NCBI RefSeq assembly: GCF_018863395.1
Contig: NZ_JAHKRR010000002.1
Span: forward strand, 186,001 to 250,000
Direction of reading: 5' to 3'
DNA: 64,000 bases
Source of the DNA: Sinomicrobium weinanense
GTDB lineage: Bacteria > Bacteroidota > Bacteroidia > Flavobacteriales > Flavobacteriaceae
The notes beneath the pieces were generated by a model. It searched no databases, was not told the origin of the DNA, and saw nothing but the letters and a program-made list of their open reading frames with translations. Shown one piece after another: positions 1 to 64,000 of this stretch (its first letter is position 1; every line of letters starts with the position of its first letter). Position numbers and translations under genes: made by a program.

Positions 1-1598
1 CATATAACTTCACCGAATACAAGGGCAATGTGGACAACAGATTCCTGGAAGAAACGCGTGACCGAAACCGAAAGTCCAATAATTTAAACGCCAATGTAGG
101 GGCTGAATACAATATCAATGACAAGCACTCCATAGTAGGGTCTGTTCTTATTCGTGACCAGAACGGTGATAACACCACGAAAAACTATACGGATAAATTC
201 GATGATAACCGCAACCTCACCAACCAGGTCTTCCGCTACACCGGAGAAGATGAAAAGGACAAGACCCTGGAATTCAACCTCAATTATTTAGGAAAGTTCA
301 ACGATGAGGGCCACGAACTTTCTGTTGCCCTGCAGCACAGTGACGACGAGGAAGATGAACGCTCCAACATTTACGATCAGCCGGTCTATCCGGATGAAGG
401 ACCGCGAACCTATGAAAAGCTAAGAACATTTGAAAAACAAAAGAATATCCTGGTGCAGGCCGATTATGTCCTCCCCCTGGGAGAAGAGTCCCAGTTCGAG
501 GCCGGTTTTAAAAGCAACCTCAACGATATGTCCAATGACTATACCGTAGAGAACCAGGACGATGAAGGGAACTTCTACGTAAACGACAGCCTTACCAACC
601 TGTTCAACTACGATGAACACATTCATGCCTTCTATGCACAGTATGGCACGAAATTCGACAAATTTTCCGTGCTCCTCGGGCTGCGTACCGAAATTACCAA
701 TATCGATATTTCCGTAGAAGGCTTTGACCTGGATGCCAAAAAGAATTACACCAAGGTATTCCCCACTGTAAACCTTGGGTACGAACTCCGGGAAAACGAA
801 AGTATTACCCTCGGCTATAACCGCCGTATACGACGCCCCTGGTCACGATTCCTCAACCCTTTCCCTTCCAGGGAGAGCAAGACCAATGTATTCCAGGGAA
901 ATGCCGACCTCAACCCCAGCTATTCCGATGCATTCGACCTGGGATACCTGAGGCAGTGGACAAACCTAACCTTTAATGCTTCCGTATATTACCAATACGC
1001 CACCGACGTTTTTCAGTTTATTTCCGAACCTACGGGCAATGTTACAGACGAAGGGGATCCCATTATAAAACGCGGTCCCATAAACCTGGCTACGGACAGC
1101 CGTTTCGGTTTTGAACTGGCCCTGATGTACTCTCCCTTTCAGTGGTGGAGAATAAATACGGACTTTAACTTCTTCAGATCCTCATTAAGGGGAAGTTATA
1201 ACGATGTCAGCTATGACGCCGACAATACCAGTTGGTTTACCCGTCTTAATTCCAAGGTAAACCTGCCCGGAAAAATTGATTTCCAGACCATCCTTTTTTA
1301 CAGGGGGCCATACAGTAATTCCCAGAACGAATACAAGGGCATGCTGTCTACCAACCTAGCCTTCAGCAAAGACATTCTTAATGACAATGCTACCGTTTCC
1401 CTTAATGTCAGTGACCTCTTTAATTCCCGCAAACGGAAAATGGAGACCATTACGGATTCTTTCGAAACGGAAAGTGAATTCCAGTGGAGAGAACGTCAGT
1501 TTACCCTTTCTTTTACGTACAGGTTCAACCAGTCTAAAAGACAAAGGGACAGGCAGGAAAGAAACGGAGACGAAGATATGGGAGGTTTTGAAGGATAA
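1..1598 (+). CDS. outer-membrane beta-barrel protein (TonB-dependent receptor-like), 5' truncated by window edge
   Basis: The frame is open to the first bases of the window, so the GTG at 30 is not the true start and only the C-terminal part is visible. The roughly 530 residues are rich in alternating aromatic/polar beta-strand segments (for example LNYLGKFNDEGHELSVALQ, FYAQYGTKFDKFSVLLGLR) and end in a typical barrel tail with FTLSFTYRF, followed by a charged Arg/Asp/Glu-rich extension. This matches the OMP_b-brl_3 type of outer-membrane receptor found beside carboxypeptidase-regulatory-like and plug domains in Bacteroidota. The plug lies outside the window. Substrate unknown. It is convergent with the MocR gene downstream and shows no link to the SusCD modules. 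Confidence 0.8.
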   Translation, partial: YNFTEYKGNVDNRFLEETRDRNRKSNNLNANVGAEYNINDKHSIVGSVLIRDQNGDNTTKNYTDKFDDNRNLTNQVFRYTGEDEKDKTLEFNLNYLGKFNDEGHELSVALQHSDDEEDERSNIYDQPVYPDEGPRTYEKLRTFEKQKNILVQADYVLPLGEESQFEAGFKSNLNDMSNDYTVENQDDEGNFYVNDSLTNLFNYDEHIHAFYAQYGTKFDKFSVLLGLRTEITNIDISVEGFDLDAKKNYTKVFPTVNLGYELRENESITLGYNRRIRRPWSRFLNPFPSRESKTNVFQGNADLNPSYSDAFDLGYLRQWTNLTFNASVYYQYATDVFQFISEPTGNVTDEGDPIIKRGPINLATDSRFGFELALMYSPFQWWRINTDFNFFRSSLRGSYNDVSYDADNTSWFTRLNSKVNLPGKIDFQTILFYRGPYSNSQNEYKGMLSTNLAFSKDILNDNATVSLNVSDLFNSRKRKMETITDSFETESEFQWRERQFTLSFTYRFNQSKRQRDRQERNGDEDMGGFEG

Positions 1599-1617
1599 AG
1601 CCCGTATTTTATCGGTC

Positions 1618-1645
1618 GGCCTCCTTTAAACAAGGCCTCTTTATT
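1618..1645 (+). terminator. possible terminator after the barrel gene
   Basis: A short inverted repeat GGCCT/AGGCC (1618-1622 and 1633-1637) is followed by a T-rich stretch, 20 bases past the stop codon. The five-base-pair stem is weak. Confidence 0.3.
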
Positions 1646-1664
1646 TTCGGTTTTAGAAATAGAT

Positions 1665-1797
1665 AAGGGATGTCTAAAAAGTCCAGAATCCTGTCATGTT
1701 GAACTCGTTTCAACATCCCATTACGCTGATCAGACAATCGCTATGGGAACCTGAAACGAGTTCAGGTTGACGTGAAATTTTTTTTAAGGCATCCCTT
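1665..1797. repeat. palindromic interspersed repeat, family 1, copy 1
   Basis: A 133-bp element with matching ends (AAGGGATGTCTA at the left; AAGGCATCCCTT at the right, its near reverse complement). It has internal inverted arms GAACTCGTTTCA / TGAAACGAGTTC and a CCCAT...ATGGG core at 1717-1747. The core is found again, inverted, at 62331-62360. It carries no ORF and fills the gap between convergent genes. It could be a MITE or a REP/BIME-like element. Confidence 0.7.
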
Positions 1798-1885
1798 TTG
1801 CGTTTTTTATATGGTTTTGTGCCTCGAAAGTCCGGCTCTGACCATAAGAATATCACAAATCCGGGGACCTGCAAAAACATCTATA

Positions 1886-3394
1886 TTACACATAGCTTTC
1901 TACTTTCTGTTCCAGGAACTTCATGGTTGTTTCCAGCCTGTTCACCGCTTCTTTTATTTCGTCGGGGGTCAGTGAGGCGAAGCCCATACGCAGGCCGGGA
2001 TAGGGTTGGTCTATGGTATCGTCTTCATCGCCGCAATACCCGCCCAGTTTCAGTTTGTTCTTCTTCGCCTCGGCCTTTATTTCTTCCCAGTCATAACCTT
2101 CCCGAAGGGTAACCCATATGGCCATTCCCCCTTCCGGTTTTCTGAATTCGAAATATTTTCCCAGTCTTTCCCGGAGCAGTGTGCAAAACAGGTCGCGCCG
2201 GGCATGATAGATCTTTAATGCTTTTTTGCTGTGCCTTTGTATTTCGCCATCGCGTATCATCCGGGCCAGGGTTAGTTCCAGGATCTGGTCGCCCTGCCGG
2301 TCTATGACCCTTCGCAGACGGGCGGCCTCATCTACAAAATCTTTCGGGGCTACCAGATACCCTACACGAATAGCCGGGGCCACGATCTTGCACAAGGCTC
2401 CTATATAAATCACATTTCCTCCGGAATCACCACTGGCCAGGGGTAATATCGGGGCATTACAATAGTGAAAATCATAGTCGTAATCGTCTTCAACGATGGC
2501 AAAATGGTACTTCTGGGAAAGTTCCAGAAGGTGCATACGCCGGGGTGCCGAAAGGGTTACTGTGGTAGGGTGATGGTGATGTGAGGTGACATAAACCGCC
2601 CTGATCTTCTTTTTTTTGCACAGGGCTTCCACATCGGATGTCACCATACCGTTTTCATCCACTCTTACCCTGTTCAGCCTGCCCCCTGTCTCTATAAATA
2701 CTTTATTGGCCGACCGGTAATTGGTTTCGCCTACCACGATGTTTTCTCCTTGTGCAAGCAATAACCTGGCGGAAAGATAGATCCCCATCTGGCTGCCCCG
2801 GGTGATAAGGATGTTATCGGGGCTCGTACTCAATCCCCTGGTATCGTTCAAATAATCGGCCAGGGCTTCCCGGAGTTCCATATTACCGTAAATAGACCCG
2901 TAGGACAGATGCCTCCTGTTATAGGACTTCTTTACGATGTTGCGATATACCCGCGCTATCTCTTCTATCGGGGCAATACGGTTATCGGGGACACCGTCGT
3001 CCAGCCCCAGAATGCCTTTCCTGGGAAATTCGGTATCCCTGCTGTTCAAATGTTTTCTTTGGATAAAGCTAAAACCTGCCTTTTGCCGGGCTTTTTCCGC
3101 TAACCCGGTCCCGGAGATGGGCTGCTGTTCTACCAGGGGAAGCGATCCGTTTACAAATGTTCCTTTGGCAGGACGAACCTCTATCCAGTCCTGGGCCATG
3201 AGCTCGTCATAGGCAGCTATTACCGTTTTCCGATGGACCTGCAGCGTATCTGCCATCCATCTTGTTCCCGGAAGTTTGGTAGAAGGTGCCAATACACCAC
3301 ATTTTATAAGTTGTATAACCTGATTGCACAGTTGAATGTAAAGCGGGGTGCAGGCTTTTTTATCGAGCTTGATCACTGTCTTGTATGGAAGCAT
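1886..3394 (-). CDS. MocR/GabR-type transcriptional regulator (GntR HTH + aminotransferase fold)
   Basis: A 502-residue fusion typical of the MocR family. An N-terminal GntR winged helix (about 12-82; TPLYIQLCNQVIQLI, KTVIAAYDELMAQDWIEVRPAKGTFV) is joined to a fold-type-I PLP aminotransferase domain. The PLP aspartate is in VEDDYDYDF (about D304) and the Schiff-base lysine in YIGALCKIVAPAIRVGYL (about K336). Family members bind PLP or a PLP-linked amino compound and usually control a divergent target gene. The divergent neighbours are an OsmC protein and a PNPOx-fold flavoprotein, which suits a role in vitamin B6 or flavin/redox homeostasis (inference). Catalytic activity is not expected. Confidence 0.9.
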   Translation of the reverse strand: MLPYKTVIKLDKKACTPLYIQLCNQVIQLIKCGVLAPSTKLPGTRWMADTLQVHRKTVIAAYDELMAQDWIEVRPAKGTFVNGSLPLVEQQPISGTGLAEKARQKAGFSFIQRKHLNSRDTEFPRKGILGLDDGVPDNRIAPIEEIARVYRNIVKKSYNRRHLSYGSIYGNMELREALADYLNDTRGLSTSPDNILITRGSQMGIYLSARLLLAQGENIVVGETNYRSANKVFIETGGRLNRVRVDENGMVTSDVEALCKKKKIRAVYVTSHHHHPTTVTLSAPRRMHLLELSQKYHFAIVEDDYDYDFHYCNAPILPLASGDSGGNVIYIGALCKIVAPAIRVGYLVAPKDFVDEAARLRRVIDRQGDQILELTLARMIRDGEIQRHSKKALKIYHARRDLFCTLLRERLGKYFEFRKPEGGMAIWVTLREGYDWEEIKAEAKKNKLKLGGYCGDEDDTIDQPYPGLRMGFASLTPDEIKEAVNRLETTMKFLEQKVESYV

Positions 3395-3396
3395 AA

Positions 3397-3457
3397 CCGG
3401 ACTACTTAATATATTAAAACTGGACCACTAAAACACTCCATAAAACTAATACTTTTG
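3397..3457 (+). promoter_or_regulatory. candidate MocR operator and promoter for the OsmC/PNPOx genes
   Basis: Two direct repeats, CCGGACTAC (3397-3405) and CTGGACCAC (3420-3428), are 23 bp apart, about two helical turns. MocR proteins such as GabR are known to bind direct repeats. They are followed by TACTTTTG (3450-3457), a perfect match to the Bacteroidota -7 element TAnnTTTG, with no good -33 TTTG at the usual distance. The second repeat covers the -33 region, as expected for an activator-dependent promoter. This is read by eye only. Confidence 0.4.
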
Positions 3458-3542
3458 ACATTATAAATCAACATAGACCGATGATTTTTCATATTTCCGG
3501 GCTTCGATTGATGCCTGGTCCGCCAAAATAATAAAAGTAGTT

Positions 3543-4025
3543 ATGAACAAGACCCACAAATACGACCTTACGGTAAAATGGACAGGAAACAAGGGATCGG
3601 GAACCAGCAGCTACCGTGCCTACGACCGGGACCATTCCATTATTAAAGAGGGGAAAGCGGATATAGCGGGCTCGTCCGACCCTGCTTTCCGGGGCGACAG
3701 TACCAGGCACAACCCGGAAGAATTGCTGGTCGCTTCCGTATCATCCTGCCATATGCTGTGGTTTTTACACCTCTGTTCCCAAGCGGGGGTGCTGGTCACC
3801 GATTATGAAGACCATCCTGTCGGCCATATGGAAGAGACCAGGGAAGGCGGTGGCCGTTTTACAGAGATCGTACTGCACCCCAGGGTAACGGTTTCAGAAG
3901 AATCCATGACAGGCAAACTGGACGCGTTACATCACAGGGCCGGCGAGCTTTGTTTTATTGCCAATTCCTGTAATTTCCCCATACGCCACGAGCCTGTCTG
4001 TCTCGTAAAAAACAAACAGAACTGA
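3543..4025 (+). CDS. OsmC family peroxiredoxin-like protein
   Basis: 160 residues with the OsmC/Ohr layout: a PEELLVASVSSCH helix carrying the first conserved cysteine (C69) and a second conserved cysteine in IANSCNFPI (C143), plus an extra nearby cysteine C137. OsmC proteins reduce organic hydroperoxides in the cytoplasm through the paired cysteines. It is first gene of a likely operon with the PNPOx-like gene 39 bp downstream, and divergent from the MocR regulator that probably controls it. Whether C137 or C143 is the resolving residue cannot be settled here. Confidence 0.9.
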   Translation: MNKTHKYDLTVKWTGNKGSGTSSYRAYDRDHSIIKEGKADIAGSSDPAFRGDSTRHNPEELLVASVSSCHMLWFLHLCSQAGVLVTDYEDHPVGHMEETREGGGRFTEIVLHPRVTVSEESMTGKLDALHHRAGELCFIANSCNFPIRHEPVCLVKNKQN

Positions 4026-4064
4026 AGTAAAGGATCAACTGAACACTTGTAAATAATCAAGGTT

Positions 4065-4727
4065 ATGCCGAATTACGAAACCACGCCCCTGAATAAACTG
4101 GTCCGCGGACCGAAACGGGCTTCTTACGACCAGGAGCAGATATATCGCATACTGGACAAAAAATTCCTTTGCCACGTGGCTTATACCTGGAACGGAAAAG
4201 CCATTGTTATCCCCACGGCTTACGGCAGGAAAGGAGATCGCCTGTACATTCACGGTTCACTGAAGAACAGGATGATGTCCTGCCTGTCCGAAGCGGGGGA
4301 GGCTTGTATATCGGTGACCCACCTGGACGGGCTGGTCCTGGCGCGTTCGGCATTTCACCATTCTGCCAATTACCGTTCGGTCAATATCTTCGGGAAAGTG
4401 AGAAAACTGGAAGGGGATGAAGAAAAAATGCAGGCCCTTGAGTGTATACTGAATCACATGGTGCCGGGCCACTGGAAACACGTAAGGCAGCCCAACGACA
4501 AGGAGCTCCGTGCCACCCTGGTACTGGAAATAGCAATAGACAGCGCTTCTGCCAAGATAAGATCGGGAGGAGTTGCTGACGAAAAAGAAGACCTGGACCT
4601 GCCCATATGGGCGGGAGTAATCCCGATTACAGAAACCGTGGGGGAACCCGAATACGACCCGTTCCTGCCAGAACATATAAAAGCCCCGGCGTCTGTACTG
4701 AATTATGTAAAAAATCACCAACCCTAA
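4065..4727 (+). CDS. pyridoxamine 5'-phosphate oxidase family flavoprotein
   Basis: 220 residues matching the PNPOx-like split-barrel FMN-binding family (Pyridox_ox_2 type). Visible features are an N-terminal RASYDQEQIYRILDKKFLCHVAY, the barrel strand AIVIPTAYGRKGDRLYIHG followed by SLKNRMMSCL, and VSVTHLDGL-like (here CISVTHLDGLVLARSAFHHS) and SVNIFGKV segments. Members are usually found beside MocR-type regulators. They are FMN-dependent reductases or oxidases of unknown substrate rather than PdxH itself. It probably shares a transcript with the OsmC gene upstream and the small ORF 13 bp downstream. Confidence 0.88.
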   Translation: MPNYETTPLNKLVRGPKRASYDQEQIYRILDKKFLCHVAYTWNGKAIVIPTAYGRKGDRLYIHGSLKNRMMSCLSEAGEACISVTHLDGLVLARSAFHHSANYRSVNIFGKVRKLEGDEEKMQALECILNHMVPGHWKHVRQPNDKELRATLVLEIAIDSASAKIRSGGVADEKEDLDLPIWAGVIPITETVGEPEYDPFLPEHIKAPASVLNYVKNHQP

Positions 4728-4740
4728 AACAGAAAAAACT

Positions 4741-4920
4741 ATGGCTGCATGCACACCGTGTCAATGCGACACATCAATCGGTAAAAGCGAAAACCACCTG
4801 ACAACCGGGATTTATAATCTCCTGCCCTACGTTATGGAAAGGTTTGTTCAAAATCCGGGGAAGAAATATCTGGATATCGTTTCTTCACTGACCCCGGAAT
4901 ACTTGTCCAAATACAAATAA
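4741..4920 (+). CDS. small ORF, 59 residues, function unknown
   Basis: ATG at 4741, 13 bp after the flavoprotein stop, TAA at 4918-4920, followed directly by a strong terminator. The N-terminus is cysteine-rich (MAACTPCQCD) and the C-terminus reads EYLSKYK. Codon use resembles the neighbours and the position just before the operon terminator supports a real gene. The CxxCxC cluster could bind metal or be redox-active (inference). No family is recognised. Confidence 0.5.
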   Translation: MAACTPCQCDTSIGKSENHLTTGIYNLLPYVMERFVQNPGKKYLDIVSSLTPEYLSKYK

Positions 4921-4951
4921 TTCCGCTAAATCAATTATTTTTCCATAACAA

Positions 4952-4982
4952 CAAGCCCGGATGTATGTTACAACCGGGCTTG
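4952..4982. terminator. rho-independent terminator, probably bidirectional
   Basis: Perfect 9-bp stem CAAGCCCGG / CCGGGCTTG (4952-4960, 4974-4982) between the plus-strand MocR-linked operon and the end of the minus-strand M60 gene. The T-run is modest on both sides. Confidence 0.65.
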
Positions 4983-5009
4983 TCCAACGAACAAAACTTA
5001 GCAAACAGG

Positions 5010-6785
5010 TCAGTAAACAGCGACTTCTGCCATAGCGGCAAACTGAAGGCCGTCGTGCGCTGATTTCATAATGAGTTTAAAATACCGGAACGACCTGCTT
5101 TCGGCCAGATCGATATTCTGTGGAGTTGCATTGTCCTCCAATACAAAATCTCCCAGGCTTTCCCAATCTTGATTGTCGTTACTTACCTGTATTTCCAGGT
5201 CCTTTACCTTTCTTTGCCCGTCGCGCTGGGTAAGTGTAAACCCGCCGACCGCGGCAGATTCTTTCATATCCACCGTTACGTAGTGCGGATATTCGGCGGC
5301 ATTGTCGAACCAACGTGTATGCCAGTAGGTCGCCGGATCGCCATCAATGATGTTGGACGCCCTGCCGTTTTCGCCGGCGGTCTCCTGTGAACTGTAATCT
5401 GTCACCAGCCACCTGCTGTCCCAGTCGGGATCATCTGTAAGTGTGGTGAGGTCAATATCCGGTTGGGGCAGGTTCAGGGCAGCGATCTCGTCATATACCG
5501 ATGCGCTTGCCTTAAGCCCCCACTTCCGGAAAAATTCAGCGAGGTCATTTCCCGAAATTTCACAGGCTTTCAGCATAAAATACCGCATTTTCTCTTCTCT
5601 GCTGCTTAGCGACGGCTGTTCTTCCCGGGTATGTTTATGCAATTCCTGGAAAAACTCATCGCCATAGGCCAGCCATAATTGCTGAAACATGGCCAGGCGT
5701 ACGAACAGTCCTGCTGCATTGCTGTTAAAATCGCGTTCTTCATCGGACAGGGCCAGGTAATCGGCTACGGCATACCATACCCCATCCCGTACCAGCCGGG
5801 AAGGGCTCACTCCCATGGCCCTTTCTGCGGCAAGGGCATATATGTTTACGGTAACTTCGCCCAGGGTATCCCAGGTCCAGGCACTTTGCTGGTGCATATG
5901 CCCGAGTTCGTGCCAGGGGCCCCAGCCATTATTTCCGAGGCCTTCTACCGTGAGAATATGATTTGCGACATCGCGGTGATACCAGGTGCGGTACCAGGTC
6001 GCCGCCATAAAGGTATCGTCCTTATCGGTCTCTGTCATCAGTATACGGTGTACATTGCGCTGATGTTCGGGAGCAGAGCCGTCCAGCCCGCTTATATCGT
6101 CTTCCGTTTTCAGCACCTCATCTACCAGGGTGAGCAACTGGTTCTGGTCGTCATCCCGGTATTGGAGGGCCTTGTCCCTGGAGGCAACGATAATGGCCTT
6201 ATCGCTCACAAGCTGTACGTCCGGGGCTTCTGTCCAGGTATCGAGCATAGTCTGCCACTGGCCGTTAGTAGTTTCTCCCAGGACAAAATACGGCAACGGT
6301 TCATGCCCGTTCATAAATTCAAGACGGACACGGCCCGAGGAGACATTATTGCTCTTGGCATTGTAGCGAACGTACAACAGGCCCCCATACTCATCTCCCT
6401 TAATGGTATTTATCCCTTTGTGGAGCTGTACCTCAGCAGGATTCCACTTGGCTTCGTACCTGGAATAGGAACCTATAAGCAACACCGGGGTGCCACTCCC
6501 CTGCTCCAGTTGTTCCATTTTTACCATCAGGTCCGTACCGGGCGGCAGGTAAAATCCTGAAGGTGTAAAATCCGAGGCCGGAAAAGACTGTCCGAGCCGT
6601 GCGGCCTCTTCCTGCCCCGAAGGGGTTTCGTTAAATTCCTGTATTTCATTGACAGCAATGCCGCTTCCGTCCGGGTTATCGGGGTCTCCCGGATCGGTTT
6701 CCGGGGGCACACCACAGGAAAATACAACTCCTGTCAATGCTACGAACAGGATAAAACGGTTAAGTTTCAGGTTCAGGTGTTTCAT
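5010..6785 (-). CDS. M60-like metallopeptidase lipoprotein with C-terminal F5/8-type C (discoidin) domain
   Basis: 591 residues. A lipoprotein signal ends in VVFSC (C24). The M60 zinc motif is WHELGH (residues 292-296) with the third ligand glutamate about 13 residues on (GEVTVN, E310), matching the M60 consensus HExxH...E. From about residue 455 a discoidin-type domain follows (ASNIIDGDPATYWHTRW...). M60 enzymes such as Bacteroides BT4244 are O-glycoprotein-directed 'mucinases', and F5/8C domains often bind galactose or GalNAc. Expected to sit on the cell surface and cut glycosylated proteins. It follows module 1 SusD but is separated from it by a terminator and a repeat, and has two operator-like palindromes of its own upstream, so it may be transcribed separately. 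Confidence 0.88.
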   Translation of the reverse strand: MKHLNLKLNRFILFVALTGVVFSCGVPPETDPGDPDNPDGSGIAVNEIQEFNETPSGQEEAARLGQSFPASDFTPSGFYLPPGTDLMVKMEQLEQGSGTPVLLIGSYSRYEAKWNPAEVQLHKGINTIKGDEYGGLLYVRYNAKSNNVSSGRVRLEFMNGHEPLPYFVLGETTNGQWQTMLDTWTEAPDVQLVSDKAIIVASRDKALQYRDDDQNQLLTLVDEVLKTEDDISGLDGSAPEHQRNVHRILMTETDKDDTFMAATWYRTWYHRDVANHILTVEGLGNNGWGPWHELGHMHQQSAWTWDTLGEVTVNIYALAAERAMGVSPSRLVRDGVWYAVADYLALSDEERDFNSNAAGLFVRLAMFQQLWLAYGDEFFQELHKHTREEQPSLSSREEKMRYFMLKACEISGNDLAEFFRKWGLKASASVYDEIAALNLPQPDIDLTTLTDDPDWDSRWLVTDYSSQETAGENGRASNIIDGDPATYWHTRWFDNAAEYPHYVTVDMKESAAVGGFTLTQRDGQRKVKDLEIQVSNDNQDWESLGDFVLEDNATPQNIDLAESRSFRYFKLIMKSAHDGLQFAAMAEVAVY

Positions 6786-6831
6786 AAGTATTTGGATTTA
6801 AAGGTTAATATACAATGATCCGGGACTAAAA

Positions 6832-6847
6832 ATGTTGTCGAACACAT
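6832..6847. promoter_or_regulatory. operator-like palindrome ATGTnnTCGAnnACAT (M60 proximal site)
   Basis: ATGTTGTCGAACACAT is a full match to the palindrome ATGTnnTCGAnnACAT, about 47 bp upstream of the M60 start. The layout resembles LacI-family operators with a central CG. Confidence 0.5.
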
Positions 6848-6922
6848 TTTAAAACGTAACATACTTCAGTTTTCCATTGTTCCCAACCCGACTTTTTATC
6901 GCAAATGAAGATTATTTATAAA

Positions 6923-6977
6923 ATGGTATCGAACACATTACAGAATAAAGATAAAAATATTTTTAATATTTAACATA
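6923..6977 (-). promoter_or_regulatory. operator-like palindrome with candidate promoter (M60 distal site)
   Basis: ATGGTATCGAACACAT (6923-6938) differs by one base from the palindrome. On the minus strand it lies 7 bases downstream of TATCTTTA (plus-strand 6946-6953), a near match to TAnnTTTG, with TATG 20 bp further upstream in place of TTTG. The operator would overlap the transcription start, as at 42046. Confidence 0.4.
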
Positions 6978-7080
6978 TTTTTAGCTTTTAATTTTAGTTA
7001 ACCCCTCATAAAAGTTAAAAAAATCGTAAATTCACCACAAAAGCGCCTCTATCGTCATGACTGCTACAACTTTTCTTTCA
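6948..7080. other. AT-rich leader region upstream of the M60 gene
   Basis: The 6786-7311 gap holds, in order, the two operator palindromes, this very AT-rich stretch, a terminator (7091-7136) and a GATTGA-family repeat (7158-7296). No ORF worth calling was seen. Confidence 0.5.
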
Positions 7081-7090
7081 AATCATATAA

Positions 7091-7136
7091 AAAGCCGCTA
7101 CTGCACTCGCATACAGCAACGGCTTTGACCAACTAA
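7091..7136 (-). terminator. terminator of the module 1 susC-susD transcript
   Basis: Stem AAAGCCG / CGGCTTT (7091-7097, 7130-7136). Read on the minus strand the stem runs into a T-rich tail. It lies downstream of the SusD stop and upstream of the M60 gene. Confidence 0.6.
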
Positions 7137-7157
7137 CTAACTCAAACAAAGGTTAAA

Positions 7158-7296
7158 AGATTGATAGGAGATTGATAGGAGATTGATGAAGATTGATGGA
7201 AGATTGAATCCCGATCGCTATCGGGAGATCGATTTGAAGCATTTCAATCTCGTTCAATCTTCCCGCGTAGCGGGACCAATCTCCTATCAATCTCCT
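7158..7296. repeat. GATTGA-family interspersed repeat, copy A
   Basis: Begins with several direct GATTGA(T/A) units and ends with the complementary CAATCT units, enclosing a CCCGATCGCTATCGGG hairpin and a CCCGCGTAGCGGG hairpin. The right half is nearly identical to the one at 21460-21580. The apparent short ORFs in both copies encode the same peptide only because the DNA is repeated. Confidence 0.8.
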
Positions 7297-7311
7297 TTAA
7301 AAAACACCGTC

Positions 7312-8910
7312 TTAATACCCAGCGTTCTGTTTCAGGTTGGGGTTCACTTTCAGGCTGCTTTCGTGAAAAGGCCACAGGTAATTCCGCGGGGCGAAGGAAC
7401 GGTTTTCGATCTTCAGGGATACTTTGCTTCCGTTTACCATTCTCGTATGTCCCAGGGCAGGTTTATTGAGCATATCTTCCGCGATCTTCCACCTTATGAT
7501 ATCGTCATAGCGCAATCCTTCCCCGGCAAATTCGATACGGCGTTCGTTCCTTATGAGGTCTATCCACTGCTGCTGCGAATAGGCACTGTAATCCGGCAGG
7601 GTAACATCGGCCACGGTCATATCCAGGCCTGCCCTTTCCCTGACCTGGTTAATGCAGCTTTTGGCCAGGTTATCGACATCGTTCATCATGATCTTCGCTT
7701 CGGCATAGGTGAGCAATACTTCGGCGTAACGGAGCAATCCGTAAGTAAGGTTGCCATTACGGAAAGCATCGGCCTCCGATACGAATTTCCGGAACCAGTA
7801 GCCGGAACGGCTGGCCCGCTGGTTTTCGTAAAACATCGGGTTGTTCGGATTGTAGATATCTATGGTCTCTCCGTAAAACTCATCGCCGGGCCCCATGATA
7901 CTGGCCTCATAACGAGGGTCGCGATTGAGCTTGGGGTCGAGTTCGTATTCTTCTTTGGTGTGTAACGGGCATTCGTCAATAGGGCGTCCCTGAAGGGTCC
8001 AGTAGGTGTCTACGAGGGACTTCAGGGGAACACAATAGGACTCCCCGTTCCCGGTTCTGAAATGCGGCCCGAGGTCGCGAAACGAATAGGTGGTACTACC
8101 GCTGAAACTTTCGATATCCTGGTGCTGGATAAACTCGTTGTTCGTGGTGGCCCCTTCGTATTGGAAGAGGTCCCTGTAACTGGAGTGCAGGCTATAATTC
8201 CCACTGTCCATGATTTCCCTGGCCAGCCGTGCAGCGAGTTCATAACGTTCATTATAAAGGGCATACCGCATCACCAATGCCTTAAAGGAGTATTTGTTGA
8301 ACATGTATTTATTGGTCGTATATTCATCCGGGGGAAGCCGGTCTGCTATATCTTCGGACATCTGGAACAGCTGGTTCAGTATTTCTTCTTTAGGAGTAGG
8401 TTCTACCGTTGCTTCTTCCACGGTGACCGGTTCCAGTAGAAAAGGGACATCTCCCCACCTTGCGGTCAATTCGAAATAATGCCAGACCCGGAGGCCTTCC
8501 AGTATGCTTTTATAACGGGCTCGGACAGCTTCGTCTTCCACATAGGGTACATCGATATTGGCAATATAAGTGTTTAGCCTTCCCACGTGTTTGAGGCGCA
8601 GGGTGTAGTAATATTCAAATGCCCGTGTATTGCTGTTGATCGTACCGTTGGCAATACGAAGGTGATGGTCGTCTTCCGAACGGGCATAGGCGTTATCGCT
8701 CCTTCCGTCTTTCATATACAGCAACGTTCTCCTGTTACTGTGATGGGTGAATACATCATAAAAACTACTGTAGGTCACCCGTCGCAGGTCGTCTTCATCG
8801 ATAAAGAATTCCTGGAAGGTGGTGGCCTTGGGGTCTGTCTTGTCCAGGAAGGACTCGCACCCGGTCATTCCAAGGATCATAAAAATGTAAATAATAAATA
8901 TTCTTTTCAT
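7312..8910 (-). CDS. SusD/RagB family nutrient-binding lipoprotein, module 1
   Basis: 532 residues from the ATG at 8910. The longer in-frame start at 8976 would put a charged 22-residue stretch before the signal peptide and was not used. The signal MKRIFIIYIFMILGMTGC ends in a lipobox cysteine. SusD-like features are the TPR-rich helical body, TPKEEILNQLF, LLTYAEAKIMMND, IRNERRIEFAGEGLRYDDIIRW and the NPNLKQNAGY-type C-terminus. It is the surface lid of the SusCD transporter. It follows SusC after a 136-bp gap, longer than in most SusCD pairs because a repeat fragment lies there. Confidence 0.93.
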   Translation of the reverse strand: MKRIFIIYIFMILGMTGCESFLDKTDPKATTFQEFFIDEDDLRRVTYSSFYDVFTHHSNRRTLLYMKDGRSDNAYARSEDDHHLRIANGTINSNTRAFEYYYTLRLKHVGRLNTYIANIDVPYVEDEAVRARYKSILEGLRVWHYFELTARWGDVPFLLEPVTVEEATVEPTPKEEILNQLFQMSEDIADRLPPDEYTTNKYMFNKYSFKALVMRYALYNERYELAARLAREIMDSGNYSLHSSYRDLFQYEGATTNNEFIQHQDIESFSGSTTYSFRDLGPHFRTGNGESYCVPLKSLVDTYWTLQGRPIDECPLHTKEEYELDPKLNRDPRYEASIMGPGDEFYGETIDIYNPNNPMFYENQRASRSGYWFRKFVSEADAFRNGNLTYGLLRYAEVLLTYAEAKIMMNDVDNLAKSCINQVRERAGLDMTVADVTLPDYSAYSQQQWIDLIRNERRIEFAGEGLRYDDIIRWKIAEDMLNKPALGHTRMVNGSKVSLKIENRSFAPRNYLWPFHESSLKVNPNLKQNAGY

Positions 8911-8935
8911 GTGTATATTTTTTATTTGTTTTTCA

Positions 8936-9025
8936 ACGGCCATGCTTCGACTAAGCTCGGCACAGGCATGGAACACCCATATTCATGCTTGTTTATGTTA
9001 AAGGAAACTTTATCGTGGGTGTTTC
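8936..9025. repeat. palindromic repeat fragments between susC and susD of module 1
   Basis: CCATGC...GCATGG arms surround CTTCGACTAAGCTCGGCAC, a relative of the TTCGAC/GCTCAG repeats at 13836, 22688, 28652, 31088 and 51317. A second pair of arms, GAACACCCA and TGGGTGTTTC, follows. A stem-loop here could alter the SusC:SusD expression ratio (inference). Confidence 0.5.
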
Positions 9026-9046
9026 ATTTTTGTTTTGCTTAAGCGG

Positions 9047-12000
9047 TTATAGTATGGTAAGTTTTAATCCCAGGCTATAGGTAGCCATTCTCGGGTAATT
9101 TCCATTCCCTCCGTCTCTTTCGGGGTCCAGGCCTTCCCAGTTGGTAAAGGTTATGGCATCCTGGGCATTTATGTAAATACGAAGGTTCCTGATACTCTTT
9201 CCTATTTCGGGGATGGTATATCCCAATTGCAGGGTTTTTATCCGGAAATAAGCCGCATTGCTCAGCCAGACATCACTGAGCACGGCATTGGCGCTGGCTC
9301 CTGTCCAGACTCTCGGGAAACGGCTGTTGGGATTATCGGGTGTCCACCGGTTGTCCATATAATATTGCCGGGGGGTCCCGAGATCGTTGTCCCTGCCGTC
9401 CATCAATACCGGGTAGCCCTCAAGGCCGTTAAGTCTGCCTGTCCGCTTGCCTACCCCCTGTCCCAGCATACTGAAATCCCAGCGCCTGTACTGAAGGTTC
9501 AGTGTCACGGAATAGTTCATATGGGGAAAAGGATCACCCAGGTTTATCTTGTCCAGCTCATTAATGATCCCGTCGCCATTCTGGTCTACATAACGGATGT
9601 CCCCCGGAAGGGTATTGGGCAGTTTGGCCGTGGTGGCGTCTACTTCCTCCTGGTCCTGAAAATAGCCGTTACTTTCGTAACCGTAAAAGTTATCTATGGC
9701 AATACCACGATACCATACTTTGTCGGGGTCTTCTTTAAATACAAGCGTATCAGACTTGGAATAGCCGGCTTTCAGTATTTTGTTCTTATTATCGAACAGC
9801 ATGGCGCCGATACTATAAGACAACTCTCCTATCTGGTCGCTCCACCTTGCAGATATCTCCCAACCCTTATTCTCCACTTCTCCGATGTTTACCGAAGATT
9901 CCGGGATGTTGGCCCCTGTGAGTGGCGGTACGGTAAAACGGGAGTAAATAAGGTCGTACGAATGTTTCCTGTACAGTTCGGCAGTGAGGCTGAGCCTGTT
10001 GTTCAGTACAGTGAGGTCCAGCCCTGCATTGGCCTGTCTTTGCTTCTCCCAGGTAAAATCGGGATTGGGTACGCGAATGGTCCACCCCCAGTTGTTCACT
10101 ATTTCCTGGTACAAATAGGGGGCTACATTCTCATTACCGATCAGCCCGTACGAAAAACGGAGTTTCAGGTTATTGACCGTCCCGTTATCCCTGAGGCCGG
10201 AGAGGAAGTTTTCGTTGTGAACGTTCCATGCCACGGCTGCGGAAGGAAAGAAGCCCCATCGGTGCCCCGGGGCAAATTTACTGCTACCGTCGGTACGGGC
10301 GGTCATTTCCAGGATATAGCGGTTGTCCAGGGAATAGTTCAGTTTTCCGAAAAAAGAGGCCTTACTGATCTCCCGGTAATCGGTATAGTTGTAATTCATG
10401 ATCTCCGACCCGGCTATAAGGTAGAGTTTATCCTTGTTTTTCCGGAGTGGCTGTTCGTAATTGACATTAGCTCGGGCCGTTAACTGGCTGACACTGGTAC
10501 CCTGCCTCGACTTTACATGATTGCCCCATGTATCTGCAGGTTTGCCGTCCCCGTCAAAAAATTTAAAAGTTTCGCGTTTAATCTTACTGGCCGACTTATT
10601 GATCATATAAGAGACATTGCCATCAATAGACAGGTTGTCGGTAATAAAATACCTGGGCCTGAGATTGATGGTACTTCTATCATACATATTATTCCTAAGC
10701 CCACCATGGCGAATGGCAGCCACAGGGTTTAAATTGTTGTGAAGGATATAATGCTCAGGCAGATCGGAATCATAAAATATTTTCTGGGTAGGATTCATTT
10801 TCCAGGCATCGCGATACAACCAGTGCGAACTGGGATCATCACTCGAATCATCAGACAGATCACTCAGTTGCAGCCGGTCTACCTGCAACCTATGCGCATA
10901 AAAATCGGCCATCAGGATAAACTTATCGTCTATATTGATATTGGTATTGAAACGGGCGCTGAATTTTTCGCTGCCTTCCTTGGCGTTCAATCCCTTGTCG
11001 GTAATATAACCTAGCATCAGGTTAAAGGTACCTACCCCCCCGCCTCCGGAAATACTCGCGGTGGCGTTATAGGAGTGTGACCTCTGTTTCATGACCTCGT
11101 CCAGCCAGTCCACATCGGGATAAAGTCCCTGATCGGCCAGGCTTATATCCTCTTCGGTAAACAAGGGGGTCTGGCCCTGCATGTTCCTCGCTTCATTATT
11201 GAGCCGCATATAATTTGCAGAATTCACAAAATCGGGCAGGTCTATGGGATCGCTTGCGGCCGCCCAGGTATGCAGGTCTACCTTGAACTGCCCGGTAGTT
11301 CCCCGTTTGGTCTCGATAATGATCACCCCGTTAGCCCCGCGCGAACCGTACAGGGATGCGGAGGCAGCGTCTTTCAGTACGCTAATGCTTTTTACCTGGT
11401 TGGGATCAATGTCGGTAAGGCTTTGCTCCATTCCATCCACGATAACAAGCGGGGTTTCATTTTGCAATGTACTTATCCCTCTTATGGAAATGGTTCCGGG
11501 TACTTCTCCCGGCATATTGCTTCCCTGCATCAGGGTAACACCGGGGAGGGTTCCGCTGAATGCCTCCTGTAATTTAAAGATAGGACGGTTCACGGCACGG
11601 TCTATATTCATTTCGGCCACGGACGAGGCCACGTGCTGTTTTTCTATGGTGCTGTAACCGGTGACCACGACCTCATCGAGTGCCGTACTGGCCTCCTTCA
11701 ATACAACATCGATCTGCTCCTGGCCTTTAATATGTATTTCCTCATTCTTATAACCGATCATACTGAACATAAGAATGTTTCCTTCCCCGGCAGTAAGCTG
11801 GTAATATCCGTCTTCATTGGTGTTGGTCCCTACATTGGTCCCCTTTACCAGGACCGTGACTCCCAGTAATGGTCCTCCCTGTTCATCGGTCACCGTGCCG
11901 TATATCATATCTTGCTGATACCTGAGGTTATTGGTCTTCCCGTACCGGAATGCCCTGGCTTTTTTACGGGTAAGTACTATTTGTTCGTGTACAACTTTAT

Positions 12001-12322
12001 AACTGATCTCCGAGCCCCTGAAGAGTTCGTCGAGCACATGGCCGAGTTGCTTCCGGTCGGCCCTGACGGAAACAGGCCTCCGGGTATCTACATCATTGAG
12101 GTTATAGAAGAATTTATATTCCGTCTGGGATTCTATGGCCTTAAAGACTTCTTCCAGGGGGCTGTTCTCCATTTTCAGGCTTACTTTTGTCTTTTGCCCA
12201 TAGGAAGAAAAGGCCTGGAGTTGAAAAAGAGAAAAGACTGTAAACAATACAGCGAGTTTCATTTTGAGATCAAATTTTAAAGGACAAAGGGGAACTCCTT
12301 TAATCCGTAAGGGATTTTTCAT
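9047..12322 (-). CDS. SusC/RagA family TonB-dependent transporter with STN domain, module 1
   Basis: 1091 residues from the ATG at 12322. The upstream in-frame start at 12361 only adds a charged stretch. Order: signal peptide (MKLAVLFTVFSLFQLQAFS), STN domain (VSLKMENSPLEEVFKAIESQ...), carboxypeptidase-regulatory-like domain (YGTVTDEQGGPLLGVTVLVK), TonB-box region with LDEVVVTGYST, plug (ISIRGISTLQNETPLVIVDG, SVLKDAASASLYGSRGANG) and C-terminal barrel ending in YSLGLKLTIL. It imports the module's glycan or peptide ligand across the outer membrane. The STN domain is the contact for FecR signalling, which fits the fecR gene directly upstream. Confidence 0.95.
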   Translation of the reverse strand: MKNPLRIKGVPLCPLKFDLKMKLAVLFTVFSLFQLQAFSSYGQKTKVSLKMENSPLEEVFKAIESQTEYKFFYNLNDVDTRRPVSVRADRKQLGHVLDELFRGSEISYKVVHEQIVLTRKKARAFRYGKTNNLRYQQDMIYGTVTDEQGGPLLGVTVLVKGTNVGTNTNEDGYYQLTAGEGNILMFSMIGYKNEEIHIKGQEQIDVVLKEASTALDEVVVTGYSTIEKQHVASSVAEMNIDRAVNRPIFKLQEAFSGTLPGVTLMQGSNMPGEVPGTISIRGISTLQNETPLVIVDGMEQSLTDIDPNQVKSISVLKDAASASLYGSRGANGVIIIETKRGTTGQFKVDLHTWAAASDPIDLPDFVNSANYMRLNNEARNMQGQTPLFTEEDISLADQGLYPDVDWLDEVMKQRSHSYNATASISGGGGVGTFNLMLGYITDKGLNAKEGSEKFSARFNTNINIDDKFILMADFYAHRLQVDRLQLSDLSDDSSDDPSSHWLYRDAWKMNPTQKIFYDSDLPEHYILHNNLNPVAAIRHGGLRNNMYDRSTINLRPRYFITDNLSIDGNVSYMINKSASKIKRETFKFFDGDGKPADTWGNHVKSRQGTSVSQLTARANVNYEQPLRKNKDKLYLIAGSEIMNYNYTDYREISKASFFGKLNYSLDNRYILEMTARTDGSSKFAPGHRWGFFPSAAVAWNVHNENFLSGLRDNGTVNNLKLRFSYGLIGNENVAPYLYQEIVNNWGWTIRVPNPDFTWEKQRQANAGLDLTVLNNRLSLTAELYRKHSYDLIYSRFTVPPLTGANIPESSVNIGEVENKGWEISARWSDQIGELSYSIGAMLFDNKNKILKAGYSKSDTLVFKEDPDKVWYRGIAIDNFYGYESNGYFQDQEEVDATTAKLPNTLPGDIRYVDQNGDGIINELDKINLGDPFPHMNYSVTLNLQYRRWDFSMLGQGVGKRTGRLNGLEGYPVLMDGRDNDLGTPRQYYMDNRWTPDNPNSRFPRVWTGASANAVLSDVWLSNAAYFRIKTLQLGYTIPEIGKSIRNLRIYINAQDAITFTNWEGLDPERDGGNGNYPRMATYSLGLKLTIL

Positions 12323-12371
12323 ACTTTTATGTTTTGGTGGTTCTACTTTATTTTTAATCACTAAAAATCCG

Positions 12372-12401
12372 GATCGGGGGATGTGGCGGCATTCCCCGGT
12401 C
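12372..12401 (-). promoter_or_regulatory. stem-loop in the fecR-susC gap, module 1
   Basis: On the minus strand a GGGGAATG / CATCCCCC stem with flanking GACC/GATC pairs and a GC-rich loop, about 50-80 bases before the SusC start. It is followed by AGTGATTAAA and a leader resembling that of module 2. It could be an attenuator, processing site or mRNA stabiliser. Confidence 0.5.
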
Positions 12402-12591
12402 TTTTTTATACGCTCTGAAAAATGGAAATGTTTTTACAAATGCATAGCTACAATGTAGGTGGCCTGATGGAAAATGGTTTCATAGAGTTGGTTGTTTTTA
12501 TGTTAGTTGATGCTTCTATTAAAAATTTACTAAATAACCACACTTATATTACACGGGTATTTTCCGTGTATTAATATATGGTTAAGTCCCC

Positions 12592-13746
12592 CTATTCTTC
12601 GGGTTTTTCAATAACAATAATATTATTTCGGATACGATAACTGAAAAGCCGGCTCTCGGTAAAGGTCCTTAATACCTGTTCTATGGTTTCGTCGTCGAAA
12701 ATCGCTTTGAAACGTTCTTTATTCAGTTCGGGGTAATCGTTCTTAATGGTTACGTTGTATTTGCGTTCGAGTATTTTCAGTACATCCTTAAATGCCTTGT
12801 TATAAAAGATAACCTTGCCGTCCATCCAGGCGATATAATCTTCCACATCCACTTCCCGTAGGTCTATACGGGATGTGCCCCTGGCCAGTGCCCCCCTTTG
12901 TCCCGGTGACAGGGTTGCAGAGGTTCCGGTTTTGCCCGATCTCCCGGTACTGTGAATGGTTATGGCTCCTCCGGCCAGGACCACGGAGGTTTCGGGGTCG
13001 TCTTCATAGGCGGAAACATTGAACCTGGTCCCGGTAACCTCGATGTCCATATTTCCGGTCCGGACCAGAAACGGTCTGTCCTTATTTTCGCTTACGTCAA
13101 AAAACGCTTCTCCTTCGAGGAACACCTCCCTGGCCCTCCCGCTGAACTTCACCGGGTATCGCAATGAAGTCCCTGCATTGAGATGGGCCATGGTGCCGTC
13201 AGATAATTTTAGCTTAAAGGTCTTTCCGTATGGTACCCGGAGTATATTGAACAACAGACTGTTTTCCGGGAGCCCGGAACTGTAATAAAGCGTATCTCCC
13301 TGCCGGGTAGCTACCGCCTTGCCCTTCCCGGTAGTGATCTGTTGTGGCTCCCCGGGCGTAATGGTTCGTATACTACCGTCCTCCAGCTCTAGCGTGATCT
13401 TTTCATCGGAAATGACGAGCTGTTCTTTTGTGTTCGAAGACAAATGCGTATATAAAAAATAGCCGCATCCCAGTGCGATAACCAATACGGCTGCATATCG
13501 AAGGTAGGTCCGCCAGCAGAAATGCTTTTTTTCAGCTTTTTGCACGAGCCGGGAAGTTTGGCCATAGGCTTTTTCCCCGTCAAAGCTGTGCAAAGTGGCC
13601 CGGACGAGGTGGTGTAACTGTATTTCTTTTTTGAGGAATTGCCGGCCTCCCGGGGTTTCCAGCCACTCGCGGAGTTCTTTTTCCTCTTTCGGAGACAGTT
13701 TGTCCTGTAAAAATCTTTCTATCAGTTGATCCGGTCTGTCTTTCAT
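12592..13746 (-). CDS. FecR family anti-sigma factor, module 1
   Basis: 384 residues from the ATG at 13746; the in-frame start at 13863 was rejected because its extension is unlike the family. The cytoplasmic N-terminus (KDRPDQLIERFLQDKLSPKEEKELREWLETP) binds the sigma factor. One transmembrane helix (RYAAVLVIALGCGYFLYTHL) follows, then the periplasmic FecR domain (VPYGKTFKLKLSDGTMAHLNAGTSLRYP, EVFLEGEAFFDV, TGTRFNVSAY) and the C-terminal domain that meets the SusC STN domain. An operator-like palindrome lies 24 bp upstream. Confidence 0.94.
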   Translation of the reverse strand: MKDRPDQLIERFLQDKLSPKEEKELREWLETPGGRQFLKKEIQLHHLVRATLHSFDGEKAYGQTSRLVQKAEKKHFCWRTYLRYAAVLVIALGCGYFLYTHLSSNTKEQLVISDEKITLELEDGSIRTITPGEPQQITTGKGKAVATRQGDTLYYSSGLPENSLLFNILRVPYGKTFKLKLSDGTMAHLNAGTSLRYPVKFSGRAREVFLEGEAFFDVSENKDRPFLVRTGNMDIEVTGTRFNVSAYEDDPETSVVLAGGAITIHSTGRSGKTGTSATLSPGQRGALARGTSRIDLREVDVEDYIAWMDGKVIFYNKAFKDVLKILERKYNVTIKNDYPELNKERFKAIFDDETIEQVLRTFTESRLFSYRIRNNIIVIEKPEE

Positions 13747-13769
13747 CTTAACTTCAAACACATTTTTTT

Positions 13770-13785
13770 TAGTACACGACAACAT
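13770..13785. promoter_or_regulatory. operator-like palindrome variant upstream of module 1 fecR
   Basis: Minus-strand ATGTTGTCGTGTACTA keeps the ATGTnnTCG half of the palindrome found at 6832, 42046 and 62060, with a degenerate second half similar to that at 22312. Confidence 0.3.
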
Positions 13786-13880
13786 TTGTTTTCTTAGGAA
13801 CTGTTTGAATTTTTTCGCCCCTCTACAGGTGTTATACTGAGTTAATCGAAGTGCTCTGGGCAACTTTGTGTAATAGCTAT

Positions 13881-13920
13881 TTCACAGAGATACACAGAGG
13901 TTTCACAGAGTTTCGCAAAG
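13881..13920. repeat. four imperfect 10-bp CACAGAG repeats
   Basis: Units TTCACAGAGA, TACACAGAGG, TTTCACAGAG and TTTCGCAAAG follow head to tail in the 370-bp divergent gap between fecR and the module 1 sigma gene. At 13836 there is also a fragment of the TTCGAC/CTCAG repeat family. No ORF is seen in this gap. Confidence 0.55.
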
Positions 13921-14018
13921 ATCTAATCACGGGTTTTAACGTCATCACCGGCTACCGATCACCTAACACCTGTCGCTTAACGTAATTTCCATACGTTTCT
14001 ATACAGTGTTACGCAGTT

Positions 14019-14051
14019 TTTGTCAAAATCCCCCACGCCTTTTTAACTTTT
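14019..14051 (+). promoter_or_regulatory. candidate promoter of the module 1 sigma gene
   Basis: TTTG (14019-14022), 21-bp spacer, TAACTTTT (14044-14051), seven of eight matches to TAnnTTTG, about 65 bp before the start codon. Confidence 0.35.
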
Positions 14052-14116
14052 TTTTGGAAAAGTATTATTCTATCTTTAATTTACTATCCCAAAAAAAGAT
14101 GATCCCCTAATTAAAC

Positions 14117-14704
14117 ATGGAATATTTTCCGGAGAACGAAACGAAATCGATTTCAGATATACGGGCAGGCAGCGAGGCTGCTTACCGGTCTGTATATCTG
14201 TATTATTACGACAGGTTGTGCGTATATGTTCTTAATTTTACTTCAGACCGGGAAGTTGCTGAAGATGTGGTACAGGAAGTGTTCCTGAAACTCTGGACCA
14301 GGCGAAAGGAGCTCAAACCGGAGGGATCGCTCAACGGCTATCTGTATACCCTGGCCTACCACGAATTTGTAAACGCCTTCCGTCAAAACAAACAACGTGA
14401 TAAGGAACTGGAGGCTTTCAGACTGAAGAGTCTCTCCGAACTTCTGGAAGGCAACGAGGACGCCTTTCAACGTAAACTGGAGCAGGTAAAAAAGGCCATA
14501 GAAGAACTCCCTCCGCGCTGCAAAGAGATCTTTATCCTGAACAAACAGCACGGCATGCGCCACAAGGAAATCGCAGCACAACTGGACATTTCGGTAAAAA
14601 CCGTAGAGAACCAGGTGGGCAAGGCCATGGCCCAATTGCGGAAGAAGGTCACTTCAGATTCACTGATGCTGCTTTTTTTATTGAAGAAGGCATTGACAAC
14701 ATAG
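14117..14704 (+). CDS. ECF RNA polymerase sigma-70 factor (FecI-like), module 1
   Basis: 195 residues. Sigma region 2 (SEAAYRSVYLYYYDRLCVYVLN, AEDVVQEVFLKLWTRR) and region 4 (LPPRCKEIFILNKQHGMRHKEIAAQLDISVKTVENQVGKAMAQLRK) are both present, with a hydrophobic C-terminal tail typical of Bacteroidota SusCD-linked sigmas. It is transcribed away from its fecR-susC-susD genes, unlike the other four modules where sigma and fecR are co-oriented. It ends 170 bp before the convergent module 2 SusD. Pairing with module 1 FecR is inferred from adjacency, because module 2 has its own sigma. Confidence 0.92.
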   Translation: MEYFPENETKSISDIRAGSEAAYRSVYLYYYDRLCVYVLNFTSDREVAEDVVQEVFLKLWTRRKELKPEGSLNGYLYTLAYHEFVNAFRQNKQRDKELEAFRLKSLSELLEGNEDAFQRKLEQVKKAIEELPPRCKEIFILNKQHGMRHKEIAAQLDISVKTVENQVGKAMAQLRKKVTSDSLMLLFLLKKALTT

Positions 14705-14730
14705 TTTGGCTCCGATCTCCTCCGTAAAAA

Positions 14731-14765
14731 AAGCCGCCCCGTAATACATATTACAGTGACGGCTT
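14731..14765 (-). terminator. terminator of module 2, between convergent sigma and susD genes
   Basis: AAGCCG / CGGCTT stem (14731-14736, 14760-14765) with a long T-run on the minus strand, where the module 2 SusD transcript ends. The same AAAGCCG...CGGCTTT stem followed by AACTAACTAAC is found at 7091-7145. Confidence 0.65.
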
Positions 14766-14873
14766 TAACAACTAACTAACTCCATTAGCCGATCGTCTAC
14801 GGCTAACTTATCATTACACTTACAAGCTCTCCCGGCCTTTTCGGAAATCCTGTTCCGGAATTACTGCAAGTGA

Positions 14874-16523
14874 TCAGTACCCCGGGTTTTGTTCCAATAT
14901 CCCTTCAGACAGGTCTATTTCCGATTGGGGTACAGGCATGAGGTAGAGCTTATCGTCCCAGATACGGCTCTGGGCTGTGGTATTTTTTATATTTTTGATA
15001 TCTTTCATGACTTCAGGAGCTATTTCCCAGCGCCTGATATCCATATACCTGTGCCCTTCCAAAGCCAGTTCTACCCTTCTTTCGTTCCTGATCGCCTCCC
15101 GAAGTTTGCTCTGCGTATTGTAGAGATTCCTGTCAACCGGGGGCATCCCTGCCCTTTCCCTTATCCGGTCGAGGGCCTCATAAACAGACGTGTCCGGACC
15201 ATTCAGCTCGTTTTTCGCTTCAGCATATGTAAGCAGGACTTCTGCGTAGCGTATCAATACCACATTGGCGTGGTTTCCGATATTCTGCTGGTATATTTCC
15301 GGATCAACCAGTTTTCTGAAATTATACCCGGTCTGTGACATATTGGAAGCACCTTGTATCCATTCGAATGCAAAATCGTTTTTGATGGCATTCCAGGGAG
15401 ATCCGGGAAACATTACGGTAGCGTATAAACGCGGGTCCCGGTTGCGGAATTCTTCTTCGAAAGCCGGGTCTTCATTGTCATACCAGGTGGCACGCTGTTC
15501 CGGTGATGGCGGGGAAACGGGCTCACCTGTTTTATAACTGCCATAACTGTTGACCAATTCCTGTGTGGGGGTTACTGAACTCCATCCTCCTATGGACCCC
15601 GGGGGCAGATAGGTGTTCAGGAAGTTATCATCTACCTGCGGGATACGTTGCCGGTCGAGAATAACCTCTTCATTGCCTTCATACTTCTGATGAAAAAGAG
15701 CTTCATAGCTTCGCAGTCCCAGCCTGAATCTCGTTTTGTCGCTTTCGTCCTCGAAATCCACCCAATGGCTGTAATCATCCGCCAGGTTTTTTTCACTTTC
15801 AGTATCCAGTTTAAACAGGTCGTAAACCCCGAGGTCCATGACCTGGCTGGCAGCATCTGCGGCTTCCTGCCACTGGCCTTCATAGAGGTGTACCCTGGCT
15901 TTGAGTGCCAATGCGGCACCCCGGGTGATCCTACCCTTTTCGTTGGGGGCCCCTCCGGGATAACTGACCGGAAGTATTTCAGCAACTTCCTCAAGTTCTT
16001 TTACAATAAAGTCCAGGACTTCGGCTCTCGGGGTACGGGGAACATCAACCTCATCGATCTTCAAAGTAGTGGTAAGCAACGGAATATCTCCGAATTTACT
16101 CATCATCCTGAAATAAGAAAATGCCCGGACAAACCTCACTTCTGCTTTATATCTCGCCAACAGGCCGGGGTCTACATTTTCTACAATATCCGCATTTTCC
16201 AGAAAATAGTTACAGCGGCGCTTGTCAATATATCCCCAACCGGCATCAATAGCGGTGGTAACGCTTCCGGAGGACACTTCCGTTGCCGTGCTTTCCCAGG
16301 GATACTGGGCATGGGCATTATCTGACGCACCGTCGTCATATATAAAACCCTCAGCCGGCAACTGGTTGTATATGCCATTCACGGCCTTGTAAAGGTCTTC
16401 TTCGGTTTTCCAGAAGGTCTCTTCAGAAAGTTCATCGAGCGGGGGCCTTTCCAGGAAATCATCCGAACAGGATGTTATCACTGCCAGAACTCCGATGAGC
16501 ATGTATATTAATTTCTTATTCAT
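14874..16523 (-). CDS. SusD/RagB family nutrient-binding lipoprotein, module 2
   Basis: 549 residues. The lipoprotein signal MNKKLIYMLIGVLAVITSC is followed by SDDFLERPPLDELSEETFW, the usual SusD start. Later motifs are VPRTPRAEVLDFIVKELEEV, VLIRYAEVLLTYAEAKNEL, IRNERRVELALEGHRYMDIRRW and PVPQSEIDLSEGILEQNPGY. It is a surface glycan-binding partner of the SusC 30 bp upstream. No degradative enzyme follows it before the terminator, so the module must rely on enzymes encoded elsewhere. Confidence 0.95.
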   Translation of the reverse strand: MNKKLIYMLIGVLAVITSCSDDFLERPPLDELSEETFWKTEEDLYKAVNGIYNQLPAEGFIYDDGASDNAHAQYPWESTATEVSSGSVTTAIDAGWGYIDKRRCNYFLENADIVENVDPGLLARYKAEVRFVRAFSYFRMMSKFGDIPLLTTTLKIDEVDVPRTPRAEVLDFIVKELEEVAEILPVSYPGGAPNEKGRITRGAALALKARVHLYEGQWQEAADAASQVMDLGVYDLFKLDTESEKNLADDYSHWVDFEDESDKTRFRLGLRSYEALFHQKYEGNEEVILDRQRIPQVDDNFLNTYLPPGSIGGWSSVTPTQELVNSYGSYKTGEPVSPPSPEQRATWYDNEDPAFEEEFRNRDPRLYATVMFPGSPWNAIKNDFAFEWIQGASNMSQTGYNFRKLVDPEIYQQNIGNHANVVLIRYAEVLLTYAEAKNELNGPDTSVYEALDRIRERAGMPPVDRNLYNTQSKLREAIRNERRVELALEGHRYMDIRRWEIAPEVMKDIKNIKNTTAQSRIWDDKLYLMPVPQSEIDLSEGILEQNPGY

Positions 16524-16553
16524 AATCTTATCATTTATACTGTTAGCAATGGA

Positions 16554-19500
16554 CTAAAACCGGAAATTAAACCCGAGGGAAAAGGTTTTGATACCCGGAT
16601 ACCCTCCCCGTCCGGAACCGGACTCGGGATCGTAATCTGCCAGACGTTTGTCTGCCATAAAAGTGAAGGGATTGTTGGACGTAGCATAAACACGGAACAT
16701 GGACATCCCCAGTCTTGAACTCACCTCTTCGGGAAATGTATACCCCAGGGTAATAGCCCTTATCCTGAAGTAAGAACCGTCAAACAACCAAAAGGAAGAG
16801 CGGTTACCCGAAGCATAGTTCTGAGTTCCGTCCTGCGACAGCAACAAACGTGGAAAATCCGCATCGGGATCCGGGTTGTCCTCGGTCCACCTGTTTTTCA
16901 GTTCTTCTTTTATTCCCGCACCGTTAAAGAAGGGAAAAGAAGCCTCATTATCCAGGTATGTCTTGACTTTGCCCACACCATAGGTGAGTACTTCAAGGCT
17001 AAGCCCTTTATATTCTGCACCGAGGTTAAAGCCATAGTTCAGCCAGGGAACGTCATTCCCTATGACCACGCGGTCCTCGGCATCGATCACCCCGTCGCCA
17101 TTGATATCCCTGTACTTGATATCTCCGGGAGCGGTTGCCGCTGACTGGAAGGCGTGATTTTCTACATCGGCCTGGTCTGCGAACAGGCCGTCTGCCTGGT
17201 ATCCGTAAAAATCTCCGACAGAACCGCCTACCCTTTCTATCCAGTAATCCCGGATCCGTTCTTCCCGGCCGCCTCCCAGGCTGAGTATCTCATTATCGAT
17301 CGTAGAGAAGTTACCTTCTATGGTATAACGGAAGTCCTCCCCGATCTTATCGGAGTAGTTGACCGTAAGTTCAAAACCTTTATTCCTGGTCTTGGCGAGG
17401 TTCTCGTACGGAATACCGTTATTAATTCCGGAATCGGGAATTCCGTAGGTTTTTAATACGGGCCTTCGCGTAAGTATATCTCTGGTATCTTTGATATAAT
17501 AATCGGCAGTAATGTTCAATCTGTTATTAAACAAAATAATGTCGAGCCCCACATCGGTCATATTCACTTTTTCCCAGGTAGCCAGTTTATTCACGCCTTT
17601 ACCCTGCCATACACCGTCCTGCGGGCCGCCTTCAAAGTTATACTGGTAACCGATATCGAGCAGATCAAAATAATTCCCGATCCTCACTACATCCTGATTT
17701 CCCAGGGAGCCCCACGATCCGCGGAGTTTAAGGTGACTCAGCCAGTCGATATTTTCCATAAAGGACTCTCTCGAAATGATCCATCCGGCAGAAAAGGAAG
17801 GGAATACCGCCCTGCGCTGGTCCGGGTGGAAACGGGAGGAATAATCGATACGGGTATTGGCTTCCAGCAGGTACTTATCGGCAAAGGTATAGTTGAACCT
17901 TCCGAAAAGGGACCGCATAGCCCATTCTACCTGCCCGCTCCTGTTGGCCTGCCCGTCATCGTCCGAGCTTATATCCTCAGGGTTTCCTGAGCCGCTTCCG
18001 ACAGTGGTCATATCGTCATTGGGAAAATTTTTCCGGCCTACGAAGGCCGTACGGTATATATTGCTTTCCTGGCTTGCTCCCAGGGTTATCTTTCCGAAGT
18101 GTTCGCCGAAACGGCGCTCATAATCTATAGTTCCCTGTATGAGGAACTCCTGTCTTTTTCTCCAGTATTCCTCCATTTCGTTCGGAGTTACCCAGGTAGG
18201 ACTCATAGGCTCCCCGGTTAGAAAATCATTGACCGGGGCTATGGTACTGTCAAAAGACCAGGAATTGGAATTGGTGTACTTCAGGGAAGTAAGCCCGTTT
18301 ATTGACAAGCCTTCCAGGGGGGTTAACGAAGCATTGGCGGCCATTTGCAGGTAGTTGTCCCTGTCCCAGCCACTTCCTCCTTCTCTCAGTTTACGAAGCT
18401 GGTTCCGTTTGGCGGTCTCCGCATTGATATCCCCGGCATCCATGGAACCCCATTCACCGTTGGACTGGCGTACTACGGAGGTGGGAAGGGAACGGTTGAG
18501 TTCCGTCCAGCTCATATTTCCCCCGCTCCGGTCAAAATCCTGTTTGATAAAAGAGAAGTTGGTCCCCACTTTTAAAATATCTTCGATAACCTTGCTCTCC
18601 GTGTTCAGTTTGGCTACGATCCTGTCCTGTTTTTTTCCGGGGATCAGGGATTTCTGGTCAAAATAAGACAAGCCCAGGTAATAATTGGTCACTTTCCCGG
18701 GGGCACTGATACTGAGGCTGGCCTCACTTTGTGGTGCGGCCGACCGCAACACTGTTTTGTACCAGTCTGTATTCGGATACAGGTCGGGTTCTGAGCCATC
18801 TGCAAATTTTTGTATTTCCTCTTCGGTGTATATGGGTGCCCGTCCTGCATTGCCCAGGGCTTCGTTATAGAGCCTGGCATAATCTGCCGAGTTTACATAA
18901 TCCGGCAGTTTTGTAGCGGATTGCCACCCGTAACTGGTATTGAGTTCAATGGTCACCTTTTCTGCACTTCCGCGCTTGGTCGTTACCACGATAACCCCGT
19001 TTGCCGCACGTGAACCGTACAAGGCGGCAGAAGAAGCATCCTTGAGGACCGACATGTTTGCAATGTCATTCGGGTTGAGTGTGGCAAATTCCTGGGCCGT
19101 AGCCGGAATACCGTCAATAATGTACATAGGCCCCGGAGAGTCGAGGTTACTCCGGCCCCGTATGGTTATCCCTCCGGTATTACTGCTCGTTCCGTCTTTT
19201 GCACGACCAATATCCCCGGGCCGTTGCAATATGGTTACACCGGGTGCAATACCCTGCAGGGCATTCTGGGTAGATGTCACAGGACGGTTGGTCAGTTTAT
19301 CACTACTTACAGATACTACTGCTCCCGTAAGGTTTTCTTTTTTCTGGGTACCGTAGGCCACTACGATAACCTCATCCAGTTCGGATACATCTTCCTTAAG
19401 CGTTACATTGATCCGGGCCTGATCATTTACCGGGACTTCTTTAGTGACAAATCCTATGTAACTGAATACCAGCACAGGTCCCTGTCCCGAAACTTCGATC

Positions 19501-20021
19501 TCATAATTGCCGTCAAAATCCGTGGATGTTCCCGTCTGTGTTCCCTTGACCAGTACCGTCACACCAGGTAACGGGCCGCCGTTTTCATCGGTCACAGTAC
19601 CGTTTACCTGCAATTGCTGACTTTCCTCTGCCCTATCTTCTTTTGCAGATTCCTCCTTTGTTTTTGAGGTGAGAAATATTTGCCTGTTAAACATGCGAAA
19701 ACCTGTTCGGGTATTGTCGAAAATGCGATGCAGGATAGAAGTTATCTCTTCTTCTTCCGCTTTTACGGAAACCCTGCGTTGCAGGTCAACATCCCTGGTC
19801 TTATAGACAAACCGGATGTCGCTTTTACTCTCAATAATGTCTATCAGCTGTGCTATTGAGGTGTTGTTTTCATCCAGGGAGATCCTTGTTTTCTGTGAAT
19901 AAGAAGTATTGGCCTGTGCCGTTAAAAGCACTATGCACAAGAAAAGTGTGCTGAGCTTTATCTTTGTCTTAAATTTAATGTAAAGCCCTCCTCTTCTTCT
20001 TTCGTGAAGAAAATTTTTCAT
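16554..20021 (-). CDS. SusC/RagA family TonB-dependent transporter with STN domain, module 2
   Basis: 1155 residues. Signal region (IKLSTLFLCIVLLTAQANTSYS), STN domain (ISLDENNTSIAQLIDIIESKSDIRF...), a short acidic linker (KEESAKEDRAEESQ), carboxypeptidase-regulatory-like domain (NGTVTDENGGPLPGVTVLVK), LDEVIVVAYGTQKK, plug (GITIRGRSNLDSPGPMYIIDG, SVLKDASSAALYGSRAANG) and barrel ending in FSLGFNFRF. The acidic linker between STN and the next domain is longer than in module 1. It imports the module's ligand and signals to FecR. Confidence 0.95.
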   Translation of the reverse strand: MKNFLHERRRGGLYIKFKTKIKLSTLFLCIVLLTAQANTSYSQKTRISLDENNTSIAQLIDIIESKSDIRFVYKTRDVDLQRRVSVKAEEEEITSILHRIFDNTRTGFRMFNRQIFLTSKTKEESAKEDRAEESQQLQVNGTVTDENGGPLPGVTVLVKGTQTGTSTDFDGNYEIEVSGQGPVLVFSYIGFVTKEVPVNDQARINVTLKEDVSELDEVIVVAYGTQKKENLTGAVVSVSSDKLTNRPVTSTQNALQGIAPGVTILQRPGDIGRAKDGTSSNTGGITIRGRSNLDSPGPMYIIDGIPATAQEFATLNPNDIANMSVLKDASSAALYGSRAANGVIVVTTKRGSAEKVTIELNTSYGWQSATKLPDYVNSADYARLYNEALGNAGRAPIYTEEEIQKFADGSEPDLYPNTDWYKTVLRSAAPQSEASLSISAPGKVTNYYLGLSYFDQKSLIPGKKQDRIVAKLNTESKVIEDILKVGTNFSFIKQDFDRSGGNMSWTELNRSLPTSVVRQSNGEWGSMDAGDINAETAKRNQLRKLREGGSGWDRDNYLQMAANASLTPLEGLSINGLTSLKYTNSNSWSFDSTIAPVNDFLTGEPMSPTWVTPNEMEEYWRKRQEFLIQGTIDYERRFGEHFGKITLGASQESNIYRTAFVGRKNFPNDDMTTVGSGSGNPEDISSDDDGQANRSGQVEWAMRSLFGRFNYTFADKYLLEANTRIDYSSRFHPDQRRAVFPSFSAGWIISRESFMENIDWLSHLKLRGSWGSLGNQDVVRIGNYFDLLDIGYQYNFEGGPQDGVWQGKGVNKLATWEKVNMTDVGLDIILFNNRLNITADYYIKDTRDILTRRPVLKTYGIPDSGINNGIPYENLAKTRNKGFELTVNYSDKIGEDFRYTIEGNFSTIDNEILSLGGGREERIRDYWIERVGGSVGDFYGYQADGLFADQADVENHAFQSAATAPGDIKYRDINGDGVIDAEDRVVIGNDVPWLNYGFNLGAEYKGLSLEVLTYGVGKVKTYLDNEASFPFFNGAGIKEELKNRWTEDNPDPDADFPRLLLSQDGTQNYASGNRSSFWLFDGSYFRIRAITLGYTFPEEVSSRLGMSMFRVYATSNNPFTFMADKRLADYDPESGSGRGGYPGIKTFSLGFNFRF

Positions 20022-20071
20022 ACTTTTAAAATGTTTAAGTGTGGTTAAATTTTGATTTAATCACTGTTTCC

Positions 20072-20103
20072 AAATCGGGAAATGCGTCACCATTTTCCGA
20101 TTT
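20072..20103 (-). promoter_or_regulatory. stem-loop in the fecR-susC gap, module 2
   Basis: AAATCGG(A/G)AAATG arms around a short GC-rich loop, 51-82 bases before the SusC start. Arms and loop position resemble those at 12372-12401, and both are followed by AGTGATTAAA on the minus strand. Confidence 0.55.
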
Positions 20104-20196
20104 TTTTATGGCCCCGGGGCCAAACAGCATTAACCCTTCGTGTTACTCTTGTCGATCAACTTGGTTTTTCCATACATATCTGAGTTTTAAGTTAGT

Positions 20197-21378
20197 TTAA
20201 TCTATAATGATCCTGTCTTCTTCTACGATATAATGCATCCCGTAGGTGATCCTGAGATATTCCAGGACCTTTTCTATGGGTTCGGGGCCGAAACTGGCGT
20301 TAAACTCTTCTTTTGCCAGGGCCTTATTCCGGATCTCAATGGAGATATTGTAATGCCTTTCCAGTTTTTTGAGAATATTTTCAAAGGTCATATTCCGGAA
20401 AGACAGTTCCCCGCTTATCCAGGAGGTGTAAATTCCTGTTTTGACCGGGTTGACACCGATCGTTTTCTCCTCCCGGTCAAAACTTCCTTTATGCCCGGGA
20501 GTAAGTATAGCCTTTGCGGGAAGGGAAGCCATCTCCTGTGTGCCTTCGTACAGGCCTACGGACCCGTCTACCAGGACCACATCCGTAAAGCGGTCTTCCG
20601 GGTAAACGGAGACATTGAACCTGGTGCCGAACACTTTGACATGGAGCTCGCCGGTATGCACCACAAAAGGGTGATTTTTATCCTCCGTAACATCAAAAAA
20701 GGCTTCTCCCATGAGGAATACTTCCCTTTTTTTGCCCTGTATAAATTTTACGGGATACCTGAGGGAGGTCCCGGCATTGAGGTATACAGTGGTCCCGTCA
20801 GAAAGGACCACGTCAAAACGCTTTCCGTAAGGTACTTTCAGGGTATTATAGACCAGTTTTTCTTCTTTTCCGGAAGTCTCCTTGTAGGTAAGCCGGGCCT
20901 GATCCTGTTTTCCGAGAGTCTGGCCGGAAGCATCCGTAACTTCGCCCGAACTTTCCGGTTCTATAACCCTTATCTCACCGTTATCCAGCACCAGGGTAAT
21001 GGAGGGTTCGGAAGGCAGTCCCGGCGGATCGTCTTTTTGAGAAAAAGGATCCTGAAAAAAGAACACTCCCGCCGATATCAAAATTGCGATCGTTGCAGCA
21101 GCCATAAGAAACCGGTTTTTACGGCACTTTTTTACCGGGGGAAGGGCCTCCTCTTTTTTTTGGCCTTTTTCCAGAATACGGGCGTAAATACGATCGGCCA
21201 TACGTTCTTCCATCTGCGGCACTTCCCTGAGCTGTCCCAGTATGTCTTCTACGGATGGCATTTCTTCAGTAGGTGTCCGCTCTTTAAAGTAGGCGATGAC
21301 CGCTTCGATCTCTTCCGGTGTGCAGCGCCCGAGCACAAACTTTTCAATAAGGTCTTGTATGTTCTTATGGTCTTTCAT
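20197..21378 (-). CDS. FecR family anti-sigma factor, module 2
   Basis: 393 residues from the ATG at 21378; an upstream in-frame start at 21540 runs through repeat-flanking DNA and was rejected. N-terminal sigma-binding region (KDHKNIQDLIEKFVLGRCTPEEIEAVIAYF), a transmembrane helix (RFLMAAATIAILISAGVFFF), FecR domain (VPYGKRFDVVLSDGTTVYLNAGTSLRYP, EVFLMGEAFFDV, FGTRFNVSVY) and a C-terminal domain ending in ITYGMHYIVEEDRIIID. Its sigma lies upstream across a 261-bp gap holding a GATTGA-family repeat. Confidence 0.94.
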   Translation of the reverse strand: MKDHKNIQDLIEKFVLGRCTPEEIEAVIAYFKERTPTEEMPSVEDILGQLREVPQMEERMADRIYARILEKGQKKEEALPPVKKCRKNRFLMAAATIAILISAGVFFFQDPFSQKDDPPGLPSEPSITLVLDNGEIRVIEPESSGEVTDASGQTLGKQDQARLTYKETSGKEEKLVYNTLKVPYGKRFDVVLSDGTTVYLNAGTSLRYPVKFIQGKKREVFLMGEAFFDVTEDKNHPFVVHTGELHVKVFGTRFNVSVYPEDRFTDVVLVDGSVGLYEGTQEMASLPAKAILTPGHKGSFDREEKTIGVNPVKTGIYTSWISGELSFRNMTFENILKKLERHYNISIEIRNKALAKEEFNASFGPEPIEKVLEYLRITYGMHYIVEEDRIIID

Positions 21379-21384
21379 TAAAAA

Positions 21385-21401
21385 ATGTTGTTCGTGCACA
21401 T
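21385..21401. promoter_or_regulatory. operator-like palindrome variant just upstream of module 2 fecR
   Basis: ATGTTGTTCGTGCACAT has both ATGT and ACAT arms but one extra base in the centre. It ends 7 bases before the fecR start codon, where a bound protein could block transcription entering fecR. Confidence 0.3.
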
Positions 21402-21459
21402 TTCTATATATAATACAGTTGAAAACTATCCGAGTACTATTCCAAGGGGATTTTTTTTT

Positions 21460-21580
21460 AGATTGAATGAGATTGAAGAAGATTGATGAAAGATTGAATC
21501 CGACAGTTCGGGAGATTGATCTTAAACATTTCAATCTCATTCAATCTTCCCGCGTAGCGGGTTCAATCTCCTATCAATCT
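21460..21580. repeat. GATTGA-family interspersed repeat, copy B
   Basis: GATTGA units at the left, CAATCT units at the right and the CCCGCGTAGCGGG hairpin, closely matching copy A at 7158-7296. It is inserted between the sigma and fecR genes of module 2. Confidence 0.8.
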
Positions 21581-21639
21581 TTTAACCTGGCCTACATCAG
21601 CACGGAAAAAGACACGTCGATGGTCCGGCAGCAAAAAGA

Positions 21640-22236
21640 TCACAGCCACCCGAAGGCTATGAAAGTTATGATAAGGGTGAGATCGCTATGGGCAAACAAA
21701 AAATTGCGAATGGTTTCCAGGGCGGCGCTCATCTGATTTTTTACAGTGCTCACGGAGATACCGAGCTCTTTGCTGATCTCTTCATAACTCATTCCCCGGT
21801 TACGGGACAGTTCGAAGATCTGCCTGCGCCTTGGCGAAAGTATATCGATAGCCTGTTGTTTGATACGGTCGTAATAGGCGGCATCGATATTGTTCTCTGC
21901 CGGGTTATACGATTCCTGGCTTTTGTAGAATACTTCTTCCCGGAGCCTGGCATCGTTGGCTGCCTTGTGCAGAAAATTAATGGCCAGGTTTCGCGTTATG
22001 GCAAATATATACGATCTGAAGGAAAGCTCAGGGTCGAGTTTTTCCCGGTTCAGCCATATTTTCAAAAATACGTCCTGTACAATCTCCTCGGCATATTCGT
22101 CGTGTTTAAGAATGCTTTTCCCATAAGCATAGATATCGTGCCTGTACAGGTCGAACAGCTTCCGGAACGCCGCTTCGCGATGCTCCATAAGCGCTCTTAC
22201 CAGTAGCTTCTCTTTATCTCTTTTTCTGTTGTACAC
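21640..22236 (-). CDS. ECF RNA polymerase sigma-70 factor (FecI-like), module 2
   Basis: 198 residues. Region 2 (EAAFRKLFDLYRHDIYAYGKSIL, YAEEIVQDVFLKIWLNREKL, FAITRNLAINFLHK) and region 4 (LSPRRRQIFELSRNRGMSYEEISKELGISVSTVKNQMSAALETIRNFL) are clear, with the hydrophobic C-terminal tail seen in this class. Expected to be held by the FecR encoded downstream and to transcribe its susCD genes. A TTTG-N20-ATATTTTG promoter and an operator-like palindrome lie upstream. Confidence 0.93.
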   Translation of the reverse strand: MYNRKRDKEKLLVRALMEHREAAFRKLFDLYRHDIYAYGKSILKHDEYAEEIVQDVFLKIWLNREKLDPELSFRSYIFAITRNLAINFLHKAANDARLREEVFYKSQESYNPAENNIDAAYYDRIKQQAIDILSPRRRQIFELSRNRGMSYEEISKELGISVSTVKNQMSAALETIRNFLFAHSDLTLIITFIAFGWL

Positions 22237-22311
22237 GAACTATATATTATTCATACTGAAGACCCTACATTTCTTCATCGTTTTCCGGAAGAACCCGGAT
22301 AAACCCACAAA

Positions 22312-22370
22312 AAGTGTACGAACACATATTTATAGCAACAAAATATGCAAATCCTGTTCATACTACCAAA
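22312..22370 (-). promoter_or_regulatory. promoter and operator-like palindrome of the module 2 sigma gene
   Basis: On the minus strand TTTG (plus 22367-22370), 20-bp spacer, ATATTTTG (22339-22346), then 11 bases, then ATGTGTTCGTACACTT (22312-22327), a variant of the ATGTnnTCGAnnACAT palindrome. The operator would sit just past the transcription start. Confidence 0.45.
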
Positions 22371-22540
22371 AATCCATATAATTCTTAAAAAAAACCTAAA
22401 ACTCTGGCTAATATATAACTTTATTCACATACACCGGGAAAAATATATTTTTTCTTACTATTGATTCGTTAAAATTTAAGTTGTTAAAATAATTCTGTAT
22501 TGTTTTAACAAATTTCAAGAGCTCCCCTCTTCAGATGAGG

Positions 22541-22763
22541 AAGGGTGTCCCGCTTGCGGGACGGGAAGTATGGCCCGGCCCAAGCCTTGGGAATTTATCC
22601 TGAACAGCTATGTTTATCCGATGGTTTGGGCTTTCTAACTCCCGATATCTCGGGACAGGCTCTCCGCTCCCGATCAGAGATCGAGACCTCCTCCACTTCA
22701 ACGGGCTCAGTACTGGCCTTGTGGCGAAGGCGTGGTACTGAGCCTGTCAAAGTGGAGGAGCCT
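22541..22763. repeat. long inverted repeat in the 22237-22868 gap
   Basis: Arms of 26 bp (22688-22713 and 22735-22760) can form a near-perfect hairpin around about 21 bases; each arm contains GGCTCAGTAC or its complement. Shorter CCCGC/GCGGG and CCCGA/TCGGG hairpins precede it. No convincing ORF is seen in this 630-bp gap. The arms belong to the TTCGAC/GCTCAG repeat family also found at 28652 and 51317. Confidence 0.65.
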
Positions 22764-22805
22764 TGTTTGCCTTAATCAAGGCATATGTGAAAACATAAAA
22801 AAGTA

Positions 22806-22837
22806 AAACCGTCCTTTATACTGATAAAAGACGGTTT
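22806..22837. terminator. terminator of the zinc-peptidase operon
   Basis: Perfect stem AAACCGTC / GACGGTTT (22806-22813, 22830-22837) with T-rich flanks on both strands, 32 bases past the stop of the minus-strand peptidase gene. Confidence 0.75.
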
Positions 22838-22868
22838 TTTAATTTGTTGATGGTAGAACAGTCAGGGC

Positions 22869-24113
22869 TTATTTTTCGGCCTCTGTGAACCTGTTTTCCG
22901 TGCTTATTGCCAGGTTTTCTTCTGCATCCGGAGCTACGAGTTCGGGTAATTTTTCTTCGAACAATTCATAAAATTCCTGGCTGGAGAGGATATGTCCCTT
23001 TTTATGTGCACGCTGTGCCAGTTCATAGGCCCATTTTGCTGCGGCCATCCGTTGATTGGGCGTACCGTGGTGGCCGGAACTGGTAAATCCGCAATCACCT
23101 ATATTATAAAAGACTTCCATAAACTTCTTTACCCTTTTCCAGTTCATGGTAGCTCCCCGTTTGTGGGTGAGGTAATACGCTGCATAGGCATCGGCCATCA
23201 GTTCGGTCCGCCTGGTGGCTTCGGGTTCGTCCTCGGGGTCTACATCTACGAAATACCCATTGTCGTACTGGATCTGGTGCCCGAACTCATGGGCCAGTAT
23301 GGCCTGCGCGGCCACATCTCCGAAACCTATGGCATCCATGCCCTGCATAATACCGTCTCCCATTACTATTTTGTCGGGAATAAACCCTAGCGGTGATACT
23401 TCCTGTCCTTTAAAAGCAAAGGCATTAAAGGTAAAAATGGCTCCGTTTTCACGGTTAAGGGTTTCATACTCCTCTGTTATTTCCTTCAGAAATTCTGCCG
23501 TCTCCATATTTTCTTCTATGGTACCTCCGTAGAGCAGTTGAAGGGTTTTTGCAGATTTTTCCAGGTCGAGATAGGTGTCGAAATGCATCCCGGTCAGCTC
23601 CATGTCACCGGCGTTGATATCCCAAAAACGGGACAGGTCTTTGAACGTACGCTGCACCTGGTTGGTATATTCGCCATTGGGGCCGAAATAGGCCCTTTTG
23701 TTTACATCTTCATCCAGGAACAGGGCATAGTAAGTAGGGATATCCCCGTAGAATGTATAGACCAGGGCCTCAAACAGGCTCCAGCCTTCGGTAAGGTAGC
23801 CGGTATATTCGGTGAGGGGAAGATCGTCGGTACTGCATTCGTACTGATCGCCATCTATGGCAGCTTTTACCTGGTTTGTGAACTGACCGTCGATAAAACG
23901 GAACTGACCGGAAAAGTCACGCAGTTTTTCTTCGGCATTTTCCGGGAGGGTGGCCCTAAGTCTTTCGATAAGTTCAGATTGTTCTACAGTATCTATTTCG
24001 GTCACAGCATACTGAGGATTTAGTTCTTCTTCGTAAGGGTTCTCTTTACTACAACTTACGAACAATGAGGCAGACAGGGTGCAAACACCCAACAACATTT
24101 TAATTTTTCTCAT
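22869..24113 (-). CDS. zinc metallopeptidase lipoprotein
   Basis: 414 residues. Lipoprotein signal MRKIKMLLGVCTLSASLFVSC (C21). The zinc motif is HEFGHQIQ (residues 275-279) with a third ligand likely in TELMADAYAAYY (E304), the layout of gluzincin-type neutral zinc peptidases. A GHHGTPNQRMAAAKWAYEL segment near the C-terminus is also typical of that group. It is anchored to a membrane and faces the periplasm or the outside. It lies downstream of an ECF sigma and a small membrane protein in one likely operon, so it may be a target of that sigma, or degrade the membrane protein to release it (inference). Substrate unknown. Confidence 0.8.
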   Translation of the reverse strand: MRKIKMLLGVCTLSASLFVSCSKENPYEEELNPQYAVTEIDTVEQSELIERLRATLPENAEEKLRDFSGQFRFIDGQFTNQVKAAIDGDQYECSTDDLPLTEYTGYLTEGWSLFEALVYTFYGDIPTYYALFLDEDVNKRAYFGPNGEYTNQVQRTFKDLSRFWDINAGDMELTGMHFDTYLDLEKSAKTLQLLYGGTIEENMETAEFLKEITEEYETLNRENGAIFTFNAFAFKGQEVSPLGFIPDKIVMGDGIMQGMDAIGFGDVAAQAILAHEFGHQIQYDNGYFVDVDPEDEPEATRRTELMADAYAAYYLTHKRGATMNWKRVKKFMEVFYNIGDCGFTSSGHHGTPNQRMAAAKWAYELAQRAHKKGHILSSQEFYELFEEKLPELVAPDAEENLAISTENRFTEAEK

Positions 24114-24238
24114 TTTTAAAAAAATTTAGGTTGTTTGGTTAAAAAATTAACATTATACAAACTATAAGTTAAAAACCTCCTTCGTTTCTTACACGAAGGC
24201 CCTGTTTTTTTAAGAGAAAAATATCAGATATATGATTG

Positions 24239-24880
24239 TCAATAATTTATATCGGAAAGTAATTTATTCAGCCTGCGGATCCTCCATCCGTAGAACAGCC
24301 AGACCAGCAGCCAGAAAAGGAGGAAAAGTATGATCCCGAAAAGCAGTTCATTCCCTATGAAAAGGGCATATCGTTTTAAGGGATCTGCTATCTGCAACAG
24401 CTCCAGCGACCTTTTACCTGCCGCGTGGAAATCACTGCCGCGCACCAGTGTGCCGATAATGTAGTATATGACCACGCTGAAGGAATACAGCAAAGCCAGT
24501 AAAAGGTAGTAACGATAAAAACGTTTCATTAGCAGTAGTACCTTTTCCGTGTTTTCCCTTACGGAAAGGGTCCGGTTAAAAGGACTCCTGATCTTTTTGA
24601 TGATCCGTAAAAAAATGACGATAAGCACAACAGAAATAAGAATGTTCACCCCTTCGAAACCTTTGGACCAGCTATCGTCGGTTTTTGATATTTCCATGAT
24701 GGAGTCTATGATCTCCCATACGAAAATAAGGATCTCGATACGCATAAACAGCCTGAAATACCGCAGCACCGATCTGCGTTTCGACCGGATAACAGCAGCC
24801 ATTTCTTCTCTGTCGGACGCTTCAAAAACCGGGGTATCCAGTTTTTTGCTCAGGCTTTCTTTAAATTCGTCTAAATCCAT
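24239..24880 (-). CDS. four-helix membrane protein, putative anti-sigma factor
   Basis: 213 residues. A charged cytoplasmic N-terminus (MDLDEFKESLSKKLDTPVFEASDREEMAAVI) is followed by four hydrophobic segments: IEILIFVWEIIDSIM, VNILISVVLIVIFLRII, YLLLALLYSFSVVIYYIIG and LLFGIILFLLFWLLVWLFYG. No FecR domain is present. The gene follows an ECF sigma by 17 bp, the usual place of a cognate anti-sigma, and its N-terminal region could hold the sigma (inference). No named family is recognised. Confidence 0.6.
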   Translation of the reverse strand: MDLDEFKESLSKKLDTPVFEASDREEMAAVIRSKRRSVLRYFRLFMRIEILIFVWEIIDSIMEISKTDDSWSKGFEGVNILISVVLIVIFLRIIKKIRSPFNRTLSVRENTEKVLLLMKRFYRYYLLLALLYSFSVVIYYIIGTLVRGSDFHAAGKRSLELLQIADPLKRYALFIGNELLFGIILFLLFWLLVWLFYGWRIRRLNKLLSDINY

Positions 24881-24897
24881 GGTCCACCTATCGAACG

Positions 24898-25392
24898 TTA
24901 ATATTTACCCGCTTCCTTTTTCAGGAATTGTTTTATCCTGTTTATCTTCACCCCTACATTACTAACGGATATTCCCAGTATTTCTGACATTTCTTCATAG
25001 CTGTGGTTATCGATATACAACAACACGAGTGCTTTATCTACGGGAGAAAGTTTATTAATGATCCGGTACAAAATATCGATCTGCCGCTTCCGGGCCTCGT
25101 CTTCTTCGCTTATATACCTGTATCCGGTTTCGAACAACCTGGCATTGTTATTTTTCTTTCGCTTTTTTACATGTGTAATGGCTGTGTTCATGGCCACCCG
25201 GTACAGCCAGGTGGAAAACTTGGAATTGCCCTTAAAATTGGAGAATGAAGACCACGCCTGGTAAAGGATCTCCTGGAACAGGTCTTTTTTATCGGGTTCT
25301 TTCTCTACATAAAGGTTGACCACTTTATGTATGATCTTCTGATTTTGCCCGATCAGTTCCATAAATTTTTCCTCCATTACAGATCGTATCAT
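24898..25392 (-). CDS. ECF RNA polymerase sigma-70 factor with non-FecR partner
   Basis: 164 residues. Region 2 (VEKEPDKKDLFQEILYQAWSSFSNFKGNSKFSTWLYRVAMNTAITHVKK) and region 4 (LSPVDKALVLLYIDNHSYEEMSEILGISVSNVGVKINRIKQFLKKE) match ECF sigmas of the general stress type rather than the FecI/SusCD type. A second ATG at 25377 is also possible. A perfect TAnnTTTG box (TATGTTTG on the minus strand, 25446-25453) lies about 55 bp upstream, without a good -33. Likely operon: sigma, membrane protein, zinc peptidase. Confidence 0.9.
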   Translation of the reverse strand: MIRSVMEEKFMELIGQNQKIIHKVVNLYVEKEPDKKDLFQEILYQAWSSFSNFKGNSKFSTWLYRVAMNTAITHVKKRKKNNNARLFETGYRYISEEDEARKRQIDILYRIINKLSPVDKALVLLYIDNHSYEEMSEILGISVSNVGVKINRIKQFLKKEAGKY

Positions 25393-25489
25393 TTATACAC
25401 GTTCAGATAATGCCAGGGGGTAGTTGTATTATTGTTTTCTGGTCACAAACATACGATTTTTTCGTTAGGGTCTGTCCGGGAGTACCTGA

Positions 25490-25566
25490 AATTGATGGGA
25501 GATCGGTCCGGCTGTGCCAAAAGATTGAAGGAGACTGATCTCAATCTTTCAATCTCCTATCAATCT
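25490..25566. repeat. GATTGA-family interspersed repeat, copy C (short)
   Basis: TTGATGGGAGAT, AGATTGAAGGAGACTGAT, then CAATCTTTCAATCTCCTATC: the arms of copies A and B without the central CCCGCGTAGCGGG hairpin. It ends 8 bases from the GH29 stop codon and may act as its 3' hairpin. Confidence 0.6.
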
Positions 25567-25573
25567 GTTTTTA

Positions 25574-27019
25574 TCAGGTCTTGGCTTTCTGGTAATGTCC
25601 GTCCTCTATTTTCGCATCCGTGGTTTCCACGCCAATGACAAAAGGCCTGTCCGTGGCAGAAGCGGGCTTATAATGTATAAAATATTCATTGCGGTGAATT
25701 TCCTCCAGTTCGAGTGAAGCACCGGGATCGTTGAGCAGGTAGGCTTTATTGAGCTTTGTTTTACCCGGGACTTTCACCCTCAGGGCACCAGAAACGGGGA
25801 TATTGAACACCGTCATGTATTTTTTACCGGTTTCCCTGTTTACGGTATAATAGCCCCAGTCCTGCTTTTCCCAGTCCAGATAACCGCATCCGTAAACAGC
25901 TTCGTTATTCTCTTTCATCCACTCCCCTATTTCGGCGGCCAGGCGGGTCTCTTCGGAGCGGATATTTCCCTGCCCGTCAGGGCCGAAATTGAGTACAAAA
26001 TTACCATCCAGCGAAGCGGCTTTTACCAGCATTTCTATCAGTTCGTTAGTGGTTTTTACATGGCCTTTCCAGTCGGAATGATACCCCCACTGATTTTCGG
26101 GGACGGTCATGACACAGTCCCAGTCATTGCCGTTGGTGTCTTCGATGGTGTTGGGCATTTTGCGTTCCCAGCCCTGTTCGTAATCACCGATCAGGTCGCC
26201 GTTAGTATCGAAATGGCGGTTACCGTTGTCATCGGGACGGAAACGGCTGCCGATGATAAGGCCGGGGATCATCTCCCTCAGTTCCTTTCCCAGCGCATCG
26301 GCAAATTCAGCCTGTTCTGTCCATGCCTTATCCCAGGACCCGTCAAACCACAATCCTTTGGTGGATGGGTACAGGGTGAGCAATTCCACAAGCTGATTGC
26401 GGGTAAACTTTTTAAACTCCTCATATTCCTTTCTGTCCTGTTCGCTTTTAAGGGTACTCCTGTATCCCGGATGGTTCCAGTCTATGATGGAGAAATACAG
26501 GTAGACATCAATGCCCTCGGCATCGTAGGCTTCTACCAACTGGCCTATAATATCCTTTTTATAAGGGCTGTTCGCTACGGTATAATCGGTGTATTTGCTC
26601 GGCCAGAGGCAAAAACCGTCGTGGTGTTTTGTGGTGATGATCACGTATTTTGCCCCCATGTCCCCGGCCTGTTTGGCCCAGGCCTTGGCGTTGAATTTTT
26701 TGGGGTTGAACTGTTTGTAAAGGTTGTCATAGGCATCTTTGGGCATGCCCTTCCAGGAGCGTATCCATTCGGCTGCCCCGGGATAGTACTGGCCTTCCCA
26801 GTGTCCGCCGGGAATAGCATAGACCCCCCAGTGAATAAACTGCCCCAGGCCGTAGTTGCGCCAGGCCTGCATGGGTTTGTCCGTTCGCTTGCCGAGACGG
26901 TGCGCCCCGTGTTCGAGCTTTACCGAAATTCGCTTTTCGGGCTTTTGCGACTGGGCATTTAAACTCACGGCAACCGATAAAAATGCTGCCAGTAAACAGG
27001 TAAATGATGTTCTTTTCAT
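25574..27019 (-). CDS. GH29 alpha-L-fucosidase
   Basis: 481 residues with a signal peptide (TSFTCLLAAFLSVAVSLNAQ) and the GH29 catalytic barrel: GLGQFIHWGVYAIPGGHW, AKYVIITTKHHDGFCLWPS, DVYLYFSIIDWNH and the nucleophile in KGLWFDGSWD (D226). GH29 enzymes remove terminal alpha-L-fucose from host or algal glycans by a retaining mechanism. Likely periplasmic. It is last of three co-oriented exo-glycosidase genes, 7 bp after the GH20 gene, so these two are almost certainly co-transcribed. Linkage preference cannot be told from the sequence. Confidence 0.93.
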   Translation of the reverse strand: MKRTSFTCLLAAFLSVAVSLNAQSQKPEKRISVKLEHGAHRLGKRTDKPMQAWRNYGLGQFIHWGVYAIPGGHWEGQYYPGAAEWIRSWKGMPKDAYDNLYKQFNPKKFNAKAWAKQAGDMGAKYVIITTKHHDGFCLWPSKYTDYTVANSPYKKDIIGQLVEAYDAEGIDVYLYFSIIDWNHPGYRSTLKSEQDRKEYEEFKKFTRNQLVELLTLYPSTKGLWFDGSWDKAWTEQAEFADALGKELREMIPGLIIGSRFRPDDNGNRHFDTNGDLIGDYEQGWERKMPNTIEDTNGNDWDCVMTVPENQWGYHSDWKGHVKTTNELIEMLVKAASLDGNFVLNFGPDGQGNIRSEETRLAAEIGEWMKENNEAVYGCGYLDWEKQDWGYYTVNRETGKKYMTVFNIPVSGALRVKVPGKTKLNKAYLLNDPGASLELEEIHRNEYFIHYKPASATDRPFVIGVETTDAKIEDGHYQKAKT

Positions 27020-27026
27020 GGGTTCT

Positions 27027-28616
27027 TTATTTCTTTTTTGTGTATACCGGTTCCGGCGTGGTTTCCGGTTTTAACGGATTGTAATAGTATATTTTTTCGC
27101 TTCGATAAAGTTCCAGGTGGTCTTCCAGCCTCTTCATAAAAAAGGGAAGATCATCGCGATCTGTGGTCCAGGCCGATTCTGACAGGGCGGCAATACGCGG
27201 GAAGAGAAGGTAATCGAGCCGTTTGATGCTGGTGACGGTCTCTGTCCAGAGATTGGCCTGTACGCCCAGTATTTTCCCGGTAGCTTTACCTTGTGTCCAG
27301 TCTCCGGCAGAAAAGTGATAGACGTCTTTTATGGGACTGAACTTTCCTCCCCATTTACGGCCCGAATTGTGGGTACTGTCCTGGACAAAATCGAAATAAT
27401 AGGGCAGCCTGGGGCAAATAACCGTACGGTACCCACGCTCCAATGCCTTATGCAATTGTTCCGGCTTGTCGTGCCGCCACCAGAACAGTATGGTTTTGTC
27501 TGCAGGCAGGTCGGTATCTGCCAGTTCGTCCCATGCCAGCAGGTTGGCCCCCATGGCATAAACAGAATCGGCCATGCGTTTCATAAAATGGTATTCTACT
27601 TCCCTTACGTCTTTTAGCCCGTGCCGGCTCATTAATTCCTTTATTCCCCGGCTCTGTATCCATTTGTCATTGCCGAAGCTCACTTCGTCCCCGCCGAGAT
27701 GAAGCATGCGCGAAGGGAAAAGGCCATTGACTTCTTTTAGTATCCCTGTGAGATAGGCGTAGGTATCTTCATTCTCGGGATCGAAGGTAAATTCCGGATG
27801 CTGTTCACTGCCTCCGCCGCTATATTGCGGATAGGCCCTGTTTGCGGCAGTGGCATGCCCGGGCATATCGATCTCGGGGATAACGGTGATGTTCCTCTTC
27901 CCTGCGTATTCCACAATTTCTGCAATGTCCTCCTGTGTAAAATATTGTGCGGGTTTATGGGGATCGTTTTGATCTCCCACTCCACCTACCGAAGCCAGCC
28001 TGGGATATTTTTTGATCTCGATACGCCAGCCGGGTTCGTCCGTGAGGTGTAAATGCAGGCGGTTCAGCTTGTAAAAGGCCATCCAGTCCAGCAGGGATAC
28101 TATTTTTTCCTTCGGAATAAAATAACGGGACACATCCAGCATAAGCCCCCGCCAGGAGTATTGCGGGGCATCCCTGATCTGCCAGGCGGGAATTTTTACC
28201 TGCCCGCCACTTTTCCCGGTATTGGCGATAAGCTGCAATACACTCACGGTTCCGTTGAACACTCCCGGCACACCGGAAGCCCTGATCGTTATTCCACCGG
28301 AGTCGATATGAAGTTCGTAGGCTTCTTTGTCTCCCTTTTCTTCCGTAAGTTCCAGCCGGATGGCCGGGGTATCGTCGGATCCTTTTGCTTCGGAAAGGGA
28401 AATACCTGCAAACTTTATTACCTGTGAACGGAAATAATCTGCAGTGCTCCGAAGAACGTCGGAAGCAACTACAAGCGGCGTCTTTTCGCTGAGAAGAAAG
28501 GTATCGTTTCCTTTTACGGCTTCCTGCGGCAATGGAATCACCGGGCAGTTTTGCCAGGCTGCCACCGGTAAAGACACCGCAAGGCAAAGGATTGTTGTTA
28601 TACAAAATCTTTTCAT
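27027..28616 (-). CDS. GH20 beta-N-acetylhexosaminidase
   Basis: 529 residues. Signal peptide (FCITTILCLAVSLPVAA), an N-terminal GH20b-like domain, then the catalytic barrel starting at SWRGLMLDVSRYFIPKE. The HLHLTDEPGWRIEI motif and the catalytic D-E pair in MLHLGGDEVSFG (D310-E311) are intact. It releases terminal GlcNAc or GalNAc by substrate-assisted catalysis. It fits with the GH2 and GH29 neighbours for stepwise removal of Gal, HexNAc and Fuc from complex glycans. A TTCGAC-family repeat separates it from the GH2 gene upstream. Confidence 0.94.
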   Translation of the reverse strand: MKRFCITTILCLAVSLPVAAWQNCPVIPLPQEAVKGNDTFLLSEKTPLVVASDVLRSTADYFRSQVIKFAGISLSEAKGSDDTPAIRLELTEEKGDKEAYELHIDSGGITIRASGVPGVFNGTVSVLQLIANTGKSGGQVKIPAWQIRDAPQYSWRGLMLDVSRYFIPKEKIVSLLDWMAFYKLNRLHLHLTDEPGWRIEIKKYPRLASVGGVGDQNDPHKPAQYFTQEDIAEIVEYAGKRNITVIPEIDMPGHATAANRAYPQYSGGGSEQHPEFTFDPENEDTYAYLTGILKEVNGLFPSRMLHLGGDEVSFGNDKWIQSRGIKELMSRHGLKDVREVEYHFMKRMADSVYAMGANLLAWDELADTDLPADKTILFWWRHDKPEQLHKALERGYRTVICPRLPYYFDFVQDSTHNSGRKWGGKFSPIKDVYHFSAGDWTQGKATGKILGVQANLWTETVTSIKRLDYLLFPRIAALSESAWTTDRDDLPFFMKRLEDHLELYRSEKIYYYNPLKPETTPEPVYTKKK

Positions 28617-28651
28617 CAGTTGATGTTTTGGTTGTCTATGATTTTAAAGGA

Positions 28652-28750
28652 GCGCAGTCGAGACGCTTAGGTCAGCCAGAAACCCCTCGACTTTAGTTTA
28701 TCCTGAGCTTGCCCGCACTGAGCACAGTCGAAGTGCCGAAGGACTCGGGG
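28652..28750. repeat. TTCGAC/GCTCAG-family repeat between GH2 and GH20 genes
   Basis: Contains CGAGACGCTTAG, CAGCCAGAAACCCCTCGAC and TTTATCCTGAGC in the same order as at 51428-51480. The right side carries ACTGAGCACAGTCGAAG. It occupies about half of the 198-bp gap. Confidence 0.6.
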
Positions 28751-28814
28751 TTGCAGGCAGCGTCATTACTAATTTATGCGATTGCCAAAACGCTAGTTCT
28801 CGTTGTAACGCGTG

Positions 28815-30962
28815 TTACTTTAGTATCCACTCCATTTCATCTGCAAGCGTTTCTCCCCTGCTTTTACCGGTTGCTTTGACCTTGTTCACTCCCTTTTGGA
28901 GCTGCACTTCAAACACCCGATGTTTGTCGTTTACTCCCGGTTGGCCCGGCACCTCTTTTCCGTTTACAGTGAGGCTTATATCGGCCAGGTTGGTAAAGAC
29001 CTGCACAGTGGTGTCCGGCTTTGTGCGTTTGTTATCCCTCCTGTTGGCGAGATAGAGCATGGGTTCGGGGTTCCAGTTGGCCTTGTACCAGTAAAAGGCA
29101 TCTTTTTTCCGTTTGCGGTCGAAGGTGATGAGTCCTTTCAGGTTCCGGGCATTCACCCCTCCCCGGTTCCACATGGGTACGGAAAATTCGAACATGTTCC
29201 ACAGGTAGGAAGCGACAATATAGGGATGTTTTTCGATTATGGCCCACTGTTGGATATGGGTTTCGGTCTGATAATTTTCAGGGAAGAACTTTCCACTCAC
29301 GGGGTTGCGGTTTTCGGGCAGTTCTTCGGCGCTCTGGTCTATGTTGCCGTCGGCCCCGTATTCGGCAAGGATCACTTTATGTCCGGGATACTCCTCTTCC
29401 AATCCGCTTGCCCAGCCTTCCAGGTCGCCTATTTTTCCTTCGTACCAGCCGTAATAGCGGTTTATGCCCTGTACATCACCGCCGAGATTGGCAGGCCTGT
29501 CCATTTCGCCATAGCCACTTACGGCTCCCGTTAACCTGTCCGGGTCGTTGGTTTTGGCAATGTCGTTCAGTTCACGGGTCAGTACGGCTACGTATTCGTC
29601 CTGGTTTTTGGAATAGACCTCATTGTGCATGCCCCAGATATAAATGGAAGGGTGATTGAAATTCTGACGTACCAGTTCCGCCATCTGTTGTTTGGCATTG
29701 GCTGCTTCTTCTCCTGAAAAATTGTTTACAAAAGGAATCTCAGCCCAGATGAGAAAGCCCATCTTATCGGCCAGCGAATAAATATGATCGGATTGCTGGT
29801 AATGAGCCAGGCGAATGGTGGTGGCCCCTATTTCCCTGATAAACTGCATATCTTCCTCTTCCTGCTTTCCAGACAGTGCATTGCCATATTTCCAACGGTC
29901 CTGGTGACGGGTAACACCATACATCGGATATTTTTTTCCGTTCAGGTACATCCCTTCTCCGGCTTTGAGCTCAAAACGACGTATACCGAGTGGCTGGGTC
30001 ACCGCATCTGTTTCCTTTCCGTTTTCGCTGACAGAGGTGGTCAGGGTATACAGGTAAGGGTCTTCCACACCCTGCCACAGGTGGGGAGACTTTAACCTGA
30101 GTTCCTGTGCTGCCACAGTGGTCCCCTGGGGGCTTACGGTTATTTCCTTTTCTTCACGTGCTACCTGTTTTCCATCGGCATTTTTTATCACGGTCCGCAG
30201 GGTGACTTTCCGGGCTTGCTTTTCCTTGTTTTCCAGTTTGGCCCTTACGGTGATGTCCGCTTTTTTGCGGGAAACGTTTTTTTGAGATATGTAAATGCCG
30301 GGAGAAGCATAGTCGGTTACACTGATATTCAGCTTGTTGGTAAGAATAAGGCTTACGGGCCTGTATATGCCCCCGTAGATCGGGAACAGAAAATGATTGA
30401 TGGGCAGTACATCTTTTCTCGCCTCGTTATTGACCTTGACGAGAATGGTATTTTCCTTTCCGTAATCTACCGAATGGGTGATCTCAAAGGCAAAAGCGGA
30501 ATAACTTCCCTTGTGTTCCCCGATAAAACGGCCGTTCACATAGAGCGATGCCACCGAGCCCACACCTTCGAACCGGAGAAAAAGCCTTTTGTCCTTCCAT
30601 TCTTTTTTGACATGCAGTTCTTTTTGATAAAAGGCGTCCCCCGTGTAAAAATCACGGCCCAGTTGCATGTCTTCTTTATTATAGGAATGCGGAACGTCAA
30701 CCTGTTCCCAGTCCCGGCTCACAAAACCGATGTTCCGGCCATAATCCTTTTCTCCCTTCTTGAACTTCCAGTCCTTATTGAGGTCAACGACTTCCCTGCC
30801 CTGGGCATGGGAGGACATGACCCAAGTAAAATTCACCGCCAGGAAAAGGGCAACTATCCCCGTAAATTTTCCCGGTCTCAATTTTCCTTTGCGGTTTGTT
30901 CCTGTTTTATTGTTCCCTGTTTTGTACTGCATTTTAGTTGTAATGATTGATAATAAACTCAT
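28815..30962 (-). CDS. GH2 beta-galactosidase-like glycoside hydrolase
   Basis: 715 residues from 30962; a start at 30932 (MQYKTGNN) is equally possible. After a signal-like segment (FTGIVALFLAVNFTWVMSSHA) come the GH2 sugar-binding domain (WEQVDVPHSYNKEDMQ, FEGVGSVASLYVNGRFIG), the immunoglobulin-like domain, and the catalytic barrel with acid/base in YIWGMHNEVY (E448) and nucleophile in VILAEYGADGN (E534). It lacks the long C-terminal domains of LacZ. Galactosidase is the most likely activity, but GH2 also holds glucuronidases and mannosidases. First gene of the exo-glycosidase group. Confidence 0.88.
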   Translation of the reverse strand: MSLLSIITTKMQYKTGNNKTGTNRKGKLRPGKFTGIVALFLAVNFTWVMSSHAQGREVVDLNKDWKFKKGEKDYGRNIGFVSRDWEQVDVPHSYNKEDMQLGRDFYTGDAFYQKELHVKKEWKDKRLFLRFEGVGSVASLYVNGRFIGEHKGSYSAFAFEITHSVDYGKENTILVKVNNEARKDVLPINHFLFPIYGGIYRPVSLILTNKLNISVTDYASPGIYISQKNVSRKKADITVRAKLENKEKQARKVTLRTVIKNADGKQVAREEKEITVSPQGTTVAAQELRLKSPHLWQGVEDPYLYTLTTSVSENGKETDAVTQPLGIRRFELKAGEGMYLNGKKYPMYGVTRHQDRWKYGNALSGKQEEEDMQFIREIGATTIRLAHYQQSDHIYSLADKMGFLIWAEIPFVNNFSGEEAANAKQQMAELVRQNFNHPSIYIWGMHNEVYSKNQDEYVAVLTRELNDIAKTNDPDRLTGAVSGYGEMDRPANLGGDVQGINRYYGWYEGKIGDLEGWASGLEEEYPGHKVILAEYGADGNIDQSAEELPENRNPVSGKFFPENYQTETHIQQWAIIEKHPYIVASYLWNMFEFSVPMWNRGGVNARNLKGLITFDRKRKKDAFYWYKANWNPEPMLYLANRRDNKRTKPDTTVQVFTNLADISLTVNGKEVPGQPGVNDKHRVFEVQLQKGVNKVKATGKSRGETLADEMEWILK

Positions 30963-30969
30963 TTAAACT

Positions 30970-31145
30970 TTTTCAATTGGCTAAAAAATGGCCCTTTTGT
31001 TGCCGGTGCGCCACCTGGCCCCTTCACTAAAAACAGCCGCTGGCTGTTTTCTTAACGTTCGGTCCTACCTTTTTTTCCTTCCCGTAGCTATGCTTCGGCT
31101 TTGTTCAGCAACCGTGGCTATGCAACTCAAAAAGGGCCGCAATTG
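30970..31145. repeat. inverted-repeat element in the 30963-31350 gap
   Basis: Outer arms CAATTGGC...GGCCCTTTT and AAAAGGGCCGCAATTGG enclose about 110 bp with a CAGCCGCTGGCTG hairpin and GCTATGCTTCGGCTTTGTTCAGC, a relative of the TTCGAC/GCTCAG family. No coding potential is recognised. Confidence 0.5.
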
Positions 31146-31241
31146 GCCTAAATATGACTCATTTTCGCTTCAATCAAAAAAGTTTAAACGAGTTCATTGT
31201 TTATGCTTTGTTCTTTGCACAAGATATGAAGTTATTTCGAT

Positions 31242-31257
31242 ATGGGTTCGAGCACAT
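31242..31257. promoter_or_regulatory. operator-like palindrome variant upstream of the GH2 operon
   Basis: ATGGGTTCGAGCACAT keeps the central TCGA and the ACAT arm of ATGTnnTCGAnnACAT with one mismatch. On the minus strand it is 3 bases downstream of TATTTTTA, a near match to TAnnTTTG. The GH2 start is about 280 bp away, across the inverted repeat. Confidence 0.35.
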
Positions 31258-31287
31258 TGTTAAAAATACGGCTTTTTGTGATAAAAA

Positions 31288-31320
31288 GGCTCCCCTTTCC
31301 GTATGGTGAAAAGGAGAGCC
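31288..31320 (-). terminator. strong terminator of module 3
   Basis: GGCTC(T)CCTTTTC / GAAAGGGGAGCC stem with an ACCATACG loop and a run of five Ts on the minus strand, 30 bases past the second M60 stop. It closes the susC-susD-metzincin-M60 transcript. Confidence 0.8.
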
Positions 31321-31350
31321 GGTAAAAACAAACCAACTAACTCCAGAATA

Positions 31351-32733
31351 TTACATCGGTTGATCCCTCAGCAAGGTGAGGTCTTCATCCGGGGCCGGTA
31401 AATGGAGCCCGGCGATCTCATCGTAAACATCTGATGATACGGGAAGTCCCCATTTCTGAAAGAAATCCGTAAGATCATATCCCGATATGGTACAGGATTT
31501 CAGCATAAAATAGCGCATTTTGTCGTTGTCGTTCCCTGCATTTGGATTTTCTTCGCGGGTCTCTTTGTGCAGTTGGATGTAAAATTCATCCCCGTACGCC
31601 AGCCACAGTTGATGGAACATGGCCATCCTTACTCCCAGTGATGCAGCATTGGTATTGAAATTGCGTTCTTCATCCAGCAGGGAAAGATAGGTTTCCACCC
31701 TGGGCCATTCTCCGTTGGTCGTTACCCTCGAGGGTGACAGCCCGAATTCTCTCTCTGCGGCAAGGGAATAGATATTTACCGTAGCTTCTGTGACGGCAGA
31801 CCATGTCCAGGCAGCCTGCTGGTGCACATGTCCCGCCTCATGCCAGGGGCCCCATCCCTGCATACCACCGATCTTTTCGGGCATTAACAGACGGTCAATG
31901 ACCCCTTGTGTAAAATAAAGGGCTATACTGGCTGCCATATACCCGCCGGCAGCGGGGTCTCTTACGGTCAGCAGGAACCTGTGTTCCCGGTTTTCGTGTT
32001 CGGGAGCGGAGCCGTCCAGCCCGCTGATACGGCCTTCGGCTTCGAGGATCCTGTCGAGATATTCGCACATCAGGTCCTGGTCTTCGTCCTGGTAAGCGAT
32101 GGCATCTTCCAGTCCCACGGTGAGCATGGCACGGTCGGTGACGAACATGACATCCCTGACATCGTTGAACAGGTCGAGCATTTGCAGCCATTCGGTTTTT
32201 GTAGTTTCTCCTTTTACATAGTAAGGCACTTTCTTAAAACCGTCCCGAAATTTGAGCTCTGCCGTGCTGCCCGGCTCATCGGTGGTCACGTAACGGACGT
32301 AAACCGTTCCCCCGTATTCGTCAGCTATAAAAGTATTGTCTCCTTCCTGCAGGCTGTAATAGGTCCTTATGGGACGTATATTGTCGCGAAAAGGTGTTCC
32401 TACCACTACCTGCGGCAGGCTGTTGCCGGTGAGCTGTGTTGCTTTTACTTTCAGCGTGTCAAAGGGGTCTACATGAAACCCGGTCGGCAACATATCGTTA
32501 TGGTTTCCCCTTTGGGCAAGCCTGTTTTTTTCGGCTCCCTGGGTCGGTCCTTCTTCAAAGACCTGTTTGCGTTTGGCACCGAGTTCTTCCTTCAGATAAG
32601 TGTTTTTCTGACCTTCAGGAACAGCTTCCCTGCCGGGCTCTTCAAGTTCTACCGTGTCATTACAGGAAACGGCCAGGACGAATACGGCACTCCACAACAG
32701 GGCATACCGTATTTGTTTTGCATAAGTTTTCAT
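31351..32733 (-). CDS. M60-like metallopeptidase lipoprotein, module 3
   Basis: 460 residues. Lipoprotein signal ending in VLAVSC (C24), M60 N-terminal region (EYGGTVYVRYVTTDEPG, PYYVKGETTKTEW) and zinc motif WHEAGH (residues 298-302) with third ligand glutamate in SAVTEATVN (E316). It is clearly related to the module 1 M60 protein (shared ISGLDGSAPEH, MRYFMLK, ISG.DL..FF.KWGL segments) but ends after the peptidase domain and lacks the F5/8C domain. Expected to cut O-glycosylated proteins at the cell surface. It is the last gene of module 3, next to the exo-glycosidase operon. Confidence 0.87.
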   Translation of the reverse strand: MKTYAKQIRYALLWSAVFVLAVSCNDTVELEEPGREAVPEGQKNTYLKEELGAKRKQVFEEGPTQGAEKNRLAQRGNHNDMLPTGFHVDPFDTLKVKATQLTGNSLPQVVVGTPFRDNIRPIRTYYSLQEGDNTFIADEYGGTVYVRYVTTDEPGSTAELKFRDGFKKVPYYVKGETTKTEWLQMLDLFNDVRDVMFVTDRAMLTVGLEDAIAYQDEDQDLMCEYLDRILEAEGRISGLDGSAPEHENREHRFLLTVRDPAAGGYMAASIALYFTQGVIDRLLMPEKIGGMQGWGPWHEAGHVHQQAAWTWSAVTEATVNIYSLAAEREFGLSPSRVTTNGEWPRVETYLSLLDEERNFNTNAASLGVRMAMFHQLWLAYGDEFYIQLHKETREENPNAGNDNDKMRYFMLKSCTISGYDLTDFFQKWGLPVSSDVYDEIAGLHLPAPDEDLTLLRDQPM

Positions 32734-32813
32734 GGTTATTGTTCTATTTCAGGTTAATTATTAAATTTTATACTATAAATCACCTCCCCCGGTATCCGAA
32801 GGAGGTTTTATTG

Positions 32814-34196
32814 TTATTCTTTACTTACGATAATAGAGGACGCCATATCGTTAAAAGAAGACAAAAAAGACACATTGCCTGCGGTCACTTCATAGGACTG
32901 CCCGGTAAAATTGTCTTCGGAATACAAAGTGACCCTGAGGCCAAGAGGAACTTTTACCGAACTGATATCGTTATCTATTCCGCCAAGGGCCACAAGCTGA
33001 CCGGTGGTATACGAACCTACTTCCAGTTCCACTCCCCAACCGTTGTAGCTGGAATGTTGATACACGCCTACGTTGGTTTCGGGCGTATATTCTCCGTTTA
33101 CAAATTCAAAAGAATAGCTATGGGTTTTAATGGTACCGTTTTCCATAAGAAGTTTAATCTTCAGTTCATAGGGCCAGTCGCCGTGATCCTGTACTTCATT
33201 GATTGGGATATCCACCTGGAACGCATCGTTGTTCCTGTCGGCCACCCAGGACACTGAATTGTAGTCCCTGTTGACCCCGGAGCCCTCACCGTTTACATTC
33301 GGATCGAGCCAGACAAGTACTTCGCTCACGGCTTTATCACTGGTAAAAGTACCCGACAGCCGAATGACATCATTGACCTCATCATAACTTAAAACCGGGT
33401 TCACCGTGGTGGTAGCTCCGCCATAGATATCGGAAACAGGGCTGGCCTGAAAAATCTGGTTCCGGTTGAGTATGGCACAATCCGCAGGTGGAATAAATGT
33501 AGGCTCCCTTCCCCAGGTATAATTTCCGGACCCCATAAGCGAAGTTCCCAAAGTCTGCTGGTCTGGTGCCGTGGCCTTATTGTGCGCCAGGTTTAAACCA
33601 TGTCCCAGCTCGTGCAGCATCCCCGCTATTAAATTTGAAGATGTACCCGGGATCTCTTCCACACTGATATTCGGGTTGTCTACTGCAAAACAGTTTCTTC
33701 CCCAACCGTAAAATGGCTGGCTGCCTCCATCTGTTCTCTGGGGAAGGATGATCAATGTATGCTGACTGCTAAAATCTTCCGGATGATCCTGTTTGTAAGC
33801 ATTAATTTCATTGATAATAGTGCTTCCGCTACCGTAATCGTAGGTTACCTGGTCGTGTTCTCCGTAAATAGTGACCAGCTTTACCCGGTTGTTCAGGGAA
33901 TCGACAGGGAGGCCGAAGGTCGTTTCTCCAAATCCGTTCCGCCCCATTTCGGCTTTTATATAATCCTGGAAATAGATCAGTAATTCACTAAGCCGTTCTC
34001 CGTAACCTTCCACCTCCGGGTTGTCCGTCGGTACGAAATACACAATGTTCAGATTTTCCGGATGTGTAACAAAGTCCGGCCCGGAGTCTCCGGGCAACGA
34101 TCCATCGTCACCTTCCTGCGGAACATCACAGGAAAAGGTAAACAACAAAACACTCCATAGCATCGCGGACAGTGTCCGCTTTAATAAAGTTCTCAT
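32814..34196 (-). CDS. metzincin-type zinc protease lipoprotein with C-terminal beta/gamma-crystallin domain, module 3
   Basis: 460 residues. Lipoprotein signal ending in LFTFSC (C23). The zinc motif is HELGHGLNLAH (H195, H199, H205), a metzincin pattern in which the usual glycine is asparagine (N202). A likely Met-turn follows in TSLMGSG (M221). The last about 85 residues form a beta/gamma-crystallin-like unit (VGVYQHSSYNGWG..., NDISSVKVP, VTLYSEDNFTG..., NDMASSIIV) with two N-D-x-x-S-S calcium-binding motifs. Between them is a beta-sandwich region. Encoded between SusD and the M60 peptidase, so probably a second surface protease for the same target. Confidence 0.75.
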   Translation of the reverse strand: MRTLLKRTLSAMLWSVLLFTFSCDVPQEGDDGSLPGDSGPDFVTHPENLNIVYFVPTDNPEVEGYGERLSELLIYFQDYIKAEMGRNGFGETTFGLPVDSLNNRVKLVTIYGEHDQVTYDYGSGSTIINEINAYKQDHPEDFSSQHTLIILPQRTDGGSQPFYGWGRNCFAVDNPNISVEEIPGTSSNLIAGMLHELGHGLNLAHNKATAPDQQTLGTSLMGSGNYTWGREPTFIPPADCAILNRNQIFQASPVSDIYGGATTTVNPVLSYDEVNDVIRLSGTFTSDKAVSEVLVWLDPNVNGEGSGVNRDYNSVSWVADRNNDAFQVDIPINEVQDHGDWPYELKIKLLMENGTIKTHSYSFEFVNGEYTPETNVGVYQHSSYNGWGVELEVGSYTTGQLVALGGIDNDISSVKVPLGLRVTLYSEDNFTGQSYEVTAGNVSFLSSFNDMASSIIVSKE

Positions 34197-34250
34197 AATA
34201 GTGGTTTTTGGTTAATAATTAAAAAAACTGGTTAAAATTCATTGTTGGTC

Positions 34251-36035
34251 TCAATTGGAGCCCCAGCCCGGGTTTTGTTCCAGGTTCGGGTTGAGCACCA
34301 GGTCTTCGACGGGGATGGGGAAGAGGTACTGACGGTCGTTCCACTTACGTCCGTTGGGCAGGACTTCGTAATAGGGCAATATATATCCTTCTCCGCTCAG
34401 GAATACGTCTGCTCCCACGACAACCCCGGGAAATTGCTCCTGTACGAATTTGATGCCTTCCACGGGTTTTTCGAGAAACCTTCCGGCTTTCCACCGCATA
34501 AGGTCGTCCCAGCGGAAATTCTCAAAGGCCAGTTCCACGCGTCTTTCCCTTCGTATTTCCCGGAGTACGGGTTCCGGAACGTAATCGCAGTAAGTTGCAT
34601 AATCACTATCCATCATCGGGTCGGCAGGGATTGCACCTATGTTCAGCGGCGGCATATCCACCCTGGCCCTGATCTGGTTTACGGTCTGATCAATCACATC
34701 CTGGCTTATCTGCCCCAGTTCGTATTTGGCTTCGGCATAATTAAGCAGGATCTCGGCATAGCGGAATATAGGAGCGGCCTGCATGCCACGTGTGAGCCTG
34801 CCCCAATCGTCCGGTTCGTTAAAGAACCATTTGGCAACCCTGTACCCGGTGGGACATTTGTTTCCGCTAAGCCCGGGGATATTGGGCAATGGCGCATTAT
34901 CTGCTCCCATCACTCCCTCTGCCAGGGCATACTCCCCGAAATTGCAGATGGTTTGCCGCAGCCGCGGATCGCGATTGAGCATTTCTTGCTGTATGGAATC
35001 TTTTCCCTCGAACAGAGGGCTTAACGCAATCGGTTGCCCGTCGGTACACAAATAAGTATCCACCAGAGCCCGGGTAGCTCCATGACGGTGACGTAAATTC
35101 TGGGCGTAGTACCGGCTGAAGGCTACTCCGAGGTTTTCATCGGCGCTGTATTCTTTCCATAAAATAATTTCCGGGTTATTACCATACGAATACTGGGAAA
35201 AAAGATTGTGATAATCTTCATTGATATCTCCGGTAGTATAGAGTGCATATCCGGCATTCATCAGTTTTTCGGAGGCCTCTATGCTGGCTTCGAGAAACCT
35301 GGCACCGTCCAAACCGAGTTCGGTATGATATTTACGGTAAGTTCCTTCAAAAAGCCCTATACGCGACTTCAGGTGCAGGGCCACATCTTTACTGATCCTC
35401 CCAGGTTTCTGTGATCCTTTTTCGGGAAGATTGGCAATGGCTTCGTCCAATACTTTCATCACGGAATCCATAACTTCCTCTCTCGGGGAACGGGGGGCAT
35501 AAAGTTCTTCGGAATCGGTTTCCAGTACATGGGTATACCACGGTACATCTCCAAAAGTCTTTACCTTTTTAAAATAATCCCAGGCTTTAAAGAACAGAAC
35601 TTCCCCCAGGTAAACATTCCTCACCTCAGGGGCTACATCCCCTCTTTGGTAGTTGTCGAGAAAGTAGTTGAGTTTTCTCATATCTCCCCAGCTCCAGCCT
35701 CCGCTGCCGCTACCTTCTGTCGTGTGACTGGTATATTCATTGGCTGCTACTTTGGAATAAGAGTTTGGCGCAGCATTATCGGTAATAACATCTCCATAGG
35801 GAATGGCAGCTTCATTATAACCATACGGACTAATAGTACCATCTCCCCATTCGTAACTGAACCCACGGATATAAACAGCATACAGTTCGTTACAATACAG
35901 TTCCAGGTCCTGTTCGGTCTGCCAGAAATTTTCGTCAGTGATCTGGTCCAGGGGATACCTTTCCATAAAATCGTCGTTACAGCTACTGACGAGAAGTCCG
36001 GCACATACTGTTATAAGTATATATAATCTCTTCAT
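34251..36035 (-). CDS. SusD/RagB family nutrient-binding lipoprotein, module 3
   Basis: 594 residues. Signal MKRLYILITVCAGLLVSSC followed by NDDFMERYPLDQITDENFW. Typical motifs: APRSPREEVMDSVMKVLDEA, LKSRIGLFEGTYRKYH, RYAEILLNYAEAKYELG, IRRERRVELAFENFRWDDLMRW and PIPVEDLVLNPNLEQNPGWG. Many of these segments, including GTYRKYH and the MDSV block, are shared with the module 5 SusD and not with modules 1, 2 or 4, so modules 3 and 5 are probably paralogous. It lies 21 bp after its SusC. Confidence 0.95.
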   Translation of the reverse strand: MKRLYILITVCAGLLVSSCNDDFMERYPLDQITDENFWQTEQDLELYCNELYAVYIRGFSYEWGDGTISPYGYNEAAIPYGDVITDNAAPNSYSKVAANEYTSHTTEGSGSGGWSWGDMRKLNYFLDNYQRGDVAPEVRNVYLGEVLFFKAWDYFKKVKTFGDVPWYTHVLETDSEELYAPRSPREEVMDSVMKVLDEAIANLPEKGSQKPGRISKDVALHLKSRIGLFEGTYRKYHTELGLDGARFLEASIEASEKLMNAGYALYTTGDINEDYHNLFSQYSYGNNPEIILWKEYSADENLGVAFSRYYAQNLRHRHGATRALVDTYLCTDGQPIALSPLFEGKDSIQQEMLNRDPRLRQTICNFGEYALAEGVMGADNAPLPNIPGLSGNKCPTGYRVAKWFFNEPDDWGRLTRGMQAAPIFRYAEILLNYAEAKYELGQISQDVIDQTVNQIRARVDMPPLNIGAIPADPMMDSDYATYCDYVPEPVLREIRRERRVELAFENFRWDDLMRWKAGRFLEKPVEGIKFVQEQFPGVVVGADVFLSGEGYILPYYEVLPNGRKWNDRQYLFPIPVEDLVLNPNLEQNPGWGSN

Positions 36036-36056
36036 TTGGAAATAATTTAAATGTTG

Positions 36057-39000
36057 TTAAAAGGTTACCTGAAGGCCAAGTGCAAAAGATCGCATCATGG
36101 GATAATCAGCACTCATGAGTTCGGGGTCAAACAGATCCGGGACCTTGGTATACTCCCAGATATTATAGGCCGAAGCAGACAAACGCAATTTTTCTACCTT
36201 GATCTTTTGGCTGACTTCCTTTGGCAATGTATAACCCAGGGCCAGGTTTTTCAGGCGTATATAAGATGCATCCTGCAAATACCGGGTTTGTACCTGCCTG
36301 TTCGCGCCCTTGTTCTTGTAGGCCGGGAAGTAGGCATCCGTGCGTTCCGGGGTCCAGGTATTGTTATACACGTCCCAGGTCCCGGAAGAACCGGCCATAC
36401 CGCCCCAGTACATATTATGCCCCAACCAGAAATCCCTTTTGCCCACGCCCTGGAAAAAGATATTCAGATCGAAGTTTTTCCAGAAAGCGTTCATGTTAAG
36501 ACCGAATTGGTATCTCGGAGTGCTGTTCCCGATGATCTTCCGGTCCCCGGAATTTTCCAGGGTATTCTCCCCGGGGCCTATCTCCCCGTCACCATTCAGG
36601 TCCTTGTAACGGACATCTCCCGGGAACCATCTGGAATTGAGCAGTTCCTGGCTGGGCGCAGCCTCAATCTCCTCTTCACTTTGAAAGATCCCCGCAGTTT
36701 CGTAACCCCAGATATCTCCCAGTTTCGCGCCCTCATACAGGCCTCCACTCCGGTTTCCCGAATCTATGATCTTATTGGGATTTCCGTCAAATGACAATAC
36801 CTCACTTTGATAGTCCCAAAGGTTCAGGCCTATATCATACCGGAAACCGTTGCTCAACTGATCTCTCCATTTTACTTCCAGTTCCCACCCGGTAGTCTGG
36901 ATCTCTCCGGAATTCTTTGTCGGGGACGACGCTCCCAATACCGCCGGATACTTGTCACCATCGACCAGTATGTCTTTTACTTTCTTACGGTACCATCCAA
37001 AGGAAAGGTCCAGCTTACTGAAAAGGGTCATATCTACTCCCAGATCGAGTGTAGTGGCTGTTTCCCATGTCAGGTACGGGTCCACCAGTCCGGGGGGCGT
37101 TATCCCTATCGGGCGTGTTCCGTTAAACAAATGCTGTACCTGGGAAACTGTTCCATAAGACGGGATATAGATATAGTTAGACACGTTCTGGTTGCCCAGG
37201 CTCCCATAACCCGCCCGGAACTTCAGCTCGTCAAATGCAGGTTTCAGAAACCCGGCAAACGATTCTTCCGAAAACCTCCAGGCGCCGGAAATGGACGGGA
37301 AGAACTTGAACCTCCGGTCCGTCGGAAACCTGGAAGTACCGTCGTAACGCCCGTTAGATTCCAGCAAATAACGGTTGTCAAAATTATAAGTGATCCGGTA
37401 AAATGCTCCTCTTACCGCCCAGTGGCTTTCACCGTCATAGGCATATTCGTTTCCAGTAGTTTGATTGATCACGGGGATTCCGGGAGATAAAATTCCTTCT
37501 CCCCTTCCCCTGAGATGTTCATACTTCAACCATTCCTGATTAAATCCGGCCAGCAGGGTTATATTATGGCTTCCAAGTGTAGCCGCGTAATCGGAATAGA
37601 TGTTCAGGGTGTACTGATCTGTACGATCGCTTGTCTTATCGATGTAAGACGGGCTGGTATGGGCATTTGTGAGATTGTCCCAATCCTTTTCCACACGCAA
37701 CAACTCAGGCAGAACATCTTTTTTTCTGTAATTCCTCGACATATAAGAAAAATCCGCCTTCAGGTTCCAGTTGTTCAGCAGCCTTATGGAAGGAGCTATT
37801 TTCATAAGTAACCGCTCGTTCACGCTCTTTCTGTTTGCCCCGTAACTCATAAAGGAAAGGATGTTGTCCGTATACATTTCACCCACGGGAGAATCGGCAG
37901 GAGTTTTGATCGGCATATTGATATTCCTGTCGGGTTCCCGCCCCAGGGCATTCCACCAGTTGCCCTTTCCTCCCGGGCCTATGGGTTCCTCGTATACGGT
38001 ATTGTTCCAGGAGACCTGATAATCCATTTTAAGCCAATCGGTCACTTCCGAACCGACATTGACCAGCACATTATACCTTTTGAACTTATCGGTATTGATC
38101 TTGTATATCCCTTCCTGGTCCTGGTAACCGAGAGACACCATATACGTATTCCTTTCCGATCCGCCGCGGAGGCTCAGGTTGTGTTTCATCATGGGAGCCG
38201 CATTGCGTACCGCTTCATCGTAAGGCCGGGTGTTGGCCACCCAGATAATGCTCCCGCCGGGACTCATAATGTAAGGCTGATTTTCTTCAGGGTTGTCCCT
38301 GTATGCCTTTATGGCGTCCAGCGTTTCATACATATCACCGGAAGGGGTACGGCCTTCCAGTTCTACTGCTTTTATTGCCGCTTCCTGTATGGTATAGGCG
38401 TCCAGAAGGCCGGGCCGGGCCGAAGGACGGCTGTACTGAAAGGAGGTATTATAAGTGATCCGGGGTTTTTGGGATCTCCTTCCCTTCTTTGTGGTTACCA
38501 ATACCACACCATTAGCGGCACGGGCTCCGTAAATAGCGGCAGAAGCAGCGTCTTTCAGGATACTGATACTTTCTATATCTTCGGGGTTGAGCATGTTAAT
38601 GTCCATCTGAACCCCATCTACAAGGATAAATGGACTGCCCGTCTGAAATTCGAATTTCTTGTTATTCGGATTATCATCATTCAACTGGAGGGAAGTACCT
38701 CCACGGATATTAAAGGTTGGAGTGGCATTCGGGTTTCCGTTGGGAATATTAATATTAAGATTAGGCAATACCCCCTGCAAAGCCTGCCCCATATTGGCCA
38801 CCGGACGGTTCTCCAGGGCCTCCGATGTAACCTGGCTTACGGCTCCCGTAAGGTTAACCTTTTTCTGGGTACCATAGCCCACCACTACAACTTCTTCCAG
38901 GTTGGCCACATCCTCTTTTAAGGTTATGTTTATTTCAGATTGCCCGTTTACCGGGACTTCGGTGCTCACAAATCCCATATAGGAAATGGCCAGTATTGCA

Positions 39001-39548
39001 TCCTGGTCAGAGACAGTTATGGAAAAATTCCCGTCAAAATCGGATTGAGTTCCGCTATCGGTCCCTTTTTCCACTATACTGGCCCCGGGAAGTGGTTGTC
39101 CTTCCGTATCGGTCACGGTCCCGGATACTTCCCAACCCTGCACGGCCTGCGGAGCTTCTGCATCATCCGGAATTTTTAACGGTTTTTTCCGGACCACAAC
39201 CTGCCTGCCGTCGAGTTCATAAACCAGTCCGTTTGCCGGGAATACACGGTTCAGAATATCCTGAAGCGTGGCATTTGTGAGCTTTACAGATACTTTCCGA
39301 TCACTGTCTATCGTACCGTCCTTGTAAAAGAATACATATTCACTTTTTTCCTGTATTTTTTTGAACAGGTTCTGTATGGTAATGTTCTCGACATTTATAT
39401 CCATCCGGGTCTGTGCGGTGGAATGGCTTGCATAAACGGAGGACAAACCGATGCCGATAAATAGGAGGAAGATCTTCATCACGGTCCACAAGTACCTCCA
39501 TAAGGGATCTATCTCCCTAAGGAAGTCAAGGTTAGTTTTTTTATTCAT
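36057..39548 (-). CDS. SusC/RagA family TonB-dependent transporter with STN domain, module 3
   Basis: 1163 residues. N-terminus with a signal (FLLFIGIGLSSVYASHSTA), STN domain (MDINVENITIQNLFKKIQEKSEYVFF...), carboxypeptidase-regulatory-like domain (SGTVTDTEGQPLPGASIVEK), LEEVVVVGYGTQKK, plug (FNIRGGTSLQLND, SILKDAASAAIYGARAANG) and barrel ending in RSFALGLQVTF. The plug contains a 12-residue insertion (NDDNPNNKKFEF) compared with module 5. It takes up the products of the proteases encoded downstream and signals to FecR. Confidence 0.95.
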   Translation of the reverse strand: MNKKTNLDFLREIDPLWRYLWTVMKIFLLFIGIGLSSVYASHSTAQTRMDINVENITIQNLFKKIQEKSEYVFFYKDGTIDSDRKVSVKLTNATLQDILNRVFPANGLVYELDGRQVVVRKKPLKIPDDAEAPQAVQGWEVSGTVTDTEGQPLPGASIVEKGTDSGTQSDFDGNFSITVSDQDAILAISYMGFVSTEVPVNGQSEINITLKEDVANLEEVVVVGYGTQKKVNLTGAVSQVTSEALENRPVANMGQALQGVLPNLNINIPNGNPNATPTFNIRGGTSLQLNDDNPNNKKFEFQTGSPFILVDGVQMDINMLNPEDIESISILKDAASAAIYGARAANGVVLVTTKKGRRSQKPRITYNTSFQYSRPSARPGLLDAYTIQEAAIKAVELEGRTPSGDMYETLDAIKAYRDNPEENQPYIMSPGGSIIWVANTRPYDEAVRNAAPMMKHNLSLRGGSERNTYMVSLGYQDQEGIYKINTDKFKRYNVLVNVGSEVTDWLKMDYQVSWNNTVYEEPIGPGGKGNWWNALGREPDRNINMPIKTPADSPVGEMYTDNILSFMSYGANRKSVNERLLMKIAPSIRLLNNWNLKADFSYMSRNYRKKDVLPELLRVEKDWDNLTNAHTSPSYIDKTSDRTDQYTLNIYSDYAATLGSHNITLLAGFNQEWLKYEHLRGRGEGILSPGIPVINQTTGNEYAYDGESHWAVRGAFYRITYNFDNRYLLESNGRYDGTSRFPTDRRFKFFPSISGAWRFSEESFAGFLKPAFDELKFRAGYGSLGNQNVSNYIYIPSYGTVSQVQHLFNGTRPIGITPPGLVDPYLTWETATTLDLGVDMTLFSKLDLSFGWYRKKVKDILVDGDKYPAVLGASSPTKNSGEIQTTGWELEVKWRDQLSNGFRYDIGLNLWDYQSEVLSFDGNPNKIIDSGNRSGGLYEGAKLGDIWGYETAGIFQSEEEIEAAPSQELLNSRWFPGDVRYKDLNGDGEIGPGENTLENSGDRKIIGNSTPRYQFGLNMNAFWKNFDLNIFFQGVGKRDFWLGHNMYWGGMAGSSGTWDVYNNTWTPERTDAYFPAYKNKGANRQVQTRYLQDASYIRLKNLALGYTLPKEVSQKIKVEKLRLSASAYNIWEYTKVPDLFDPELMSADYPMMRSFALGLQVTF

Positions 39549-39610
39549 ATTTTTGTTGTGTTTGTTGATTAATTTTACTGTTTCAGCACAGTAAGGTTAA
39601 TTTCTTTCCA

Positions 39611-39636
39611 ACAGGAGGTGTTGGCGCATCTCCTGT
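39611..39636 (-). promoter_or_regulatory. stem-loop in the fecR-susC gap, module 3
   Basis: ACAGGAGGTG / CATCTCCTGT arms around a loop with TGGCG, 63-88 bases before the SusC start. Placement and the GGAGATG...CACCTCC pattern match the module 1 and 2 stem-loops, but the downstream leader differs. Confidence 0.5.
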
Positions 39637-39665
39637 TTTCTGTATTGCTTTTTTATTTCACAGGC

Positions 39666-40694
39666 TTAATTCTTTTGGTTAATGATCCATTGGTTTTCTC
39701 CGCCTCTTGAATATTCAAAATCGGTGGTTTTTCCTATTGTACTTATAACTTGTTCTACACTGTTTTTCAGGTCGAGATAACCCGAGAAGGTCTGTCCGGC
39801 CAGGGTTTTGTTTTTTATCCTGATATCCACATTGTAATACCTTGACAGCTTTTTTACGATATCGTCCAGCCTGTCCCCCTCAAAAATAAATATGCCCTCT
39901 TTCCACGAAAAATAGTTTTCTACATCCACTTCCCTGGACGCCATCTGTTGAGAACCTTTGTCATATACAGTCATGGTTCCGGGAGATATTCTGATGGTTT
40001 TCTCTTTTTTCAGCAATCCATCCCCCTTGTAGGCTATTTCTACACTACCGCTTTTAAGTACGGTACTGACCGAACTGTCTTCAGGATAATTGCTCACGTT
40101 AAAGACCGTTCCCAATACTTTTATTTTATGGTCGTCTGCAAGGACCAGAAAAGGTTGGTCTTTATTGTGGGCCACATCAAAAATGCCTTCTCCTTCCAGA
40201 TAGACTTCCCTGTTTTTTTGTGTAAAAGCCACAGGATATACCAATTTCGAACCCGAGTTGAGCCAGACCACTGTACCATCGGAAAGTGCTACCCTGGACC
40301 TTCGCCCATAGGGCACGATCAGGGTATTATAAGCCACTCCCTGCTGCTCTTTATCCTGGGTTATGGTCCTGGAAGCCCCTATCCTGACTTCCTTTCCCGT
40401 TTTGGAATAGGTTATGGCCGAGTCGCTCTCAGATACAACCACTCCCTGGCCGTCACTGAATATGAGTTCTACATCGCTGTTATTTTTGTCGGGATCCTCT
40501 GTCCCGGTCTTCGCGTATTTGTAGATGGCAGATGTTTGTTCACCGCCGTAATAATAAAATCCGGCCGACATGGCCAGCAGCATACAACCCAGGATCACCG
40601 TGCCCTGTTTTATGCGCTGCCTCCTTTTGTACCTCCCCACAGAGTGGAGTATCCGCTTCTTTAATGCCTTTTTATCGTCCTCGTGTATATTCAC
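39666..40694 (-). CDS. FecR family anti-sigma factor, module 3
   Basis: 342 residues. A short basic N-terminus (ALKKRILHSVGRYKRRQRIKQG) lacks the roughly 60-residue sigma-binding region of the other FecR proteins. A transmembrane helix (TVILGCMLLAMSAGFYYYGG) starts near residue 28, then the FecR domain (VPYGRRSRVALSDGTVVWLNSG, EVYLEGEGIFDV, LGTVFNVSNY) and a C-terminal domain ending in WIINQ. The sigma factor lies upstream across a 624-bp repeat-filled gap. How this short form holds its sigma is unclear. Confidence 0.9.
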   Translation of the reverse strand: MNIHEDDKKALKKRILHSVGRYKRRQRIKQGTVILGCMLLAMSAGFYYYGGEQTSAIYKYAKTGTEDPDKNNSDVELIFSDGQGVVVSESDSAITYSKTGKEVRIGASRTITQDKEQQGVAYNTLIVPYGRRSRVALSDGTVVWLNSGSKLVYPVAFTQKNREVYLEGEGIFDVAHNKDQPFLVLADDHKIKVLGTVFNVSNYPEDSSVSTVLKSGSVEIAYKGDGLLKKEKTIRISPGTMTVYDKGSQQMASREVDVENYFSWKEGIFIFEGDRLDDIVKKLSRYYNVDIRIKNKTLAGQTFSGYLDLKNSVEQVISTIGKTTDFEYSRGGENQWIINQKN

Positions 40695-40828
40695 TTTTGT
40701 TTTTTTCCGGTTTTGGTACTTGGCCCAGGGGGATTTTACATGGGTTAGCCATAATTGTCCCCCTTGCCTCTACTTCGGCTATGCTCAGCACATCGTCTCC
40801 AGGGCAATGTCGTTTGGTTTGGCAAACT

Positions 40829-41171
40829 ATATCACCCCTTCGGGGTTTGTTTATTGTTTTAATGTTTCGGGCTATAAATATGTCATCCCTTCGGGATTTA
40901 TTATTGCCTGAATAGTCGATATCTTTATAGAAACAAAATCATCAAAGGCCACCATCCTTTCTCAATTTATAAAGCCTGAAAGGCTGACATATTTATAAGC
41001 TATAAATATGTTATCCCTTCGGGATTTATTATTACCTGAAAAGTCGATATCTTTATAGGCACTAAATCGTCAAAGGCCATCATCTTTTCTCAATTTATAA
41101 AGCCTGAAAGGCTGACATATTTATAGAAACACAATCGTTAATGATGCATTAAACCCCGAAGGGGTGACATA
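40829..41171. repeat. REP-like array between fecR and sigma of module 3
   Basis: Two tandem units of about 128 bp (40871-40998 and 40999-41125) each contain CCCTTCGGG and GCCTGAAAGGC hairpins spaced by TATAAATATG-type sequence. The array is flanked by inverted ends ATCACCCCTTCGGGGTTT (40831 onward) and AAACCCCGAAGGGGTGA (41150 onward), and further out by GGCAATGTC / GACATTGCC arms. The gap from 40695 to 41318 has no plausible gene. The short hairpins resemble REP elements linked to IS200-like (RAYT) transposases in Bacteroidota. Confidence 0.75.
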
Positions 41172-41246
41172 TTATTCTCCATGGCCTTAATTAAATGACA
41201 TTGCCTCACGGAGGGTATTTTTTCACACCCGACCGAAAGGCGGCAT

Positions 41247-41277
41247 TGCCCTTTATTATATAAGAGGGCATTTTTTT
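41247..41277 (+). terminator. terminator-like hairpin with T-run
   Basis: Perfect TGCCCT / AGGGCA stem followed by seven Ts on the plus strand, although no plus-strand gene lies upstream. It could be the outer edge of the neighbouring REP-like array. Confidence 0.35.
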
Positions 41278-41318
41278 GGTTTTATAGACAAAAAATTTGC
41301 GAAAATTTTACGGTAAGT

Positions 41319-41921
41319 TTACATTTCCTTCCGGAAAAACACATAAAGAGCAGTGACCAGGCATGGGAGAAAATGCTTCCTCAACATTTTTACCGCCCTA
41401 TAAATCAATGTCCTGGAGGTTTCTACGGAAACATTCATGATCTCGGCTATTTCCTCATAGGGCTTTCCTTCGTTGAATTTCAGGGCCAGTGCCTGCCGCT
41501 GCCTGTCGGTAAGCTGGTCGAAAGAGGTCTTTAAACGCAATACTTTTTCGGTCTGGATCTCAGAAAAGATAAATTCTTCTTCGACAGACTGTACAGGGTC
41601 ACTGGCAGGCACCATTCTACCGGAGGTTTCATCATTGAACAGGGGTTGTTCGCGGGTTTTGCGTTTCCGGTTTATATTTCGCTGCAGGGACCGCAACAGG
41701 TAAGACCGGACATTGACACCCGCAGAAAGTTTTTTCCGGTACTTGTACAGGTCCAGGAAAAGGTCGTGGATACAATCCATCACACACGCCCTGTCACCGC
41801 AGATACGCATGCCGTGGGCAAACAATATATCGGCATAGTGGTCATAGATATCTCCAAGTGCAACCGAACTGCCTTTTCGCAGTTCCTGCCACAGGTGTTC
41901 TATGTTCTCTTGCGGTTCCAA
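41319..41921 (-). CDS. ECF RNA polymerase sigma-70 factor (FecI-like), module 3
   Basis: 200 residues. Region 2 (ALGDIYDHYADILFAHGMRIC, VMDCIHDLFLDLYKYRKKL, YLLRSLQRNINRKRK) and region 4 (LTDRQRQALALKFNEGKPYEEIAEIMNVSVETSRTLIYRAVKMLRK) are present. Upstream are TTTG-N18-TAACTTTA and a perfect operator-like palindrome. It diverges from the module 4 sigma, 384 bp away, and works with the unusually short FecR of module 3. Confidence 0.93.
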   Translation of the reverse strand: MEPQENIEHLWQELRKGSSVALGDIYDHYADILFAHGMRICGDRACVMDCIHDLFLDLYKYRKKLSAGVNVRSYLLRSLQRNINRKRKTREQPLFNDETSGRMVPASDPVQSVEEEFIFSEIQTEKVLRLKTSFDQLTDRQRQALALKFNEGKPYEEIAEIMNVSVETSRTLIYRAVKMLRKHFLPCLVTALYVFFRKEM

Positions 41922-42045
41922 AAAACTTGAATCTGGTTATATACAACTAAAGCAATCCGTTCTCCTGTGTCCTGAACCAAAAACGCCTTTTTCCTTCCCT
42001 GTTGCCGGGATTGTTTATAAATTCCTACAACGAGGTTCTTATTTT

Positions 42046-42100
42046 ATGTTATCGAACACATTAGCACAGGTAAAGTTAACACATTTTTTAGAAAAACAAA
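42046..42100 (-). promoter_or_regulatory. promoter and perfect operator-like palindrome of the module 3 sigma gene
   Basis: On the minus strand TTTG (plus 42097-42100), 18-bp spacer, TAACTTTA (42071-42078), 9 bases, then ATGTGTTCGATAACAT (42046-42061), which fits ATGTnnTCGAnnACAT exactly and is identical to the 62060 site. The operator overlaps the expected transcription start about 125 bp from the ATG. Between this and the module 4 sigma at 42306 nothing else is recognised. Confidence 0.55.
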
Positions 42101-42305
42101 TTAATATCCGCCAAAACGAAGCGTTATCTGTAAAGAACAGGGCATCCTGTTACATTTTTTCTTTTTGTTGTTGATAAAAAGTATATTTTATTCAAAAGCA
42201 ATTTGTATATTATCCCGACAAAACCGGAAGGCGAAACTTAAACAGTTTCTTAAACATTTATTAATAACGGGCTCCCGTAAATTTTATACTATTGCCTTTG
42301 CTACT

Positions 42306-42863
42306 ATGGAAGTTACAGACAACAGACTTTTTGACCTTATCCGGGAAAACAACGAACTCGCTTTTCATGAGGTCTACAACAGGTACTGGCAGAAACTGCT
42401 GGTAGTATCTTCTTCCATTTTGCAGGACAGGGAAGCCGCGCAAGACGTGGTTCAGGACGTTTTTATACGGATCTGGATTAAACGCCGCGAGCTGGAGATT
42501 GAAAACGTCAATGCCTATCTGTACCAGGCCGTAAAGCTCAGGTGTTTTGAATACCTCCGCAGGAACAAGATCAACCAGAAGCTGATGGACAGGATCAACC
42601 ACATCCTCCATGTGAACGATGTTGAGGAAAGCCTGAACCTGAAAGAAACCCAGGGCATCCTTCAAAAAAGCATACAGTCCATTCCGGCCAAAAGCCTTGT
42701 TATCTTCCGGATGAGCAGGGACGATGCCATGTCGCACCGGGAGATCGCGGAAAAAATGCAGATCTCCAAAAAAGCCGTGGAATACCATATCACGGTCTCC
42801 CTTAAACACCTTCGCAAACTCCTTACGGAATCTACCATCCTTTTTTTGTTTTATTTTTTTTAA
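42306..42863 (+). CDS. ECF RNA polymerase sigma-70 factor (FecI-like), module 4
   Basis: 185 residues from the ATG at 42306; an upstream in-frame start at 42165 lies in AT-rich DNA and gives an atypical basic extension. Region 2 (NELAFHEVYNRYWQKLLVVSSSIL, AAQDVVQDVFIRIWIKRREL, AVKLRCFEYLRRNK) and region 4 (IPAKSLVIFRMSRDDAMSHREIAEKMQISKKAVEYHITVSLKHLRKLL), with a very hydrophobic C-terminus. It heads the plus-strand module 4, 169 bp before fecR. Confidence 0.92.
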   Translation: MEVTDNRLFDLIRENNELAFHEVYNRYWQKLLVVSSSILQDREAAQDVVQDVFIRIWIKRRELEIENVNAYLYQAVKLRCFEYLRRNKINQKLMDRINHILHVNDVEESLNLKETQGILQKSIQSIPAKSLVIFRMSRDDAMSHREIAEKMQISKKAVEYHITVSLKHLRKLLTESTILFLFYFF

Positions 42864-43032
42864 GGCCAGTTATTTTCGGACTTAAGACTTCAGGACATAT
42901 GACGTGGGAGTAACGTTTAAAATTTAAAAACCCTACATCTTACATACTGATTCTTATGTGATTACTGATAATTTTTATATTTTTTTAGGGTTGTCCCCTT
43001 CCGGTGCATCTATAAGGTAGAAACACCTATTG

Positions 43033-44016
43033 ATGGACGAAAAAGAACTACAACAGCTTTTCCGGAAATACCTGGACGGAAAATGCTCGGAAGACGAGAA
43101 AGAACTGCTGGACCGGCTTTTTGACAGCTACGCCGAAAACCAGGAGCGTTCCGGGCACCTCAACATACACCATTCCCGTATAAAAAAGGAAATGTTTTCC
43201 AATATCCGGAAAGGCATCCGAAAACAAGAAGACAATCATAAAAACCCCATATCCCGGCGCTGGCTGTCCATCGCCGCCTCTTTTCTTATCCTCGTCGGGC
43301 TGGGAACAGCGCTATGGCATTACCGCGATACAATTTTTGAAGAGCATATTACTTACGAAACCGTTACCACCCCCCCGGGACAACGGTATAATGTAGTCCT
43401 GGAGGACGGAACCAGGGTCAGGCTCAATGCAGGGAGTACCCTCAGCTTTCCCGACCGCTTCCGCAGCGATATCCGGAAAGTGGAGCTTACGGGCGAAGCG
43501 TTCTTCGAAGTAACTCCTGATCCGGAAAAACCATTTGTCATTCGTTCCCAGGGGCTCAATACCACTGTTCTGGGCACTTCTTTCAACATACAGGCCTATC
43601 CCGAAGACAAAGCGGTACGGGTTACCGTAGCCACCGGAAAAGTAAAAGTGGGTCCGGAAGAAGCCTCCTCCGGAGCAGGGAAAACATTCCTCACCCCAAA
43701 CCAACAGGCCTTATTTGACAAGCAGACCCATACCGTATACACTAAAAAAGTGAATACAGCCCATTTCCTGGAATGGACCGATGGCATCATACGTTTTGAC
43801 GATACTTCACTCGCAGAAGCCATTGCCATACTGGAGCGCTGGTATGGAGTAAAGATCATCCGGGAAGGCCATCTGGAACAATGCCATATCACCGCAAAAT
43901 TTGAAAAAGCGGAACTCCCCGTGATACTGGAAAGTATCACTTTTGCCAAGGAAGGCCTGGAATATGAGTTTGTCTCGGACAAAACCGTTCTCCTAAAAGG
44001 CTCTTGTAGTGATTAA
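43033..44016 (+). CDS. FecR family anti-sigma factor, module 4
   Basis: 327 residues from the ATG at 43033 (a TTG three bases earlier is possible). N-terminal sigma-binding region (EKELQQLFRKYLDGKCSEDEKELLDRLF), transmembrane helix (WLSIAASFLILVGLGTALWHY), FecR domain (TPPGQRYNVVLEDGTRVRLNAGSTLSFP, KVELTGEAFFEV, LGTSFNIQAY) and C-terminal domain with AIAILERWYGVKI. It should keep the module 4 sigma inactive until its SusC is loaded. Confidence 0.94.
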   Translation: MDEKELQQLFRKYLDGKCSEDEKELLDRLFDSYAENQERSGHLNIHHSRIKKEMFSNIRKGIRKQEDNHKNPISRRWLSIAASFLILVGLGTALWHYRDTIFEEHITYETVTTPPGQRYNVVLEDGTRVRLNAGSTLSFPDRFRSDIRKVELTGEAFFEVTPDPEKPFVIRSQGLNTTVLGTSFNIQAYPEDKAVRVTVATGKVKVGPEEASSGAGKTFLTPNQQALFDKQTHTVYTKKVNTAHFLEWTDGIIRFDDTSLAEAIAILERWYGVKIIREGHLEQCHITAKFEKAELPVILESITFAKEGLEYEFVSDKTVLLKGSCSD

Positions 44017-44161
44017 CAGGGAAAACATGGTGGCAGATAAGCATGGAATTGCTGTAAGGGAACACCCCCTGTGTAACAGGCAAGATGAAAAAACTTCAAC
44101 CCTATAACTTTAAATCTAAAATGATCAGCCTATGACATAAAACCCTCAGAAAACAAAAAAA

Positions 44162-44199
44162 GGCAGCCCGTAACACTTTGGCGAGCAGAACGGGCCGCC
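44162..44199 (+). promoter_or_regulatory. stem-loop in the fecR-susC gap, module 4
   Basis: GGC-GCCCGT / ACGGGC-GCC arms (44162-44171, 44190-44199), about 53 bases before the SusC start. Placed like the stem-loops of modules 1-3, though its sequence is not obviously related. Confidence 0.45.
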
Positions 44200-44251
44200 G
44201 GAAGCCTAACAGTATTGTAAAAACAACAACCATTAAACATTGTGTAAAAAT

Positions 44252-47200
44252 ATGAATTCATTAACTGGCAAACAATTACTAAGAGTGACATTCCATATAT
44301 TTTGCTATCTGCTCATCTTTACCCTGCTCAACCCTATCCTCGCCGCAGAGATCAAGGGGCAGGATCTCAGGGACGTCACCGTAAGCCTTTCCGTCCGGGA
44401 GGCATCGGTCGCGGATATCCTGAAAGATGTGGAAGCACAGACCGACTTCCGTTTTGTCTATGACAGGAAGATAGATAATGTAGACCAAAGGTTCGATATC
44501 GACAGTAAAAAGATCTCCCTGCTCGAGATCCTCGACCTTATCACCGAAAATACCGGCTTATCTTACAGGCGTATCGACGAGTACATCTCGATCGGTATTA
44601 CAGGTAAAGGAACAGAAAAAGAGATCCGGGCATTCCAGACCGTTACAGGTCAGGTGACAGACGAAAACGGGCAACCGCTTCCCGGTGCCACTGTCATTGA
44701 AAAAGGGACTTCCAGGGGTACTTCTACCGACTTTGACGGTAATTTTACCATAACACCGTCCACACCTGATGCCATTTTGCAAATATCCTATATGGGATAC
44801 ACCACCCGGGAAGAACCCCTTAACGGCCGTACTTCCCTGACCATTGCCCTGCAATCGAACAACGAACTGCTGGACGAAGTAGTGGTTATCGGTTACGGAC
44901 AACAGGAAAGGCGGGAAGTGACCAGCGCCATATCTTCCTTTAAGCCTACCGAGGAAAACGCACGCCCCGTATTGGGGCCCGACCAGATCATGCAGGGCAG
45001 GATGCCCGGTGTACATATCGGCGCCGGAGCAGGAACGCCGGGGAGTAATGTAAGGGTAAGTATACGGGGCATCGGTTCCCTGAGCGGACAGAACGAGCCC
45101 CTCTATGTCATTGATGGTATCCCCCTGGTCAAACACAACGCCGCCATGTACGACATGGGCGAAGGTATGAACCCGCTGGCCGAACTCAACCCCAACGACA
45201 TTGAGTCTATTGAAGTCCTTAAAGATGCAGCCTCCGCAGCCATCTACGGCTCAAGGGCCACCAACGGAGTAGTGATCATCACCACGAAATCGGGCAAGGC
45301 GGGGCAATCCAAACTGGATATCAGCATGCGTTCCGGTGTGCAGTACCTGCCTGAGCTGGACAAATTGAAAATGGCCGATTCGGACCTTTATCTCGAAGTA
45401 CTGAACGAAGCCGTGAATAACTACAACCAACAATACGGCTATGTCCCCGGAGACAACAATTTTGTGCGGTATTACGAAAATCCTTATCCCGGCCTGCCCG
45501 ATACCGACTGGCTGGACCTCGTATTGCGACATGCCTTCGTAACCGATCTCAACCTCTCTTTTTCCGGCGGTACCGAAAAGACCAGGATCTACCTTTCCGG
45601 CGGATACCTCAACCAGGAAGGCGTGGTAAAGACCAACAAGTTCCGGAAATATACGGCCAAGGTCAATGTTACCCACAAACCGCTGGACTGGCTGGAAGTA
45701 GGAACAAAGTCCACCATGAGCTATACCCGGAACAACAGGATCCCCAACGGGGAATTCGGTTCGGCCATTATGCTCCGGAGTGTAGGGCAAAGGCCTTTTG
45801 ACCGTCCATACAAACCCAATGGCGACTATTATGTGGGGGGTACGGAAGAACTCCGGTATCACAACAACCTGCAGATCCTCAATGAACAGGACGCGCAGCT
45901 CGATAACTACCGCTACCTGGGAAATTTCTATGCCGATTTTAAATTCAGCCCCGCCTTTCACCTGAAAAGTTCAGCAGGGGCCGACATCATCCATACGGAG
46001 GATTTTCTCTACTACACAGAAACACATCCCTATGGAGCAGGAGAAGGAAGAATACTGGACCGGAGAAGGACCATTAAAAACCTCCTCGTGGAAAACACGC
46101 TCTATTTTGACAAGACTTTCGGAAAACTGAAGGTCAACGCGCTTGCCGGGCACTCCTTTCAGAAGGTGACCTCCAGTACCTCTTATATCGACGGCCGGGG
46201 GTTCCCCTCCCCTTCTTTTGATGTGATTTCGGTAGCAAGTGAAATAGCAGATGCTTCCACAGGCTACGGGGAAAGCGCACTGGAATCTTATTACAGCCGG
46301 GTTAACCTGTCGTGGGCAGACAAATACCTCCTTTCCATGTCTATCCGGGCCGACGGTTCTTCCAAATTCTCCGCCAAAAAACGCTACGGGGCTTTCCCGT
46401 CCGTATCCGCAGGGTGGAACGTATCTGAAGAATCGTTCTGGGCATCCGAACAAACAGATCTGAAACTGAGAACCAGTTTCGGGGCTACGGGGAACCAGGA
46501 CGGTATAGGAAGTTATGCGTTCCAGGCACTCATGAGCGGGGGCAGGAATTATTCCAATAACAGTGGAATTGCCATTTCTTCCTATGGAAACCCCGACCTT
46601 ACCTGGGAAACTGCCGAGCAGTTCAACGCAGGTGCAGACCTTTCCTTTTTCCGTGGAAAACTCAATTTTACGGCCGATTATTTTATCAAAAACACCAAAA
46701 ACCTGCTCTACAGTATGCCCATTCATGCCACCAGCGGGTTTTCCAGTATTACCAGCAATATCGGCTCCATGCGTAACAACGGGCTGGAACTCTCGTTCAA
46801 CCTTAACCATTCCCTGGGCCCTGTTGAATGGACAAGTGACTTCAACATTTCCTTTATCAGGAACAAACTCACCTCGCTCCTGGGCGATGAGGCCCTTCTT
46901 ATCGGTGCCAACAGAACATTGCAGGTGGGCGAAGAAGTGGGGAGTTTTTATATGTACAAGATGCTCGGTATTTTCCAGTCGGATGACGAAGTGCCCGAAC
47001 AGCTTTATGAACAGGGAGTCCGCGCAGGTGATGTACGCTACGAAGACGTCAATGATGACGGTATTATTAATGTAGATGACCGCCAGATCATCGGTTCTTC
47101 CAATCCGGATTATTTCGGAGGATGGTCCAATATGTTCCGTTACCGGGGATTTGACCTGAATGTCTTTTTCACTTATTCCTACGGCAACGATGTCTATGCC

Positions 47201-47605
47201 ACCTGGAGAAAGACAACTGACAGGATTGGCTACGGTGACCAGGGATTCCGCGAAGAAGTGGCCCTGGAACGGTGGACCGGCCCCGGAACCAGCAATAAAG
47301 TGCCCCGGGCCATACACGGCAACAATCATAACCTCGACAACTCCAGCCGCTTTCTGGAAGACGGTTCCTTTATCCGTTTAAGATCGCTAACGCTGGGCTA
47401 TTCCCTGCCCAAACCCCTGCTGGAAAAGCTGAACCTGTCCCGGTTAAGGCTCTACCTTCAGGGCGACAACCTCCACCTCTGGACCAATTATTCAGGGATA
47501 GACCCCGAGGTATCCAAGAACTACGACGCGAGATTCATGTCTGATGACAACATGAACCTTCCGCAGCCCCGTACGATCAGTTTCGGTATCAATGCCACAT
47601 TTTAA
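44252..47605 (+). CDS. SusC/RagA family TonB-dependent transporter with STN domain, module 4
   Basis: 1117 residues from the ATG at 44252 (a TTG at 44240 is possible). Signal region (LLRVTFHIFCYLLIFTLLNPILAA), STN domain (VSLSVREASVADILKDVEAQTDFRF...), carboxypeptidase-regulatory-like domain (GQVTDENGQPLPGATVIEK), LLDEVVVIGYGQQ, plug (VSIRGIGSLSGQNEPLYVIDG, EVLKDAASAAIYGSRATNG) and barrel ending in RTISFGINATF. It imports the module 4 ligand. The enzymes encoded downstream suggest a phosphodiester-linked glycan. Confidence 0.95.
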   Translation: MNSLTGKQLLRVTFHIFCYLLIFTLLNPILAAEIKGQDLRDVTVSLSVREASVADILKDVEAQTDFRFVYDRKIDNVDQRFDIDSKKISLLEILDLITENTGLSYRRIDEYISIGITGKGTEKEIRAFQTVTGQVTDENGQPLPGATVIEKGTSRGTSTDFDGNFTITPSTPDAILQISYMGYTTREEPLNGRTSLTIALQSNNELLDEVVVIGYGQQERREVTSAISSFKPTEENARPVLGPDQIMQGRMPGVHIGAGAGTPGSNVRVSIRGIGSLSGQNEPLYVIDGIPLVKHNAAMYDMGEGMNPLAELNPNDIESIEVLKDAASAAIYGSRATNGVVIITTKSGKAGQSKLDISMRSGVQYLPELDKLKMADSDLYLEVLNEAVNNYNQQYGYVPGDNNFVRYYENPYPGLPDTDWLDLVLRHAFVTDLNLSFSGGTEKTRIYLSGGYLNQEGVVKTNKFRKYTAKVNVTHKPLDWLEVGTKSTMSYTRNNRIPNGEFGSAIMLRSVGQRPFDRPYKPNGDYYVGGTEELRYHNNLQILNEQDAQLDNYRYLGNFYADFKFSPAFHLKSSAGADIIHTEDFLYYTETHPYGAGEGRILDRRRTIKNLLVENTLYFDKTFGKLKVNALAGHSFQKVTSSTSYIDGRGFPSPSFDVISVASEIADASTGYGESALESYYSRVNLSWADKYLLSMSIRADGSSKFSAKKRYGAFPSVSAGWNVSEESFWASEQTDLKLRTSFGATGNQDGIGSYAFQALMSGGRNYSNNSGIAISSYGNPDLTWETAEQFNAGADLSFFRGKLNFTADYFIKNTKNLLYSMPIHATSGFSSITSNIGSMRNNGLELSFNLNHSLGPVEWTSDFNISFIRNKLTSLLGDEALLIGANRTLQVGEEVGSFYMYKMLGIFQSDDEVPEQLYEQGVRAGDVRYEDVNDDGIINVDDRQIIGSSNPDYFGGWSNMFRYRGFDLNVFFTYSYGNDVYATWRKTTDRIGYGDQGFREEVALERWTGPGTSNKVPRAIHGNNHNLDNSSRFLEDGSFIRLRSLTLGYSLPKPLLEKLNLSRLRLYLQGDNLHLWTNYSGIDPEVSKNYDARFMSDDNMNLPQPRTISFGINATF

Positions 47606-47713
47606 TCCAAAGCAAAAACGATCATGAAATGCCCATTAATCAAAACGACAAACGAGTCGATAACGACCCTAAGGCATTCCATCTGACCTATTAAAACAAA
47701 TAAAAAACAACAG

Positions 47714-49012
47714 ATGAAATCATACGCAAAGCTATTCTTTATACTGACCGTCTTTTTTTCCGTTTCGTGCAGTAATGAGCTCGACCTGCATTCCAGATCT
47801 GCCGTCTCCGCAGGTACGGAATTGACGGAAAAAGACGTGGAAACCTTTTTAATAGGAGTATATAATTCCGTCCAGAACGATCCGCGACGGGAATCTTACA
47901 TTCTCGGGGACCTTCTCGGAGGCGACCTCAACAGTGGCGGGTCTACCAACGGCGGAGGGACCAATGCCTTTATCAGCAATATCCTCCGGCCCGAACATTC
48001 TGCGGTAAACAATACCTGGTCCGGCTATTTTGCAGCGCTCTACCAGGTTAACACCCTTCTTCAAAGCCTTGAACTCCTTCCCATGGACGAGCGCCTCGAA
48101 GAAGTAAAGGCTACGGCACACTATTTCCGCGGTTACCTGTATTACAATCTCGTCACCAAATACGGCGGGGTACCCATTCTCCCGGAAAATACCCTCGAAA
48201 AACCGTCCAGGAATTCCGAAGCAGAGGTATGGCAATTTGTCGAAGAGGAACTCGAAGCGGCCATAGCCGGGGCACCATCATTCGGGCAGGGGCTCGGAGG
48301 GGACTTTTATTTTGTCTCTTCTGAAGCGGCCACCGCTCTTATGGCCAGGGTTAAACTGGCACAGGGAAAAATGGATGAGGCCGCATCACTGGCGGAACAA
48401 CTGATCACCTCACCGATCTTTAAGCTGGATGATTTTAACAAAATATTCCGCAAGCAGGACAACTCCGAAGTGATCTTCGCCTTTGAAAACCTTACCGAAG
48501 AGTCCAGTATCACACTTTCCACCCTGTTCTACACCTATGCCCATCCTCAAAGCGGGTCTTATGTCTATAAACCCAATCCCGCGGCCATGAACATGTTTGA
48601 AAGCGGGGACCTCAGGGCAGGTATTTCGGTTGACATCTACGAAGGGCTGAACGTAGTGAACAAATATTACAGCGGACAAACGGGGACAGACCCGGTGATT
48701 ATCAGCAGGCTGGGCGAACTCTACCTCATCAGTGCCGAAGCACAGGGCCTGCAAGGCATAAACAGGCTCAACGAACTCCGGGAAGCAAGGGGGCTGGGCC
48801 CGGTAAACGCCTCGTCAGAAGATGAATATCTCAATCTCATCCTCGAAGAACGCAGAAGGGAACTGTTTGCAGAGGGCTTCCGCTGGTACGACCTTGTTCG
48901 CACCGGAAAAGCACAATCCGTGATCGGCATTATGGACAGGGAAACCCTGTTGCCTCTTCCGGAAACAGAACTCCTGCTCAATGAAAATCTCACTCAAAAT
49001 CCCGGTTACTAA
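47714..49012 (+). CDS. SusD/RagB family nutrient-binding lipoprotein (short form), module 4
   Basis: 432 residues, about 100 shorter than the other SusD proteins here. Signal MKSYAKLFFILTVFFSVSC, then a SusD body with LTEKDVETFLIGVYNSVQ, AHYFRGYLYYNLVTKYGGVPIL, ALMARVKLAQGKMDEAASLAEQLI, ILEERRRELFAEGFRWYDLVRT and PLPETELLLNENLTQNPGY. The smaller size matches the SusD_5-like/compact form and points to a different ligand-binding face. It follows SusC by 108 bp and is followed by the NAGPA gene after 25 bp. Confidence 0.93.
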   Translation: MKSYAKLFFILTVFFSVSCSNELDLHSRSAVSAGTELTEKDVETFLIGVYNSVQNDPRRESYILGDLLGGDLNSGGSTNGGGTNAFISNILRPEHSAVNNTWSGYFAALYQVNTLLQSLELLPMDERLEEVKATAHYFRGYLYYNLVTKYGGVPILPENTLEKPSRNSEAEVWQFVEEELEAAIAGAPSFGQGLGGDFYFVSSEAATALMARVKLAQGKMDEAASLAEQLITSPIFKLDDFNKIFRKQDNSEVIFAFENLTEESSITLSTLFYTYAHPQSGSYVYKPNPAAMNMFESGDLRAGISVDIYEGLNVVNKYYSGQTGTDPVIISRLGELYLISAEAQGLQGINRLNELREARGLGPVNASSEDEYLNLILEERRRELFAEGFRWYDLVRTGKAQSVIGIMDRETLLPLPETELLLNENLTQNPGY

Positions 49013-49037
49013 TCCAACAAATAAAAAAATATAAGTC

Positions 49038-49958
49038 ATGAATACCAATATAAAACATTACCTCTCCTTATTCCTGGCCCTTTTCCTGATGCTGTCCACA
49101 GCAAGCTGCCAGAACGATGACGATACTTCCACGATTGTCGCCAAAGAATATGCCCCGATCACCAGGGCCCTTACGGAAAATACCGAACTGGTAAGCCAGG
49201 TGTTTACAGACACCACTTTTATTGTGGCCCCCGGTGTGGAAGAGACCGACATTCATTACCTGTCCATGAAAGGGCTTACCATGCGCCTTTTTATCCTCAA
49301 AGCAGACCTGGAACACGAAGGGGTATCGCTTGCCCCCCTCACTCCCTACGGAAGCACCGGTTATGCCATGCAGACCGTCCCCGAGATGCTGAAATGGCCG
49401 GACGAACCGGGACAAAAAGCCGTAGCGGCCGTCAATGCCGATTTCTTTAATATGGAAACAGGAGAGCCACGGGGGATTGTTCATATTAACGGAGAAGCTA
49501 TCCGCACCACTCCCCTGCCCGGCAGGTCCTTTTTCGGGACAACCACAGACGGTGAGATCATTATTGCGCATACGGACGATTACCCGGAAATGCAGGATAA
49601 ACTCCGGAATGCCCTGGGCGGCGGTGACCTGTTGATCAAAGATCATACCCGTACGTCCATTACCAACAAAGACGTACATCCCCGGACCGCTGTGGGCATC
49701 ACGGACGACAATGTATTGTATTTCATCGCTGTGGACGGAAGGCAATTCGACTATTCCAACGGCATGACATTATCTGAAGTTACCGATATATTTGAAGCAC
49801 TCGGGGCCAAAGATGCTGCCAACCTTGACGGTGGTGGCTCCACTACTTTCGTTACGCTCCATTCACGGGCCGATGTATATCACATACGCAACAGGCCATC
49901 TGACGGAACACCCCGGCCTGTGGGTAACGGATGGGCTATTACGGTCACTGAACAATAG
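49038..49958 (+). CDS. phosphodiester glycosidase (NAGPA domain) lipoprotein, module 4
   Basis: 306 residues. Lipoprotein signal ending in LMLSTASC (C24). The NAGPA domain (family of N-acetylglucosamine-1-phosphodiester alpha-N-acetylglucosaminidase) is shown by AVNADFFNMETGEPRGIVHI, GDLLIKDH, HPRTAVGITDDNVLYFIAVDGRQ and the hallmark AANLDGGGSTTF (D264). Such enzymes remove sugars linked through a phosphodiester. In a SusCD module this suggests a phosphorylated glycan such as a teichoic-acid-like or GlcNAc-phosphate polymer (inference). Co-transcribed with SusD and the NHL protein. Confidence 0.88.
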   Translation: MNTNIKHYLSLFLALFLMLSTASCQNDDDTSTIVAKEYAPITRALTENTELVSQVFTDTTFIVAPGVEETDIHYLSMKGLTMRLFILKADLEHEGVSLAPLTPYGSTGYAMQTVPEMLKWPDEPGQKAVAAVNADFFNMETGEPRGIVHINGEAIRTTPLPGRSFFGTTTDGEIIIAHTDDYPEMQDKLRNALGGGDLLIKDHTRTSITNKDVHPRTAVGITDDNVLYFIAVDGRQFDYSNGMTLSEVTDIFEALGAKDAANLDGGGSTTFVTLHSRADVYHIRNRPSDGTPRPVGNGWAITVTEQ

Positions 49959-49982
49959 TCTGTTAATTCCAAAAACGAGAAC

Positions 49983-51293
49983 ATGAAAAACATATATATT
50001 TTTCTCCTGGTGCTCGCCGTTATATGCAGCGCCTGCAATTCTGACGATGACACTCCGGGAAGGGACCTGTCTCCAATGGTCATGTCTGTTTCTCCCGGTC
50101 AGGGAAAGGCAAATGACGTCATAACGATCTACGGCCGCAATTTCAGCACGGCAAGGGATCACAATAAAGTTACTTTTAACGAGGTCGAAGCCACGGTACT
50201 GGAAGCCACAAAAACCCGGCTGGAAGTTGTAGTGCCCGAAGGCGAGGGACAAGGTGAGATCGGTGTTGTTGTACAAGGCCAGCCAGCTACCGGCTCCTTA
50301 CCGGCATTTAACTATATCGCCCCACAGGAAGTCTATATGGTAGCTACCCTGGCCGGAAGCCTTGAATACGGCTTGGTGGACGGGCAGGGAACATCCGCCC
50401 GGTTCCGGAACCCTGAAGGCGTGGCCATGGCCCCGGACGGAAACATTGTAGTGACGGACAGGTTTAACAACAGCATCCGCCTGCTCACTCCCGAAGGTAT
50501 GGTGACCACCATCACCGGGAATGGCACCAAAGGACACACAGACGGCCCGGCAGATCAGGCCCTGCTCAACTATCCCTGGCGTTCCTGTGTGGACAGGGAA
50601 GGAAATATCTATGTCGCCGACCGCGATAATCACGCCATCCGGAAAATAAGTACCGATGGTATTGTCAGTACGGTGGCCGGGGGACCCCGGGGCTTTAAGG
50701 ACGGCCCCGTACCGGAAGCACAGTTTAACCAGCCCATCGATGTGGATGTCGATGACCAGGGTAATCTCTACGTGGCGGACAACAATAACCACCGTATCCG
50801 AAAGATCTCACCAGACGGCATGGTAAGCACTGTAAGCGGTTCGGTTTCCGGGTTTAAGGACGGAAACGCATCCGAAGCCCTCTTTGCCAATCCTTCCGGT
50901 ATCAGTCTCGATGTTGAAGGAAATATCTATGTAGCCGACCGTTTTAATCACCGGATACGAAAAATAAGTACGAATGGTGAAGTGACCTCCATAGCCGGAC
51001 AGGGAGATGTCGGGGCCCTTGACGGTGATGCTTTGAGTGCCCAGTTCAATAACCCTTATGGCCTTGATGTGGCAGAAAATGGCGATATTGTGGTCGCAGA
51101 CCTGTCCAACCACAAGATACGGTTGGTCTCCGAAGGTGCGGTGACCACTATCGCCGGTACTTCTTCAGGCTTTCTTGACGGAGCCGGCTTTACTGCAAGG
51201 TTTTACAACCCCACGGATGTTGCCATTGCAGGAGAAGTCATTTACGTGGCCGACCTGGGCAATCATTTGATACGGAAAATTACCAGAGAGTAA
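49983..51293 (+). CDS. IPT/TIG plus NHL-repeat surface lipoprotein, module 4
   Basis: 436 residues. Lipoprotein signal MKNIYIFLLVLAVICSAC (C18), an IPT/TIG domain (about 30-112; SVSPGQGKANDVITIYGRNF), then six NHL repeats of the form DG..A.F..P.G...D..GNIYVAD..NHRIRKI (about 120-436), forming a beta-propeller. This architecture is common among surface glycan-binding proteins encoded in SusCD loci. Probably a carbohydrate- or protein-binding partner of SusD. It is the last gene before a repeat-containing gap. Confidence 0.9.
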   Translation: MKNIYIFLLVLAVICSACNSDDDTPGRDLSPMVMSVSPGQGKANDVITIYGRNFSTARDHNKVTFNEVEATVLEATKTRLEVVVPEGEGQGEIGVVVQGQPATGSLPAFNYIAPQEVYMVATLAGSLEYGLVDGQGTSARFRNPEGVAMAPDGNIVVTDRFNNSIRLLTPEGMVTTITGNGTKGHTDGPADQALLNYPWRSCVDREGNIYVADRDNHAIRKISTDGIVSTVAGGPRGFKDGPVPEAQFNQPIDVDVDDQGNLYVADNNNHRIRKISPDGMVSTVSGSVSGFKDGNASEALFANPSGISLDVEGNIYVADRFNHRIRKISTNGEVTSIAGQGDVGALDGDALSAQFNNPYGLDVAENGDIVVADLSNHKIRLVSEGAVTTIAGTSSGFLDGAGFTARFYNPTDVAIAGEVIYVADLGNHLIRKITRE

Positions 51294-51316
51294 TTTTTTT
51301 AAGTAGTTACATAGCT

Positions 51317-51499
51317 GTCACCCCGGGTCCTTTGACAAGCTCAGGACAGCCGAAGGGCTCTCAATGACGTATTTTTATAAAATATTTAATATCAAACACA
51401 TGCAATAACTGTCACGTCGATCGTAATCGAGACGCCTTAGCCAGCCCGAAACCCTTCGACTTTAGCCTGTCCTGAGCTTGTCAAAGGGTTCGGGGTGAC
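51317..51499. repeat. inverted repeat flanking the module 4 / SGNH gap
   Basis: Two 33-bp arms (51317-51349 and 51467-51499), nearly perfect reverse complements, each with TTTGACAAGCTCAGGACAG or its complement, enclose about 117 bp. The inner part 51428-51465 (CGAGACGCCTTAG, CAGCCCGAAACCCTTCGAC) matches the repeat at 28652-28750. No coding potential. Confidence 0.7.
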
Positions 51500-51536
51500 A
51501 GTTCGATTTTAAAGATCAACTTTTAATCCCATTTTT

Positions 51537-52643
51537 ATGAAAGTTACTCTTTTACATTTCAAAAATATTTTCAGTATTGCTCTTTTGCTATTTATAACCC
51601 CGTATTCCATGACGGGACAGGAAGAACTGGTCAAATACGTTAACGGGAATGAACTGACTGTTTCCGGAATTTCAAAAGCCGGTGACCCCGCTTCCTTTTA
51701 CCGGGTGGATTCCACGCTGCTCAACGGCCTCCCTGCCACTGTAAAAAAACTGGCCAAAAACCCTGCGGGGGCCGCTATCCTGTTTAAAACAGACTCGCGG
51801 TCCATCAAAGTGAAATGGGAACTGGAAAAATATAAAATATGGTGGAACATGAGCCCGCTGACGGTTAACGGAATGGACCTGTATGGCTGGAATGGCAGTT
51901 CCTGGCAATATGTGGCTTCGGCCAGGCCCTCGGGCACGGAAAACAAAGCTACGATCATTGACCACATGGACGGGCAGATGCGCCATTATATGATGTACCT
52001 CCCGCTGTATTCCACCCTGAGATCTGTAAGCATAGGCGTTGAAAAAGATGCCACCATCCGGAAGGCTGATCCGCAGTTCCTTCCGAAGCGCAGCATAGCC
52101 ATCTACGGCTCGAGCATTACCCAGGGGGCTTCGGCCTCACGTCCGGGAATGGCTTATCCGTCTATAATAGGCAGGGCAATGCAGGCCGAGGTCTATAACT
52201 TCGGTTTCAGCGGGTCGGGAAAGATGGAATTGGGTGCAGCCGATTTTGTCAGGGAATCGGATGCGGATGTTTATATTCTGGATTGTGTTCCGAACCCTTC
52301 GCCCGAACAGATCGCATTCAGAACGGTCCCTTTTGTTAAAAGGCTTCGCAAATCACATCCGGATACTCCCGTGATCATGGTGGAAAGTTTATTCCGCGAA
52401 CACGGCCACTGGGACTTGAAAACCGGAAAACGCGTAACAGCACAGTGCCGCGCATTCCGGGATGCTTACAAACAGCTTGTGGAAAGCGGAGAGAAAGACA
52501 TCTTCTACATTTCCAACAGCAAATTGATCGGGGACGACCACGAAGCTACGAGCGACGGAACACATCTTTCGGACATAGGACATCATCGTATAGCCCAGCG
52601 TTTGATAAAAATATTGCGGGAGTCAATACAGCTACCGGACTGA
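51537..52643 (+). CDS. SGNH/GDSL hydrolase, probable carbohydrate esterase
   Basis: 368 residues. Signal peptide (IFSIALLLFITPYSMTG), an N-terminal beta-sandwich with the GxDLY motif (NGMDLYGW) typical of this SGNH subgroup, then the hydrolase with nucleophile serine in YGSSITQGAS (S193) and the catalytic pair in TSDGTHLSDIGHH (D340, H343). Expected to remove acetyl or similar ester groups from glycans. It is downstream of module 4 and may belong to it, although a repeat intervenes. Convergent with the glycosidase, with 5 bases between stop codons. Confidence 0.88.
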   Translation: MKVTLLHFKNIFSIALLLFITPYSMTGQEELVKYVNGNELTVSGISKAGDPASFYRVDSTLLNGLPATVKKLAKNPAGAAILFKTDSRSIKVKWELEKYKIWWNMSPLTVNGMDLYGWNGSSWQYVASARPSGTENKATIIDHMDGQMRHYMMYLPLYSTLRSVSIGVEKDATIRKADPQFLPKRSIAIYGSSITQGASASRPGMAYPSIIGRAMQAEVYNFGFSGSGKMELGAADFVRESDADVYILDCVPNPSPEQIAFRTVPFVKRLRKSHPDTPVIMVESLFREHGHWDLKTGKRVTAQCRAFRDAYKQLVESGEKDIFYISNSKLIGDDHEATSDGTHLSDIGHHRIAQRLIKILRESIQLPD

Positions 52644-52648
52644 TATTT

Positions 52649-54835
52649 CTATCGCACCGTAAGCCATGTGTATCCTCCGGGTGGAATAGTTACCCTGATA
52701 CGGATATTGCCCTTGTTATCCATGTCATAGGATGCGGTCTTACCCTCTTCCATACTTATTTCAGCACTTCCCTGTAAACCGGTATAGTAAAGCGGAAGTG
52801 TAATCTCCCGGGTTATTTCCTTATTCAACGGGTTATAGAGCATCGCCAATCCTTTGACCTCCCCGTCGGGATCTACATGTAATATCCCGTCCCAGTCCCT
52901 TCCGTCGGGGCGACGCAGGTGAATAATATCCGCATTCAGTATGCTGCGGTATTTCCTGTACCAGTCAATAACTTCTATGACCGTATTTTTAGTCTTTTCG
53001 GTATCGTACAGTCTCGGGCCTCTGTAACAAGCCTGTACACCAGCCCCGTAATACTGCATCATCAATTGTCTGTAATCGGACAAATGCTCATCAAGGGGTT
53101 CCAGCACAGCTTCGGGGCCACCTCCGTGATAGGCTGTTAACGGCACAAAACCCCAGCCCATCGACGGCGTTTTTTCCCAGGTACCGTCATATATATTCTG
53201 GCGGTTCAATAGCATCTGGCGCTCACGGGGAAGAGCAAAATTTACCTCGCGGTATCCCAGGCCTATTTTATGTGAGCCATCCAGAAAATACCAGTCGGGA
53301 GCATTGATATAGATCCCTCTTTTATTCATCCAGTGATACAGTTCTTTTTGCAACTCCATCTGCACCCATTGCGAGTCTTCCAGTCCCCTGTGCCCTTCAT
53401 GTGAGGTTGAGGCACAGACATCCCCCGGGTAAGGGCCGTCATTCTCAAAAATGTCAAAGCCGGTCTGTTCAAAAAAATATTTGATCTTCTTCAGGTAATC
53501 AAGTCCCCATTCGCTGGCAAGGCAGGGGGCATTGTTAAAAAAAGCCCTTCCCGGTTTTTTCGTTTCCGGATCAATGACATCCGTTTCCGGGCCGATACTC
53601 CTGCTGGAAAACAGGGAATATCCACCCAACAGCACCTCTTTGCCATGCGCATAGTCTGCCAGTTCCTTAAACTTTTTGATATTTTCGGGGGAAGTGTCTT
53701 CCATATTCAGTCCGCTGCCAAAACTGAGGATCACACCTTCATAGCCGGTTTCGGCACACTGGTCGATGATCGTTCTTACCTGTTCGGGATCGGTACTCAC
53801 CAGGTGCATAAAGATCGGGTTCTGCGTGGTCCAGGGGGCCAGGGTACGGTACATCTTTCGCCGGGCAAGCCCGTTCCGTTCCCGGTCATAGCTGTCCCGG
53901 GCCAGCTCGTAGGTACGTATGGACTTAAAATCCGTTCCCGGTTCCAGGACGATGCCGATACCACGGTCCGGATAGACCTCGAGAAGAACCGGAGTTTGCA
54001 GATCGTAATTTACCTGGGAGGTATAGGTGGAATCGGTTTTCCAGTGGGCCGTCTGGTCACTGAGTTCCGCTTTCATGGCATTGTTAAAAGCATAATTGCT
54101 CTCGAGATACAGATGATGGGGCTTTTTTATTTTATCAGGGCTTCCTACCACGGCAGATTCTTCTTCGGGCATAGCCAGGATCTCATGGACCACCTGGTCG
54201 ATCTTAACGGGGTCATCACTTTTATTTTCGACCGTAAGGTATTTGCCTGTCAGGGGGATGTTGTCATACAGCTCGTAGTGGATATGTACCGTTAACCCTT
54301 CAATATCGGCATGTTCGAAATCAAGTACCAGTTGTTTTCCTTTGGGGAGTTCTTTATGCCCTGTCCACACTGATGATCTCCATAGAAAATGTGGTTCAAT
54401 CTCTTTTATCTTATGTCCGGTATACTGAAAATCATCTGTTCCCGGGGTCATTTTATCCAGCCATTCCGGTTTAAAATACGCTTTTTCTTCCTGTCCGTAA
54501 AGCCCTCCTATCTTATATTCTTTTCCGTTAAGGCTGATCCTGGCCTCCGGCATTACGGCCCGGACAAGCTGTTCCCCGGTAACGAGGTTTACATAATCGT
54601 AACAAGCTACGTTGGGAGAAGTCACAAAACGCCTTTGTACCAAACCATTGGACAGGGTTATTTGTCCTCCTTCCTCTTCAATGACTTCTGCGGGACGGGA
54701 TATGCCATCTATGAGCCAGTCTTCGGGTTGTTGAACTTTTTTATTAGTACATGCCGAAAAAATAACCGCTACCCATACGAATATCACACTTTTTATAGCC
54801 AACGGGAACGACCTGTACTGTCTTAATTTTGCCAT
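52649..54835 (-). CDS. putative glycoside hydrolase lipoprotein, module 5 (clan GH-D-like, family uncertain)
   Basis: 728 residues. Lipoprotein signal ending in VIFSAC (C29). An N-terminal beta-sandwich (about 50-310; ITLSNGLVQRRF, YLTVENKSDDPVKI) precedes a barrel-like domain. Strand motifs are GYEGVILSFGSGLNME, EVLLGGYSLFSSRSIG, GFDIFENDGPYPGD (candidate nucleophile D466) and GIYINAPDWYFLDG, with a C-terminal sandwich (GEVKGLAMLYNPLNKEI). The layout resembles alpha-galactosidase-like enzymes of clan GH-D, but I cannot assign a known family. As the only enzyme next to the module 5 SusD it probably acts on that ligand. Confidence 0.6.
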   Translation of the reverse strand: MAKLRQYRSFPLAIKSVIFVWVAVIFSACTNKKVQQPEDWLIDGISRPAEVIEEEGGQITLSNGLVQRRFVTSPNVACYDYVNLVTGEQLVRAVMPEARISLNGKEYKIGGLYGQEEKAYFKPEWLDKMTPGTDDFQYTGHKIKEIEPHFLWRSSVWTGHKELPKGKQLVLDFEHADIEGLTVHIHYELYDNIPLTGKYLTVENKSDDPVKIDQVVHEILAMPEEESAVVGSPDKIKKPHHLYLESNYAFNNAMKAELSDQTAHWKTDSTYTSQVNYDLQTPVLLEVYPDRGIGIVLEPGTDFKSIRTYELARDSYDRERNGLARRKMYRTLAPWTTQNPIFMHLVSTDPEQVRTIIDQCAETGYEGVILSFGSGLNMEDTSPENIKKFKELADYAHGKEVLLGGYSLFSSRSIGPETDVIDPETKKPGRAFFNNAPCLASEWGLDYLKKIKYFFEQTGFDIFENDGPYPGDVCASTSHEGHRGLEDSQWVQMELQKELYHWMNKRGIYINAPDWYFLDGSHKIGLGYREVNFALPRERQMLLNRQNIYDGTWEKTPSMGWGFVPLTAYHGGGPEAVLEPLDEHLSDYRQLMMQYYGAGVQACYRGPRLYDTEKTKNTVIEVIDWYRKYRSILNADIIHLRRPDGRDWDGILHVDPDGEVKGLAMLYNPLNKEITREITLPLYYTGLQGSAEISMEEGKTASYDMDNKGNIRIRVTIPPGGYTWLTVR

Positions 54836-54959
54836 TATACTTTTTCTGCGTTATGCAATTATACAAATATACTGCTTTGGTACCCCATACCAGATGAAGC
54901 ACCGTGATGCAAGGACTACATACAGCAACATGATGCAGCCCTGGTAAAACAAGATCAAA

Positions 54960-54986
54960 GGACGGTTAACGATGCGCCAACCGTCC
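54960..54986 (-). terminator. terminator of module 5 susC-susD transcript
   Basis: Perfect 8-bp stem GGACGGTT / AACCGTCC (54960-54967, 54979-54986) with TTTGATCTTGTTTT on the minus strand, 66 bases past the SusD stop. The loop GATGCGCC recurs in the module 3 fecR-susC stem-loop. Confidence 0.65.
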
Positions 54987-55051
54987 CTTAGTTCCGGTTA
55001 AGGCAAGGCAGGGTTACAACTGACTAACCCAAACCAAATGCTGTAAAAAGA

Positions 55052-56746
55052 TCACCACCCCGGGTTCTGGGGTTCCAATGCCGGGTTCAGGGTTAATTCC
55101 TGTGTGGGAATAGGATATAAATACATTTTATCGTCCCATTCACGGTGATTTACACCGGGATATACCCGGATATAGCCGTTTTCGTCCAGCACGATCCCAC
55201 TGATCTGGCCAGGGTCATATTGTGCTTTTACATCCGGATGAAGTTTCATGCCGAGTATGGACTCCGGATCATTGATCAATTCCCCTGCTTTCCAGCGCTG
55301 CAGATCATCGAACCGCATTCCTTCGGCGGCGAGTTCTATTCTTCGCTCTCTACGTATCTCATCTATAAGCACCGGAAGATCGGGAAAAGGGGATTCGGGA
55401 TCTTTTCGCAGTTGCCCCATAACCATAGGGGGCATATCTACTCTTTGGCGTATCTTATTGATGGTATTGTCTAGTACCAATTGATCGGCCTCTCCCAATT
55501 CTGCCTTGGCTTCAGCATAATTCAGCAATACTTCGGCATAGCGGAAAATAAAACGGTCGAGTGTAGACCTGTTGGCGTTCCACTGGGCAATGTCGGGCGA
55601 CCGTCCCTTGATGATCTGGTAACCTGTGGTAGTAACGCTGGTCCCTATCCTGGGTAGGCCTATCACATCGGGGGTACCATCTGTTCCTACCTGGAACACA
55701 AAGCCCGGGGTGGCAATAAGCTGTTTAAACCTGGGGTCCCTGTCGGCTATTTCGGCCTGAATGGAATCGTCTTCCTGGTAAAGCGGGCTTAGCGAGGCAG
55801 GCAGGCCATCGGTACAGAGAAAAGACCTGACAAAACTCTTGCTGAAACCGGTACCGCTTTCGCCGAGTTGCCTGGTGACATTGTGCATAAGTTCGTCCTG
55901 GATATATCTCTTGGCCATAATTGTTTCGGGATTGCCCTCGAGTTCTTCCTGGATAAAGAGTTCGTAATAGTCTTTTTCAGGGTTCCCGGTGGAATAGATA
56001 TCATAATTCCCGGAATTCATGACCAACTCCGATGCTTCGGCAGCTTCGCGGAGAAACCCGGCCTCATCGCCCAGGCCGTGGTATTTTCTATAGGTACCTT
56101 CCCAAAGACATATCCTCGATTTTAGGGCTGCAGCAGCATCTCTATGCAGTCGCCCCCGGGCAGCTCCTCCGGCAAGAGGCAGATGATCTACGGAAAAGTT
56201 CAGGTCCGCTAAAACGGAGTCCATGACCTGCTTATGCGGTAATTTAGTGTCGTAAAGTTCTTCGGAAGTTTCATCGAGGTCTTTGCTCAACCAGGGAATA
56301 TCTCCGTATTTTTTTACCATATTCCAGTAAAACAATGCCCTGAAAAACTTCGCTTCGGCGGCATATCGGGCTTTTATCTCATCACTTTCTTCCGCTCTTT
56401 GATAGCGTTGCAAAAAGTAATTGACCGCCCTGATATTTTCCCAGTTCCAGTCTTCGCCTCCCGAAGCCACGGGCACCACGTAGGTCCCTCCCAGGAAGGT
56501 ATTGATATTAGACGGTACATGATTGTCCGATCGATTGTCATCGTTAGCAGGATGCGCCACGGGCAAAACCGTGTAAAAGCGGTTTACATACAATTTCAGG
56601 TCTGCTTCATTCTTAAAGAATGTCGGTTCGCTGAGATCACTTTCCGGGAGACGTTCCAGGAAGTCGTCTTTCATACAGGAGGTCATGGCCATCCCGATTA
56701 GTATATATAATACGGGTATTCTTATTCGTTTTCTCATTTTACGCAA
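55052..56746 (-). CDS. SusD/RagB family nutrient-binding lipoprotein, module 5
   Basis: 564 residues. Signal (IPVLYILIGMAMTSC) followed by MKDDFLERLPESDLSEPTFF. Motifs: HKQVMDSVLADLNF, LKSRICLWEGTYRKYH, RYAEVLLNYAEAKAELG, IRRERRIELAAEGMRFDDLQRW and PIPTQELTLNPALEPQNPGW. Closest in this window to the module 3 SusD. It follows SusC by 9 bp and is separated from the glycosidase by a terminator, so the enzyme may be expressed separately or by readthrough. Confidence 0.95.
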   Translation of the reverse strand: MRKMRKRIRIPVLYILIGMAMTSCMKDDFLERLPESDLSEPTFFKNEADLKLYVNRFYTVLPVAHPANDDNRSDNHVPSNINTFLGGTYVVPVASGGEDWNWENIRAVNYFLQRYQRAEESDEIKARYAAEAKFFRALFYWNMVKKYGDIPWLSKDLDETSEELYDTKLPHKQVMDSVLADLNFSVDHLPLAGGAARGRLHRDAAAALKSRICLWEGTYRKYHGLGDEAGFLREAAEASELVMNSGNYDIYSTGNPEKDYYELFIQEELEGNPETIMAKRYIQDELMHNVTRQLGESGTGFSKSFVRSFLCTDGLPASLSPLYQEDDSIQAEIADRDPRFKQLIATPGFVFQVGTDGTPDVIGLPRIGTSVTTTGYQIIKGRSPDIAQWNANRSTLDRFIFRYAEVLLNYAEAKAELGEADQLVLDNTINKIRQRVDMPPMVMGQLRKDPESPFPDLPVLIDEIRRERRIELAAEGMRFDDLQRWKAGELINDPESILGMKLHPDVKAQYDPGQISGIVLDENGYIRVYPGVNHREWDDKMYLYPIPTQELTLNPALEPQNPGW

Positions 56747-56755
56747 TTTAAAGAT

Positions 56756-59700
56756 TTACAGCCCTACTTGTATTCCGAATGAAACGCCCCGGTTTAGGGG
56801 GTACTCCCTCGGCTCGAAGATCTCGGGGTCAAAGGCCTTGTGAAGCTGTGTGATTTCAAACAGATTCTGTCCGGTTACATAGAGCCTCAGCTTATACAAC
56901 CCGATCTTATCGAGTACTTCTCCTGGTAAGCTGTATCCCAGGGTGATGCTCTTTAACCTTCCGTAAGCAGCATTCTGTATGTATTTGGTTTGTGCCTCAA
57001 AGTTCCCGCCGCCTCCAAATCTCAGTCTCGGATAATAGGCATCGGGGTTTTCCGGTGTCCAGTAATCCTTGTGATGTTGCATGGGCACATGCCATTCACT
57101 GAGGAATCCCCAGAAGGTATTGTCTCCTACTACCACATCTCTTTTCCCTACTCCCTGGAACAAGAAACCGAAATCGAAATTTTTATAGTTTGAAGAGAAG
57201 TTAAGGCCAAACTGGTATCTCGGAGTTCTATTCCCTATAACAGAACGGTCTCCGGGGTTGTCCAGGGTATTGTCGCCAAAATCGATTATGCCGTCACCGT
57301 TAAGGTCCTTATATTGTATATCTCCTGCCATCCAGGTCCCGCCCCATATCCGGCTTTGGTCGGCCTGCGCGGCCGCGTCGTCGGATTGAAAGAAACCTTC
57401 GGTGGTATAGCCCCAGATCTCTCCCCGTTTTTGCCCTTCATACCGATCGCTCAGGATACTCTCAGGGTTCAGGTCATATTTTGTAATGGTAGACATATAG
57501 TCGGACAAAGCCAGACCAACGTTATATGAAAAATCTTCACCTATACCACCGCTCCACGCCACGCTGAGTTCCCAACCCTTGGTCCTCATATCGGCAGCAT
57601 TCCTCACGGGAGGAGGTGTACCGAGTATGGCGGGCAAGGGGAATGCACCTATAATCATATCGCGCGTATCGCGGATAAACCAGTCGAAATTAATGTGCAT
57701 CCGATTTTTAAAGGCAGAGACATCCAATCCGAAATTATGTGTCGACACTTTTTCCCAGGTAAAGCCCGAGCTTACAAGGCCGGGAGGGTTTACAAATACC
57801 TCGCGCTGGTTGTCAAAGATATGCCCCCCTCTCGACGTCCCCATAACCGGTATGTACGGATAATTGCCGAAACTGTCCTCAATATCCTGGTTTCCCAGCA
57901 TGCCGTAGGAATAACGTATTTTGAGTTCATTGACCTTTTCTTTCAAGGGTTCGAAAAAGGTTTCATTAGATATTCTCCACCCCGCCGAAACGGAGGGGAA
58001 GAATACAAAACGGTTGTCTTTGGGAAAGCGGGAACTCCCGTCATACCGGCCGCTGACCTGCAGTAAATAACGTTCGTCATAAACGTAATTCGCCCGGAAA
58101 AAGGCCCCGCTTATGGCCCATTCGCTCTGCCGGCCGCCAACACCGGGGCGATCGTCATTGTTGAGATTAATGGCCGGCTTTTCCTGGTCGATCAGGTTTC
58201 TTGCCGTGGCGCTGAACGACTTGACCTGTTTCAGCTCCTGGTTGTATCCTATCATCCCTTTTACATAGTGTTTGCCAAAGGTATTTTCATATTCCATAAA
58301 GCTGTTCAGCGCGGTGTAATAATCATTGCTGTTCTCCTCCCTTACGCTGCTTGGGGTTGTCCACGGAAATGTGCCAAGGAGGATCCCGTCCACGCCATAC
58401 TCCGGGTATTCCTTGTAATGCCGCATATCATTGTAGTTGTAGTTGTTCCAGGTAAAATCGGTGGTCCACCTGAAATTTTTAAAAGGTTTAAGTACAAAAC
58501 CTCCCGTAAGCCACAGGTCATTTTCAGTAGTTTCCCAGCGCCCATTCAATTTTGCCATGGCTACCATATTGGTAAAGCTCCCCTGCCCGGAATAATTTCC
58601 GTCGGGGTGATATACAGGCATGATGGGCCTCAGGTCACCGCTGATCCACCCGCTGGAGGTTCCGCCATGACTGGCCGTATTGGGACGGTTATTGTCTGTA
58701 TAATTCAGGGACATACTGAAGTTCAGATCCAGCCAGTCCGTAGCTTCCGTGCTTACTTTCAGGCCGGCATTATAGCGTTCGAAGTTATCATCGGCCACTT
58801 TTAAGAGCCCTTTCTGGTTCATATACCCCAGGGAGGCTATATAAGACGTTTTTTCTGACCCTCCCGATACGGACAGCTTGTGTTCCTGCATGGGGGCCGT
58901 TCCGGGGTACATGACATCTATCCAGTCGGTATTTCCCACATACCTGTAGCGTGACGGGTTTGCAGGGTCTACGTATACCGGTGAATTATTTACGGGGTCG
59001 TTAAAATAAGCGGTGGCCAGTTCAAGGTCGCGTTCCGTGAACGGTGTGGAAGCGGTAGACCCCCCGGATATCTGCCCGTTCCTGTCGGCCTCCCTGTGCA
59101 TTTTTATATAATCTACGGAGTTCAGGTAATCTGGCATACGGGTGGGGCGTGTTACCGTGTAAGAGGAAGAATAATTTATCTGTACCGGGGTATTCTTCTG
59201 CCCTCTTTTTGTGGTGATCAGTATCACTCCCGAAGCTGCCCTTGCCCCGTAAATAGAGGCTGAAGCCGCATCTTTCAGTACGGTTACGCTTTCTACATCA
59301 GAAGGGTTGATCAGGTTAGGATCCATCACCACACCGTCTACCAGTACCAATGGCGAACTGGCATTAATGGAGGTGTTTCCCCTAATGTTGAAGGTGGCCC
59401 CTTCTCCCGGGCGACCGTTCTGCAGATTGACATTAAGGTTAGGGATCAGCCCCTGAAGCCCCTGCCCGAGGTTAACCAAAGGCCTGCTCTCCAGTTTTTC
59501 ACTGCTGATGGTGGAGACCGCCCCGGTAAGGTCGGCTTTTTTCTGGGTGCCGTAACCTACCATGACCACCCCTTCCAGGGCCTGGGCATCTTCCCGTAAA
59601 ACAATGTTATAATGTGCAGCTTCCCCTATCGCAACCTCTATAGTTTTGTATCCTATGAAACTTACTCTTATTTTCGGATGATCTGCAGTTAATTTCAGGG

Positions 59701-60205
59701 TGAAATTTCCGTCAAAATCAGTTGCCGTACCTGCAGAAGTCCCTATTTCTACCACATTGGCGCCGGGAACGGGGATCCCTTCCGGATCGGTCACCACTCC
59801 GGTAATGGTCCGTTCCTGGAACTCATTCCCTGTGAGGCGCACATGGTTCAACCTGATAACATTGATCACATTGTTCACCTTCCTGAATTCCAGATGAGCT
59901 GTGTTTCCGATATAATCCAGGATTTCCTCAAGTCCCACCCTGTTAAAGTTCTTATTCAGCCTTATTTTTTTGTCCAGGTCGTTCCTGTCGTACGAAAACC
60001 TCAGATCCGTATGCTTTTCAATAAGACCAAAGGCTTCTTCAATCCCCCTGTCCTTTAATTGTAAGGTGATCCCACTTTTTCTTCCCCCTGTATCGCTCCC
60101 CTGCGTTCCCGGTCCTTTGGCATAGGAAGAGAAAACAAGGAAAAATACGGCACACTTAAGAAAATGCACTGCCCGAAGGCGGTAATTCTGCGAACGTATT
60201 CTCAT
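56756..60205 (-). CDS. SusC/RagA family TonB-dependent transporter with STN domain, module 5
   Basis: 1149 residues. Signal region (AVHFLKCAVFFLVFSSYAKG), STN domain (ITLQLKDRGIEEAFGLIEKHTDLRF...), carboxypeptidase-regulatory-like domain (TGVVTDPEGIPVPGANVVEI), LEGVVMVGYGTQKK, plug (FNIRGNTSINASSPLVLVDG, TVLKDAASASIYGARAASG) and barrel ending in NRGVSFGIQVGL. It shares GLQGLIPNLNVNLQNG-type plug wording with module 3 SusC. Only 36 bp separate it from fecR, so unlike modules 1-4 there is no stem-loop in between. Confidence 0.95.
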   Translation of the reverse strand: MRIRSQNYRLRAVHFLKCAVFFLVFSSYAKGPGTQGSDTGGRKSGITLQLKDRGIEEAFGLIEKHTDLRFSYDRNDLDKKIRLNKNFNRVGLEEILDYIGNTAHLEFRKVNNVINVIRLNHVRLTGNEFQERTITGVVTDPEGIPVPGANVVEIGTSAGTATDFDGNFTLKLTADHPKIRVSFIGYKTIEVAIGEAAHYNIVLREDAQALEGVVMVGYGTQKKADLTGAVSTISSEKLESRPLVNLGQGLQGLIPNLNVNLQNGRPGEGATFNIRGNTSINASSPLVLVDGVVMDPNLINPSDVESVTVLKDAASASIYGARAASGVILITTKRGQKNTPVQINYSSSYTVTRPTRMPDYLNSVDYIKMHREADRNGQISGGSTASTPFTERDLELATAYFNDPVNNSPVYVDPANPSRYRYVGNTDWIDVMYPGTAPMQEHKLSVSGGSEKTSYIASLGYMNQKGLLKVADDNFERYNAGLKVSTEATDWLDLNFSMSLNYTDNNRPNTASHGGTSSGWISGDLRPIMPVYHPDGNYSGQGSFTNMVAMAKLNGRWETTENDLWLTGGFVLKPFKNFRWTTDFTWNNYNYNDMRHYKEYPEYGVDGILLGTFPWTTPSSVREENSNDYYTALNSFMEYENTFGKHYVKGMIGYNQELKQVKSFSATARNLIDQEKPAINLNNDDRPGVGGRQSEWAISGAFFRANYVYDERYLLQVSGRYDGSSRFPKDNRFVFFPSVSAGWRISNETFFEPLKEKVNELKIRYSYGMLGNQDIEDSFGNYPYIPVMGTSRGGHIFDNQREVFVNPPGLVSSGFTWEKVSTHNFGLDVSAFKNRMHINFDWFIRDTRDMIIGAFPLPAILGTPPPVRNAADMRTKGWELSVAWSGGIGEDFSYNVGLALSDYMSTITKYDLNPESILSDRYEGQKRGEIWGYTTEGFFQSDDAAAQADQSRIWGGTWMAGDIQYKDLNGDGIIDFGDNTLDNPGDRSVIGNRTPRYQFGLNFSSNYKNFDFGFLFQGVGKRDVVVGDNTFWGFLSEWHVPMQHHKDYWTPENPDAYYPRLRFGGGGNFEAQTKYIQNAAYGRLKSITLGYSLPGEVLDKIGLYKLRLYVTGQNLFEITQLHKAFDPEIFEPREYPLNRGVSFGIQVGL

Positions 60206-60241
60206 AATTCATTTGGTTTTGGTTAATTTTCGGTTTTATTT

Positions 60242-61315
60242 TTAAAAGATGATCACGGTTGTTCCTTCCAGCCTGAAATGAAATTTTTTTACCATACCGA
60301 TACTTTTTAAAACATTTTCAAGGGATTCATTGTGAAAACTCCCGGAATAACTCCATCCCGCCATTGTTTCCGGGGATTTTTCCACCTGTATCTCCACGCC
60401 ATACCAGCTTTCCAGTTTTTCGAATATTTCCCTGCTCTCTTCGTGTTTAAAGAATAAAACCCCGATGGTCCAGGCCAGTACTTCATTACGATCGAAATTC
60501 CGTTTTTCGGCACTAAGGCCTTCTTCGGTATCTATGATCAATTGTTCTCCGGGATCCAATATTTCATTGTAATTGAATTCCTTCTGAGCCACAGACACTT
60601 TTCCCGTAACCAGCGAAACCTGTACTTCTTTTCCCTTTTGATCAATATTAAAAGAAGTACCCAGTGCCTGGGTCACCGTGCCGTTTGCATCGACCAGGAA
60701 AGGGCGCGAAGTATCTTTGGCGACCTCAAAAAATGCCTCCCCTGTTAGATGCACCATTCTCAGGGTATTATTGAATTTTTCCTCAAAAGTGATCTCGCTG
60801 TTACTATTGAGCATCACCTTGGTTCCATCACTGAGAAAAACGGTAAGTTTTTGTCCCTTATCGGTTTTTCTTACTACAAAATCTGAAGGGGCTTCGAGCT
60901 TGTCTTTTTCTGCAAAAAAATCCGTGAGAAGAGAGCCTACCACTATAAAAGTGGCAATCATCGACGCCACCAGCCAATACTGTTTTTTGGATTTGTTCCG
61001 AGCCGCCCCCGCTGTCCTTTTGCTCAGGGAAAACACCTTGCCCTTCCTTTCTTTTGCAGAAAATTCTTCGGTTTTAAAACGGATGCGCTTTTTTAAATCT
61101 TCTATCCGGCTTTCGTCATAAGACCGCTGCTCAAACTTCAAACCCGAGATCATATTTTTTGCTTCTTCGGAAAATGGGACCAGGTGGGGGTATTTATCCA
61201 ACATTCCGGCCCAGTCCGTGGTTGAAGTATTCTTTTGTACCCAGGAGATAAAGGATTCATCGGTAAGGAAGTCTTCCGTTTTATAATCTTTATATGGTTT
61301 ACCGGTTTTTTTCAA
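60242..61315 (-). CDS. FecR family anti-sigma factor with TTG start, module 5
   Basis: 357 residues. In this frame no ATG or GTG lies between the upstream stop and the conserved N-terminal region (DYKTEDFLTDESFISWVQ), so translation most likely starts at the TTG at 61315. The next in-frame ATG would delete that region. Transmembrane helix (YWLVASMIATFIVVGSLLTDFF), FecR domain (VFLSDGTKVMLNSNSEITFEEKF, VHLTGEAFFEV, LGTSFNIDQ) and C-terminal domain (SWYGVEIQVEKSPE) are intact. It sits between sigma and susC. Confidence 0.92.
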   Translation of the reverse strand: MKKTGKPYKDYKTEDFLTDESFISWVQKNTSTTDWAGMLDKYPHLVPFSEEAKNMISGLKFEQRSYDESRIEDLKKRIRFKTEEFSAKERKGKVFSLSKRTAGAARNKSKKQYWLVASMIATFIVVGSLLTDFFAEKDKLEAPSDFVVRKTDKGQKLTVFLSDGTKVMLNSNSEITFEEKFNNTLRMVHLTGEAFFEVAKDTSRPFLVDANGTVTQALGTSFNIDQKGKEVQVSLVTGKVSVAQKEFNYNEILDPGEQLIIDTEEGLSAEKRNFDRNEVLAWTIGVLFFKHEESREIFEKLESWYGVEIQVEKSPETMAGWSYSGSFHNESLENVLKSIGMVKKFHFRLEGTTVIIF

Positions 61316-61413
61316 AATATTTACAGGTTGTCCTTTACCTGATAAATCCCGGAAAGTGGTATTTTACTCCCGTATTTTTGAAAAAATTTTAAAAATGTAC
61401 CTGAAATCGGTTG

Positions 61414-61998
61414 TCAGGAGCTCGTTGAAGAAATATTTTTTCTAAGAGATAACATGGCCTTCGACAAGGCATTGTAAACCGCCTTTTTATCCAGTTGCAT
61501 AACCTCACTGATCTCGTCAAAACTCAACTGGTTGTAGTATTTCAGGTAAATGATCTCTTTTTGCCGGGGACTGAGCTGGGCAAAACCTCCTTTGAGCCGG
61601 TTCAGGTCCCTGAGCCTGGTCTCTTCTTCTACCATTGCTGTTTCCAGGGAAACTTCAAAACCGGGCAGGGAAGAAGGCAATATCCAGGATCTCCAGAAAT
61701 TCTTCTTTTGTTCTTTTTTAAGGGCTTTAAAGAGTTCTTTGCGAAAAGCAGCCATAAGATAAAAACGGATATTATCTGTATCCTTTAATGTATCCCGTCT
61801 GACCCATATTCTGCAAAACAGTTCCTGAGCGCAGTCTTCTAACAGGTCGAGATCGCCTGTAAAACTTCTGCCATAATTTAACAGATAGGCCATATGCTCA
61901 TTAAAAACCCGATCAAAAGCCTCCTTGCTTCCCCGTTTCATATCCGACCATATTCTGCTGTCTTTTTCTTTGCGGTATGAGAGTCTTAAAATAGACAT
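61414..61998 (-). CDS. ECF RNA polymerase sigma-70 factor (FecI-like), module 5
   Basis: 194 residues. Region 2 (SKEAFDRVFNEHMAYLLNYGRSF, LEDCAQELFCRIWVRRDTL, YLMAAFRKELFKALKKE) and region 4 (LSPRQKEIIYLKYYNQLSFDEISEVMQLDKKAVYNALSKAMLSLRK) are present. It lies 98 bp upstream of its fecR. An operator-like palindrome identical to the one before module 3 sigma lies 62 bp upstream. Confidence 0.93.
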   Translation of the reverse strand: MSILRLSYRKEKDSRIWSDMKRGSKEAFDRVFNEHMAYLLNYGRSFTGDLDLLEDCAQELFCRIWVRRDTLKDTDNIRFYLMAAFRKELFKALKKEQKKNFWRSWILPSSLPGFEVSLETAMVEEETRLRDLNRLKGGFAQLSPRQKEIIYLKYYNQLSFDEISEVMQLDKKAVYNALSKAMLSLRKNISSTSS

Positions 61999-62059
61999 GG
62001 ATCAGTAATTTAGGTCGATGAAGAATTAGCTATTCTTTGGGAATCTTGTATTAAATTTT

Positions 62060-62075
62060 ATGTTATCGAACACAT
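62060..62075. promoter_or_regulatory. perfect operator-like palindrome of the module 5 sigma gene
   Basis: ATGTTATCGAACACAT, an exact match to ATGTnnTCGAnnACAT and identical (including the TTTT flank) to the site at 42046-42061. No convincing TAnnTTTG box is seen at the usual distance here. Confidence 0.5.
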
Positions 62076-62271
62076 TTCTATGCCTGCATTTGGGGAATTT
62101 AGGTTCAGGTCCCTTATTGACCTGCTTCAACATGACCTGTTTTTATCAAAAACTGAAGGCTAATATATGATAATTTAACATACTTCAAAAAGAGTACACA
62201 TAGCTTTTCCGCCCCACTAAATGCTTTTATAACAAAAATGTATTGATTTGAAATAAAAAGAAAGCTGTCTC

Positions 62272-62407
62272 AAAAGCAACATTCTGTCAACCTCAACCCC
62301 TATGTATCGGGACAGACTTTGTTTCAGATTCCCATAACGATTGTAAATCTGCGTGATGGGATGCTGAAACAAATCAGCATGATGGAATATTGCCTTTGAG
62401 ACAGCCT
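62272..62407. repeat. palindromic interspersed repeat, family 1, copy 2 (inverted)
   Basis: A 136-bp element with arms AAGCTGTCTCAAAAGCAA and TTGCCTTTGAGACAGCCT and a CCCATAACGATTGT...GTGATGGG core that is the near reverse complement of the core at 1717-1747. It lies in the 62002-62441 gap, which also holds the operator but no ORF. Confidence 0.7.
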
Positions 62408-62441
62408 CGTAAATTCCTGTAAACGCAGGTTAATATAAATT

Positions 62442-63494
62442 TTATTCTATGGACTTGATCACTGCTTTCGGAGCTTCTTTCCGGCTTCCGTCAAAACCAT
62501 CCACACCACTTACGGTTGTGTATTTCATCACGTATTTTTTGCCGGGGTTGACGATCTGGAAAGCGCTCTGGCACATCAGGGTGGCTTCGTGAAACCCGCA
62601 CAGGATGAGTTTCAGTTTTCCCGGGTAGGTATTCACATCGCCTATGGCGAAAATTCCGGGAATATTGGTCTGGTAATCCAGGGCATTGTTCACTTTTATA
62701 GCGTTCTTTTCGATCTCGAGCCCCCAGTTTGCCATGGGGCCGAGTTTCGGTGCGAGGCCGAAGAGCGGGATAAAATGGTCGGTTTCCAGCCTTTCTTCAA
62801 TCCCGTTGCGGCTTACCGTAAGGGCTTCCAGCTTTTCATCACCATGCAGTTCGGTTACTTCGGCAGGTGTAATGAGGTTGATCTTTCCGAGTTTCCTGAG
62901 TTCCTGGGCCTTTTCTACGGAATCCAATGCGCCCCGGAATTCGTTCCTTCGGTGTATCAGGGTCACTTCTGAAGCCACATCGGCCAGGTATATGGTCCAG
63001 TCCAGGGCAGAGTCTCCTCCCCCGGCAATGACCACTTTTTTATCGCGATATATTTCCGGGTTCTTGATAAAATAAGCAATTCCTTTGTCCTCGTACAGGT
63101 CTATGTTGTTTAACGGGGGTTTTCTCGGTTCAAAGCTCCCCAGTCCGCCTGCAATGGCTATGACGGGGGCGTGGTGTTTGGTCCCTTTATTGGTGGTGAC
63201 GATAAAACTGCCATCGTCCAGCTTTTCGATGGTTTCTGCCCGTTCGCCCAGGGTAAAACCGGGTTCAAAAGCCTTGATCTGGTTCATCAGGTTATCCACA
63301 AGGCCCCCGGCAAGAACTTCCGGGAATCCGGGAATATCGTATATGGGTTTCTTGGGATATATTTCCGACAACTGTCCGCCGGGTTGCGGCAGGGCATCGA
63401 TAATATGGCATTTGAGTTTTAGCAGGCCCGCTTCGAAGACCGCGAACAATCCCGTAGGGCCGGCACCGATGATAAGTATATCTGTTTTGATCAT
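62442..63494 (-). CDS. ferredoxin--NADP reductase, thioredoxin-reductase-like (YumC type)
   Basis: 350 residues. N-terminal FAD-binding GAGPTGLFAVFEAGLL, PQPGGQLSEIYPKKPIYDIPGFP, NADP-binding GGGDSALDWTIYLAD with HRRNEFRGA, and FAD-contacting GIFAIGDVNTYPGKLKLIL. The thioredoxin reductase CxxC active site is absent, as in the TrxR-like ferredoxin/flavodoxin reductases. Cytoplasmic supply of electrons to ferredoxin. It lies next to the NifU-like gene on the same strand, and the pair suggests iron-sulfur or ferredoxin metabolism unrelated to the SusCD modules. Confidence 0.92.
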   Translation of the reverse strand: MIKTDILIIGAGPTGLFAVFEAGLLKLKCHIIDALPQPGGQLSEIYPKKPIYDIPGFPEVLAGGLVDNLMNQIKAFEPGFTLGERAETIEKLDDGSFIVTTNKGTKHHAPVIAIAGGLGSFEPRKPPLNNIDLYEDKGIAYFIKNPEIYRDKKVVIAGGGDSALDWTIYLADVASEVTLIHRRNEFRGALDSVEKAQELRKLGKINLITPAEVTELHGDEKLEALTVSRNGIEERLETDHFIPLFGLAPKLGPMANWGLEIEKNAIKVNNALDYQTNIPGIFAIGDVNTYPGKLKLILCGFHEATLMCQSAFQIVNPGKKYVMKYTTVSGVDGFDGSRKEAPKAVIKSIE

Positions 63495-63690
63495 TTTTTT
63501 GAATTATACGCTTAGATTCTATGCTTTAAGGGCTGTTTACTTTTATGGACGCGACGAATACACTAATTATTTTCAGCCTTGTAACGCACTCCCCAATGGT
63601 GTGAAAAACAATCGGAATTTACAGGCAATACAAATCCTTTCCCCCGGTTCGCAATGAACAGGGAGAGCATCGAAAGAGCCCTATAAGACC

Positions 63691-63951
63691 TTAACTCACA
63701 CCAACAACCTGTTCTATCTGGGGAGCGTATTTCTTGATCGTGGTCTCCACCCCTGCCTTGAGTGTCATGTGATTTACATGGCAATCCGTGCAGGCACCTT
63801 CCAGACGTACCCTGACCAGCTTGCCGTCATCTATGGAAACTAAGGATATGTTACCGCCGTCACTTTCCAGGAACGGGCGGATCTCTTCCAAGGCTTTTTC
63901 TACGTTAATTTGCAATTCTTCTTTTGTCATTTTTTCTATTGGGTTATGCAT
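63691..63951 (-). CDS. NifU-like C-terminal domain iron-sulfur scaffold protein
   Basis: 86 residues covering one NifU C-terminal domain: ALEEIRPFLESDGGNISLVSI, GKLVRVRLEGACTDCHVNHMTLKAGVE with the cluster-binding cysteines C54 and C57. Start at 63951, with an alternative ATG at 63930. It assembles or delivers Fe-S clusters in the cytoplasm. The 196-bp gap to the reductase gene holds no feature I can name, and the last 49 bases of the window are non-coding or belong to an unseen gene. Confidence 0.92.
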   Translation of the reverse strand: MHNPIEKMTKEELQINVEKALEEIRPFLESDGGNISLVSIDDGKLVRVRLEGACTDCHVNHMTLKAGVETTIKKYAPQIEQVVGVS

Positions 63952-64000
63952 CGGACATATGGGTTAAGCATTGGCAGTGACCGGATTTCAGCCCCTATAA

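Follow-up and report, generated by a model that had tools for sequence, protein, structure and literature searches.

The 16-bp palindrome that recurs along the window, the stretch of 64,000 nucleotides of Sinomicrobium weinanense DNA analysed here, very probably serves as the binding site of a single sugar-sensing repressor whose gene lies elsewhere in the genome. The candidate regulator is a LacI-family gene of the same genome (C23:175999-177045), located on a contig other than that of the window, and we estimate at about 0.83 the probability that the motif is the operator of this repressor and that GalNAc or a derivative releases the dispersed loci together, some sigma/FecR modules included. 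The original prediction had postulated one unseen regulator; a matching LacI gene exists, whose product would bind the repeats, and this gene, with a regulon open to testing, can now take the place of the unseen regulator. The computed evidence consists of the motif and its enrichment, its placement next to LacI orthologs, the co-occurrence of LacI and motif, and the conservation of several sites. As had been proposed, one shared operator, here of LacI type, marks an M60 gene, a GH operon and several sigma/FecR/SusCD modules. The system would represent a new LacI regulon.

The exact palindrome ATGTNNTCGANNACAT was found at 6832, 42046 and 62060 and its one-mismatch forms at 6923 and 31242, all of them as claimed and all intergenic by our own set of open reading frames (ORFs); the sites at 42046 and 62060, which precede the module 3 and module 5 sigma genes, are the same 16-mer. 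Matches to ATGTNNTCGANNACAT with up to two mismatches numbered 11 in the window versus 2.14 expected, and none of 100 shuffles reached 11, while in the whole genome the predicted pattern with at most one mismatch occurred 33 times versus 11 for the reversed control. The consensus, ATGTGYTCGARCACAT, spans 16 bp with a central CG and is partially self-complementary, one half being mostly ATGTGTTCG and the other half looser. With a matrix built from 23 distinct non-Sinomicrobium sites, taken from beside LacI orthologs, seven window sites scored at least 12 bits (100 shuffles: mean 0.31, maximum 2). The motif is not equally frequent in coding DNA: six of the seven sites are intergenic, falling in DNA not covered by the ORF set, which makes up 11% of the window (Table 1). 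The three weaker variants of the original prediction fared differently. The site at 22312 held up with the outside-genus matrix; the one at 21385-21401 falls inside the shuffle range as a 16-mer (21386-21401) and is probably a degenerate real site, because strong or similar sites lie at the same place in three congeners; the one at 13770-13785 was rejected as an operator, with 3.0 bits, inside the shuffle range, and no counterpart in G149, the one congener examined. A further site absent from that list, 13428-13443 (16.7 bits), was set aside as coding, lying inside a FecR gene where it encodes a conserved SSNT peptide; it is also present in G149.

Table 1. Predicted operator sites and putative target genes in the window
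Feature	Positions	Strand	Details
Operator O1	6832..6847	-	47 bp upstream of M60 gene; gene-sense ATGTGTTCGACAACAT; 21.7 bits, outside-genus matrix
Second operator before M60 gene	6923..6938	-	91 bp from O1; 16.5 bits
M60-like peptidase with F5/8 C domain, putative target	5010..6785	-	PF13402 E 1.2e-52
17-bp degenerate operator, FecR leader	21385..21401	-	6 bp before start codon at about 21378; 7.1 bits as 16-mer
FecR-type anti-sigma gene, putative target	20197..21378	-	PF04773, PF16344; start picked by eye
Operator	22312..22327	-	76 bp upstream of ECF sigma gene; 15.9 bits
ECF sigma factor, putative target	21640..22236	-	PF08281, PF04542
Operator before GH2-GH20-GH29 operon	31242..31257	-	19.8 bits
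GH2 glycosidase, first gene of operon, putative target	28815..30962	-	PF02836
GH20 hexosaminidase, GH2-GH20-GH29 operon	27027..28616	-	PF00728 E 6.7e-103
GH29 alpha-L-fucosidase, GH2-GH20-GH29 operon	25574..27019	-	PF01120 E 1.8e-75
Operator between two divergent ECF sigma genes	42046..42061	.	22.9 bits
ECF sigma factor, putative target	41319..41921	-	PF08281
ECF sigma factor, putative target	42165..42863	+	PF08281, PF04542
Operator	62060..62075	-	62 bp upstream of ECF sigma gene; 22.9 bits; identical to 42046
ECF sigma factor, putative target	61414..61998	-	PF08281, PF04542

The product of the C23 gene combines a LacI helix-turn-helix domain (PF00356, E 4.8e-15), with the motif SKGTVDRV, and a periplasmic-binding-type effector domain of the sugar-sensing Peripla_BP_4 type (PF13407, E 2.2e-30). 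The gene is divergent from genes for a GHMP sugar kinase and a nucleotidyltransferase, and a motif site lies 54 bp upstream of it, in its own promoter. Judged by the position of this site, the regulator may control its own gene, a habit recorded for 72% in the text of the LacI regulon catalogue, where the typical operator is an even palindrome of 16-22 bp with a central CG (PMC4052901).

In the mechanism proposed, a dimer of C23 LacI would occupy ATGTGYTCGARCACAT without inducer, at some promoters covering the -7 box and the transcription start. The bound dimer would block its own gene, the kinase, GalNAc/mucin-type glycosidases, sulfatases, the M60 peptidase and some SusC genes, and likewise about five sigma/FecR modules. 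Entry of GalNAc or a derivative into the cell would make LacI leave the DNA, and the dispersed loci would be freed together; the sigma/FecR relays, once freed, would continue to depend on a glycan signal of their own, received through SusCD. We infer protein-DNA binding, GalNAc as inducer, gating of the sigma relays, and repression over activation. With respect to the last, 16 exact TAnnTTTG boxes were found in 46 single-direction upstream regions, most of which have no exact box, and for 8 of the 16 the first base lies between -12 and +2 relative to the operator start; over all 104 oriented regions such a placement, a span of 15 positions, applies to 13 of 49 boxes. In addition, FecR-leader sites stop about 5 bp short of the start codon. 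Both sets of positions suit blocking and speak against an activating or dual role of the LacI-family protein, which we consider unlikely. In favour of such a role, 23 of the 49 boxes are found 30-100 bp past the operator start, chiefly in divergent regions, and at the sigma promoters no promoter box was recognised, there being no exact TAnnTTTG near the site. A wider count, of TA dinucleotides over 100 oriented regions, stayed below 25% at every offset; the narrower TAnnTTTG count was the informative one.

The link between this particular LacI and the motif was found again across genera. Of 17 LacI orthologs, drawn from 17 other genera, 10 have TCGAACACA within 250 bp upstream; this 9-mer was recovered de novo, and in 200 mononucleotide shuffles the maximum for any 9-mer was 6. 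The full site lies upstream of 11 of the 17 orthologs and is absent there in 6; in three more it lies between the end of the LacI gene and the next gene. Flavobacterium johnsoniae also has an ortholog of this LacI (L177). Among named records of SKGTVDRV orthologs, in which Flavobacterium is dominant and some records are genomes already counted, 31 of 42 have an upstream site matching at least 13 of 16 consensus positions and 11 do not. Exact copies of window sites also adjoin LacI orthologs elsewhere, the 16-mer of O1 recurring upstream of L110 and that of 42046 upstream of L109, both from another genus. Within Sinomicrobium, the pattern and its control occur 26/5, 22/8, 23/8, 28/4 and 22/2 times in five genomes and 4/6 times in the sixth; LacI and motif excess go together in five of the six genomes, and the sixth has neither. 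This LacI-free genome is a single case and is smaller (3.0 Mb). In the family, an exact site is present in 14 of 18 LacI-positive versus 22 of 130 LacI-negative genomes (Fisher p 4e-7, kinship uncorrected). Family totals of motif versus reversed control are 35/23 with LacI and 31/99 without; the raw excess of the LacI-positive genomes is modest, and the reversed control is itself somewhat higher in them (p 0.018).

These data bear on whether the motif could be a real operator of another regulator, be it another LacI or a GntR- or Crp-type protein, with the C23 LacI gene merely one of its targets. The genome holds 14 LacI genes, and a LacI gene can be the target of another regulator; however, only that of C23 has a motif site within 300 bp upstream, the motif tracks its orthologs across genera, several more distant LacI relatives in other genera carry a different, TCGTGTGCGCACACGA-like palindrome, and LacI and motif co-vary in genus and family. 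We regard this alternative as quite improbable. Another LacI of the same genome, L089, carries TGTGTGCCTACACA twice. If C23 LacI is the regulator, the operator matrix permits target prediction in genomes that contain its ortholog.

It had also been reasoned that the sites should not be absent upstream of homologous sigma genes in relatives, and here the outcome was mixed, site by site. The site of sigma 41319 (42046) was kept in all four congeners where the gene was found, and that of GH2 (31242) in three of three. The site of sigma 21640 (22312) is clear in one of three congeners (14.7 bits in G149) and weak at the same place in the other two (9.6-9.8 bits in G150 and G151, at similar distance). 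At the FecR-leader position (21385) there are strong 16-bp sites in G150 (24.5 bits) and G151 (17.9 bits) and a similar degenerate form in a third congener (9.5 bits). In neither of two congeners, G150 and G151, was a site found upstream of the M60 ortholog, and sigma 61414 has no close ortholog in the genus, leaving no orthologous promoter there for comparison with the 62060 site.

The genome contains 27 FecR modules, of which about 5 have a site at the sigma gene of the module, via four sites, while 22 have no convincing upstream site in the flanks examined. The motif was rejected as a mark of sigma/FecR modules in general, most FecR/sigma loci being without it, and the idea of a control layer above such modules in general was not supported. 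The protein is better viewed as a putative glycan-class regulator that reaches into some of them: since the other targets are GalNAc/mucin-type enzymes, SusC genes and the LacI gene with its kinase, the regulated unit would be a substrate class. In this way, one substrate programme may tie together dispersed glycan loci that have sigma/anti-sigma sensors of their own in Flavobacteriaceae. Somewhat more doubtful than even is a two-key circuit, in which a cytoplasmic LacI sensing released GalNAc or its phosphate would gate transcription of several sigma/FecR relays coupled to the outer membrane, each firing only with its own SusCD ligand plus the common product sugar; the operators at sigma genes make such hierarchical control of PUL sensors directly testable. 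It is very improbable that the asymmetric TGTGTTCG half is instead part of an ECF sigma promoter: this would explain why, in the direction of the minus-strand target gene, the window sites that held up show ATGTGTTCG or ATGTGCTCG first, but the orientation is reversed at the promoters of GH109, the C28 sigma gene and a sulfatase, some LacI genes have fully symmetric forms next to them, ATGTGTTCGAACACAT for example, and most FecR/sigma loci lack the motif. A chance or composition artefact is hardly credible, for although the motif is short and degenerate, with 13770 and 21386 (as 16-mer) at background score and four high-scoring sites inside genes, it is opposed by the enrichment in window and genome, the outside-genus matrix, the LacI-motif co-occurrence in genus and family, and the conservation of sites.

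The predicted regulon shares with the LacI regulons of PMC4052901 an even 16-bp palindrome with central CG, autoregulation, tandem sites and carbohydrate targets; as a difference, the targets here include ECF sigma/FecR modules, and the text consulted there names only a Bacteroides group for this phylum, 'flavobacteri' appearing 0 times in the main text. In the open-access literature searched, no LacI regulon of such a kind was found for Flavobacteriaceae or Sinomicrobium. The mucin PUL BT4240-50 of Bacteroides thetaiotaomicron (PMC11992087) likewise holds an APH-type GalNAc kinase, GH2, GH109, an M60-like peptidase and an ECF sigma/anti-sigma pair, but it is a single locus and 'LacI' occurs 0 times in the text, whereas here the genes are dispersed and joined by a shared operator. 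LacI-family control of sugar catabolism in Bacteroidetes is known from KdgR, UxaR, UxmR and UxuR of B. thetaiotaomicron (PMC3878776) and from UxuR2 of Algoriphagus (PMC5507952), whose loci also encode a GH109-family gene; these regulators were predicted for uronic acids, and the parts described contain no sigma/FecR targets. The carrageenan regulon of Zobellia galactanivorans (PMC5698469) similarly unites dispersed glycan genes beyond a PUL, but the regulator tested there is AraC-type. An extra regulator is required above a sigma/anti-sigma pair for a PUL in the case of BT4338, a global carbohydrate regulator of B. thetaiotaomicron (PMC11501099); that protein belongs to another family, being listed as Crp (PMC3878776), and its action at that PUL is stated there as unknown (PMC11501099).

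By Pfam, the motif-linked targets include GH109, GH31, GH123, GH20, GH29, GH2, sulfatase, M60, SusC and ECF sigma genes, and the C23 LacI gene with its sugar kinase is a further motif-bearing unit. Together with the neighbours of LacI (N-acetylhexosamine-1-kinase-like and NagB-like), they point to GalNAc-rich, mucin-like glycans: the GalNAc-releasing families GH109 and GH123 are among the putative targets, and homologs of a kinase resembling N-acetylhexosamine 1-kinases stand beside some LacI relatives. GalNAc as inducer is drawn from gene content only, and since GH109-family genes also occur in the hexuronate LacI regulon of Algoriphagus (UxuR2; text of PMC5507952), GH109 alone is no proof of GalNAc. 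Within 10 kb, a sugar 1-kinase homolog was found in 37 of 47 LacI-relative loci (GHMP kinase in 29, APH-type kinase homologs in 8) and a NagB homolog in 30. The APH-type kinase resembles N-acetylhexosamine 1-kinases (4ocu, E 8.6e-63), and the genome's own GHMP kinase has its best matches among galactokinases (1s4e, E 7.3e-23), the N-acetylgalactosamine kinase 2a2c being one of the weaker matches (E 1e-15). The site at C25:396755 has no clear target, and further high-scoring sites lie within coding DNA, at C23:10766 (23.3 bits), C12:199428, C12:583034 and C1:987118.

The original prediction of a shared 16-bp palindromic operator with a central CG was confirmed at five places: the palindrome ATGTNNTCGANNACAT occurs exactly three times in the window and twice with one mismatch, upstream of sigma, M60 and GH2 genes. 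Allowing up to two mismatches, there were 11 matches in the window versus 2.14 expected. Over the whole genome of Sinomicrobium weinanense (5.36 Mb), in which the window spans C12:186001-250000, 33 occurrences with at most one mismatch were counted compared to 11 for the reversed control, and an improved description, WTGTGTTCGNNNACAW, gave 14 exact matches on both strands versus none for the control. That the operator itself is real is nearly certain.

Positions of operators and associated features. Bare coordinates refer to the window; others carry the name of the contig (C) or locus (L)
Feature	Position	Remark
Exact operators	6832; 42046; 62060	first one upstream of M60 gene
One-mismatch operators	6923; 31242	first one upstream of M60 gene
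Operator variant	21385	leader of FecR 20197
Candidate LacI regulator gene	C23:175999-177045	site 54 bp upstream
Intragenic sites of at least 15.7 bits	C23:10766; C12:199428; C12:583034; C1:987118	
Upstream site without clear target	C25:396755	
Site pair before sulfatase-like gene	C1:1005220	22 bp apart; 17.1 and 11.4 bits
Operator before split SusC-like gene	C25:411931	
Split SusC-like gene	L087:5117-8256	on C25
GH31 enzyme	L077:6127-9993	
Paired TGTGTGCCTACACA	L089:7246-7261; 7347-7362	upstream of another LacI gene
Inverted-repeat element	7158-7301; 21460-21581	intergenic
Two small ORFs	24239-25392	164 and 213 aa

Among the 14 LacI-type genes of the genome, one on contig C23, encoding LacI HTH and Peripla_BP_4 domains, has such a site in the region lying between it and a divergent GHMP kinase gene, after which a nucleotidyltransferase gene follows; no such site was found within 300 bp upstream of the remaining 13. 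Orthologs of this C23 LacI are present in 19 of 149 family genomes including its own, with 46-100% identity, and the rest drop to 38%. The nearest named records are from Sinomicrobium (81%, 72% and 73% identity), and these three and the congener genomes G151, G094 and G150 are not independent of each other. Judging from the sequences, we put the probability that C23 LacI is the regulator acting at these operators at about 0.83. Upstream of another LacI gene of this genome (SIGTVDRV), two copies of TGTGTGCCTACACA are likely to form a separate operator, and the perfect palindromes CCGAAAACGTTTTCGG (L097) and GAACAAACGTTTGTTC (L093), upstream of their respective LacI genes, are possible operators of two further regulators.

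The motif was also derived independently from the orthologs. When the 250-bp upstream regions of 17 orthologs from other genera were compared, TCGAACACA emerged as the most frequent 9-mer, present in 10 of the 17 compared to a maximum of 6 in 200 mononucleotide shuffles. A full site is located upstream of 11 of them, while in three of the other six it lies just beyond the LacI gene, ahead of the next gene (L241-L243); two window 16-mers, that of 42046/62060 and that of 6832, recur unchanged upstream of such orthologs (L109, L110). The HTH motif SKGTVDRV of C23 LacI and its orthologs is shared by 42 named records, 31 of them with an upstream site; they comprise many Flavobacterium species and three Sinomicrobium, with some overlap with genomes already counted. 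Several more distant LacI relatives show a different palindrome. A palindromic matrix built from 23 distinct non-Sinomicrobium sites, selected via the de novo 9-mers, detected seven window sites of at least 12 bits versus a mean of 0.31 and a maximum of 2 in 100 dinucleotide shuffles, and six of the seven are intergenic, though the ORF set makes 89% of the window coding.

Motif and regulator also occur together across genomes. Pattern/control counts were 26/5, 22/8, 23/8, 28/4 and 22/2 in the five Sinomicrobium genomes with an ortholog and 4/6 in the sixth, in which no LacI ortholog was found. Among 148 other family genomes, the exact site was present in 14 of 18 LacI-positive and 22 of 130 LacI-negative ones (Fisher p = 4e-7, kinship ignored). 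The summed sites and reversed controls were 35/23 with LacI and 31/99 without, the reversed control also being slightly higher in LacI-positive genomes (p = 0.018).

Within stretches of the genome chosen by pattern matches, the matrix scan gave 24 sites of at least 15.7 bits. Four of them are intragenic, and 20 were counted as upstream, including C25:396755 with its unclear target and three within ORFs considered spurious or too long. By Pfam, the putative targets include GH109, a dockerin-bearing GH31, SusC, ECF sigma, sulfatase and a protein that weakly matches GH88/GH76, as well as GH123, GH29, SusC and a GH2 of the beta-galactosidase type. The window contributes M60, GH2, GH20 and GH29. 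The gene with the site on contig C29 is the only one in the genome with GH123_cat (PF13320), and a second, GH123_N-type protein adjoins a weaker site (13.6 bits). The sulfatase-like gene on C1 was named from the start of its sequence. The SusC-like gene on C25 is split into two overlapping ORFs, and its 82% relative in G151 (L314) stands beside genes of FecR and sigma type, with a 24.5-bit operator at the sigma-like one. In addition, the GH31 enzyme contains F5/8 C, fn3 and dockerin type I domains, an unusual feature for an aerobic flavobacterium.

Several window sites are conserved in congeners. Naming genes by start coordinate, the site upstream of sigma 41319 is kept in all four congeners in which the gene was found and that of GH2 28815 in all three. 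Before sigma 21640, G149 retains a clear site, and G150 and G151 show weak ones at the matching position; in the leader of FecR 20197, G150 and G151 have strong sites where the window has its variant, and G149 a weak form. A site accompanies FecR 39666 in G150 and G151 and is lacking in the window, G149 and G094. Both M60 sites are absent from G150 and G151, and close orthologs of sigma 61414 are missing from Sinomicrobium (best match outside its own genome, 32%). Sites were found at about 5 of the 27 FecR modules, 42046 being counted for both modules sharing it. The 1.5-kb flanks of a few other modules end inside or soon after the sigma gene, and no strong match listed by the pattern searches lies near these modules. 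If C23 LacI controls the sigma genes that have a site, their outer-membrane sigma/FecR relays would, we infer, be gated by a sugar signal from the cytoplasm.

In 46 single-direction upstream regions, 8 of 16 exact TAnnTTTG boxes, which we take to be the -7 box of this phylum, start between -12 and +2 relative to the first base of the operator; in the full set of 104 regions this holds for 13 of 49. An operator placed like this would overlap the -7 box or the transcription start, which fits repression, and this is probably how C23 LacI acts. No TAnnTTTG box of this kind was recognised at the sigma promoters, where control may be of either sign. Neighbouring operators mostly lie 21-24 bp apart (58 pairs, heavily Flavobacterium, duplicates kept) or, in 2 pairs, 33 bp apart. 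These distances correspond to roughly two or three turns of the helix, versus 91 bp for the window pair.

Regarding the inducer, we surveyed 10 kb around LacI relatives in 47 loci, 42 of them SKGTVDRV, dominated by Flavobacterium and some ending early at contig ends. A sugar 1-kinase homolog was present in 37 (APH type in 8, GHMP type in 29), nucleotidyltransferases occurred in corresponding numbers (8 and 29), and 30 loci contained a NagB homolog. The APH protein is similar to structurally characterised N-acetylhexosamine 1-kinases. According to PMC11992087, the GalNAc kinase BT4240 of Bacteroides thetaiotaomicron belongs to the APH type, and its locus holds GH2, GH109, an M60-like peptidase and a sigma/anti-sigma pair. 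Because of these kinase and NagB neighbours and the BT4240 parallel, we lean towards GalNAc or a derivative as the likeliest inducer. The main alternative is galactose, since the GHMP kinase of S. weinanense itself is nearest to galactokinases. Across loci L161-L205, L215 and L223, the kinase beside LacI is of the APH type in some genera and of the GHMP type in others, so unrelated kinases have apparently been swapped within the same regulatory setting.

Two further features of the window were noted. By eye, the 164-aa ORF looks like another small sigma-type protein; the 213-aa ORF following it had no Pfam match. The inverted-repeat element is built from GATTGAAT-like units, and its 20-base core was found, among 334 loci, only in those covering the two copies, which have in common a 35-mer ending in TTCCCGCGTAGCGGG with one variable base.
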